Source: Nipponacmea schrenckii
Lineage: Eukaryota > Mollusca > Gastropoda > Lottiidae
Assembly (NCBI GenBank): GCA_030562195.1
Contig: JAUJPP010000001.1
Coordinates: 12,516,472 to 12,580,471, forward strand
Length of the DNA stretch: 64,000 nt
Direction of reading: 5' to 3'
The position numbers and the translations under genes were made by a program. A model generated the notes under the pieces. It was not told the DNA's origin. It did no database searches and was given only the letters and a program-made list of their open reading frames with translations. Shown here piece after piece: positions 1 to 64,000 of this stretch (positions are counted from its first letter, which is position 1; each line of letters begins with the position of its first letter).

Positions 1-97
1 TTATATATACATAATACATATCTTCGGTAAATAATTTAAATAAATCTTTCTTTTTTTTTATATGTATTATATGTTATGGTTACACGATGATGATCGC

Positions 98-159
98 CTC
101 ACATATGCCTTTATTAGATTTTTAATTATTTTTATTTTTGTAAGAAAGGCATATGTGAG
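98..159. repeat. Inverted repeat with 15-bp arms
   Basis: The arms at 98-112 (CTCACATATGCCTTT) and 145-159 are perfect reverse complements separated by a 32-bp AT-rich loop. The site lies downstream of the minus-strand SDR exon, within what should be its first intron. It may be the remnant of a small palindromic element. No function can be assigned. Confidence 0.6.
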
Positions 160-339
160 AGGTGGATATTACTATGTACATATGTTTAAACTAGTATATC
201 CACCATGCACTTGATCGGAGTGTGGGTGGGTAAGTGGACAAAAAAAAAAAAAACAAAAAACAAAAGTTCTTCTCTACCAGCTTAACTTTGGCTACTCCTT
301 GTAAATGTATTATCTTATTTATTTTTCCAGCAAACCAAC

Positions 340-397
340 CTGTTATAAGAGCTACTTTTCCATCTAACCTAGCTAACCCATTTGAATTAGTTGCCAT
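340..397 (-). CDS. First exon of a second SDR gene (partial, runs off the left edge)
   Basis: Read on the minus strand from the ATG at 397, this exon encodes MATNSNGLARLDGKVALITG, the beginning of a classical short-chain dehydrogenase: the beta-1 strand and the first Gly of the TGxxxGxG nucleotide-binding loop. It stops at ATAACAG, exactly where exon 1 of the plus-strand SDR gene at 1068 stops, in the same phase. That makes it a paralogous first exon rather than chance coding. The donor that follows (GTTGGT) is weak, so this could be a decaying copy. The remaining exons would lie left of the window. The two SDR starts face away from each other across about 670 bp. Confidence 0.6.
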
Positions 398-1067
398 TTT
401 CAATAATAAATTATTATCTGAAACAAAGACAGGTTTGAATAAAAGAAACATATAGGGAAAGATATAATCATAATTGACAAAGATAATAACTTAAATGGGC
501 ACAATCTTGATTTTTAGAGGTTGTTTTGGGCCTTTGTTACATTTAAACAGTCCTCAGAAATAGGTTTTGAGGTATATTTCAAGGTATTTTGCGATTTTCT
601 TAGAATGACTGTGAATTAAAATGTCAATTTTCAGTCAATATTTGGAAGCATGTTTAGTTCAAATTTCCAAGAGAGAAATGTGCTTCTTTCAAAGTAAAAT
701 TACAAAAATATAAAGACAATTTAACTGACAAAACTATACATAGGTAGTATTCTAATTCTCTTTATTAGACCAAGGCTTTTATTTTGAGAATTTTTAGACT
801 TACTCTTATTATGATTTCTGATTTACCGGTATATCGACTTTGGATGATAAAATTATATGCATGAGTGCAAATTGTGTCTTCAAAAGTTCCTTATCCTTGT
901 CATTTGTCATTAGTAGGTCTATAGGCAAGTTGTAATTGTAAAATATTATAGAATTATCATTAGGCTCTGATTTTACCTTCAGGGGTTTTGTGTCAATTAT
1001 AGTATTGAAAAGTTCCACATTCGTTCGCCTTGACCCCAAATCTTCAGTAAGGTCAAGGTCCAACAAT
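398..1067. promoter_or_regulatory. Shared upstream region between two divergent SDR genes
   Basis: This 670-bp interval separates the two divergent SDR start codons (397 minus, 1068 plus) and must hold both promoters and 5' leaders. I see no TATA box or other motif that I would assign with confidence. The call rests on position only. Confidence 0.35.
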
Positions 1068-4142
<3,075 letters not shown>

Positions 4143-5595
4143 CAGAATTCATTTGTATTGTCATGGAATACCACAACAATATAGGAAGACTCAGTAATTA
4201 ATTTTGATTTTGAATTTCCTAATAGTGTATGTATTTGGGGCATGTACATGTATTGATGTATTTTATTTCGTTAGAAATAAGTTTAAAAGCTTTGAAGATG
4301 TTCACCAAAAATTACCATGTTTATAATTGTACCTTGGCATACTGTCTGAAATTCATTTGAGACCTACTTGGATAATCTGAATTGGCCAGTTTAATGACCT
4401 TGTTTGGCCTTCTGTTCAAAACTTCAGTAGAAAGTTTTTTGTGCAAAACAAATTAAGATCATCTTCTTCATATTGTGTAATCAATATTCATTGATATTCA
4501 TATTATGACACCAGAATTGCCTTCATAATATGATGACAAGTTGTTTTAGTATTGTTTGTTCAAATATTGTCACAAAAAATATTTCATGAGTCAATTCATT
4601 GATAACCATTTGAAATCTCGAACATCAGGACCAATTGTAACTTAAAAAATCTTATATTAGACCTGTGGAATACATTAACTTATACGTGTATATTTGTAAT
4701 CTTTGACTGATATTCTCCATTACTTCTATTTTTGATTTTTAATAAATATTGTAATAAATTATTCTTTCATTTTATGAATTCATGAGATTTTATTGAAATA
4801 ATGGAAGTCAATTTTATGTTGTGGGTTTTATTGTAGCCTATGTACCTTTCATTATTTTACTGGGTGGCAATATTGTATATGGACGGTACAGTGTTTGGTT
4901 TGCCATATAACTCACAATAATGTAGTGAACCATCAAATTGTATTTCATTATTTAATGTAATCTCTACCCCTTAATGTACAGATTTAAACAAAGAAACCCA
5001 TTCCCTAATCTCTCATTAATTATTGGCAATGCACAATTTATCATGTTAACATTGCTGTAAAACAATTCATTATGAAAATAGTTCATCTTATTTATCTAAG
5101 TACCATTTCGATTAAGCATTATCAATTCTTAAGAAATAAGCTTATCAAACAGCTATTAACAATTAGACAGTTAAACACTACACTACAGCTAGCTTACAAT
5201 TTCTTTTAGTTATACACCCAAAATAGTAATCAACTAAATGATTTACTACATACATCAAATATGTCGGGCGATTTTCAGAATGGAATTCATACACGAATTG
5301 GGAACCGCATTTTTCAAAAGAAATTTTGAATGTGTATGTCGAAATCTGTTTTAAGTTAGGACTATGAAACCTGAAGTTGGTGACATAACCCTCACATAGG
5401 GCCGAATCGCTTACTGAAGATTTATTTTAACAACAAAAGAACAGTTATGGTTTACTGTTATATATGGTTGATTATCAAGACATAAGGCAGCTATAAAATT
5501 TCATAACAAAATATAAGACTAGTTTAATAGAGACTAATCGGGAGCACCTGCTGAATGATCTTGGCGAGTTTTAACGTGATGTCACGAGACTTGCT
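4143..5595 (+). other. SDR 3' UTR and MAP3K4 upstream region
   Basis: The first 600 bp is probably the 3' UTR of the SDR gene. AATAAA-type signals lie at about 4740-4757. The rest leads to the MAP3K4 start and must hold its promoter. Just before the ATG, at 5575-5586, CGTGATGTCACG has CRE/E-box-like half-sites in inverted arrangement. I see no other gene here. Confidence 0.5.
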
Positions 5596-8500
5596 ATGGC
5601 GGATGGACGGGACAAAAATAATTTGTCTCGCTCTCCCAATGAAAATTTTAACCCGTTAGATTCGGACAGGTAAATATATTTGCACTGATATACTATCTGA
5701 ATACTCGTGGAACAAATTGCAAATGTTTTTCACGAACAGGCGGCATTTGGTTTTGCAAATTTTGCGAGAAAAGATCACGGTGTTCTGCGATCTTCGACCT
5801 CATTCATGAACATTGTGATACTATTCTCATACTGTCACTGATTATGACAGTTGTTTACATGATAACCATATAGGGCTATTATAATGTCATTTATCTGATT
5901 AATTATAAATGGATACAATTGATCTGCAATAAAATGTAATTGCCTTTTTTCTGTCTTTTTTGTTTTGTCTATTTATATTTTTTGACAATATTTTGTAAAA
6001 AGTGAAATGATAGTTTTTAAAAGATAAAAAGAAAATGAAAAACAAGTTCAACTTGAATATCTTTCATTTTTTTGACACCTGGACAATTAAAGGAATGATG
6101 TGTCATTCACATAACCATTGTTTTGATTAATACACAAGACAGAGTTTTTCCTAGGCACATTCTTTGTCATAGGATATAACCTTCAAGGACACCCATTTCC
6201 AAAGAATTGTTGTCAATAATATAATGTGAAAATATTTTTTTTGTTTTTCTTTTGTCAATGTTTATTGTATGATCCTGTTAAGACATAATTGGGGCTTAAT
6301 TTTTTTCAATTTATGTGTAGATGATTATTAAATGAATATAGACCTGTTTGTCAAAGATCTTTTAGCTTCCAGACTGTTTTATTTTTTCTGAACCTATTAT
6401 TTCAACATCGAAATAGACAGTTTTAAATTGTTGTGGATGTACAATTAGTTTTACTTATCCATTATAAGGTGTAAATTTTAATGATAGCTACCATATTCAG
6501 AATATCCAAATTTGTCAATAACCACCCTCTAGGTCAAAAGTTCTGATAAAGATTTTGATACAGTTTTGTTTTGATTAGTGAGGAATATCAAATGACAGTT
6601 ACTGCATTTTGAAATTTATGGATTTTCATATTCCTTCCTATCTCAGTGTTAAATTAACATCAATTAGACTTGTTGACCTGGTTATTTAATCTTTCTAGCA
6701 CTGTGTATAATTCGTGTTAAGTTGAGAATTTGTTTTGATTTGTTCATTATATAAATGTATTAAAAGGATTAGATAAGATAGAACTAAAATTGTTATATTA
6801 AAATTACCTGTTAAAATACATTGTTAAGAAAGCAATAATGGTCGAACATACTTTTGTCATTGCTACTCTTAAATTATAAATATCTTGCAAAATGGCTATA
6901 AGAGAGCCCTGTAAAGCGGAGAGTGTGATACCATTTTTTGGCATCACAAGATATTGTAGCTGAAGCAGATATTCTTATTTGAATATGAAGGTTGCTGAAG
7001 GTCAAGGTTGGACTTAAAACTATAGACAAATAAACATTGAAAATATTTTAAGATGGAGGCTTCAACAGTTTGAATTTACAAACATGACCAATTGTTTGGA
7101 ATTACAAAGTTACAAATTAGAGATGCCCTTGCTAATGCCCACACAAAAAGGGCAGGATTTATTTTGTAGTTGCCCTTGTCTTTCCATCGGTTCGTCCCTC
7201 CACAATTGCTTATAATAATCTATTCTTGAAGAATTTTGACGAAACTTGGTTTGAGTGTTTGATAATTACCCAAGGATAAATCCTATTGAAGATCATAAAG
7301 TCGCAAAATACTAAATATGATATTGAAACTTGTTTAAATTTGAGCTTCTAAACTCCCTAGAAAGCACAATTCTTGATGTTGTTTATTACAGAACTTGGTG
7401 TGAGTGTTTGTTATCACTAAAGGTAAAACCTTATAAAAGATGAGATGTCGAAAAATATTGACTTTGAGTTACACCATAGGGACCATTATTCTTAATGGAT
7501 TAGGAAAAAACATGGTTTAGGGTGTTATAAGAGATACTCTCCTATAGAAGCACTAGCCCGGGTAACAAGGGGATACTATGCTTTGAATTTCAGTATACAT
7601 CAATTTGATGAGTATTTTGGACCCATTGATAAACCCTATTGATAATCTGAAAAATTTAGAAATAGCTAACATGGGTTATTGCTCTTGTTCTCAGAAACAT
7701 GTTAAAGATGGGTTGCCTCATTAATTAGAGCCAAAGTAAGATTACTAATTGATTAATTGGGGTTTCTAATGAATAATCCATGCATTCTCAAGTTCAAAAA
7801 GCTTATGTGGACGTAGAAATGCTTGTGGAATGCATTTGACTCTGATGATCTGCTTTGAAATGCTAAATTTAGACTCCATGTTTGTTCACGTGACCAATGA
7901 TGTCATATGAATAAAGGTTTCTAAAAATTGATTTTAGGCAATGATTTATGTACCGAATTGACAGACTGGATGATCAAAAAAAAGATCAGCGACATTCGAG
8001 ACTTGACGTACATACCTATGTTAGTACCCTACCGTGGGAATTCAGGTCATAATTAGCCAAATTACGAGTTAATTAATGATATGTGGGACCATCTGGTATT
8101 TTTTCCAGTCATTAGAACACCTCTACTTTCTATTGATATAAGTATTACCAGTCCAATTATGGTATATAAGGGAAGGCAACTTTAATTGCAGCTCATAAAC
8201 ATTCTAGAAGCCACAATTCTTGACACATGTTGATGAATTTTTTTGTGAAAGTTTGTAGTCTCCGAAGGATGAAGCCTACCTTAAAATGAAAATATCGAAA
8301 AATATTTAATGATTTATTATATTGTTTATCAAATATCTTTATGTGCATAATTGATGTCAAAATATGAAAAAAAGAAAACAGTGCTAGTCCATCCACAATT
8401 GCTTGTCAACACTTTACCAGGTAGGATTCTTTTAAATGAAACCTGCTGAAATTGTTTTCCTCCAAGGATGATCCCTATTGAAAATCAATAGTATTGAAAT

Positions 8501-11500
8501 ATTTAATATGACTTATTGCCCTTGTTCTTAAAAACGTGTGCAAGGTTTTGCTCGTAAACACTCTACAAGGCACAAATCTTAACGGATTTTGATGAAACTT
8601 GCTGAAATTTTTAGCTAGTAAAAACTGGTATATTATCCTATTGTTCCTTATCTCAAAAAGTCTCAAAGAAGTGTGTAATTGAAGGTTGAATATTTTGAAC
8701 TGGTGATACTGTGTTTTCAAGTTTTTATTCTAAATCAAAGCTGCCAGTGAGCATATATTATCTTGCCCAGCAAGCTATCTTTAACTTGAAGACCTTTTTT
8801 CAGAGATCAAGGAGAAGATAAAGAATATCAACATTCTCCGAGAGATAATCAGTATATTGATAATGACTCTGAAACTGATGAAGATCAGGATCCTGATACT
8901 CCCCAGTTTAGTACCACGCCTCCAGTAAACTTCCGTGTAAGAAAAAGAGAGAAGTCTCGTCAACAGTATAAAGAGGCCAAAGAGAAATTAGATCTGAAAC
9001 GAAGACCTAAGCCAAGAAATGTTGTGTCTCTTATCAAGGAGGAATATTTTGCTAACAGCTTGAATAAAATCAGTGGTACCGACTCAGAGGATAATTTCGA
9101 ACGAGATGGTTTTCGTGAAAAAAAAGATAAGAGGAAGAAAGAGAAGGAGAAGAAACAACTCTCAAAATCAAGAAGTCATGATAGATTGGAAAAGAGATCG
9201 TCAGATTTTTTGAGCAGCAAAGTATCAGCTGGGATGCCTAAGCTAAAAATAGAAATGCCAAAGCGCGTGTCACTTCCCACAATATCAAGTACTACAGTTA
9301 CTTGTACTACTCCTACATTTAAAAACAGACTGAGAAGAGAAGTTTCGCTGCCTTTAGAATGTTCCGAAGATCGTCAAGATTTTTCTAAAATATTTTCCAC
9401 TTTAGTGAAATTGGAAAAAAAGGAAAAGACTTTTTTGTCACAAGCCAGGATGAAACGACAAATGAGTACAGAGCAAGAAATGCAGCAGAATGAGACTAAT
9501 CGTGATATGTGGCTTGAGCTTAAAGCAGAAGTTGATGGCAAATCAAAGGATGATATACTGAAAGAAAGGTCTAAAATTCAAGATGTTTTGCATTTGATAA
9601 TGGATTTTAAGTTAAATTGCATGCAGCATGAAGTGAGCAATGGGAATTCCACTGATCCATTTCTGGAGGTGGGTGAGGAACCAAAGATCTGCTTTCAATT
9701 ATCTACAAGCGTTTCCGATTCCTTTCAAGCTATTTCATTATCTGCAGAGACAATTGAATGTCAAAAGGAAGCATTAGTTAAGGTAGAAGCTCTCCTTCAT
9801 AAACTAGATAAGTGTGAACGGCTATATCCTACAACAAAAAGTTTCAATGAAGCTAATGAACTTTATGCTAGTGAAACTTTTGGACATCGAGTGAAAAGTC
9901 TGATTCTGTGGTTAAATATAACTCGTGATCTCTGCCATAGAATTAATCTGTTAGGTAAAATATTGGGTGTCAGAAATACTCCAGGGTTAGACTGGCCTGT
10001 GATAGATTATGAAAGTCCAAGAAGTTCTTCTTCGGGAACTTTAGAACGTAATGTTCCTGTGATACAGCAAACGTCTGCTTCATCAACAGAAGATAGTGAT
10101 GAAATTAATGATGCAGAAACTATTATTGGTGACACAAATGACGAAAGCCTAGGTGAAACCAAAAAAGTAACTTTTTCCATAAGTGGCGGAAGCAGTGCAA
10201 GATCTTCCTGTGCTCCTAGCCCAAATCCAGAATCAAATATTCCAAATGATGTGTCTGAAGATCTAAATGAGACAAATGTCCCTCTTGATATGTCAACTCC
10301 ACTTAAAAGTGTCAGGTCAAGCATAGGCTCCTATGCCCCAAGTCTTTCACGTGCAGCAAGTGATGCCAGCATTGATGAAGCCAATATGATGTCTTCAGCC
10401 TACAGGCATTTTGTAGATAAAAGTTTGAAAAAGACGGGTATGAATCGACTGTTAGTTAGATTACGGACTTTGTTAGATAGGTCTTTACAAAGAGCCAGAG
10501 AAGCTTTAGAGAGACCAAAAAGTGCTTTGTCTTATGCTGAAATTTTAAAGGTATGTTTATTGAAGTATTTCTTGATAGATGGTAGCAATTAATTCTAAAC
10601 ACCATTGCTTTGATGTTTGACTGTTTCCTGTATTATTCAATCAGAATGCTGATTGCTGGATCAGCTAGCTTTTGAATATTTCTGATTAACACTAGTGCTA
10701 GGTATCGCCAATCATGCCACTATACAAAATGCCTAAAGGGGTTCACTATATTATTCATATCGTGATATGGGGAAATGTGTGAAAATTAACAGTTTCAGTG
10801 AGTTCATTGAGAAAAAATAGTGATTCCATTCAATTGTCAAATATCTATACACATCCTGGTGTGGCATTTTGTATCACTCTACATCAATTTACTGATACAT
10901 TTTGCCAGCATTAATTTACACACTGTGTGATTTTCAGTCATCCTGTTTATTTTTTATGTGAAGCAAATTTCACACATTATACCAAGATTAGTTCACTGCA
11001 ATTGTTTTCTTATTACTTGTTTTTTTTTCAGTCGTCTCGTTCGTCTGATAAAGTCCAAGATGTTGCTTCCTCTCCTTCCTTAGATCTGTCGTCTGTGATA
11101 AATAATTCTGCCTTATATAATGGAAGTAGTAGTCTAGCAGAACATGGTGCTTGGAGTGAAGATTTTATTAAGATGGGTTTACCCTCATTTAGACCCAGCT
11201 ATTTATTTTTAGTCCGAATACCTTTAGATGTTATTCATGAATGTTTACGTCTGCGCTTAGAGCAACGACCAACTAATGAACCCTCTCTGCACAGTACTCG
11301 ACAGGTAAAGATTATTAGTAGTTCAGTCGCCATGGTATGATAGTGAAAAATAATTATTACAAGCAACTGATAAAACAACAGGCCTTGTACAGCTTTTTGG
11401 TATCTGTATACATGTGAAGTAACAAAAGTAAACTTTAAAGATACTTATTCTGTTCTATAACCACTTGTAGTTGATGAGAGAATGTAAAGAAGTACTAAAA

Positions 11501-14500
11501 GGTGCTGTAGCTGTTAAACAATATTACCAATTAATGGTATCATCAGTGATGTGGGATGAACAGGAAATGGATGATAAATTTGCATCTGATTTAGAAAAGT
11601 TTGATGAGGACATGCAGGCTATTCTGGAGGTAAGACAGTCCAATACAAATATCAATTAGAGGAATAGATGGTAATTATTGAATTGGTGTTGGTCATACGT
11701 GTTTGATTCCTTCGGTTTTAGAAAAATTCTGATACCAAAGTGGTTTCCCTCCATTTTGATTTACAACCATCCTCCATTAGAATAGTGTAGCGAAGTGTTT
11801 TCTACTGCTTTTGTCATTTTATTGTTCCTATTTCTGCTTTACTTCAAAATTTAATTAAATTTTATCTGCTTGTTTCAGGTTTATTTTTCCTACCTTCAAA
11901 GTTGGATGAACCATGTACAGAATTTGGATGAAGCTTCACTCAGTTTGAAAAATTATTTAGTTGTTGAATGGACTTTTACAAAACAAATCTGTCCGTATAT
12001 TATAGGGGGAGAGGCTGAAGCTGGCAAGAGATTTAGGTAACTGGTAGTTGTGTGCTTTGTACTGTGCAAAATTAGTTTTTCATTACTGTACTCATTACAT
12101 GTCATGATAATCAAAGGCATTTTTATGTTGTTAAAGATGATTTGTAATCAAAATGGCGTCGAATAGCGAATCAAATTTTGTATACAGGATAAAGCAGAAA
12201 ATTTTTTAGATGGTGGCTGACTAATTGCCCAACTCCACTCTTAAATACAATGAATAAATATTGATATCTGAAATTTTAAAATGTCATACATATATTGATT
12301 CACTGCTAGGATAAATGCACTGATTAGTATAAATAGATTTGAGTTCCGATAAATGTTTTTCAGACGTAATAAATTGATTGACCAGGATTAAAAGCCTCAT
12401 ATGTGTCTGATGTATCCAGAAGAATGTCACTATAATCAAAATCATGTCAGGACATTAAGAGCTCAGATGTGACTTAAAAAAACATCCCTGATCAAAAGTT
12501 TTATGCTTTTTTTTTGTTTCAACACCATCAATTGATCTTGCACATGCACTGCCTTCGTCATTCAGAAACTGAATCCAAATCTTGAATCAAATTTGATAAA
12601 TTTTGATTTCAGTATGTTAGCTATTAGTTTACTGAACTCTATAACTGATCTACTGTATGATAATATAGATGAAATTACCAGACAACTGTTTGATATGACA
12701 AAAGGTGAAAATAATGATGAAGAAGAAAACAATGATGATGAACAATCTAATAGAGATAAAGCATCAGATTATAGGTTAGTTCGTAAAGAGTATCATATAT
12801 CAGATGCATTAAAAAGCTATGTACAATCTGTAGAATCAGATGGGTTTTGGTTTGTTTTTTTTTGTTCAGGTTACTGCTCACACTGAGGAATTTCTTCTTA
12901 AAATCAAACTAGTGCAACAATATTATTTATTTTTCATTATTATTATATAACACAAGCCTTTTTAATCTGATAAATTCTTAAGTATAAGTAATTGGGTAAA
13001 TATTCCAGAGCCTTGTGCTACATGAGTTGATCTGATTTCAGACATTGCCTACAACAAACATGTCGAGGTTTTAAGAATTTATTTAATGAAGCTAGAGAGA
13101 GAGCCTCTAAAGCTCTTGGTTTTGCAAAGATGCTGAGAAATGTAAGTAAGATATATAATTGATCTATTTAATATAATAGAGTATTATAATAGAGTATGTT
13201 TACATGCAGATTTTTAGACAATTGTGTTTGGGAGTGGGAACCAAAGAATAAGAATAGCCAATGTTTTTATAGAGATAATGCTTTGATGAGTAAGACAATG
13301 TAAAATATATTTGACATTCAAAAGAATTGTTTTACAAGAGCTATAGGTCTATTTCAATTTCATTTTTTGACTATTTTGTAACTTGTAATCAAGCATAAAA
13401 TTATACGTATTTTAGGATTTGGAAATAGCTGCTGATTTCAATGTCACGGTATCTACCAAACAATTGTTAGATAAGTTACAACTTACAAACCATGTCAGGG
13501 TAAGCACAAATCAGTTATTTAATAAGTCAGGACTTACTAACCATGCAAGGGTAAACACAGATCAGTTATTTAATAAGTCAGGTCTTACTTACCATGCATG
13601 GGTAAGCACAGATCAGTTATTTAATAAGTCAGGTCTTACTAACCATGCAAGGGTAAGCACAGATCAGTTATTTAATAAGTCAGGACTTACTGACCATGCA
13701 TGGGTAAGCACAGATCAGTTATTTAATAAGTCAGGTCTTACTAACCATGCAAGGCTAAGCACAAATCAGTTATTTAATAAGTCAGGCTTACTGACCATGC
13801 AAGGGTAAGCACAGATCAGTTATTTAATAAGTCAGGACTTACTGACCATGCAAGGGTAAGCACAGATTAGTTATTTAATAAGTCACGACTTACTTACTAT
13901 GTCAGGTGAAGCAAAAATCAGCTTTTTAATAAGTTACAAATTACTAACCATGTAAGTGTAAGCACAGATCAGTTATTTAATAAGTCAGGACTTACTAACC
14001 ATGCAAGGGTAAGCACAGATCAGTTATTTAATAAGTCAGGACTTACTGACCATGCAAGGGTAAGCACAGATCAGTTTTTTAATAAATCAGGACTTACTGA
14101 CCATGCAAGGGTAAGCACACATCAGTTATTTAATAAGTCACAACTTACTTACCATGTCAGGGTAAGCACAGATTAGTTATTTAATAAGTCACAACTTACT
14201 AACCATGTCAGGTGAAGCAAAAATCAGCTTTTTGATCAGTTACAAATTACGAACCATGTAAGGGTAAGCACAGATCAGTTATTTAATAAGTCAGGACTTA
14301 CTAACCATGCAAGGGTAAGCACAGATCAGTTATTTAACAAGTCAGGACTTACTGACCATGCAAGGGTAAGCACAGATCAGTTATTTAATAAGTCAGGCAT
14401 ACTGACCATGCAAGGGTAAGCACAGATCAGGTATTTAATAAGTCAGGACTTACTGACCATGCAAGGGTAAGCACAGATCAGTTATTTAATAAGTCACAAC

Positions 14501-17500
14501 TTACTTACCATGTCAGGTGAAGCAAAAATCGGCTTTTTAATAAGTTACAACTTACTAACCATATAAGGGTCGCACAGATCAGTTATTTAATAAGTCAGGA
14601 CTTACTAACCATGCAAGGGTAAGCACAGATCAGTTATTTAATAAGTCAGGACTTACTGACCATGCAAGGGTAAGCACAAATCAGTTATTTAATAAGTCAC
14701 AACTTACTAACCATGTCAGGGTAAGCAAAATCCGTTATTTAATAAGTCAGGACTTACGGACCATGCATGGGTAAGCACAGATCACTTATTTATTAAGCCA
14801 GGCTTACTGACCATGCAAGGGTAAGCACAGATCAGTTATTTAATAAGTCACAACTTACTAACCATGTCAGGTGAAGCAAAAATCAGCTTTTTAATCAGTT
14901 ACAAATTACTAACCATGTAAGGGTTAGCACAGATCAGTTATTTAATAAGTCAGGACTTACTAACCATGCAAGGGTAAGCACAGATCAGTTATGTAATAAG
15001 TCAGGACTTACTGGCCATGCAAGGGTAGGCACAGATCAGTTATTTAATAAGTTAGGCTTACTGACCATGCAAGGGTAAGCACAGATCAGTTATTTAATAA
15101 GTCAGGACTAACTAACCATGCAAGGGTAAGCACAGATTAGTTATATAATAAATCACAAGTTACTAACCATGTCAAGGTGAGCATAAATCAGTTAATTAAT
15201 AACCCACAATTTTCTTACCATGTCCGGGTAAGTACATATGAGTTATATAACCCACAACTTATTTACAATGTCGGGGTAAGCACTGATCAGATTTAAATTG
15301 TCATAAATTACTATACGTTACTTACTAATGATATACAGAAATACCTGTTATTTAGTTTCAATTTACCATATTGTTTGATAGTTATTGGGTTATATTGTAG
15401 GTAATGGCTCCAGTAAGTGCTGGTTATTTAATGTTTATACCTGACCGTATAACCTCCAATAAAAAATTGATATTACAATTATTAAATGTGACATGTGGTC
15501 GTGAAGAATCTACTCTACCGTCTGATTTAGAGAATAATAATGGTTATTTGGTCATGGTACGATGTGAAGGTACTGCTGATCATGTCTTAGAATGTCCTAT
15601 CTGGAATGGAGAAGTTTTAGAAGTGGCGCCGACTGCTGAAACAGCTATTGCTCTCTCTCATATTGAGGTAAAACCTGAGTATTTAAATTTTTAATATTCA
15701 AAGGGCTCTTTCAAAGAGGCTCTTTGTGTATTGCAGTTTTATTAATAAGGAGATATTGTTGTCAAAACGTTTAATTAACCAGACATAAAAGCAGAGTTCC
15801 AACTATCCATAAAAGTTTTTAGGATTTAAATCAGAAAAATGGCTCACTTTAAAATATATACTGTGAATGTTTTGTGAATGATAAAGTTCATGTGTTTGCT
15901 TATAATGTTCGAACTGTAGCCTGTCCATCTCAATAAGTAATGGATTATCTTGTCAACTGTTTCTATTCTTTGTTAAAAGTAAGTAGTATGAGGCGGACTT
16001 GATCTCTTTGAATTGGAAGCGTTTCTGGTTGCCAATTTATTATCATTTATGAATTATTCTTGATTCCCTGACCTATACTTGATGTATGACAGAGCTTATT
16101 ATCAATCGAACATTTTAGACAATGAACAGCTTATATGGCCAAATCAACAGCCTTGCTAAAGATCATAAAATTTTGAATGTGTGCAACTGCCACAGCTTAA
16201 AAGCATGTCTTGTCTTTAGGTTGAAGCATTGCTGGTTGTAGTTATACATTCATCTCAACTAGGAGATATGAGAAAAGAATTTGATAAAAAGATGGGAGAA
16301 TCTGTTGAATTAGTTAATGAACAAACCTCATGTCATCAAGCTATTGCAGAGTCTTTAGCTGAAATCAAGGTTAGTAGAACACATTCAGCTCATCTGAGTC
16401 ATTAATAAGCTAGGCAATAAATGTTATCCATTGTCTGAAAACGAAGTAGATTTTTTACAAATTTAATTGTCCTGATTTTTGTATTTGAAATTATAACATG
16501 AACACATAAATCATCCTATTTAGCATTGAAAATAACAATATTCACAAAACCACACAAAACAGTGGAGTATTTTTTTCACCATTTTTCTTTTTAAACATTT
16601 CAGACCATAGCAGTCCAATTGAGAGCCAAAGTAGCAAGAGCTATAGAACAAGTTGATGAGACTCTGAATTTTGATGAAATTTTACAACATGAAGAGAATG
16701 ATAGAAATCATTTGGTTAAAATCTATAGAGAAACAATGTTACAGGGCTATAACTTTGGTTTTGAGGTAAGTTGTTATGGATATTCATTATTGAGCTGTGA
16801 TAGCTGAGTTGTTGGCTAACCTTGAGGTTTTGAAACAGTATCTTCAGACTTTTATCCTGGTATGCCCCTATTATTGATACATTTGGTGGTGTTGACATTA
16901 TTTGGATGGGAAAAAGGTCCCTATAGGTTATATATGCATAAAAAATGATTATACAGTGCCCTTGTTCTGGCTAAAAAGACTCCTTGTTTATTAGCTAAAT
17001 GTTGCTATTATATTATTTTATATAATATTACATAGACAGAAATTAAATACCATAAAAAACAAAGTATCACATGCCCAGAGCTGAAAAAGCAATGATATTG
17101 TTTCCTATTTAGGTTGGTAAAGATATTTCACGTCTAGTAAGTGGAGAACAGAGACAGAAAATGGTACCAGGTTTAGTTAGTTTTGCTAAATATTGGATGA
17201 AATTTGTCTTGGAGAAATGTGAAACTGGTAGAGGTGGAAGACCAAGGTACATTGTTTGTATATAATAGTTGTCATTATATCAGCCACATTTGTAAGGATG
17301 TTATCACTTCTGTGTCAAAATCATACAAAAGATTGAAAATTTGTTTTATTGCTCATTTGAAAATCTGTCATCAGCCCCTATACATATATTCTTTATTTTC
17401 AGATGGGCTGTACCAGGCTTTGATTACTTGACTGTTGTCTGTGATCCTAAAGTATTAGCTTGTTTGTCAGATGAATCTTTCAAGGTAACTGCTACTTATA

Positions 17501-20500
17501 AGATGTGTAGATGATAAAACCTTTTAGGAATCAGCTTTAATAGCATGTAATAAGCAATTATTTTAGTAATGGTTTCTGACTTATTGCCCCTGACTCAATC
17601 TAAATATAAATATATACTTATTTTGTAGGAATTACAAAAGAATATACACAACTGTATCAATCATATCATTGGTTCTCCTGAATTAAGAACTCCACAAAGT
17701 CCCACTCATTTAGGTAAGTTTTTAGATAACTTGACTCTTAAGAACATTGAGATTCTGATTAGTTTAATGTGTAAAATGTATATGGGTCTGAAACAAAGTT
17801 GTTATGCAAATAACAAATTAAACTATCAAAATTAGTCAATTAAGGCTGCCCTAAAACTAATCATAAAAAGCGAAAGTAGAATATACTGGACATTATAAAA
17901 ACACATTTTAATGTGAAAAATGGATCTTAATTATCAGGCAATAATATTATTAATGCATGTTACCAAAAATTAAAATACAAGAATATATTCAAATCACTTC
18001 AGTCAATTGTCTTTTTAGGACAACACACGACACATAGATTACCATCATGGCCTAGCACTGGTGGTCAGCCATTCCGGCGGTCAGTATCGTCTAGATCTAT
18101 GCCTTCTGAAGTTGGTAATCAGTCAGGGTTGTCAACACCATCTACTCCAAGTCCTGTTAATACGGAATTGAGTAAGTGTACTGTTTACTTCAACATTTTC
18201 TGTATGTGTCTGTTTGAAACTTGCAATATCACATCAGTAAAACTACTTATATGTTGAATTATCATGGGTTTATATTTGTTTACATTACTTTTGATGTATG
18301 ATACCATTATATATGAAGTAATATTGCAGCCTAGTGTTAAGTGTTCATTTTACCCTTACATTTGGCTTCAGGTATTTTTAATAATGCTTCATGTGACTAT
18401 AACTAATAATGGCTAAAGCAGACATCTGTATAAACTTTAATTTTAATTTTTTGAACAATGAAACCTTAGAAACCTACAGATACATGGTCCCATAAGAACC
18501 TTAACATAGAGCTCAACTCTACATAAACTTAACTGTGTATGATATTTTGAATCACACCTGGATGTGCATATTTAACTCTTCCAAACTGATTAGTGGTTGA
18601 GTATATGAGGTTATGACCTCTACCTCTGATGCAATTCAGGGAGCTGCATGGCTTAGTAAGTAAGATGTATGGTTGCTAACCTGATGATCCAGGGTTCAAT
18701 TCCGACAAAGGTTGAAATGTAGGATTTCTCAACCCAGTTTCCCCTTGTCATTGATGCAGGTCAGAGAGGCTGACATGGAAAAAGCGTCGAGTTGTTCGGA
18801 TGGAACAATAAACAGGCTGTGCAAGTTGAAGACAGTTGGAAATAGTAAAAAGAGTTTGCTTATGCTGCTGTCCTGGCAAAATTCCCCTTATTGCATCCGG
18901 CATGGTAGTGCTTGTATTCATTACCTGTTAAGGCAGAAGATTAGGAAGTAAAACTCCATTCATTTCTGATGCCTTTTATTATGAGATCCATTATTTACTC
19001 TGACACAGGGAAACAACATAGATTATCTGACACTCAGATATGTTATGGTGGAGAACAAGGCCTATTGCTTGACCAGATTCAACGACGTAAATCTATAGGT
19101 TCGATCTCTCTTCTCCTGTAGTTAGTAAGGGCCTTTATGGATAGTTTAGTTGTCCATAAAATCTCATACTGTAGATAACTATTTTTTCCTGGCTTTGGCT
19201 TTAAAGAAAATATTCTAAATATCTGCTTTCCTAGATAATGGAGCAAATTTTAAATTGCCAGTATCACTTTCTGACTGTATCTCTGGGGGCTTATTCTCAA
19301 TTTAAAAAAAATCAAGAATACTGGGCCACAATATTAAAACTGTTGTTAATTCTACCTTTTAGCAAAGAAAGCAAATATTTAGAATATAACATTCCTTTGA
19401 TTAAGAAAGAGTTAAATAATATATAGTATTTGTGTACAGTTAAACAGTAAAAATGTCTACTGTTTGATTATATAATGACATTCTGACTGTGTGTAATTTA
19501 CATTTATAATCCAGAAAAGTTTTAAAAACAAAGTGATACTGCATCTTAGAATGTACATAAAATTTATTCATCAGTGAACTTTACCGGTGTCATAAAGTAA
19601 CAGAATCAATTAAAATCTGGAAAACTCACAAAACTAAGTCATTTTTGAAAAAATGTTTAATCAATTTATCAAGCTTTTGTAAATAATCGAATGCATCTTT
19701 ATGAATAATTTCTTAGTTTTTTGGATCTTTATTTTTTTTATTTTTTTTTTTTGGCAGCAGTTATATTACTGATGAATAGAATGGTTAATATAAGTATAAA
19801 TTTTATCAGTGAACTGATCGGTGTCATAAAGTAACAGAATCCCAGTAAAATCTTAAAACTCACAAAACTAAGTAATTATTGAAAAATCGCTTTATTAAGC
19901 ATTTTTCAGTAACCAAATGCATATTTATGGATAATTACTCATTTTTTCTTTCTTGATTTGTCAAATTATATAAGAATACTGTTATGTTACTTATGGCAGC
20001 TGGTTTATCTGATGTTGCATATATGCTCTTATTGGTCAAGTTAAAAAATTAAAAATTTTAAGTTATTCTAAGATGCAGTATTTCTTTAATATTGTGCTCC
20101 CTAACCTGCCTTTCTAATACTATGTTACAATTTTAATTTAAAGGTTATCACTTTTACTTTAAGTCGATATAATAAGGAATTGTCGAAAAAACTTGCAACT
20201 TATATGGTATGCCTAAGTGTTCATTTGACGCTACCCCACAAATTCATTCACATTAAAAATTAGAATGAGATGAAATCTAGCCTTGTCGCTTGATAAAATT
20301 TAATAACAATAAAATAACCGATCTTAAGCTATTTATCTTTTCTTGATTAATCACATTAACCTATTTATTATTAACAATTGTTTTGTGAACTAACTCATCA
20401 TTTGTGCTGTATGGAACAGGGGGAAAGTCCCTTATTATGCCCCATGTCTTTTATAGTATTTATTTAAAGAGATATAGCAAATAATCATAGTATCACCTAA

Positions 20501-23500
20501 GGCCAGCATATTTTCGTTAGTACTGTGGCTAATTGTTTTTGTAAGGGAGTTGAATTGGCCTCATCTAGTTAATCGAACATCATATATTGATGTAGCTCCT
20601 AAGGACCACACATCTTTTGTTGCTTTTTATGGGGTTTATTTTTATCCATTTTGGACATTTTCTACCCTTGAATATATAATATCTATAATATCCTGTCTGA
20701 GCAACTGAGGTCATGATTTGTTTGTTTGCATTAAATATATTTAATGATATAGTCTGGAAAATCTGTCAATTATCTCATTATAATATACAGTGAAACCTCT
20801 CCAAACCACATCATATATAAACTGCCTTCCACTGTTATCCAGCAAAATTGAAAAGTCATGACAGGATCACTATATAATACATAAGAGATAAACCCTGTTA
20901 AACCAGCAACCCGTCTAAACTGCAATCCGGCATCAAAATCAAGTCCCAAAGTTGTTTATAGTCATTTGGTTTCTGTAAACAGGCATATAAATTCTTTTAC
21001 GATTTACAGATTAATTAAGCAGTTGAGAACATTATAGATAAATTCCACTTGAGTCTAATTTTAAGATCAATTTCCATTGTTTAACTTATTAATTATTACT
21101 CTATTTAATTAGGCTTTATGGGTGTGGCATTTGAACATTTGGTCATATTTTTTCATTTCATAGATAAATTAGATAATTCAATGGAGGAGATAAATCCATC
21201 AAAGGATCTAAGAAATTGCCCATTTATATGAATAAACCTGCAACCCCACCAAACTGGCATTGATCACGGGCTCAGCCACCTCGTTTAGAGAGGTTTCACT
21301 GTTTATATTTTCACTCCTAAAATGAATGAGTTTGTCCTTCTCTTAAAAGAGTCCACTAATTTTCAGGCCTATCCAATGGACAGTCTTCACCTTTATCAAG
21401 AACTGATAGAGTTATGACTTTGATAAATAGAATAGATGAAAAGAGAAACCAAGTTTTACAAGATAGACATATGATTGGTAAAGTGACCAGTTTAAAAGCA
21501 AGTGATATAGACTATAGAATCAGTGTTCGAAGGGTTAATTTTAAATGGCAGAGAGGCATTAAAATTGGTAAGTTCATTTAATCATTGCTTAAGATTTAAA
21601 CCACATAACAAACTGCATGGCATTGCAATTCTTGCTAGTCTTAATGGGTTCAAATAAGTTGGATGTTAAAATCCATTCAATTTAATGCTTTGTGTAGAAT
21701 TGGTTACATTTGTTGTCTTTATAGGGGTGCATGTTTTATTTTTATAGAATTGTAGACCCATTGTGAACAATTCTACTGTATTTTATTAATCCTCTTAGCT
21801 TTCACCATTAATAAAACCCTGAAATTCTGATCTGAATCCAACTGATACAATTCATTTGTATGCATTCTATAAACAACAAAGAATTTAAATAGAAGTCTTA
21901 ATAACTGATGTAGATGAACAATCTTCCTGATATGTAGATAAAAATGGCAATAAATATTTTTTTTTTTTAAATTCATTAAATCAAATGTACAAAAGTGAAC
22001 AATCTTAGAAGGTTGTGTTTTACCTTAAATGTTTTATACTAGCTATGAATGGCCTATATTTTAAGAATGATTGCATTGTGGGTATAAATTTATAGGTGAA
22101 GGTCAATTTGGTAAAGTATATAGTGCTGTTAATGTTGATAATGGTATTTTAATGGCAATGAAAGAGGTATGTGTTTGGTCTTGTAGAATTTTTATTCTGT
22201 GGATCATTTCTATTACTTTTTGTGTATTATTCCATGCCTCATTATCATATAGACTCAAACTAATGAACAATTTTACGTTATTAGTCATTAGATCATATGA
22301 AAAACCTTTTAAACAAAGCAATTTATTTACAGATCTTTCCTGACAATGTTGTTAGATTCAAATTAACAAATTTTTAATTGCATTTCATTTAATTCCAGCT
22401 AAAATTTCTACCAAGTGATCAACAAGAATTTAAAGCAATTGCTGATGAAATTCGTAATTTTGAAGGAACAAGTCATCCTAATTTAGTTAGTTATTATGGT
22501 GTTGAAATACATAAGGTATGATATACATGTACCTTCAATATGCCTTTGCCTTTGACAAAAATAAAATATGGCCAATTTGTTTTGTCAATGTTTTATTTTT
22601 GAAAGAACTTAGTTTATCTTTATGACTATTTTGGTACTTATTTCCCTTGCTTTTGCAAATTAGCAACAAGACCATAATATGTCAGCTAATAGAGTTGTCA
22701 GTTAATATTTACAGCTCTATGTTAGTGATCTTAATATAATTATCATGTTCGCCATTTCTAATCTTAATTCATAAAGATATTTATATGCCCACATTATAAT
22801 GACATTGGTCGGCACTTTTACAATTGCCTTGTAAACATAAAGAATGGTGTGATCATTTATTTTGATGAGATCTTGGGGTTCAATTTTGACAGTTTTGTGA
22901 TGAATAGTTTTGGAGTTATTGCCCTTGACCTAGTCAAATTTTAACCTGTTGCGATCTCTGTTTAATCAGAAAATATACCGTTATAATATTATTCATAACC
23001 AGTGATCACTTACACTGAAACAATGAAAAGAGTTCTGAATGAAATGTAGATTTAATTTAAACAGGATGAAATGTTGATATTTATGGAATTCTGTGATAGA
23101 GGTACTATAGAAGAAGCAGCTAAACTAGGTTTACCAGAAGAATTAATTAGACGTTATACAAGATATATATTGATAGCTGTACAATATTTACATGATAAAG
23201 GTATCATACATAGAGATATCAAAGGTTAGTACATGTAGATTGTAGATAATGGCTACTTTGTTCGACAATATTAAATTGCATTAGTTTTAAACGCCTACAT
23301 GAAATTTTGACAGATTTAAATGAAACTCGTGTATGAAGTGTATGACTGAAGGTTGAACATTTCATTCTGGTGACTGTTACTGTACTGTTTTGTTTAAATT
23401 CAATGCTGATAGTGGGCATATATTACATTGCCTGGCAAGTTATCTTTTGTTTATGACGGTGTTAGCAAAATTGTCAGAGAGAGAAAAAACAAAACTGTCC

Positions 23501-25678
23501 TTATCAAATTTGACTACATCACTTTGTATTGACAATGTGAACTAAATTTTTATTCCTTAATAAATAGTTGAAGCGTAAAACATTAAAAGGTGATAATCTT
23601 TCCATAAATAGTTACAATTCTAATTTGAACTCTGCAGGTGCCAATATTTTCTTAACATCGGATGGTATATTGAAACTGGGAGATTTTGGAGCCTCGGTCA
23701 AATTGAAGAATTTAACCACAATGCCTGGTGAAGGTGTTTCTTTAACTGGAACTACTGGTAAATTCTTATTCTTTACTTTACTTGTATTTATATCCAGAAG
23801 ACAATCAAATTTAATAAGAATGGTATTGACCCAGATTATTCTAGAACTTTAGAGATTATCTTTCCAGAAGTTACTAAAGGCTTCTCAACTAATATTATGA
23901 TGCAATATGACCTGTTAAAACAGTGTGCAACAATGTATCACTTCTGGATTGTTAAATTGGCTTCTTGATTGTTCTAGAAATATAGATTTTTATAAATAGG
24001 CTAGTAGCTAAGGCTTAAGGGAATTCAATCAAAGTGCTTGCTTACTTACTGAATGTATGATTTGTGTATTATACCTTGTGCTTAATATATTGTGCTAATA
24101 TTTGGATTATTGTTGCTTCATTGTGCATTCATTATTAGATTTAATAAATCTACAGTTACTTTTTGATCTGTGGTCTATTCTACGGGTTTCGAGGAAGATT
24201 TACAACAGTTGTGCCTTTAGTTAAGGTTATCAAAAAGACCAGAAAAATCTTGCTTGCTACTAATTGCAAAGACTGATGCTGCATTCAACACATGCTGTGA
24301 ATGTAGTGTTCATGGCCTTCTCGCCTTTTAAAGTTTAATCCCAAACATAACAAAAATGGCGGGCAGTATCAAAAAGAATAAAGACTAATTCATATATATA
24401 ATGTGTCAATGTGAAGGTTGTATAAGGAGATGTTTTAAGTTTTCTCTATATGTGTAAGAGAGGTATCAAATGCAACATGAACCTTTGCTAGATTTTTTAA
24501 TGTATACATTTAGGCCTACATTTATCATATAACTGATGATAATTTGTAACATGCCCTTTTATTACTGTGAAAGATAATATATATTAATTTTATATTATTT
24601 ATTGATACATTTTAGCATACATGGCTCCAGAAGTGATCACACAAAATAAGGAATATGGTCATGGTAGGTCTGCTGATATCTGGAGTGTCGGTTGTGTTGT
24701 TATCGAGATGTCTACTGGCAAGGTGAGTATTGGGCATTCATAGTAATGGCATATGAGTCAAAGACAATTTATCTACTAAAACTTTAATCATGTATGTCAA
24801 ATGAAGTATCAACATTGAAAATATGAAACCAAATTTCACTCCTTTCTAATTGTGCATGTGATTTGTATTATAGAGGCCATGGTTTGAGTTAGAGAATAAT
24901 TTCCAGATTATGTTTAAAGTTGGTATGGGAGATAAACCTGCAATTCCAGAACAATTGAGTGCAGAAGGCAAAGATTTCTTATCTCATTGTTTTGAAACTG
25001 ATCCGAATGACAGATGGACAGCTAGTAAACTACAAGACCATAATTTTACAAAGGTATTTATCTTATTTAAAGATGCAAAGCAAAATTTGTATGTGTATAG
25101 TAAACATCAACAGCATCAATTTGCACAATTCCATTTTCAAATCAGATCTCTGTCGTTCCTGCCATTCTACTTAAACAAAGTGTTTTATGATGTCACTCCA
25201 TGAGATCGATAATCGGATGTTGTTATAAAAACATTATCGAGTGAAAGTAGATTAATGTATGTTACCGGCAATTAAAATACAAGTAAAGAATGATACTTTA
25301 TTTGGTTTACGGTAAAGAACTTTGATATTGCAAACCTTAGTTCTCGTAAAAACTTTGGTATTGAAAAGGGAATAAAAATACGACAGAATTAGATATTCTA
25401 TTGTTCGGTATAAACCAGACTACACATGTAGTAAATGTAGGATCCTATCATTTCTAAAATGTTAAAACTAAATAGTTTTGCTGTTCCCCTCATAAGAGAC
25501 CACCTTCATCCAGCGACTGTTTTTGAATATTCCCTTGAGTGGTCTCTGAATACAGGTACAGTATATAACAAAATATCTTAAGGTGCATATGCTATGATTT
25601 GAAATAGTATGATATTTTTTTTTATATTTATTTCAGATCTATGATGAAGCTGAAGGAATATCAGACGTTCAGTTTTAA
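5596..25678 (+). CDS. MAP3K4: Mitogen-activated protein kinase kinase kinase 4 (MEKK4)
   Basis: Ser/Thr kinase that phosphorylates MKK3/6 and MKK4 upstream of p38 and JNK, in animals activated by GADD45 proteins. Exons: 5596-5669, 8804-10550, 11032-11304, 11471-11629, 11879-12036, 12613-12774, 13042-13141, 13416-13499, 15401-15667, 16220-16369, 16604-16765, 17113-17246, 17403-17484, 17629-17713, 18019-18171, (doubtful 19009-19098), 21367-21567, 22096-22166, 22399-22515, 23065-23224, 23638-23757, 24616-24722, 24874-25053, 25637-25678. Phases agree throughout, giving about 1,595 aa (1,625 with the doubtful exon); the human protein has about 1,608. The C-terminal kinase domain (about 1327-1590) shows GEGQFGKVY, the catalytic Lys in MAMKE, HRDIKGANIF, DFGAS and YMAPEV. 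The long N-terminal part matches the MEKK4 regulatory region ([20 protein letters not shown]). Intron 8 is a 51-bp tandem array derived from exon 8. The family call is secure. Confidence 0.97.
7136..8790. mobile_element. Repetitive element with hairpin ends in MAP3K4 intron 1
   Basis: The left end has the hairpin TGCCC-loop-GGGCA (7136-7154), and the right end carries the near-palindrome CTTGCCCAGCAAG (8762-8774). Between them are degenerate core repeats built around phrases such as gatgaaactt, ccacaattgctt and ccttgttct. This is an old, diverged relative of the 28.7-kb element in the opposite orientation. It has no coding capacity. The right end stops about 15-30 bp before the exon 2 acceptor at 8803. 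Confidence 0.6.
13449..15290 (+). repeat. 51-bp tandem array copied from the MAP3K4 exon 8 / intron 8 junction
   Basis: About 35 tandem copies of a 51-bp unit fill intron 8. The first copy (13449-13499) is the last 17 codons of exon 8, [17 protein letters not shown]. The second starts at the true donor, 13500, and encodes [17 protein letters not shown]. The exon match to vertebrate MAP3K4 (DLEIAA...) shows the exon is ancestral and the array derived. Nearly every copy recreates AGG|GTAAGC, a strong 5' splice site. The exon frame stays open to a stop at 13806-13808, where a 1-bp deletion in the copy ending at 13804 breaks it. Later copies vary by substitutions, by TCAGG|TGAAGC variants and by small deletions. 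Confidence 0.95.
18625..18972 (+). mobile_element. tRNA-derived SINE in MAP3K4 intron 15
   Basis: The head resembles a tRNA with an A-box-like tggcttagtaagtaaga (about 18649) and a B-box gggttcaattcc (about 18691), the internal polymerase III promoter of tRNA-derived SINEs. The body runs to an ATTTC-type tail, ccattcatttc. TCTGATGC occurs at 18625-18632 and again at 18965-18972, a possible 8-bp target-site duplication. The tail segment (gtaaaactccattcatttc) is shared with the fragment at 32.2 kb. Confidence 0.75.
19522..20089. mobile_element. MITE with ATACTGCATCTTAGAAT inverted ends
   Basis: ATACTGCATCTTAGAAT near 19537 is repeated as its exact reverse complement near 20066-20082. TTAA tetramers flank both ends (19522-19525 and 20086-20089). 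Subterminal segments (tcagtgaac...ggtgtcataaagtaacagaatc) are repeated inside the element at about 19573 and 19808. They recur in reverse complement near 54.16 kb. The element is non-coding and belongs to the same broad TTAA group as the element at 1.5 kb. Confidence 0.75.
20788..21301. mobile_element. MITE with CAGTGAAACCTCTC inverted ends
   Basis: The left end reads CAGTGAAACCTCTCCAAACC, and the right end is the reverse complement of CAGTGAAACCTCTCTAAACG, matching over most of 22 bp. The 514-bp interior has no open frame of note and contains repeated phrases such as aaaccagcaac and aatccgg. The CAGT-type ends fit a pogo/Tc1-like non-autonomous element, although only the left flank shows the expected TA. 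It lies in the last intron before the kinase-domain exons of MAP3K4. Confidence 0.75.
22795..23445. mobile_element. Two ends of the hairpin-end repeat family on either side of MAP3K4 exon 20
   Basis: A left-end-like segment starts at about 22795 (tgcccacattataatg, then a core fragment ending ttattgcccttgacctagtcaa). A right-end-like segment ends near 23440 (gggcatatattacattgcctggcaagttatc). Exon 20 of MAP3K4 (23065-23224) lies between them. They may be two diverged solo fragments or one element interrupted by older gene sequence. No coding capacity is seen in the repeat parts. Confidence 0.45.
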
Positions 25679-28675
25679 TTTTCTATGGTGGGCTCTGTTT
25701 TTATAAATCATCTAAGTATGCATCTTTTCAGCCCAGAACTCTTTTAATTTTAAAGGTTATAACCCCCAAAACTGTAATAACTAATTTTCTTACCCAGGAC
25801 ATTGAAAAACCAACGTACTTTTGTGTGAAGTCAAATTAGACAGTACCTTGGTGAGTTTCTTTATGCCCTGAATCCATTGGTCCAGGATTTATTAACTTAA
25901 TTGACAAATTGGAAATTTACAATTTTCTCCATACCAACGAATTCCAAAATGTTGTGTGTGTCTTAATTGTTGAAAGCAGTCAAGATAAAATGTGTTATGT
26001 GTATTTTTCAGTAGCAATGCTGTGATGTGTTCAATTATAAATATTATAAAGAAATTTGTTAATATTATAAAATATAGTGATAAAAAGTTAGTTGTTAATG
26101 TTAAAAAAACTGTTGATATAAAAGCATTGTTTTGAATAAATGGTTAATGTGAAATTGAAAATATTTTGTTAATGGATTTGTTAGATTATTATATTGTTAA
26201 TGTACAATAAATGTGATTAGCTCTTGGGATATATCTATCTAAATAAATGCTCTCTGAGGTGATTAAGCTCTATTTCAGCTATCCACATTACTTCTCACAA
26301 TTAAAATCCTGTGTCAGGTTTTAACTAAATGCAGTTAAACATACTGTCAAAGGTTTGACTGTCATCATTCCAAGGCAGATTTGAACTTTATTTTTGAAAT
26401 TATGGCTACTTGTCTTGCCATCTATGTATTTTTTTGGTAAATTGCTTGAGAACTGAAGTGATACAGATAGCTGAAATTATGCTTTATGGGCTTTTTATTT
26501 AAGCAAGTATTTAGATGACTACATCCCTTATATAAAAATATATGTAAAATAGTTGTTAATTAGTAGATTTTAATAGAAAGCATTGCGTGTCAATAGATGA
26601 CCATTTTAGCATCAGAAGGGATTGCATTTAAATGTATTTGTGTGCAGTTGGGTAAACCACTTGTTATTAATGAAAATGATAAATTGTTAAAATTTAAACT
26701 GTATGACAAACTGTTGACTGCTCTGTTTAATATTGTTATGTGAGATTATGAAATTTATAAACGAATTAAGCCTGCTAGAAAAAGTTAATATTGAAAATTA
26801 ATTTAAAAAAAAGTAATTTACCCTGAGACTATGTCACTCTACATTCCTGAAACAAAGTGTAAAAATATCTTGCATGTGCAGTTATCACAGAATATAAGTA
26901 GTAAATATGCACGAGAACATGGCTGTAAGTAATGTCTATACTTCAATGGTACATTTAGTTTTATTCCTTGATTTTAATGTTTAAAGGTGACATTAATGGC
27001 TATTGTATTCTATCACTTTTGTTTTTTTCTTCATCTGATCTGAATATAAAAGGTAAGAAAGATTTTGAAAATGCAGGGTATTTAATGTAGGATCTTTTAA
27101 AACAAATGTAAATATTGTATATAGTATAAAGAGTAAACATATTTATTATCATAAAGAATGAGTGAAGATGTTAGATTGTTTGGTTTCTAGTAATTGAACA
27201 TTTAACTAAAGAGCTGAATTTCAGCCATGTATGACTTTTCATAATGGAAGTGTTGTCACTTTATGTAGACCTTTGTCTTTCTTATATTACAGATTAAACA
27301 ACATCTGATTTCATTCTGGAAATGATCCAGAAAAATTCAAAATTGTTTCAAATTAATATGTAGAATTGCATTGACTTCGACTATAGCAATTTTAATATAA
27401 ATGTGAATAAACAGTAGCTTTTATATGCAGATACAGTTAGTTTAGATGTCAATATTACTTCTTTTGACAAGGTTTAAAATCTGCATCAAAGTTTTTACAG
27501 GAAAATGTGTACTTCAGAGAATGGTCTCAAACAAACCACAATCAATCATTACACTTGAGAAGTAGTTTACAATATTACAATGTAGAGGCCTGTTTGGTAT
27601 AATAACCATTTTTATCTAGCTAAAAAATAATCCCTGCCTGCACATGCATGTTTCTTTTCTTGACTGTATTAGACGCATTTATGTAGTGGTTCATACCTGT
27701 ATATCATCATATTGTCTACGGTGACGTCAAATGGCATGGTGTTCACAATAACTATTCTCTGTATACTATAACTATAATCATGTTTTGACTTCTATATAGG
27801 CTTGTTAATATCATATCACCTTGAATATCCATTAAATATTTCATTACATGACGGATTAATTTAAGGGGTAGAGATCACACAATACAAACTCTTGAGTAGT
27901 ATTCCATAATATTATGTTCAGCTATTTAATGTACCTATATAAAAAAATTCATTGATTATTCTGATAGATTGTTGTGTAATTGACCAAACAATTGAGTTGA
28001 AAGTGTGGACAATATTTTTCAGATTTGTTTTGTTATTAAGGTTTATACATATATATATGCCATGATTGCCTCCAGTAAAAGGGATCTAACTGTCAAAGTA
28101 TTTTCATTATCAGATCTTCAGCAATAAGTATTACTTTCAAAATTCTACAGCATACATTTGACATTGTGCTGCATCAGTTAGTAAAACAAATATTTAAACA
28201 TTATTCATTGATAGAACCTTTTTCTCATATTTTGTTTAAAAGGGCCAGGTTTGCCATTGATCTAACCTATCAAAAGTTAGTCCTTTTAGCTAAGCTATTC
28301 AGTAGTTCACTGATCACTGTTGAGTTAAAGAGTCCAAGTGACAACTATTCATTTCTTGAAACTCGGGAATGTAATTTGTTACAAATTATTTTTAAAAGAA
28401 AATTGCTATTTTCTAGTTCTTCTGAAGACTATTTACATAATTATATTCAAGAATAAGCAAATCCCAGTAATGGCAAACTTATCCCTTTAAGTTTTTTTGG
28501 TTTATATTCTAAGATAGTACATCTGTGTATGTAGTGTAAATAACAAAAATAAATTATATATTATTATATTATAATGTTGGAGATACTGAATGAATTGTCA
28601 GACAAAATTTGAAAGAAATAAAAATCAAATTTACACCAATTGTTATGTGTATAGTTGTCAATAACTGATGCAAAA
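25679..28675 (+). other. MAP3K4 3' UTR and intergenic sequence
   Basis: Sequence after the MAP3K4 stop. AATAAA signals occur at 26206-26211 and at 28548-28553, so the 3' UTR may be about 0.5 kb or as long as 2.9 kb. No exon of another gene is visible. A segment at about 25495-25565, before the terminal exon, is a fragment of the 55.1-kb MITE family. Confidence 0.5.
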
Positions 28676-28680
28676 TGAAG

Positions 28681-30452
28681 AAGATAGCTTGCCAGGCAAG
28701 GTAACATACGCCCACTGGCAGCATTGAATTTGAAAAATAAATAGAGCAATGACTCAAAAACATTCACTAAATGGATATTGAAGTCAAGGGCAAAAACTCA
28801 AAAACACCAAGTTTCATCAAAATCCATTGAAAATTGTAGCTTCTATTGAACCCACAATAAAATTTTGACACAATCTTACTAAGTCAAGGCCAATAACTAA
28901 AAAACTGTTCATCGCAAAATCTTCCAAATCGAACTTGACCGCCCTCTTATCAATTCCAATGCTCATACCAAGTTTCATTAAAATCCATAGATAATTGTAG
29001 CTTCTATAGTGTCTATAGAAAATGAATTTTTACGCAATTTTACTTAGTCAAGGGCAATTAATCATAAACTATTCATCAAAAAATCGTCAAATTTGAATTT
29101 CTGATAAAAACTGTAGCCTATATCGTGGATATAACCCAAATTTGACGCGTTTTTACTAAGTCAAGGGCAATAACTCAAAAAACATGCATGCGATAATTTC
29201 CATTTTCGAACTTGACCGAGATATCATCAATATATACATGTAAACCAAGTTTCATTAAGATCGGATAAAAACTGTAGCCTCTATTGTGGATACAACCCAA
29301 ATGTGACTCGTTTTATAATAATAATAATAATAATAAACTCTTTATTTTACATGGGTCAGAATTAGGCCCAATACACAAGGACATGGTCCTGTCTCACATT
29401 CAGCCCATGGGGCAATACATTGGAAAAAAAAAAAAAAAAAAAAAAAATAATATAAAATAAAATCGAAAATACATAATATCTCAATATACAATTCGTCTGA
29501 AATACTAAAAATACACAAGTACATGTGTATCAAATGGACAGAGATATGTTCCGGCGATCAAGTACATGACCACAAAATAAATATACAATACAATACTAAG
29601 TCAAGTGCAATAACTCAAAAACCGTTCATGCAATAATTTCCATTTTCGAACGAGGTATCATCAATATATACATGTATACCAAGTTTCATTAAGATCGGAT
29701 AAAAACTGTAGCTTCTATCGTGGATACAACCCAAATTTGACGCGTTTTTACTAAGTCAAGGGCAATAACTCAAAAAACGTTCATGCGAAAATTTCTATTT
29801 TCAAACTTGACAGAGATATCATCAATATATACATGTATACCAAGTTTCATTAAGATCGGATAAAAACTGTAGCCTCTATTGTGGATACAACCCAAATTTG
29901 ACACGTTTTAACTAAGTCAAGTGCAATAACTCAAAATCCTTTCATTCGATAATTTCAATTTTCGAACTTGACCAAGATATCATCAATATATACATGTATA
30001 CCAAGTTTCATTAAGATCGGATAAAAACTGTAGCCTGTATTGTGGATACAACCCAAATTTGACGCGTTTTTGCTAAGTCAAGGGCAATAACTCAAAAACC
30101 GTTCATGCGAAAATTTCCATTTTCGAACTTGACCGAGATATCATCATTATATACATGTATACCAAGTTTCATTAAGATCGGATAAAAACTGTAGCCTCTA
30201 TTGTGGATACAACCCAAATTTGACGCGTTTTTACTAAGTCAAGTGCAATAACTCAAAAACCGTTCATGCGATAATTTCCATTTTCGAACTTGACCGAGAT
30301 ATCATCAATATATACATGTATACCAAGTTTCATTAAGATCGGATAAAAACTGTAGCCTCTATCGTGGATACAACAAATGTGGACGGACCGACGGACGGAC
30401 GGACGGACAGGGGCGACGGCAATATACGTCCACATTTCCATGTGGGCGTATA
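28681..30452. mobile_element. Full-length element with hairpin ends and about eight 160-bp core repeats
   Basis: The left end holds the near-palindrome CTTGCCAGGCAAG (28688-28700) followed by gtaacatacgcccac. The right end holds a stem with arms at 30425-30435 and 30440-30450 (tacgtccacat / atgtgggcgta). In between are head-to-tail core repeats of about 160 bp, recognised by the recurring gacgcgtttttactaagtc near 29741, 29903, 30063 and 30223. A GGAC-rich run (30381-30410) precedes the right end. The design, tandem cores between conserved ends, resembles the pearl-type non-autonomous elements described in bivalves; that comparison is from memory of the family. It contains no transposase. It sits between convergent MAP3K4 and UBE2J1. 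Confidence 0.8.
29315..29593 (-). mobile_element. Retroposon fragment nested in the 160-bp-core element
   Basis: An unrelated segment interrupts one core repeat between gactcgtttta and ctaagtcaag. On the minus strand it ends with tgtaaaataaagagtttatt followed by a (TTA)n tail, as at the 3' ends of some LINEs and SINEs. It also contains a 24-bp homopolymer (29424-29447). No reverse transcriptase frame is present, so it is a truncated copy. I could not settle its target-site duplication. Confidence 0.6.
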
Positions 30453-30723
30453 AAAATTGTTGCTTGGAGCCCTTGATATAATCTGCATCCCTGATAAGAA
30501 TAATCTTGGGAAATATAAAAAAGAGACGTCAAACAGAATAGCTATAACTATATCCAATATATAGGTATGTACAATAATTTTAACATAACATTCAAAATAA
30601 CAAAACAATTCTTGAAAAGCTGATGTATTTAAGGGGTAAATGAGATATCACAAAATAAATCTGGTACCTTTTCAAGCATTAGAAATAATGCTGTGAAGTG
30701 TCCAAGTCGTCATTGCTTTCTTT

Positions 30724-33700
30724 TCAAAGTTCTTCATTTAAAAATCCCCAATTAAATGCAACATACAAACGTCGTAAAACCAAAAGTCCTATTGCACATA
30801 CTAAAAATATTATCAAAAACAAGGAAAAGGTCTCATTTGACCTCACATGCACAGGTAGATCAGCATTTCTGTAATTTTGAGTTGGTGCTGGTCTTCTTTG
30901 TCGCAAACTTTCTGATGTTGTGGCTGTAGAAATTGGAGAAGTTAATGATGAAGCTGAAGAGGTAATTTGAGTTGAGCTACTTGCAGGTTCAGTAGCATGT
31001 GTGCTACTATTAGTTGATGGTAGAGTCTGACTAGAAGTAACTGGAGTACTGGAGGTCTCTGTAGATGATGATCCAGGACTGGCAGAGCATGCAGATGATT
31101 GGGAAGAAGATGGTAAATTTGTCATAGGATATTGTGGCCATGCTCCCATATTTTGCAGTGGAAATCCAGGATATAACATTGGTGGTGCATAAAATGGCAT
31201 GGGGAATCTAGGAGCCATAGTATTGCCAGTTGCAGCAGGAGGAGGCAGTGGATAAGGAAATCCAAATGGTGGAGTCATCATGCCTGACTGTGCACCATTG
31301 GCCATAAATGGGTTCCAGGGGAACTGTGGTGACTGACCATTATTGGTAGTTGCTGATGCTGATTCAGTAGTTGATGTTGTTGCTGATTTTGTAGCTGATG
31401 TTGTGGATGATGTTGTGGATGATGAAATACTTTCTGCTTGGGAACTACTGGACTGTGTACCGTCTTTGGGTTTTTCACCTTGAAAGTCAATCTGAGAAGC
31501 TAACTCCTTTGCCTCTTGAGTTGTTTTCTCAGATGCTTTAGTTACTGGAGGTAGAATGTGACCAACACATCCACAATTTTCACATTTCCAATCATTTGAT
31601 CTGAAAATGGACACAGTATATCAGAAGAGTTTGAATCTCCTAAATTGGGATTGAATTTTGAAACAATTATAATTCTTAATGTCTGTATATATATGATATG
31701 TATCATCTTTGGAAGAAATAGAAGCAGGAAAGCAAACAATGTGAACACAAATACGTTTGGAATAACATACAGGTAATGTTATTATCATGTTATATTTACT
31801 TTATAATGTTACTTGTAAGTGTTTGGAAATGTTGTATGTAATAAATCGAGAGTAGTGTATATCTAGTGTTTTTAAAATCTATAACATATTATAAATAGCT
31901 TACTTCTTAGCCAGAACCTTTCTTTCTTCTGGTGTGTAGTCCAAAGAACCAATGGCTCCTGCACCATGAGTGGGCATAAAACCAATAATGGCAAGTAATG
32001 CTGTCCTGACTAAAATGAAAAATTAAAATTGACATAAGTCAAGTGGATGCTTAAACTGCAAACTAGATTGTTGTTGATAATCATAGTAGTTGATAGTTAG
32101 CTTGGCTTCGTAATTGACAAATATACATTTTGCAACATGTACAAAAAGTCAAGATTGAGATTCGGATCAACAAAAGTCATCTAAAGATTTATACTCTAGT
32201 TCTAACAATGGACCGTCTTCATTAGCCCATAAGGTGCAGAAGAGTAGGACGTAAAACTCCATTCATTTCATTTCATTTCATTTCATTTCTAACAATGGAA
32301 TTCATACGAATGATCAGAGGTAAAAACCTTGCACAACTGATAAAATTATTTAAACATATCAGTTCATGCGCTAACAATAATAAAATATGACTAACTTGAC
32401 CATGATGGCTGCCAGGACTCTGGGTGATGTCCAGAGATACTTAAACAGATCTTTTTATAAACTTCAAATCGTCCATTTGGCTACAATTATTAATACAATA
32501 AACTTTAAAATATATTTGGACTAAATTAGTACTGACTACCATATTCCAGGACTTTTAAGAGTGCATAGTGTCAATGATGTGGCAAGGTTTCATAATCTAT
32601 ATTGGGCAGTTCTGTTACACATAATAACATATTTTCCATAGGAAATATACCAATAATCTAGCAACAGAATGATACTACAAATATAGCACAATAGTATAAT
32701 ACTATAAATATATCTCGATAGTATATATACTAAGAATACATCTCAATAGTATAATACTATATATATAGCTCAATAGTATAATACTATAAATATATCTCAA
32801 TGGTATAATACTATAAATATATCTCAATGGTATAATACTATAAATATATCTCGATCGTATAATACTAGAAATAATCTCAAAAGGATAATACTATAAAAAC
32901 ATCTCAATAGTATAATACTATAAATATATCTGAATGGAATAATACTATAAATATATCTCAATACTATAAATATATCTCAAAAGTATAATACATGTACTAT
33001 AGATATATCTCAATAGTATAATACTATAAATATATCTCAATAGTATAATACTATAAATATATCTCAATAGTATAATACTATATATATAGCTCAATAGTAT
33101 ATTACTATAAATATATCTCAATGGTATAATACTATATATATATCTCAATAGTATAATACATGTACTATAAATATAGCTCAATGGTATAATACTATAAATA
33201 TAGCTGAACAGTATAATACTATAAATATATCTCAATAGTATAATACATGTACTATAAATATAGCTCAATGGTATAATACTATAAATATATCTCAATGTTA
33301 TAAAACTATAAATATAGCTGAACAGTATAATACTATAAATATATCTCAATAGTATAATACTATAAATATATCTCAATGGTATAATACTATAAATATAGCT
33401 CAATAGTATAATACTATAAATATATCTCAATAGTATAATACTATATATATAGCTCAATAGTATAATACTATAAATATATCTCAATGGTATAATACTATAA
33501 ATATAGCTGAACAGTATAATACTATAAATATATCTCAATAGTATAATACTATAAATACATCTCAATAGTATAATACTATATATATAGCTCAATAGTATAA
33601 TACTATAAATATATCTCAATAGTATAATACTATAAATATATCTCAATAGTATAATACTATAAATATATCTCAATAGTATAAAACTGTAAATATATTTCAA

Positions 33701-34617
33701 TGGTATAATACTATAAATATATCTCAATAGTATATATACTACAAACATACTTTCAATTACATAATAGTATATATATCTTCAATAATATAATATACATACT
33801 GTCAATAATATAATACTTGGTGGTTTCATTGGATAATCTGGTGGTAAAATAATTCGTCCATGATAAATTCCACCATCAAAATCAGAGTCAGCTGGGCCTC
33901 GAATTGTAAAATGCCATTCAAATAAATTATCCTTAAAAAAACACAAAAGATTATTTTTATATATGTAAGATAATATCATTTGAATAAGAACTAATTATGA
34001 CTAAATACAGCTTAGGCTATTGTGTAATATAATGTTAAAGATTGTCTAATGCAGTCATAAATTTTTCTTTTGAAAATATTATTCATTTACAGTGTGCATA
34101 AAAGAGGGAATGTTTACATCTAATGGCTGAACATGATATTGTTCTGTTGGTTCTCTTAGTTCTTGAGCTTCTTTCATCAGCCTTTTGACAGCTGAAAAAC
34201 AAATCAACATATTCATATTTTCTCGTTTGTGTTTTTAAAAAATCTTAACATTATAAAAAAAAGGTAAGGAACCATGTTTGAAACCTCCACTTCAGGTACA
34301 CAACTGTCTATGACAGATCTTAGAGCCCAGAATGAAAAAAAAATACAAAAACAAATAGGTATAGATCTACTGAAAAAAATGCCATTACCCACTGTGAATA
34401 AGCTGTTGCACTTCAGTCATCTGCAATATGACCGAGAAATGACAACAAAATAACACTAATTTATTTGTTCTCAGGTCTTATTAAATGGCAACAACAAAAA
34501 TGGTAAAACTGAAAGTTAATTGTTTTTCTTTTGAATATTTACTATCAACGGAAATCAGAAAAAAAAACAAAAGCAAATCAAATCACCTGGACTGCGCATA
34601 CTATATTGGTTCTGCAT
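30724..34617 (-). CDS. UBE2J1: Ubiquitin-conjugating enzyme E2 J1, ER tail-anchored
   Basis: E2 enzyme of ER-associated degradation, anchored in the ER membrane by its C terminus with the catalytic domain in the cytosol. Exons in coding order: 34587-34617, 34118-34191, 33800-33931, 32396-32480, 31904-32009, 30724-31600; phases agree, giving 434 aa. The UBC fold includes SPAVKRLMKEAQEL, DNLFEWHFTIRG and PPDYPMKPPSIILLT. The catalytic Cys is in KKICLSISGHHP at about residue 91, the position used in human UBE2J1. As in this subfamily, NGRFE replaces the usual HPN region. A long Ser/Thr/Pro-rich linker makes it about 115 residues longer than the human protein (318). A hydrophobic segment near the end (LFLIIFLVCAIGLLVL) followed by RR is the tail anchor. 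Intron 3 is mostly a 27-bp minisatellite. Confidence 0.96.
32200..32299 (+). mobile_element. 5'-truncated SINE tail with 13-bp target-site duplication
   Basis: TTCTAACAATGGA flanks the insert on both sides (32200-32212 and 32287-32299). The insert carries gcagaagagtaggacgtaaaactcc and an (ATTTC)n tail, matching the 3' end of the SINE at 18.6 kb. The intact duplication indicates recent retroposition into intron 4 of UBE2J1. Confidence 0.85.
32670..33793. repeat. 27-bp minisatellite in UBE2J1 intron 3
   Basis: About 40 copies of a 27-bp AT-rich unit; on the minus strand the unit encodes Y-I-Y-S-I-I-L-L-R. Some copies carry a short catgta insertion. The array runs up to the exon 3 donor (33794-33799). 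The last six codons of exon 3 (AGT ATT ATA TTA TTG ACA) resemble the unit (AGT ATT ATA CTA TTG AGA) and lie in the same frame. One TGA (33779-33781) separates the exon frame from a 267-codon open frame in the array. That open frame is a by-product of the repeat and is not called as a gene. Confidence 0.93.
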
Positions 34618-34922
34618 CTTGTCTTTAACAGAAGCAAGTTAATTTGCCCAAACAAGATTACAGGTAGTTAACTTCGCTAAATAAACAAATCAATTCCAAA
34701 ACAGAATGGGAACAAATTTCTAGACGTGGCTTCACAGAATATTGACAAAACAAACCCAAAGTTTAATGTAATAAGTCCATTCATTAGTCCATAAGAATAG
34801 ATCTATTTGTACTGACCAATGGTAGAGCGTTTTACATGCCAATCTCACATTTAACTTCCGCCGGAAGCACATGTTATTGTTTACAACGACAATGGACAAA
34901 CTGAAAGTAGAGAACAAGAAAA
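34618..34922. promoter_or_regulatory. Divergent promoter of UBE2J1 and NSUN4
   Basis: Only 305 bp separate the UBE2J1 start (minus, 34617) and the NSUN4 start (plus, 34923). At 34854-34868 ACTTCCGCCGGAAGC holds two ETS cores (GGAA) in inverted arrangement, a typical feature of divergent housekeeping promoters. A CCAAT pentamer is at 34816-34820. There is no clear TATA box. The promoter role is inferred from position and motifs. Confidence 0.6.
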
Positions 34923-38635
<3,713 letters not shown>

Positions 38636-38965
38636 TTATAAGTTTTAAATTCGGAGTACTCCCAATCAATTCTACCTCATCTGTCATAAGGAATGAATGT
38701 GGATCTTGTTATCGTTATGGGGAAATAAAGGCTGGTTTATCACGTGACTAGACAAATGACCCCATTTATTGAAGCGAGTGATAGTAAAAATGAAAATATT
38801 GACAAATGACAATAATTCTTAATTGTTTTTCTCGTATTGGAATCACTATTATGATTTTGTTGTATCCACTGTGGTCTAGAGTCATATTTCTATACATCAT
38901 TACTCCCCTTCTTAAATAGAGCTCTTTTGTTAAGGGGGTAAAATTAAACCCCGTATTAATAAACG
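38636..38965 (+). promoter_or_regulatory. NSUN4-DDX10 intergenic region with CACGTG E-box
   Basis: This 330-bp gap holds the NSUN4 polyadenylation region (AATAAA at 38723-38728; another overlaps the stop at 38626-38631) and the DDX10 promoter. TCACGTGAC at 38740-38748 is a perfect E-box of the MYC/USF type, which would suit a ribosome-biogenesis gene. Function is inferred from the motif and position. Confidence 0.5.
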
Positions 38966-41900
38966 ATGGATGTTAGAAAATTGGTACCACAAACTGGAAA
39001 ATTTCCCAAGAAACGGGATAAATTCAATCAAAAACACAAGAAACATGTTCCTGAAGTTAAAAAGAAAAAGTGGCAGCTAATTGATGAAGAGGCCGCTGAA
39101 CTGAAAGGGAAGTACTCAGAGGTAAAACACTTTTTTAGAGTCTAAAAAATGTAAACAAAACCACGTGTGTCTTCGTGACATATTCCAAGGTAAGGCCTAT
39201 GAAATACGATAGTCTATTACAGACATAATAATTTTATATAATTTATACAGCTAACCATCCTATATTTACAGCCAATGTCTTGTAGAATATTATTCTTTTT
39301 TGTTATAAATTTCACATGTCAAAAACATTGAATGTGATGATTCCATTTCTATAAGAATAAGTAAACCACTCTGGCCCAACCCAGTTTTTCAGATATGATA
39401 ATAAATGATAAATATGGATTTGAACATGACTGGTTGAATGATTATTATATTTTAATGTTATGAGTTAATAAGTTGACACATTTTCAACCAAATGACGTAA
39501 AGAACCAATGCTCTAACCGCTGTGCTTTAGAACCACAACCTTGTAGTATTGCATCAGTTTCACTCCAATTACCCAAACATTAATATTTATTTGATTTTTA
39601 GATAAATACTTCAAAAGTTGAAATAGAACCACAACCTTGTAGTATTGCATCAGTTTCACTCCAATTACCCAAACATTAATATTTATTTGATTTTTAGATA
39701 AATACTTCAAAAGTTGAAATAGAACCACAACCTTGTAGTATTGCATCAGTTTCACTCCAATTACCCAAACATTAATATTTATTTGATTTTTAGATAAATA
39801 CTTCAAAAGTTGAAAAGTTTACAGATTTTCCTCTTTCAAAGTTAACATTAGAAGGTAAATATTGTTTTGCCTATTCTCATAAAAATTATGCAGAATTTAT
39901 TTGTATTACTACTTAATGGTTTGTATGCATAAATTGAAAAAAAGGTATCAAAGTATGATTCATAGGCAATAGAGGTTTGCTTCTCATGACCTGCAAGTAT
40001 TTCCTGTCAAGAAGTAAAATCTGATAATCTCAAGAAATAAGGCCACCTCAATACTATTTAAAATCATGAAAATTATTTAACATGTCACTTGACATTTCAT
40101 TAATTGTTCTTCATTATTTCTGTGTTTTATAGGTTTAGCATCAGCTAAATATATTAAACCAACAGATATCCAAAGAGAAGCTATAGGTTTGGCATTACAA
40201 GGACAAGATATATTGGGTGCTGCTAAAACAGGTTCTGGAAAAACTTTGGCATTTCTTATCCCTGTAAGTAAATGTCATTATTTTGTTATGGATTATATGT
40301 TTTTGAGAAGTTGTTTGGTTGGTCCTATTCGAATCCCTGCCCTTGTGTGTAGAATTTTTTGGAGTTTTATATATTCAAAAAATGGAGTGTGGAGCTTTAA
40401 TAGATTTACTAAAAGGAATTCTGTGGCTTAAAATTAACATAAATCATGAAAATTTTAAACTTGGCCAATATATTCATATATTCATTCATATATACGAGCT
40501 GCCAGAATCCTTATATAATCTGATTACCTTATAGACATAAAAGGAATGCTAATTTACTTCCACAATTTTTGAGAACTTGAATTTTATGTCCAGTCTTGGA
40601 TGCAGTATCACTTGAAGAAACCTTGGTTTAGAGAATATTTTATTTCATTTTTTATTTCTACTTATTTAGTTCTTATACTCATGAAGTTTATGTCAATTCT
40701 TCACATTTGTTTGTAACAAATTTATGTATCTTGCAGATATTGGAACATTTATACAGAGAAAAATGGACACCTTTAGATGGTATGGGGGCTTTAATTATCT
40801 CCCCTACCAGAGAACTAGCTTTTCAAACATTTCAAGTTTTAAAGAAGATTGGTACAAGCCATGATTTTTCGGCAGGATTAGTGATTGGGGGAAAGGTAAT
40901 ACTTTTAATTTAAAATGTTTTTGTTTAGTATTAAGAATTTATACTTTTTGAATCTTAATTCACACTTTCATCAAATTAAATAATCATCAGTCCATTATAA
41001 TGTTATTGTATTTTAAATCATGCTCAGTATCTCAAACATAAGTCTTAGTAACTAAAAGAACAGGCTTAAAATCTTAAAAGGGTCTCATTCTTTATCCTTA
41101 TGAACAGTAACTTGAATTAATAAGCTAAGCTAATAGTCTTCACAGCTCATTTACCAAATTTAAGATTTTTTAAATCCATGTGTGTACAGAATTATCTGAA
41201 GTGAGAGTCAGAATAACAACTTTTTTTCTTGGTACTCAATCATATATAGAAAAGTAGTATATTATATGCATATACTTAATGATCAAGATAGTGATATATC
41301 CAGACCTTGTGTATTGAATAGACTATAGAGCTATACTATGGTTTATATCTGTAGCATGTACGAGAAGAAAAAGAGAGAATGACAACAACTAACATAGTAG
41401 TGTGTACACCAGGTAGACTATTACAACATATGGGAGAAACATATAATTTTACAGCTGATTCTCTTCAAATATTAGGTAGGTGTCTTATTTTTGAGAATTG
41501 TTATACATGTATCTTTACTAACCCATATATTTCATAGACTGCACTGTTCTGAAGCTGATATATTGTTAAAAGTTCATTAAAGTATTTTAATTTATTACAT
41601 TACAGTATTGGATGAAGCTGATAGGATATTAGATTTGGGGTTTGCTGAAACAATGAACGCTATTATAGAAAATTTACCTTCCACTAGACAAACTTTATTA
41701 TTCTCAGCTACACAAACCAAGTAAGAATTTGAATTCATGTCAAAATGTTATCTCAATGATACTTGGTTTAGATTGGTAAATTTATAAGTCAGTTACAATG
41801 CTAATTTCTGTCCAGTGACTAATCGCAATGGCCCACCCTACCTAACTTGTACTATTCTCTAAATATTTATTTTGTTGACTCAAACAGCAACAGTGTCCAA

Positions 41901-44900
41901 GACAGTGTAAGATGTGTCTATTACAAGATTTCATGATAGTTTAACATGTGTTATATGTATTGAAATGATTTTTGGTAAAAGATATTATTTCGGAATCAGT
42001 ATATTGTAATTATATTGTTATTGTTTTCAGATCAGTTAAAGACCTAGCAAGATTAAGTTTAAAAGATCCTATGTATGTATCAGTACATGAACATGCTAAA
42101 CACAGTACTCCAGCAACATTAGAACAAGTAAGTATTCCTTCTTTATTACTTTTTTAACAGGATAAGTGTATGCTTCAATAAAAATGACATTTCAGATAGG
42201 AGCAAGTAATTTCTGTTTGCCTGTTTTGTCACTGGTCTGTTACAGAAAGAAGTAGTTATAAAAAATCATGTATATTTTCAGAGTTACATTGTGTGTGAAC
42301 TGCATCATAAATTAAATGTGTTATGGTCTTTTGTAAAAAATCACCTATACAGTAAAGTTTTAGTATTTATTAGTTGTTGTAAATTGGTAAGTATAAGGTT
42401 TCAATCTTTTATTTATTAAATTATTCTCTTATTTGTGAGCATGCTGATATAATTTCAGTAACAAACATGCTATTATTCTGTTAGACAAATCTGGGCCTAC
42501 TTGTTCCACATATGTGATAAACAGAAAGGATCTTAGTATTTTCAGAGATTGACTTAAAATGTCACTTTTAATGGGAGCTGCTCTTCTCCATTTTTGGAGT
42601 GCTTATTTTTAAAAATTAAGCCAAATTTGACTTTTGTTATTTGTACAAAGCCTAGGGGTGGGTTGTTTCCTTTTAACTACATGAGTTACTCGTCCTTTTC
42701 TAGGTGAGGTATATTTATGAAGCATTCAGATTATTAAGGCCTGGTCAGACAATATTGGCCCTACATGGTGGGATGAATCAAATAAAGAGAATGGAGACTT
42801 ACGATAAATTTTGTCGGAAGAAACATGCTGTGTTATTTGCTACTGATATTGCTGCAAGAGGCTTAGGTAGGTAACAGACCAAATAAATGAGCAATTTTAA
42901 ACAGATTTACTGTATTTTTGTGACCTTTGCTATCACTTTGCACAATCAAAATCTGAAATCTAATTCATTTGCAATCAAACGAAGCATACTAGTACTCATA
43001 GACGTGATGTTATAAAAAATAAGATTAAGGCAAATATTTGTAGATATACCTGCTGTTAATTGGGTTGTACAAATGGATTGTCCTGAAGATGTTAATACTT
43101 ATATACATAGAGTTGGCAGAACTGCTAGGTAAGGCCTTAAATTGTACTAAGAGGGGTTTTGAAATTTTTAAAAAACATTCTTGGTGCATTGACAACAATA
43201 AGATCATTTGGGATCAGTCTGATCTGATATGGTCATGGGACTTACTAAACCTTTAATAATGCAGCTATCACAATGGCCTTATGATTTTATGTTCTGCTGA
43301 TTTTCATCATTAACAGAAGCATTAGTGTTATAATAGAAAACATCAATATTTAAGACAGAGTTGTTTTGAATGAAATCGATAACATTGATAAACAAACTTT
43401 AAGGTTTATTTTGTGAACATGTTATGAAAAGAGTTTGATATATTTAATAGATTGGAGAAGAATGGTGAAGCATTATTAATATTATTACCATCAGAAGAAG
43501 AATCTATGATTAAACAACTAACTGATAGAAAAATACCAATAAACCAAATCAGGTTTGCATTTTGCATTCAGTATAGTATTATATAACTCATGCTTAGAGG
43601 TTTTTGTCAATGATATCTCTGAGATGCCTTACGTGACAAATTTGTAGGATTCTTAGACATAACAAATACTTTTCCTTATTTCAGAGTGAATCAACAGAAA
43701 ATAGTCAATTTAAAATGTAAATTAGAAGCTAATTGTGCATCATGTTTAGAACTTAAGGCTATGGCACAAAGGGTAGGTTGACTTGCTGGTTTTATGAAAT
43801 AAGTCATTTCTTTTCCATACACTCATAAAGTCATCAGTCTTTGTCCCATACACTCATAAAGTCATCTGTCTTTGCCCAAAATTCTGGTGAAAATATTAGG
43901 ACACAATATTATTATACATGTATAATGAAGCAAATATCTTGTTAAATAAATTTTCATAGATATTGATTTATACAACAATACTAAATGATATTTATGTTTT
44001 CTATTTTCTAGGCATTTAAAGCATATATAAAGAATATATTTCTAATGAAAGATAAGAGTATTTTTGATGTTAGTAAATTAGACACTGAATTGTATGCTAG
44101 GTATGTTAAAGTTTGGCATTTCGAACAGAATTTTAAGAGAATCACAGGAACTCAGTGAAGAACCAAATGAAAAACCCATTAAAGATGATAAAAGTTAAAT
44201 GTTATTCCAGTGAGGTACAAAATTACTTCACAAGTGATCTTATGTTAAATACAGTTCTCTGTTATAATTTGAAAATTGTGTGTTATAGGTCAATTGGATT
44301 AGCATTTCCTCCCCGAATAAGATTTTTACAAAAACACAATAAAAAGACATTATCAGACATAAATAACACATCAAAACAAACAAATAAACACAAGACATTT
44401 GGTGATAGTGATGGGGAGGGACAATCTGAAAAGGAAAGTAGTAATGATGATGAAGAAGCAGAAGATAAAATGGTGTGTGCATATGACAGCCAAACAAATT
44501 CCAAGTCTGCACTGGGTTTTGAAATTGATGATGAAGGGGAACAACTCTTCTCAGTAAAACAGGTTGATATTGAAGTACCAGAAGGATTTGGAGTAAGTCA
44601 ATGCAATAATGTTTATAATTAATTTCTTGTTCAAATATTCATCAAAGCCTTGTTTCTCTAATATGTTGTTGACAATCTGCTTGATTAAACTTTATCTAGA
44701 TTTCTGACCTGAAGGAGAGTCTGGCTGGAATAGAAGGGTGTAACAGGGAATTTTTTTGTCTAATAGTTAGTTGATTTAGTTTGGTATAAATAAATGGTTG
44801 CTGGTAGGTAATGAGTGTGGATGTTCATCAGTTGTTAATTACATTGAAAACTTGTAGGGGTACTTTATAGTGCTGTGTGTGTAGGTTATACTGTATTGTG

Positions 44901-46823
44901 TATATAAAGCAGAACTTAAAATGTTTCATTATATACAAGGTTTCATATAATATCATGCATAATAATATTCCACATCAGCATAACATGATATTGTTTGTTA
45001 TTCTAGAAAATAGAATATGATCAGTTGACATTAACCTCTGATAAAAGTAGAACTATCACCAGAGAAGAGGAAGTCAAAAAGAAACAGAAATTAGCAAGGA
45101 AAGCCAACGTATCATTGAATACTAAAATAGTCTTTGAAGAAGGCAAGGAAGAGGTGAGATTTTTACAAATTTTATGTTTAGAAGTGGTTTGTCATTTGAT
45201 ATAACTATCTTATGTCCACATTAATACAATTAGTTTGAAAAGTGTAAAATATGGCCATTTAGAGTAAGTCTCTTTAAAAAATATATGGTTTTAACTTATT
45301 CTTTGGCAAAAAGCTTTAAAAAGTTGTTTGCGGTTGCTAGCAGTTGGTCGGTTTATTAATTTTTCTATACATAGCCATTTTGTTTTTCAGTCTGATGAAG
45401 AAGATAAAGATGAAAAGAAGGGATTAAATATAGAGTTAGCTAAACAGAGAATGCAGGCAGCTGATGTCCAAGATAAACAAAATTATAGGGAAATGATCAA
45501 ACTAAGAAAAAGGGTCAGTGACATAACATCACCAGAGAGTCGTGTCAACTTCACTCAAATGTACATTACACAATACACATACGGTCACCTTACACTTGTC
45601 TCAGTAACAAACAAGGTTTCACTCATAAGGAATCAAAATGTATTATACGGCATTCAGTGAGAAATCTCTAAATTGGCACCTTTTTCTGTCAGAGCAAAAT
45701 ATCAATTTAGTTATGTATGGGTTCCCATGTTATTTGTCTTTCCTAACAGTACATGTATATTAAGTAGTGGAACAAATTAATAATTTGGTTGTTTATTATT
45801 TCCAGGAAGAAAAAATTAGATTGAAAGAGAAAAGAAAAGCTGAATTGGAAGAAATGAGGGTGAGTAAAATAGTCCAGCATGCTGTTGATTTTGTTGCAAT
45901 GGTCAGCCATGATCTATTTCAGCACAACCTTGAAAGTTTGTTTATAATTGTTATAAGCCTAAAAACAAATAGATCTAATGAAAATGGACGTCTAGTTTTT
46001 TCTTTTTTTTCTGTAGTTAAATAAACTACCCATCATGATCTGATAAAATTCTACTGTTCATTTGTGTTCAATTGAATGCTGATCTATGTGAGGATATTTT
46101 AAAATATTGTGTTCTGTTTGTAGAAAAGACTAGCGGCTGAAGAAGGAGAAGATGATGAAGAAGTAGAGACTGTTTATCATCAAGATTCAGATAATAATTC
46201 AGATATTGATCCACCTCAATACTCTGATGAGTCAGATAATGATGAAGATAGGTGAGTTTTACTTAATATTTTGTAGAAAAATGTTTTTTGATCCAGCTCT
46301 TGAATGTTATGCATAAGATACCAGTCATAAGGTGGCTCTCCAATTTTGGAGGTTTCCAAGTTGTTGCTTTGTCAGTTAGCATCAGACTCTTTAGACCATT
46401 TATCTCTAACCTATCCAAAAAGGTAGATAACTGATGTCATGGCTACAAGATTTAATCAAATCAAATTATCCAGTCTTGTTTCCGAGGACAATATTCTGGT
46501 TAGAACATGAATAATATCAGCCCATATTAATTACCCTTTTCATCCAAAAGCACCACGTGTTCCCGAAAAAATTTATTTTAGTTTTTTGAATGGCAATTTG
46601 ATATTCAATGTATTTTAATTGTAGACCAAGAAAAAAGAAATTCAAACCAAATGATTCTGATGAAGAACAGCTAAGTGTAGAAAATGGAAGTAGTGAAGAG
46701 GAAGGAAGTGAGGAAGAGGAAGAGGAAAATGATGAGGAAGAGGAGGAAGACGTTTCTGGTGTTGGAGCTTCATTGCCAGATGATGAACAATTGGCTCTAA
46801 GACTGTTACAAAAATATTCTTAA
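38966..46823 (+). CDS. DDX10: DEAD-box RNA helicase DDX10 (yeast Dbp4)
   Basis: Nucleolar ATP-dependent RNA helicase needed for early 18S rRNA processing; yeast Dbp4 acts on U14 and U3 snoRNPs. Exons: 38966-39121, 39794-39854, 40133-40263, 40737-40895, 41355-41475, 41606-41720, 42031-42127, 42282-42386, 42704-42866, 43044-43128, 43451-43552, 43685-43772, 44012-44100, 44289-44592, 45007-45153, 45391-45513, 45806-45859, 46124-46251, 46625-46823; all phases agree, giving 808 aa (human 875). Helicase motifs in order: Q motif with [39 protein letters not shown] and HRVGRTAR. After the core come YVRS-like and FDVSK segments, the [13 protein letters not shown] segment, then a Lys/Glu-rich tail with long acidic runs. 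The product ends in [10 protein letters not shown], like the human LVLHLLRSQS. Intron 1 ends in a triplicated 96-bp unit containing the exon 2 acceptor. Confidence 0.96.
39529..39816 (+). repeat. Three 96-bp tandem copies including the DDX10 exon 2 acceptor
   Basis: Units start at 39529, 39625 and 39721, exactly 96 bp apart, and are identical as read. Each contains about 70 bp of intron end, the acceptor tttttag, and the first 22-25 bases of exon 2 (ATAAATACTTCAAAAGTTGA). Only the third copy continues into the rest of exon 2. The identity points to a very recent duplication or to an assembly error. Confidence 0.92.
44770..44915 (+). mobile_element. Fragment of the 55.1-kb MITE family in DDX10 intron 14
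   Basis: The segment gttaattacattgaaaacttgtaggggtact, followed by gttatactgta, matches the right half of the element at 55.1-55.45 kb (ttaattactttgaaaacttgtagg...atatactgta). Only the right part is recognisable. Confidence 0.5.
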
Positions 46824-46924
46824 AATTGTTAATAAAATATACTGAATGTTATCATTTAAGTTGCTTGCAGATAATGACCGAAGGATTATGAACAATTACC
46901 ACTTCATAAATATGTGGCCAGGTA

Positions 46925-47860
46925 CTTTTGGTTTACATACACTGTCATACCAGAACCCATTATTTACATACACAGCCATACAAGTATTCTTGGTTTGCAT
47001 ACACTGTTATACCATTACTATTGATTTTTATACAATATACCAGTACCCTTGGTTTTTATACTCCCACATTATAATGTGGTCGTATATTGTCGTCACCCCT
47101 GTCGGTCCGTCGGTCCATCCACAATTGGCTTGTGAACGTGATAGATACTACAGTTTTCAATGGATTTGAATGAAACTTGCTGTGATATTTATATTGAAGA
47201 GATCTCGAATAAGTTTGAAATTGGCGATTTTTCAATAAATGGTTTTTGAGTTATTGCCCTTGACTTAGTCAAAACGCGTTAAAATTGGCTTTAAACGCTA
47301 TAGAGACTACAGTTTTCATTGGATTTGAATGAAACTTGCTGTGATCATTTATATTGATGAGATCTTGGATGAATTAGAAATAGGCGATTTTTCGATGAAC
47401 GGTTTTTGAGTTATTGCACTTGACTTAGTTAAAACTCTTCAAAATTGGATTGTGAACGCGATAGAGATCACAATTTCCATTGGATTTGAATGAATTTGTG
47501 TCATCAATTATATTAATGAGATCTTGCACAAGTTTGATAGTGATGATTCTTGGGTAAACGTTTTTTTTAGTTATTGCCCTTGCCAAAACGCGTCGTCGGA
47601 ACAGACTTGTGAACACCATAGAGACAACAGTTTTCATCTGATTTGAATGAAATTTGGTGTGATCATTGAAGTTGATGAGATCTTGGTTTTTATTCACCGT
47701 CTAACCAGTTCTCATTGTTTTTGTTTTTTTCACTGTCATACCAGAACTCTTGGTTTTTATTCACTGCCATACCAGTACTTATAGTCTGCATACACTGCCA
47801 TGCCATATCTCTTGTTTTGCATAAATACTGTCACATCAGTACTCATAGCTTACACTGTAA
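46925..47860. repeat. Short tandem array (about 33-40 bp unit) split by a mobile element
   Basis: Irregular repeats of the type catacactgtcataccagtactcttggttttta occupy 46925-47058 and resume at 47690-47860. They lie just past the DDX10 stop (46823). The array is interrupted by the hairpin-end element at 47059-47690. No coding function. Confidence 0.75.
47059..47690. mobile_element. Truncated copy of the 160-bp-core element, reverse orientation
   Basis: It starts with the hairpin cccacattataatgtgg (about 47063) and the cgtatattgtcgtc and gtcggtccgtcggtcc stretch, the reverse complement of the right end of the 28.7-kb element. Three to four core repeats follow, each ending in the phrase gagttattgcccttgacttagt. 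The other terminus (CTTGCCAGGCAAG type) is missing. TTGGTTTTTAT occurs at both borders, but that phrase is also part of the surrounding array. Confidence 0.75.
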
Positions 47861-50800
47861 TATAAAGGCTTTCTAGTTGGACTTTTAAACCCGAAAAATG
47901 TTTGTTCAAAAAGCCCGTATTGTGCAACAGTTCTTCTTTTAAACTGAAATGAAGCGTTTTTATGCATATGTCTCCCCTAGAAGCAATTGTAACGTTTATA
48001 TATTTTCATCGCATCGGCGACAGAGTGAATCGAACATGTAATAAGCTATTTAGAAAATATCAGCAATTTTCATTTTAACGACAAAAATATTTATCAATTT
48101 TGTTAATGACGTAATTAGATACTGAAGTATGGTGGGTGAAGGAGCTGATATTATATTGATCAAGTATGGTGAGGAGTTGGTAAGGAGATTGTTAAATAGT
48201 AATCTGGGATAATGGCCCAATGGTAAATGCTATCACGTTTCTTGTAAGACAGGTGCAATGGCGGATTAAACCTTCATGAAGCGCCTCCCACTTAAAAATC
48301 AATCTGATCAACTTCATTCAACTTTCAGAAATCTTTTAAAACGTCGTATGGTCAGTTAAATGAATACAAACTTAAGTGGGTTGTCAATTTGCTTTTGTAG
48401 TGCTTGTATAAAAGTTGGGAAAATACTTCATGATTTTGAAATTAATGATGGTCTTAGCATTTTCCGAAAAAAGTTAATATTAAAGTAACATAACAATCGA
48501 ATTATTAGATCGCAATTTGATTCAATATTATGTCAGTGAACAAGAGTTAATGCCCTTGATCACGAAAAATACACCAAATATAGCATTATAGACACATACA
48601 ATAATGAATTGATTTGTTTGTGCAAGTCTTGTAAAACATTGGCGTGAATACACAGTAAGATGTAATAAAACGGTTCAATTAAATTTGCGTGTAGGAGTAT
48701 ACAGTTTGGCAACAGTTTGTTTTCTTTGCAGTTTATGATAAATGTCACATACAAATTAGTTAAACTCAGCAACTGGGAATACAACAAATATGGACCACTT
48801 TATTCACCTGACTATCAAATTTAATGCTGTGTTTACTTCAATATTAAGCACGGGGCACGTAAACAGTAAACTGTTGATTCACCGGACATTCAGGTGTTTG
48901 GGAAGTGAAATAGTACACCCTAAAATATTGGTTTCTTCGTGGGTTATTATAACGAAAGTCATTTTGAAACAGCGCTATTCTAATTGAATTCAAACAAAAC
49001 TGGATGCAAACTTTAAAAAAAAATTATCTATGAAAATTTCGAGTAACTACTACTGCTTGCTTATAGACAACCGTTTCGCACTGCAAATATATGGAAATTC
49101 TGTAAAAGTGTGACTATATTTTATGATATATACATTAATATATATTACATTATTGTAAATGTAGCACGATAATAATATAGTTCGTATATTTATGGTTTAC
49201 GATAAAATGAATTATTATACCATTCCTAAATATGATAGCCTACGTTAACCTATGATAGTAATAAGAAAAACAAAATATAAATTTCACCCTTCTTATTTCA
49301 CTATATATGGCAGCATCGCTGTTCTTTTATCTTTTATCTATATTACATAACATAATCCTTATATAATCCTATAAATCAAGAAAACTTAGTAACTATGCAT
49401 AAAAATGCAATTGATTATTGAAAAACGCTTGGTTAATTGATTAAGCCTTATTCAATTATTACTTATATTTTTGAGTCTTCTAGATTTTCAGGGATTTTGT
49501 TACAATATGACATTAAGTAAGTTAATTGATGAATATATAATATTTAAGACGCGGTATCATTTTTATATTGTTAAGTTCATTATCATTTTCGTTCTTAATC
49601 GAATTTTGATATACATTTTTCAATTATCATTTTATTATATGACTTTTTTTCCGAATAGTCATTTATGTTTTTGATTTTCTACAAAATGTGCCAGTCATTT
49701 AGCTCTATTATGTCTTAAGCGCCAATAATTACAATTTGATAATAAAGTATCTAATGTATTGAAATTAAAACAAAACATTTCCTAATTACAATTTAATACT
49801 GCAAATATCTTGTATTGTATTAATATGTATTTAATATATTGTATATAAAGTATAGTTGTAGTACTCCGAGTGAAGTTCTTTAAAACATACAGATATACCT
49901 TAATTACAATTAAAGGTTCTGGTAACATCCTTAGGACCATCAGTGACACGAGAGGATTACACTATTTTTAACAAAAATAATCAATATTTTTCTTAATTCT
50001 AAGTATTGTAATCAACATTATATTTTTTTTTATAAGAACTGCATATTGAATATCATAGTTCAATCATATAATTAAATAGATTTTTAAAATTATTTACAAT
50101 TTTAAATACCGGTACTAAATATTAAAACTTCAGTTAAGCAATTTAAACCTAATCGTTATAGACTTAACAGCTTAATTTATAGATATATATTGATTCTGAA
50201 CTAACCTAAAGAATCATGATCATCAATGAGCGATTAAAAAATAATGATAATGATGAGCTATGACTAATCACTCAGTCTTATCGTTGCCTTACTAACTTTT
50301 CGTTACGATATTGTTCCTTTAATATTAAGTAGTCTCAAAAAACAATTGATTTTACCGGTAATAGCTTCGATGTATATTTTTTGAAAATTTGAATGTAAAT
50401 ATGAATAACAATAAAATGTAATTATAGCTTTAATATTAATATTTAGTGGCTAGAAATTTACAACTTTTTATGTTGCACTGTTGAATTCAATGTACAGAAA
50501 CTTGCATATAAGTTTCTTCGGCTATCGAAAATTCACAAGAATCCAAGTAGTCTCGAAATACTTTACCAGTTGTTTGGTATCCAGCTTTCAAACATTTTTG
50601 AGGGGCATTAAGAGAAATAATGCCCGAGGCACGTGTATTAGGCACGCGTTGAGCGCCTGTGGTATTATTTCTTATATTGATCATTATATTGTAGTGGCTA
50701 AATTAACGATGATTAGAGTAGAATAGGGAGGCGTGTATTATTGACATAATGTATTGTATAAAATAACCCCTTTTACTTCACAGAACAAATTAACTTTAAT

Positions 50801-52542
50801 CAAGTCTTTTTCATTTATCACTAACGACCGTTTAAAGGATACAACGGAATTTTTATCATATCGCTTGGATATTTTGAAGCTGTTTATAAAAACTAAGGTT
50901 AGTTGAAATATGAGGCATTATTTGTAAAATTCATCATATACTTTAACGCTTTTAATTCAATTTAAATAATAAAAAATTAAAAATTAAATTAGCTAATAAG
51001 ATATTCATTGAAAAATCTCACTAAGAAATCTAATTAATTAGTAATTGAATTCCGTTCGGAAGATTAATTTGTAGTTTAGATTTCATAATCCTAATTCAAT
51101 CTGATTTAATTTCCATTACCGAGTAAAATTTCAACCAATTTAATGTTGAATTTAGGTTTTATTATATTCAGATCTGGCATTTAATTTAATGATCCTCCAG
51201 AAGATAAACCTGAATCTTCTCATTATATTCATAGCAATCTAGTTCCAATAAACATATTCGGATCATATTGTTGCATTACAATATTTCGATCCCATTCAAT
51301 TTAAATTTAGTCAATTAATATTAAAATAGAATTTAAATTCATAATTAAGGTTTCGAGATCATTTAATTCTGCACAAGAAAATGGAATTTGATTTTTATAA
51401 TTAAATTCTTTGCAATCTATAAGCTTTTATAATCATATTTAGATCCGGCTGCAATATCATATTTCGATATGATCCAATCCACTTGTAACTTCATATTAAA
51501 ATCGAATTTTCTTTTACAATTTAAGATTTAAAATCATATCGTTATCCCAATGCAATTTAATAAAATATAATTATATTCCATTCAGATTTTAATTTTTACT
51601 TTGTAATTTGTGCTTTATGAGTATATTCCGATGCATGCATTTCCATCTAATTCTGTTATTGTATTTTTGCTTTTTAATTTCTATAATCTAAAGAATTGAA
51701 TTTATAATTTAAGTTTTTTTTAAAATCGGAATAAACTAAGTAAGATATTTAGATCCAGCTCACTATACAATTGTATTCCTATAAAGATATTTCGAATAGA
51801 TTTTATTAGAAAACTATATTTATATAATCATGTTCCGATCCTAATTATCTATAATTTAGGTTTTATAATTTGCATTATTCTGAAAATATATGCTTATCCT
51901 ATACAAATTTCGACCCACATGTGTTTTGAGTTTATTAATAATATTCTGATGGAGATTATTTATTATCATAATATTTCGATAGGATAATATTCTATATTCG
52001 AACAGTGCCTAAAATTTGTATAAAGCGGCGATTACATGTGTTTGCATGCGTAATTCAAACTCAAGCTCAAAATGTGATCACATATTGTGTCTGTATAAAT
52101 GATTCCGAAATCATCAGAAAACATATATCCATACGCTCTTCGCAAACGCAAAAAAAATAAATCGCCCACTAAGGGTCTTGAGATTAAGGCCAAATAAAGC
52201 AGAAAATTTGATTTTGCTGAGAATATGAGTCTTTTTTATAGAGTTTGCGTTTGTACATGTTATTGAAACTTTATATCTTTTAGGGTCATTTTCCAATAGA
52301 AATTCAGCCGGCAAACAGTTATGAAATATTAAAGTTTAAAACTTGATAATATATGACGACAGTGCATAAAACTCCCTCGACATAACTGTAAAAAATTTAT
52401 AGGTATTTCATAATACTAATATTATTGAAAATATTATTATTCATAGCAAGATGGGACAGGTTTAATTTTGTTGAAATTTGCACACCTCGGAACAAATTTA
52501 CTTTTTTATCTTACAGAATTTCCAGCGGAACCATTTAGTAAA
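47861..52542. other. AT-rich gene-poor stretch upstream of the bHLH gene
   Basis: I find no exon, RNA gene or intact element in these 4.7 kb. The sequence is very AT-rich. From about 51,100 to 51,900 it holds loose repeats of motifs such as atttcgatcc and atatttagatcc. Open frames here are short and match no family I know. The stretch presumably contains regulatory DNA for the bHLH gene. A possible splice acceptor (tttttatcttacag) ends at 52516, so that gene may have a non-coding first exon somewhere here. Confidence 0.4.
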
Positions 52543-53070
52543 ATGAACCAAAATAATGTGAATAATTATTTGGAAATAAATTCTATGCGATTAACATCAC
52601 CGACATGTGAAGAACTTGGAATACCTTTCGATTCCGAAGACGAACTTTACCCAATGCCGTGTAGAACTAGCGTTGTTATCAAGAATCCTTCTTTACATTT
52701 GGAAGGATTAAAATACGATATCACCCAATATTCTCCAGTTTGTATGATACCGTTACCCGATTCCTTAGCCATGGAACCCAATTTTATTCGACGTAGAAAC
52801 GAGCGGGAAAGAGATCGCGTACGCTGTGTCAATGAAGGATACGAAAGATTAAAGGAACATTTACCACTAGAAAATAAAGAAAAAAGGATCAGTAAAGTGG
52901 AAACGTTAAGATCAGCCATACAATATATTAGACATTTACAATCTTTATTAGAAATAGACGATAATGAGCAGAAGTTTTATCATAATGTGAGCAGATCGCG
53001 AAAACGTAAAAGTGACAATTATTCTGAATTCGAATTTAACAGAGATAGTCCATCGAAGTCTAAGAAATGA
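52543..53070 (+). CDS. Achaete-scute family bHLH transcription factor (ASCL3/4-like), 175 aa
   Basis: DNA-binding transcription factor that would pair with a class I (E-protein) bHLH partner on E-boxes. The bHLH domain, about residues 85-145, has the basic region RRRNERERDRVRCVNEGYER, helix 1 ending LKEHLP, a short loop, and helix 2 SKVETLRSAIQYIRHLQSLL. CVNEGYxRLxxHLP and SKVETLR are hallmarks of achaete-scute proteins, and the overall pattern is closer to vertebrate ASCL3/4/5 than to ASCL1. The N-terminal part contains PFDSEDELYPMP, and the C terminus is basic and Ser-rich. The coding region has no intron. The start is the first ATG after a likely acceptor at 52516. The family is sure; the exact orthologue is not. 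Confidence 0.9.
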   Translation: MNQNNVNNYLEINSMRLTSPTCEELGIPFDSEDELYPMPCRTSVVIKNPSLHLEGLKYDITQYSPVCMIPLPDSLAMEPNFIRRRNERERDRVRCVNEGYERLKEHLPLENKEKRISKVETLRSAIQYIRHLQSLLEIDDNEQKFYHNVSRSRKRKSDNYSEFEFNRDSPSKSKK

Positions 53071-54574
53071 TAGCTAGGCCTATCTCAATGACAATTCTTC
53101 ATATATTTAATTCAACACGATCATAAGCATTATAATACCGTGTGTGTGGACTCGATTCTTTAAACTCGGACCCCCTTTCTCAAAAGTTAAACTAAGATTA
53201 AAAGGAGATTTTAAGAATATAATAGTATTATTGGTTGATAAAAGTAAATTTACAGGATTGACCTATCAGATGACACTAACGGATATTATAGATATTGTCC
53301 CTTGTGAGCATATTCTTTACTAAAAGTGCTTAAAACAGGACTAAGCGTCGTTTGCATCACATTAACCCAGCATGGGTGCTGACTAAATCATGGCTTTTAT
53401 AATCTTATCGCTGGTTTATCTTACGCTATGCATATTTTTACCAAGGATCGTCATCGGGATAAATAATAGTTGAAATAATAATATGTTTAAAAGTGCAATA
53501 TACCTGATCATATTTTGTATTGTTTGTCAAATAAATTATTTAAGCTATTTATTATTGTTGAGAATCCAATTTGTTTCCGTTATGTTGCCTTTATCACGAT
53601 TGAAATCGTTGTCATCATATAAAGTAAAGATCATCTGTACATCGTGATCATCCCATTTAATCCTAAGAAAGCTAAGCAAGCTTTTATATAAGTGGTTGTT
53701 AAATCCCATAGATTAATTTTTAAAGAACAATTCATGGCCTATTTAGTTACAAGTTTGGTTTCTTTCAACAATAGCCACAGTAATTTATTTGAAACATTTT
53801 CAGATAAAGTGTTTTCCATTTAACATTCCACCAGTCTCCCTTTGATCTATCAGTTCTACCTTCCTTAAGACTGTACCTAGATTTCTTATTCAACCAACAA
53901 CTGAGTATTGTTAAATTTGACTGTAAGCAGTAAACCCTCTGAATTTAAGACCAAAAAAATTTCAAATATTCTTTTTAGGTCTTAGGATGAAGAAAATTTT
54001 TTAAAATATTAAACTCAGCTAATAAGAGGTCTATTCATCAGTAAATATACATAAAAGTAAATATCCATAAAAATTCATTATATAATTTAAAAAATCTTAA
54101 TTTGAAATTTAATTCATAAATTGATTAAGCAGTTTCAAAAATGACTTAGTTTGGTGAGTTTTTCAGATTCTGTTACTTTATGACATCAGGTAAGTTCACT
54201 GATGAATATACTCATATTGACCATTCTTGAGTACTAAAATTGTAGTTCATTCTAAGACACAGTATCCTTTTAAATTACAAATTTCAAAGCATAAAACATG
54301 TGGTTAAAGGGAGCTAATTACACATTTATGTGGTCTGAGGTGATTAAGGCAAACCTCAGCGGTTCCACTTGGTCCTTAGGGACTCACTATCTAGTAGTTT
54401 TCAAAAGAAAGACAATAAGTAGCACTTGTAAATTTTATCTGACAAAATTAGCACCATTACAAAATAATTTGCAAACATAATATCTTCTAATATTGGTCAA
54501 TAAATCATTAAAACACAATTATACTGGATTTCAATGTCCAGTGGAAGAATAAAAGTCTAATTATTTAGTTACAT
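53071..54574. other. Intergenic region with a degraded MITE end
   Basis: This is the 3' flank of the bHLH gene, and the far end is the 3' side of NUBP1. The segment 54000-54273 resembles the MITE at 19.5 kb: gattctgttactttatgacatcaggtaagttcactgatgaa, then cattctaagacacagtatcc and TTAA at 54270-54273. The left end of that copy is not recognisable. No gene is seen. Confidence 0.5.
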
Positions 54575-57500
54575 TCATTTGTTTTCTTCACCAGTATCTG
54601 ATTCAATCTGTTCTTTTAGTTTCATACAGTAATCTTTGATTTCTAAATATAAATAAAAATTTAAAAATTTGACGAAGTTTTACTCGAAGCAGCATTAGTC
54701 TCTTCTCTTTTCACAGAGACCAGATGCACAAAACATTGCACATTGCAATCTAAAAACATATACTTTTAATCTAATCCTTTTGGTCATAAGGTTAAAATCA
54801 TCCATTTTTTTTTATAAGCTGAGAGAGCAGGTCAGCCACCACATCTCCAGCAGCTAGACATTAGCTCATCCTCAATTGAATAATACAATCTTACTGCTGT
54901 ATCAGATTCTGAAAAGTGTCATAAGTTATTATCCAGATATTAACAAACTTACTGTCAATAATAGTCTTAAATGCTTGCGTTGCAGGTGATTCTTGAACTT
55001 CTTCAAAATAATTCTTTCCCTCATCACAACATTTTCCTGAAAGGCAATTAGATAATTGAGAAATTTAAAGATATTTTAGATCGTGCTAAGTTTCATGAAA
55101 ATCTCAAACCTGAAGCTTTTATAAATACAGTAGAACCTGTACTCAGAGACCATTCAGGGCAATATTCAAAAACGGTCTGTTAAAGAAGGTTGTCTCTTAT
55201 GAGAGGACTGGGTCGATTGCAGGATCATTTTGTAGACCACTTTTCCCGGCTTTCCACAAGATGTTGACCTCGACCCTATCACTTAATGTTAAACTTTTTT
55301 GTGTAGGCTTCAAACTCAGAAGTGTCATGGTGGCTTATTTGACTCCATTGATTACACAGGATTGTAAATACAAAGTCACTGGTTGGGTAATGAAAGTGGT
55401 CACTTATCAGTCATTAATTACTTTGAAAACTTGTAGGGGGGCAGGATATACTGTAATTATTTATTCAAGAGGTTTGAATTCAGAACGGTATAAATAATAA
55501 CCACTTGTTGTATAAAGATCCATTCATCAACATTTTGCAAATATATGTATTACAATAATTTTACCATATTTTAATTTATATGTTATGAATACATATATGA
55601 TGGCAAGAGTAACAACTAATGTATTTATTAACTTGTAAATAAAATAAACAAACCTATTCTAGGATCAAGAGGTAATTTTCCTAGAAATGGAATATTAGAA
55701 TCTGCTGCCATTTTTTCACCTCCTCCTGTAGTTGGTGGAAATATCACAGATTCTGTCTGAAAATAGAAGGAACAAGAATAGTTAAAAAAAATACATAGGC
55801 TGCAACAGTAATCAATTGGGCCTTTCTAAATTTCTCATTATATTATATGCCCAAATAAAATTATTATGCTTTTAATAGCTTAATTTAACCTGCTACCAGC
55901 TCATGGGCCGTCATCATAAATGTCTCATCATTATCTTCTGAGCATTATAATTTGTCAGACTAGTCAAAATGTAGTCTGGATTCCCAAAGTATTCAAAATG
56001 TAAGTATTTCTGTCAACATTTAACCATGCAACAAAAGTGAATTTCAAAATAAAAGCAAGGGACACAACTCATAAGAGAATGGATTGAAATAACCTTTGAC
56101 AAAAAAAGTGAAGAAAGTAATCCTTGATGCAATTTTAACAAAAATTAAAAAAACGTAACCTCACTATAAGATATGAACTTACTGTACATTTAGGACAAAC
56201 AAAACCACTCATATTTTCTACAACACCTATGATAGGTAAATTAACTTTGCGACAAAATGTTATTTCTTTTCTTACATCTTGTAAGGCTACTTCCTGGAAC
56301 ACAGAATTTCAGATCAATTGTTATAAAAAGATATAGAAAGAACTTTATTTTTGCTGGAATGTTTTCTATACTGCAATTAACCAAATGATTCAAACTATCC
56401 AGAAAGTGTTTGAAAATTTTGATAGGAATATACTTTCGTGTAGGTAAATATAAACTATGAATTGTGAAACATTTAAATTTAAATATCAAAGAACTCTGCC
56501 ATTACCATTACCATATTATCATGTGATAATTCTTTTGTTATGCAACTGACAATCTATAATATTGGAATGTTAACATTCCTTAAGTCATATGATTGAATTT
56601 TTAGAGTCAATGAAGAAACACAAAATATAATGCCAAACTATGCAAACTGATTAGCAAATTTCTTTGGAATTTTAAAAACTTCTGCCATGCAACTTTAAGT
56701 GTCTTGAAACTGAGAATTAGTTGTATGGCAAGGGAGGTGACTATGTAAAGCAATACTGATAATGAAATAATGACCTACCTGAGGTGTTGTTAATAATACT
56801 GCACCATCGATGTTAGTTTGACTGAGGTATTGTGTTGTTGAAATATGTTCATCACTAGTACCAGGGGGTGTGTCTATAACTAAATAATCTATCTCACCCC
56901 AATCTACATCTCGTAAAAACTGTTTGATCATACCTATCACATGAAATAATAGAGTTTTGAGTTCTAATTTTCTGTTAGTGATTTAGCCATTGAAAGTGAG
57001 CAAATACCAAGTATTTTTGATTGATTTTCAAATTTGAAATGTTTAAGATCTTTAACATGCTCAACCAATTTCAAATGTTTTGCATCAATGCCTTGTACAC
57101 AGTCAAATTCCAGCGAATAATACATTAGGCCATGCAAAGTAAATTGTCTGTTTTACAGGCCTTTTTTTTTTAAAAATGGGGCGAGAGGGCGAATTTATTA
57201 TTTAAAAGCGCTTTTTAAAATTTGGCACCAGAAGAAATCGGAGCAAGCGAAGCTATTTATTATTTATTTCCACAAATTTAAAAAATAGATTTATATCCCC
57301 ATTCAGATGCAACTATCAGATGTTTTTGGGGGATGAATGATAATAGTTGACAGACTTAACAGAACTTTTTTTTTCTTTTCAACTTCACATAAACGTAATC
57401 ATTCCAAGATATCTACTACCTCTGACAATGATGCACTTAGGGTGCATCAGGACTGATAATATTATGTCAAGACTATGTTATTCTACTACACTGTACTAAT

Positions 57501-60500
57501 GCATTTCTATCCATCTGTAAACTGTATTTCAAAATGCCATTCTATGGTAATAATTATTATTATTATTGGAACTTTTGGAACAAATTGTCATAAATCACAT
57601 CACATGACAAGAACAAAACAATCTGATTAGATCGAACATCTATTTTAATAATTTTTATATATGTTACAAATGCCGATTTTTTGATATCTCGTACATACGG
57701 AGTACTTCCGGTTTTACCTTGAGAAAAGCGGAATGTGTTGAATGATACCAATAATGAGAAAATCAGTCTTATTCGAAAGTGTAAAATTCGTATTTTCTTC
57801 TATTCGTTCCCATTTTTCCATAAATATTAACTTTTTCAAATCAATAGCAGAAAAGACGGTGCATTCTTGTATATGTAGTTGTAACAGGTCTCGATTTGTT
57901 CCACCATAATTATCCAGAAACGAAATTACCAAGATTAAGATTAATTTAATGTTTGGATTTTTCTAACGAAAGTGTGAATAATTTTTATAATTGTGCTTCC
58001 TTCAGCAAATAATTGTATTTTCCAACGTTGAATTGTGTCAGAATCAATTTCAGTTTTAAGTTGTATAAGAAAATCTTATTGTCAGTGAGGAAAAAACGCA
58101 TTCTAAGCCACTTCCGGTTTTTCGCTAAACGGGAAATAACTCTATTTTACAAACAATTTTGGAGACGTGCGCGCGCACTATTTATTAATTACTCCAAATG
58201 TCAATAAAAAGTTTCGGAGCAGGGGTTATTTTACCGGAGCGCGCATGGCCTGTATAACAGACAATTTACTTTGTACAGCCTTATCATTTATACTCATTAA
58301 CAATTCTTACCATTTTTCTTTGGTCCTCTCCAAATGACAGCATCATCAGGTCCCGAGAGTAGAAACCCTACTGACATGACTGCTAAATTGTCTGCTACAT
58401 ACTGAAATGTCAAAGAGAGTTTTTATTCATTTTAGAATTACTACAACAAACTCTGGTTCCATCTTTTTTCTTTGAAACTGACACAAACTAAATCACTGCA
58501 AAACTCATCTGTAAGATGAATTAATTCAAGTGAATGAGGAATCCTTACAATGTTTGTAATAATGCATTTTAATTCATATTCACAACTAAGCTTGCATTTG
58601 TATCATGAGTATATTTCAGATATCAGTATCCTGTTGGTAGCCATTTGTAATCTGCGATATACTTATCCATTTCTGTGGTTCTTGCAAATCCACTATAACT
58701 AAGTGTTTGAAGAATTTATATAATTGCAGGAATCAAAGATTGGTGCCAACTGATGATAGACCTCTTAACAATCATTTTAATGACAAGAAAAGGGAATACA
58801 AATGGATGGAAATCTGAACATTAAGATAGCTTGCCAGGTAAGGTAACATGAGCCCACATATAAAATTTTTATTTTTTTTATTTATAGCCTGTATAAAAAC
58901 AAGCTGTTCAATTTGAACTTCACTACCATTTTATCAATTACAATGCTCATACCAAGTTTCATCAAAATCTATTGGAAATTGTAGCTTCTATTGAACCCAA
59001 ACTAAATTTTTGATGCAATTAGTCAAGGGCAATAACTCAAAAATTGTTCATTGAAAAATTGTCAAATCGAAATTGACCACCTTATTATTAAGTCCAATTC
59101 TCATACTAAATTTCATCAAAATCCTTCAAAATTTAGCTTCTATTAAAGCTATAACAAAAGTTGATGGGTGGACAGACAGACATGGTGACAACAATATACA
59201 TCCACATATTCATAAAAGTGTAATCCCACTTAAATTCTGACATCCCATTTGCGTGTTGTTTCCATGCATAATTTACATTAGGCTTCAGTTATTTATGATT
59301 CCTTGAGAGGTTGCCATTAGCAACAAAACATGGAGGTGAAAAACGTACTAGAATATGTAATGAAGATGCTTTCATGTTAGTCAGTAGTTGTTAATCAAAG
59401 TTGCTACATTAATTAATTAAACTTGAATGATTAATTATACAACAAGTCACAGTGTAAACAAACATGTAGGGTACAAACACAGGGTGAATGGAACAAGAAA
59501 ACAAAAGTACAACTAATTCTTTAAAGCTATGTGCCCACTCTGATTCAAGAAAATATCAGTGACATATAATTGCTATGACTTTATTTAAATTGCTTAGATA
59601 AAAACTTATGACAAACTAAGTTTGTATTCTCTATAGAATTTGTAGCAAGGCTACATAAAGGAAGAAAGGAAGATTAAGCTTCAAAAGAATTGTCATAAAT
59701 ATCTTCTTGCTTTAACAATTTCAATATAGTAATTTCTTACAAACCATAATATGGGACCATGAGACAAAGTGGGTGCTTTGAGAAAATACAACTAAGCAGG
59801 CAGTTATTACTGTGTTTGCCCATCAAGGTCTGAATGAACCGCAAAAAATGTTTGACAAGAAAAGGGTTAAACAAAAACAGTCAGTTTTTTTACTGTTTTT
59901 TAAAGCTCTCATTTTCAATTCAGCCACTACAGTTGGGTAGGGTCTAACAACAGGGCTCTGAAATGTTCATCAAATTAACCTTTTAACCTAATCTGATTTA
60001 ACTTATCAAACTTCTGCCCTTCAGTGCTGGCATTTTGTGACTTTTGGAAAAAAAAGGCTTCTAGCAATACGCAATACTCCTTTTGTTAGGTTAATTTGGC
60101 GAACGTGTAATCCTATGATCCTTCTGAAAGTGGCTAAATTAAAAATAATACAGAACGAAAGTTCTGACTGCAAACAAACTTACCACTGGTGACCATCCTG
60201 AAGAACTTTGGTGAACCTAAAAATATACCATAAAGCAATAATGAAAAAGACGATGGATTTTTTTTGGCACTTCTTAATAACCTGAAAAAAAAACTACACT
60301 ATCCCGAAACTCAATACTTCAGTCAATATTAACAAGCTGTTTTTAAATGAGTTGTTCATTCAGGGATATGCAAACATAGTTGATTAGCTTGCAGGTAGTA
60401 TCGTGGCAAATTGCCAATCGAGATAACTTAGCAGCTCTGTATGATGTAAAAAAGATTTTTGGCAATTTTTTTTTTCAAAAATGAAATTGCTCCTAAAGCA

Positions 60501-60655
60501 CTTTTCTGCACATGGGGTTAAAAAAAAAATATGAATTTTGATGATTTTCGGAAAACCTCTATATAATTGGTCAAATTCAAAATTACCTGTTCTCCTTCTA
60601 AACCAAATATTCTGGGTATTGAAGGTCCACAAATATCCACATCTAAAACACCAAT
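54575..60655 (-). CDS. NUBP1: Cytosolic Fe-S cluster assembly factor NUBP1 (C-terminal 237 aa; N-terminal exons outside the window)
   Basis: P-loop ATPase of the Mrp/NBP35 family that, with NUBP2, scaffolds [4Fe-4S] clusters for cytosolic and nuclear proteins. Exons in coding order: 60587-60655, 60184-60216 (33 bp), 58311-58401, 56779-56933, 56183-56293, 55654-55756, 54953-55036, 54575-54642; phases agree, with a stop at 54575-54577. Landmarks: [13 protein letters not shown], the GPKKN and [14 protein letters not shown] segment specific to NUBP1 rather than NUBP2, [10 protein letters not shown], and the Cys pair CPKC in [11 protein letters not shown] that binds the bridging cluster. The N-terminal four-Cys motif and the GKGGVGKS P-loop are not found between 60656 and 64000, so the gene runs off the right edge. 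About 80 residues are missing compared with the human protein (320). Confidence 0.96.
55126..55454. mobile_element. MITE with TACAGTA-type ends in NUBP1
   Basis: The left end, atacagtagaacctgtactc, and the right end, ggcaggatatactgta, form imperfect inverted repeats sharing CAGTAnAnCCTG. The roughly 330-bp body shares segments with sequences at 25.5 kb (tcagagaccactcaagggaatattcaaaaac type, reverse) and 44.8 kb. It lies in the NUBP1 intron between the exons at 54953-55036 and 55654-55756. A short open frame inside has no family match. Confidence 0.6.
58828..59221. mobile_element. Short copy of the 160-bp-core element in a NUBP1 intron
   Basis: The left end is aagatagcttgccaggtaaggtaacatgagcccac, with the CTTGCCAGGTAAG near-palindrome at 58830-58842. 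The right end is ggacagacagacatggtgacaacaatatacatccacat. About one and a half diverged core repeats lie between (tcaagggcaataactcaaaa). It has the same orientation as the 28.7-kb copy. Confidence 0.75.
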
Positions 60656-63600
60656 CTGAAATACATGTAGTCATGATCAGTAGGAGCAACTGCTTGGAAA
60701 AAGCAACAACTCAAGTCTGGATATGATAAATTTATGAATAGCATAACTACATTGATAACTGTAGTTAATCAAAAAGAATATTTATTAGGATGCATTTTAA
60801 TTAGATTGACAACACAAACAAAGTGGAATTTATCCTTGACATCTGTGGAACATTACTAATATTAAGAACAATTCATGAGCTTAAATTGCTAGAAAACGTT
60901 GTTGTTTGAGTAAGAGTGTATTACTCTAGTCAATATAAATGTCATACAGATAATGTTTTTCTCGGATTAAGATTGATTACACCATAAACCTACTTCTATC
61001 TTTATTACACTGGGTGATCTTGACATTGTGGGAATTTTACTGATGTCACTGATATTTGCTGAAATTTACCATGTTGTAGGTATAGCCTTTCAAAAACTGC
61101 TACCTCTAAAACTTGGATGTACATGGAAGTATTCAATAGGCAGCCTGAGTGAAATTAAAAACATTGACCATGGATTCTGAATCCAACCTAATCTTGCCTA
61201 AGTTTTAAATATGTCTTTATTATGTTTAGCTTTAATATCATCCTTACAAAATTCAATACAGACTCTTTCAACATATGAAACATTCTTTAGAACTTCCAGA
61301 CTTAACATTAAATTTAAAAGTTTTCAGACTGGAAAATATCTTAAAAGTTCCAAAATAGAAATTATCTTTAAAATTATGGATAATGTATAAAATTTATATA
61401 GAAATGAAATCATATTTTAAAGATGTCAACAAATCTCCTCCCACTAACACACTTTGTCAGTGGTTATTTACCAAAATTGTTAAAATTTGGGAAAAATAAA
61501 AAAACAGTGCTTCAACAGCAGAGTATTAACTTATGTGTTTATTTACAAAGAAACCCAGTAACTGATAGGTACAATACATAACAACATAAGTTTACATTGA
61601 GAAATCTATCAAAGTGAATATCAGACATGTTTACTGTTGTATTATTAATAATAGAAACCACTGTGTACATGATGTATTGTATAGACTGAAGACTTATATA
61701 TGTCTTATTTCATCCTGGCTGATAAACAAAATTACTTTAGTAACTCAGGCAGGCTTTCTATTATACCACATATATAGCACAATGTAGGAAGAAAGGAGGT
61801 CACAACAGCAAATTTAGGTTGCTGCTTTTCAACAAGCATACCAATTTGCATTAAACTCATTACAAAACTTTGCAACAGACACATTGTGGTACAGCCTCAG
61901 GACCAACATTTATATGTTATTGATATGCTATTGGTGAATGAAAATGAAATGTTTATCATGGATCATAATTTAACTTTTCAAAACTTCAAAAATGATGTTG
62001 AAGTTCAATGATAATCAAATCAGTAATACAAGGCCTTTAAGTTCAATAACAACACTTTTATTTGGGCATCCTAATCATGTGGGGCTTCTCTTTGAAGATA
62101 AACAAGATTGCCCCTTTAAACAAGAAATAGATACTACTGTTAGGTTTAAGTTATTATTACATTGTTTTATAGCCTATCAAAAAAATCTCTTGTCTAGTCT
62201 TTAATCCAATATAAATCATACAGGCGTGACAGCAAACCCCCTCATAGAATACCTATTTAAGCTCAAGACAAATAAAATAGGGGTGGCTTATGGGTAAACT
62301 TGTGTCGCTATGGTCACATTCAATGTTGATCAGGGTCTTACATAGTAACAGTGGCTATAACTTGGGCCTAGGTTCAATGTTGTCTTAATGTAGTTAGACT
62401 AAGGAAAAGTATAGTTATATTGATATTATAATCCTGCTCTTTTCACTAGGTAAGGACATCTATTGTTATCATTGTTTGGGCTTCACTTAATAAAAGTCGA
62501 TATAGGGTGTAATAACCCAACTAATAGACATTATGAAAATGTATTATCAGATATAATGTCTAATGATTTGTATATCAATATATCTATTCTTTAATCAATT
62601 ATGTCATTTAATCCAATCTACCGGTAGTATTTAAATTTAAATAAAACTCTTTTAACATGAACAATCATCAGAATTTATCATTATCATAAGAGAAAAGTCA
62701 TATCTATGGTGCATAGAGTTTAAGTTCATTGTAAAGGGTAAACTATCCTTCAGGTGGACAGTTGGATGAATGACTGAGTAATTGAATAAATAAAGATATT
62801 GAATAACTGTCTAGTCCACTCTATAGATAATATATATCCACTATTATCAGTCATAATTTTGAAAGTTTATTTGTTTTATAAGATATTGTGTGTGTAGTTT
62901 CACCCAATCAAGTATTAGTCAAGAAGAGATTAACCCTTTAAACATTAAGTGTGAATAAAATCACCAGTCACTAGCCCTGAACTTCAATAATATGACTAAT
63001 CACTTTTTAACTGTTGATCTGTAACAGTTATATATCAATTATTGAATCAGTAGCTACTAGTGGCACTAGGTTAGTGAAACTGAAAGAATAAATAAATGAA
63101 ATTTTATGGCCATGAACTTTTTGTGAATCATTGGTCAGATGCACAGTCATAAAATGCAACTTACAGAAAGTAAAATTGATAACCAGTAAAATAGAAAGGA
63201 CAAACTCATAAAAATGACATTAGGTTATTAGAACCACAAAGCTTATTAAACGGACATTCTGATTTCATTAGTAGTTTTGAATAGTTAGGTGCTGAAATTA
63301 ATGAAAACTAAAGACCAAAATCTAGAGTTTTAACTTATAGAATCTTGCTCTTTAATTTTACAAAAACATTAAAGCTCTTTAAAAAGGTTTACCTGTACGT
63401 AAAGCTTTTAAAGTTTTTTTTGTGGTCTTTTTTTTGTTGGGGTGTTCAAATACTTATATTCTATTCTTAATCGAATCAAAATACAGACCTATTTTTTTTC
63501 CAAAATCCAGAGCAAATTTGAGACACTTAGTTATATCTTTGCCCTCTCCCCTGAAGCAGGTCACCTATCTGTGATAAATCTGATTTCTGTTTCTTGAGAA

Positions 63601-64000
63601 TAAAGGTTACAACATCCCAAATGCTTACTATTTCAATCCAGAGCATCACTTAATGATAAAATATAACACCTTTCATAAGTATTAGATCAAAATTATAGAT
63701 TCTGTGAGCAAAATGTGACAGATGGACAGATGAGCATGGGTGGTATAAACCACATTTTTTATAGTATGCATAGGCTTGATTGATAAAGTCAACTCAGTGT
63801 CACATGAACAAAAAACAGTTGCAGTCTGTAGCAGAGTTAATAAGTGCATCGGAATCTTTACATCAAACAAATAGTTGTGTTCTTATCTTGGTCAACGAAT
63901 GACAGTCTGGTGACCTTATAAGTAATCTTTCACCCTTTGTCCTACCTGTAAATGGGTATGGTAATTTTAAAAGATCCATAACAAGGTCTGACTAAGGACC
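60656..64000 (-). other. NUBP1 intron (partial)
   Basis: The sequence between the first visible NUBP1 exon and the right edge is AT-rich and lacks an exon I can recognise on either strand. I looked in particular for a P-loop exon (GKGGVGKS) on the minus strand and did not find one. No mobile element with clear ends is visible here. Confidence 0.55.

Follow-up and report, generated by a model that had tools for sequence, protein, structure and literature searches.

Tandem arrays across the splice junctions of four neighboring genes in a lottiid limpet, most simply read as mirages

In the window, the whole 64,000-nucleotide stretch of limpet DNA analyzed here, TRF identified four tandem arrays with units of 51, 27, 50, and 96 bp in the neighboring genes MAP3K4, a UBE2J-type gene, NSUN4, and DDX10. 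The unit spans an exon-intron border in all four arrays, at donors in MAP3K4 and the UBE2J-type gene and at acceptors in NSUN4 and DDX10. Both the locations and periods given in an earlier note on this DNA and its claim that each unit crosses a splice junction are borne out, the former by TRF and the latter, for all four, by exon-to-unit alignments. We consider it likely that these arrays are “mirages,” i.e., minisatellites, each derived independently from a short tandem duplication that took in a splice site and was tolerated as intron growth. The features concerned are the following:

13416..13499, plus strand: MAP3K4 exon, ending AGG/GTAAGC; the coding copy of the 51-bp unit occupies its final 51 nt (13449-13499)
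13449..15290, plus strand: 51-bp array across the MAP3K4 5' splice site (13499/13500), from TRF and copy-by-copy alignment; its end is approximate, the final copies being decayed
15401..15667, plus strand: next MAP3K4 exon after the array, from frame and homology
32672..33817, minus strand: 27-bp array across the UBE2J-type 5' splice site (33800/33799), with 33800-33817 within the exon
33800..33931, minus strand: UBE2J-type exon ending ...PPSIILLT, with donor GTATGT at 33799
36029..36206, plus strand: 50-bp array across the NSUN4 3' splice site (36178/36179), with 36179-36206 within the exon
36179..36313, plus strand: NSUN4 exon, from a PDB match
39528..39815, plus strand: three identical 96-bp copies across the DDX10 3' splice site (39793/39794), from TRF, each made of 74 nt of intron and 22 nt of exon
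39794..39854, plus strand: DDX10 exon, from frame and a PDB match

MAP3K4 was named from protein matches, and NSUN4, the Ubc6/UBE2J family member, and DDX10 from PDB matches, which in the case of the UBE2J-type gene leave J1 and J2 undistinguished. The best protein matches of the window's MAP3K4 and NSUN4 genes are entries of Lottia gigantea, a patellogastropod mollusc of the Lottiidae, with 98% identity over the searched part of MAP3K4 and 298 identical residues among the 345 aligned in NSUN4, so that the limpet is probably closely related to L. gigantea and not a member of it. Exons were picked by hand from reading frame, splice signals and, in parts, homology; the gene finder over-predicts tiny exons. 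Splice sites were scored with matrices of metazoan frequencies. Elsewhere in the window are four likely genes named from their reading frames (194-490, minus; 1003-4113, plus; 52447-53067, plus; 56698-56982, minus), which we take to be two starts resembling short-chain dehydrogenases, one on each strand, an exon of bHLH type, and a NUBP-like ATPase.

The solved chains of NSUN4, Ubc6, and DDX10 align gap-free through the junctions. A single unit crosses the MAP3K4 junction in 45/45 relatives aligned (the first 45 of 120 listed, from 816 matches, over the stretch shown), the largest extra insertion nearby being three residues. Since homologous proteins thus run through each junction without a repeat, the exon-adjacent copy is the coding one and the rest intronic, and we infer that splicing uses the exon-adjacent copy.

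The MAP3K4 array is reported by TRF at 13481-15202 (period 51, 33.9 copies). Over the final 29 nt of the exon, agreement with the unit is 23/29, a value reached nowhere among 61,942 positions on the plus strand beyond the array; over the whole unit, agreement with the exon end is 35/51, likewise equalled at none of 61,920. The unit may be wholly coding by origin, although the upstream 22 nt by themselves match weakly (12/22, with 480/61,920 positions doing as well). The border copy has a similarity of 0.69 to the consensus and most inner copies 0.9 or more, and a variant unit recurs at spacings of 306, 305, and 354 bp. GTAAGC is kept in 24 of the 33 intronic copies and GT in 28. The reading frame stays open across several copies of the array. 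In a partial transcript model (13 exons, less than the whole transcript), the first five of 37 donor-like sites leave the frame open, adding 0, 17, 34, 51, or 68 residues, and the other 32 would lead to a premature stop if used.

RNA hairpins masking the inner MAP3K4 donors were considered and not relied on, folding being weak relative to shuffles in the three stretches compared (z of 0.16, -1.34, and -2.10). Among 24 GGGUAAGC donors scored, the authentic donor, with an unpaired probability of 0.105, was more unpaired than 22 of the 23 others (0.012 to 0.097) and less so than one (15276, 0.311). Separately, the start of the exon after the array (15401-15460) has the 10-mer GTTATTTAAT in common with the 51-bp unit. 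The match score was reached by 3 of 2000 shuffled units in what was one among several comparisons made, and GTTATTTAAT occurs twice elsewhere in the window (outside 13400-15350, both strands); the shared 10-mer may be due to chance.

In the UBE2J-type gene, the TRF array (32672-33792, period 27, 41.1 copies) extends about 1.1 kb past the exon, and the exon end coding SIILLT aligns with the 27-bp unit. Copies near the exon have a similarity of 0.74 to 0.81 to the consensus. Past the exon a single site, AAA/GTATGT at 33750, scores above 3; the authentic donor scores below 3 with the matrix used. On the minus strand, one frame of the array is open for 277 codons (32948-33778), because the unit length is divisible by three and the unit contains no stop. 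An in-frame tandem repeat is also observed at 31357-31424, in likely coding sequence for the Ser/Thr/Ala-rich tail of the same gene.

The two acceptor arrays are shorter. The NSUN4 array (TRF, 36024-36197, period 50, 3.5 copies) comprises copies starting at 36029, 36079, 36129, and 36179, and the exon's initial 28 nt can be aligned to the unit with one 3-nt gap. AG is lost at one of the three upstream copies, the copy at 36129 being preceded by CG. In DDX10 (TRF, 39528-39815, period 96, 3.0 copies, 100% matches), the last 22 nt of every copy are those that open the exon, placing acceptors before 39602, 39698, and 39794. As read from the sequence, the choice of the first or second acceptor would bring a stop into the mRNA. 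No overlap of the two ends was read at the join of the duplication. A further in-frame tandem repeat lies at 46686-46744, in likely coding sequence for an acidic region close to the end of DDX10.

The four units share no sequence relationship, and none of them finds a match elsewhere in the window that is clearly better than those of shuffled units, which argues that the arrays arose separately. On the same grounds we rejected a single shared mobile element of the introner-like kind, dispersed and carrying splice sites. In all but DDX10, whose copies are identical, divergence is greatest at the border and the inner copies are nearly uniform. Together with the recurring MAP3K4 variant, this pattern is as expected of unequal exchange.

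We propose the following course of events. A DNA error would duplicate a stretch across an exon-intron border; the duplication would be nearly neutral, with the mRNA unchanged and the extra copies becoming new intron, since the copy adjoining the rest of the exon remains available to the spliceosome. Unequal exchange or slippage would then expand and homogenize the intronic copies, a process consistent with the observed pattern, while the exonic copy, held by selection on the protein, would drift out of step with them. Finally, inner splice signals decay, as is observed in NSUN4 and the 27-bp array. DDX10, with its intact 96-bp copies, would represent a fresh, young stage; NSUN4 a small and older one; and the arrays of MAP3K4 and the UBE2J-type gene stages of large-scale amplification. 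With GTAAGC in 24/33 MAP3K4 copies and 32/37 donor-like sites leading to a stop, the growth can be neutral only if the first donor is chosen accurately, and the three identical acceptors in DDX10 count against the account of tolerated growth.

How often such an arrangement would arise by chance was estimated for 49 hand-chosen exons with 93 borders in 8804-46251, or one border per 403 bp. The probability that a randomly placed unit crosses a border is 0.12, 0.06, 0.12, and 0.24 for lengths of 51, 27, 50, and 96 bp, respectively, placements wholly in exons being excluded. The expectation in the earlier note that random duplications should rarely touch borders is therefore too strong, at about 12% for a 50-bp unit and about 24% for a 96-bp unit. 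Arrays were picked by eye from TRF (period of 20 or more, score of 50 or more), with the row at 33745 merged with that at 32672 and exon ends without GT (21568 and 40881) dropped from the borders; the coding array at 46686 falls just outside the stretch modeled. Among the seven non-coding arrays, four span a border against 1.0 expected (nominal P of 0.006, post hoc, in a window noticed for this very pattern). The expectation is 0.93 (P of 0.006) when two coding arrays are added and 0.64 (P of 0.001) when the dispersed 161-bp array is left out. The excess of border-spanning arrays is thus modest.

When each of the 93 borders was scanned against 350 bp of its own intron, four scored 36 or more and the other 89 scored 29 or less. 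Of the control positions, 532/3000 reach 36, mostly since arrays fill much of the non-coding sequence, and outside the five named arrays 35/2452 do so. Decayed mirages at other borders were rejected, none of the 89 remaining borders scoring above 29. Unit length divisible by three, seen in three of the four units, was likewise set aside as a signal (chance probability, 0.11).

Four border-spanning arrays against about one expected leave room for a real border preference that tolerance alone may not give. In this lineage, splice junctions could be hot spots at which tandem duplications start, e.g., by breakage or template switching in the course of transcription; the excess would then reflect origin rather than tolerance. 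The observed excess and the recurrence of such arrays at several lancelet genes described in the available texts of PMC3087553 and PMC3902484 would fit this reading, which we consider unlikely: it is drawn post hoc from one window, the units have no common sequence, 89/93 borders show nothing comparable, and the DDX10 join, with no end overlap read, indicates no particular motif. For MAP3K4 alone, there is some chance, which we regard as real though well below even, that duplication of a coding 51-bp block gave rise to copies that became intron (Rogers-type growth or gain). The agreement of the exon end with the whole unit and the array being in frame for several copies speak for this, and the poor match of the upstream 22 nt, no better than at 480 other positions, speaks against it; such an origin is compatible with the mirage account. 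A bolder and decidedly improbable reading is that lottiid limpets, like lancelets, duplicate across splice junctions genome-wide beyond what unit length and tolerance give, with introns growing from their borders and the MAP3K4 array serving as an in-frame donor ladder that adds 17-residue blocks to some transcripts.

The remaining explanations carry far lower probability. That redundant splice sites are kept by selection, or that the MAP3K4 array gives useful isoforms with added 17-residue blocks, might be read from the five in-frame donor-like sites of the partial transcript model and from the retention of GT in most MAP3K4 copies. We hold this to be highly improbable, as conservation across the MAP3K4 array is 0.93 in donor columns versus 0.92 in other columns and, at codon positions 1, 2, and 3, is 0.88, 0.92, and 0.95, being highest at the third and lowest at the first, so that neither splice-site nor coding constraint is visible by these two measures among the 33 intronic copies. 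In addition, an acceptor is lost in NSUN4 (1/3) and donors are lost in the 27-bp array, where past the exon a score above 3 is reached by one site. The option of selection for redundant splice sites, raised by the earlier note, thus finds no support here, and neither does its suggestion of repair templated by spliced RNA. For the latter, one could cite the 10 nt that the MAP3K4 unit shares with the next exon, yet the window contains none of the four exon-exon junctions, either exactly or by the central 16-mer, and the DDX10, NSUN4, and 27-bp units consist of exon joined to intron; we find it scarcely credible. An assembly artefact affecting at least the three DDX10 copies is very unlikely; their perfect identity over 288 bp would be in line with it, as would the aberrant draft assembly that the available text of PMC3087553 reports for a lancelet mirage; the other three arrays carry copy-specific changes. 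It is the option of tolerance, also named in the earlier note, that holds up: the arrays can be explained by ordinary duplication and minisatellite turnover, with the mRNA presumably restored by exon-adjacent splicing.

Two further arrays, at 29594-30374 (161 bp) and 47123-47686 (160 bp), have related sequences (score, 211; shuffle maximum, 31) and probably represent a dispersed repeat family. A GGAC run follows the 161-bp array, and GTCGGTCC repeats precede the 160-bp array. Neither spans a border in the hand-made exon list.

Arrays of this type are not without precedent, contrary to what had been supposed from the sequence. In lancelets, tandem duplications of exon-intron boundaries, at both donors and acceptors, are described as mirages in the available text of PMC3087553, with Adh3 and the globins BflGb6 and BflGb9 as examples, to which PMC3902484, as far as available, adds PGBD5 and troponin C. 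According to the former text, regular splicing is seemingly undisturbed, array length is unstable, and border units escape homogenization. The limpet arrays are alike in being border-spanning tandem repeats at donors and acceptors, with units within 10-160 bp and a single-copy coding exon; the escape of border units is seen in MAP3K4 and the 27-bp array and not in DDX10. Unlike the lancelet cases, as far as those are described there, they occur in a limpet, in four consecutive genes and with up to 34-41 copies, and are known from the sequence of one assembly. In potato, a border-crossing duplication led to a new intron (PMC4974935, available part). The Rogers model, as cited in the text seen of PMC3087553, similarly has duplication across an intron-exon boundary supply extra splice sites; its outcome is a new intron, whereas in the limpet the intron that lengthens looks pre-existing and no new exon can be made out. 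For human genes in segmental duplications, the accessible portion of PMC2812944 also describes internal tandem repeats at exon-intron borders; these have in common with the limpet arrays a minisatellite expansion at borders that may alter gene structure, but concern recent paralogues, and half of them lie in coding sequence.

The papers on mirages that were found deal with lancelets, and no report of mirages in molluscs or limpets was found in the literature searched, whose reach excluded most subscription papers. The limpet arrays belong to an already named kind, in an animal group for which we found no earlier report, and their simplest explanation is tandem duplication that was tolerated, together with minisatellite turnover. 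The occurrence of four such arrays within 26 kb of limpet DNA suggests that the process extends beyond lancelets and that growth from the borders may be a frequent way for introns to lengthen. With their identical sites, MAP3K4 and DDX10 offer natural tests of spliceosomal choice between equal sites.
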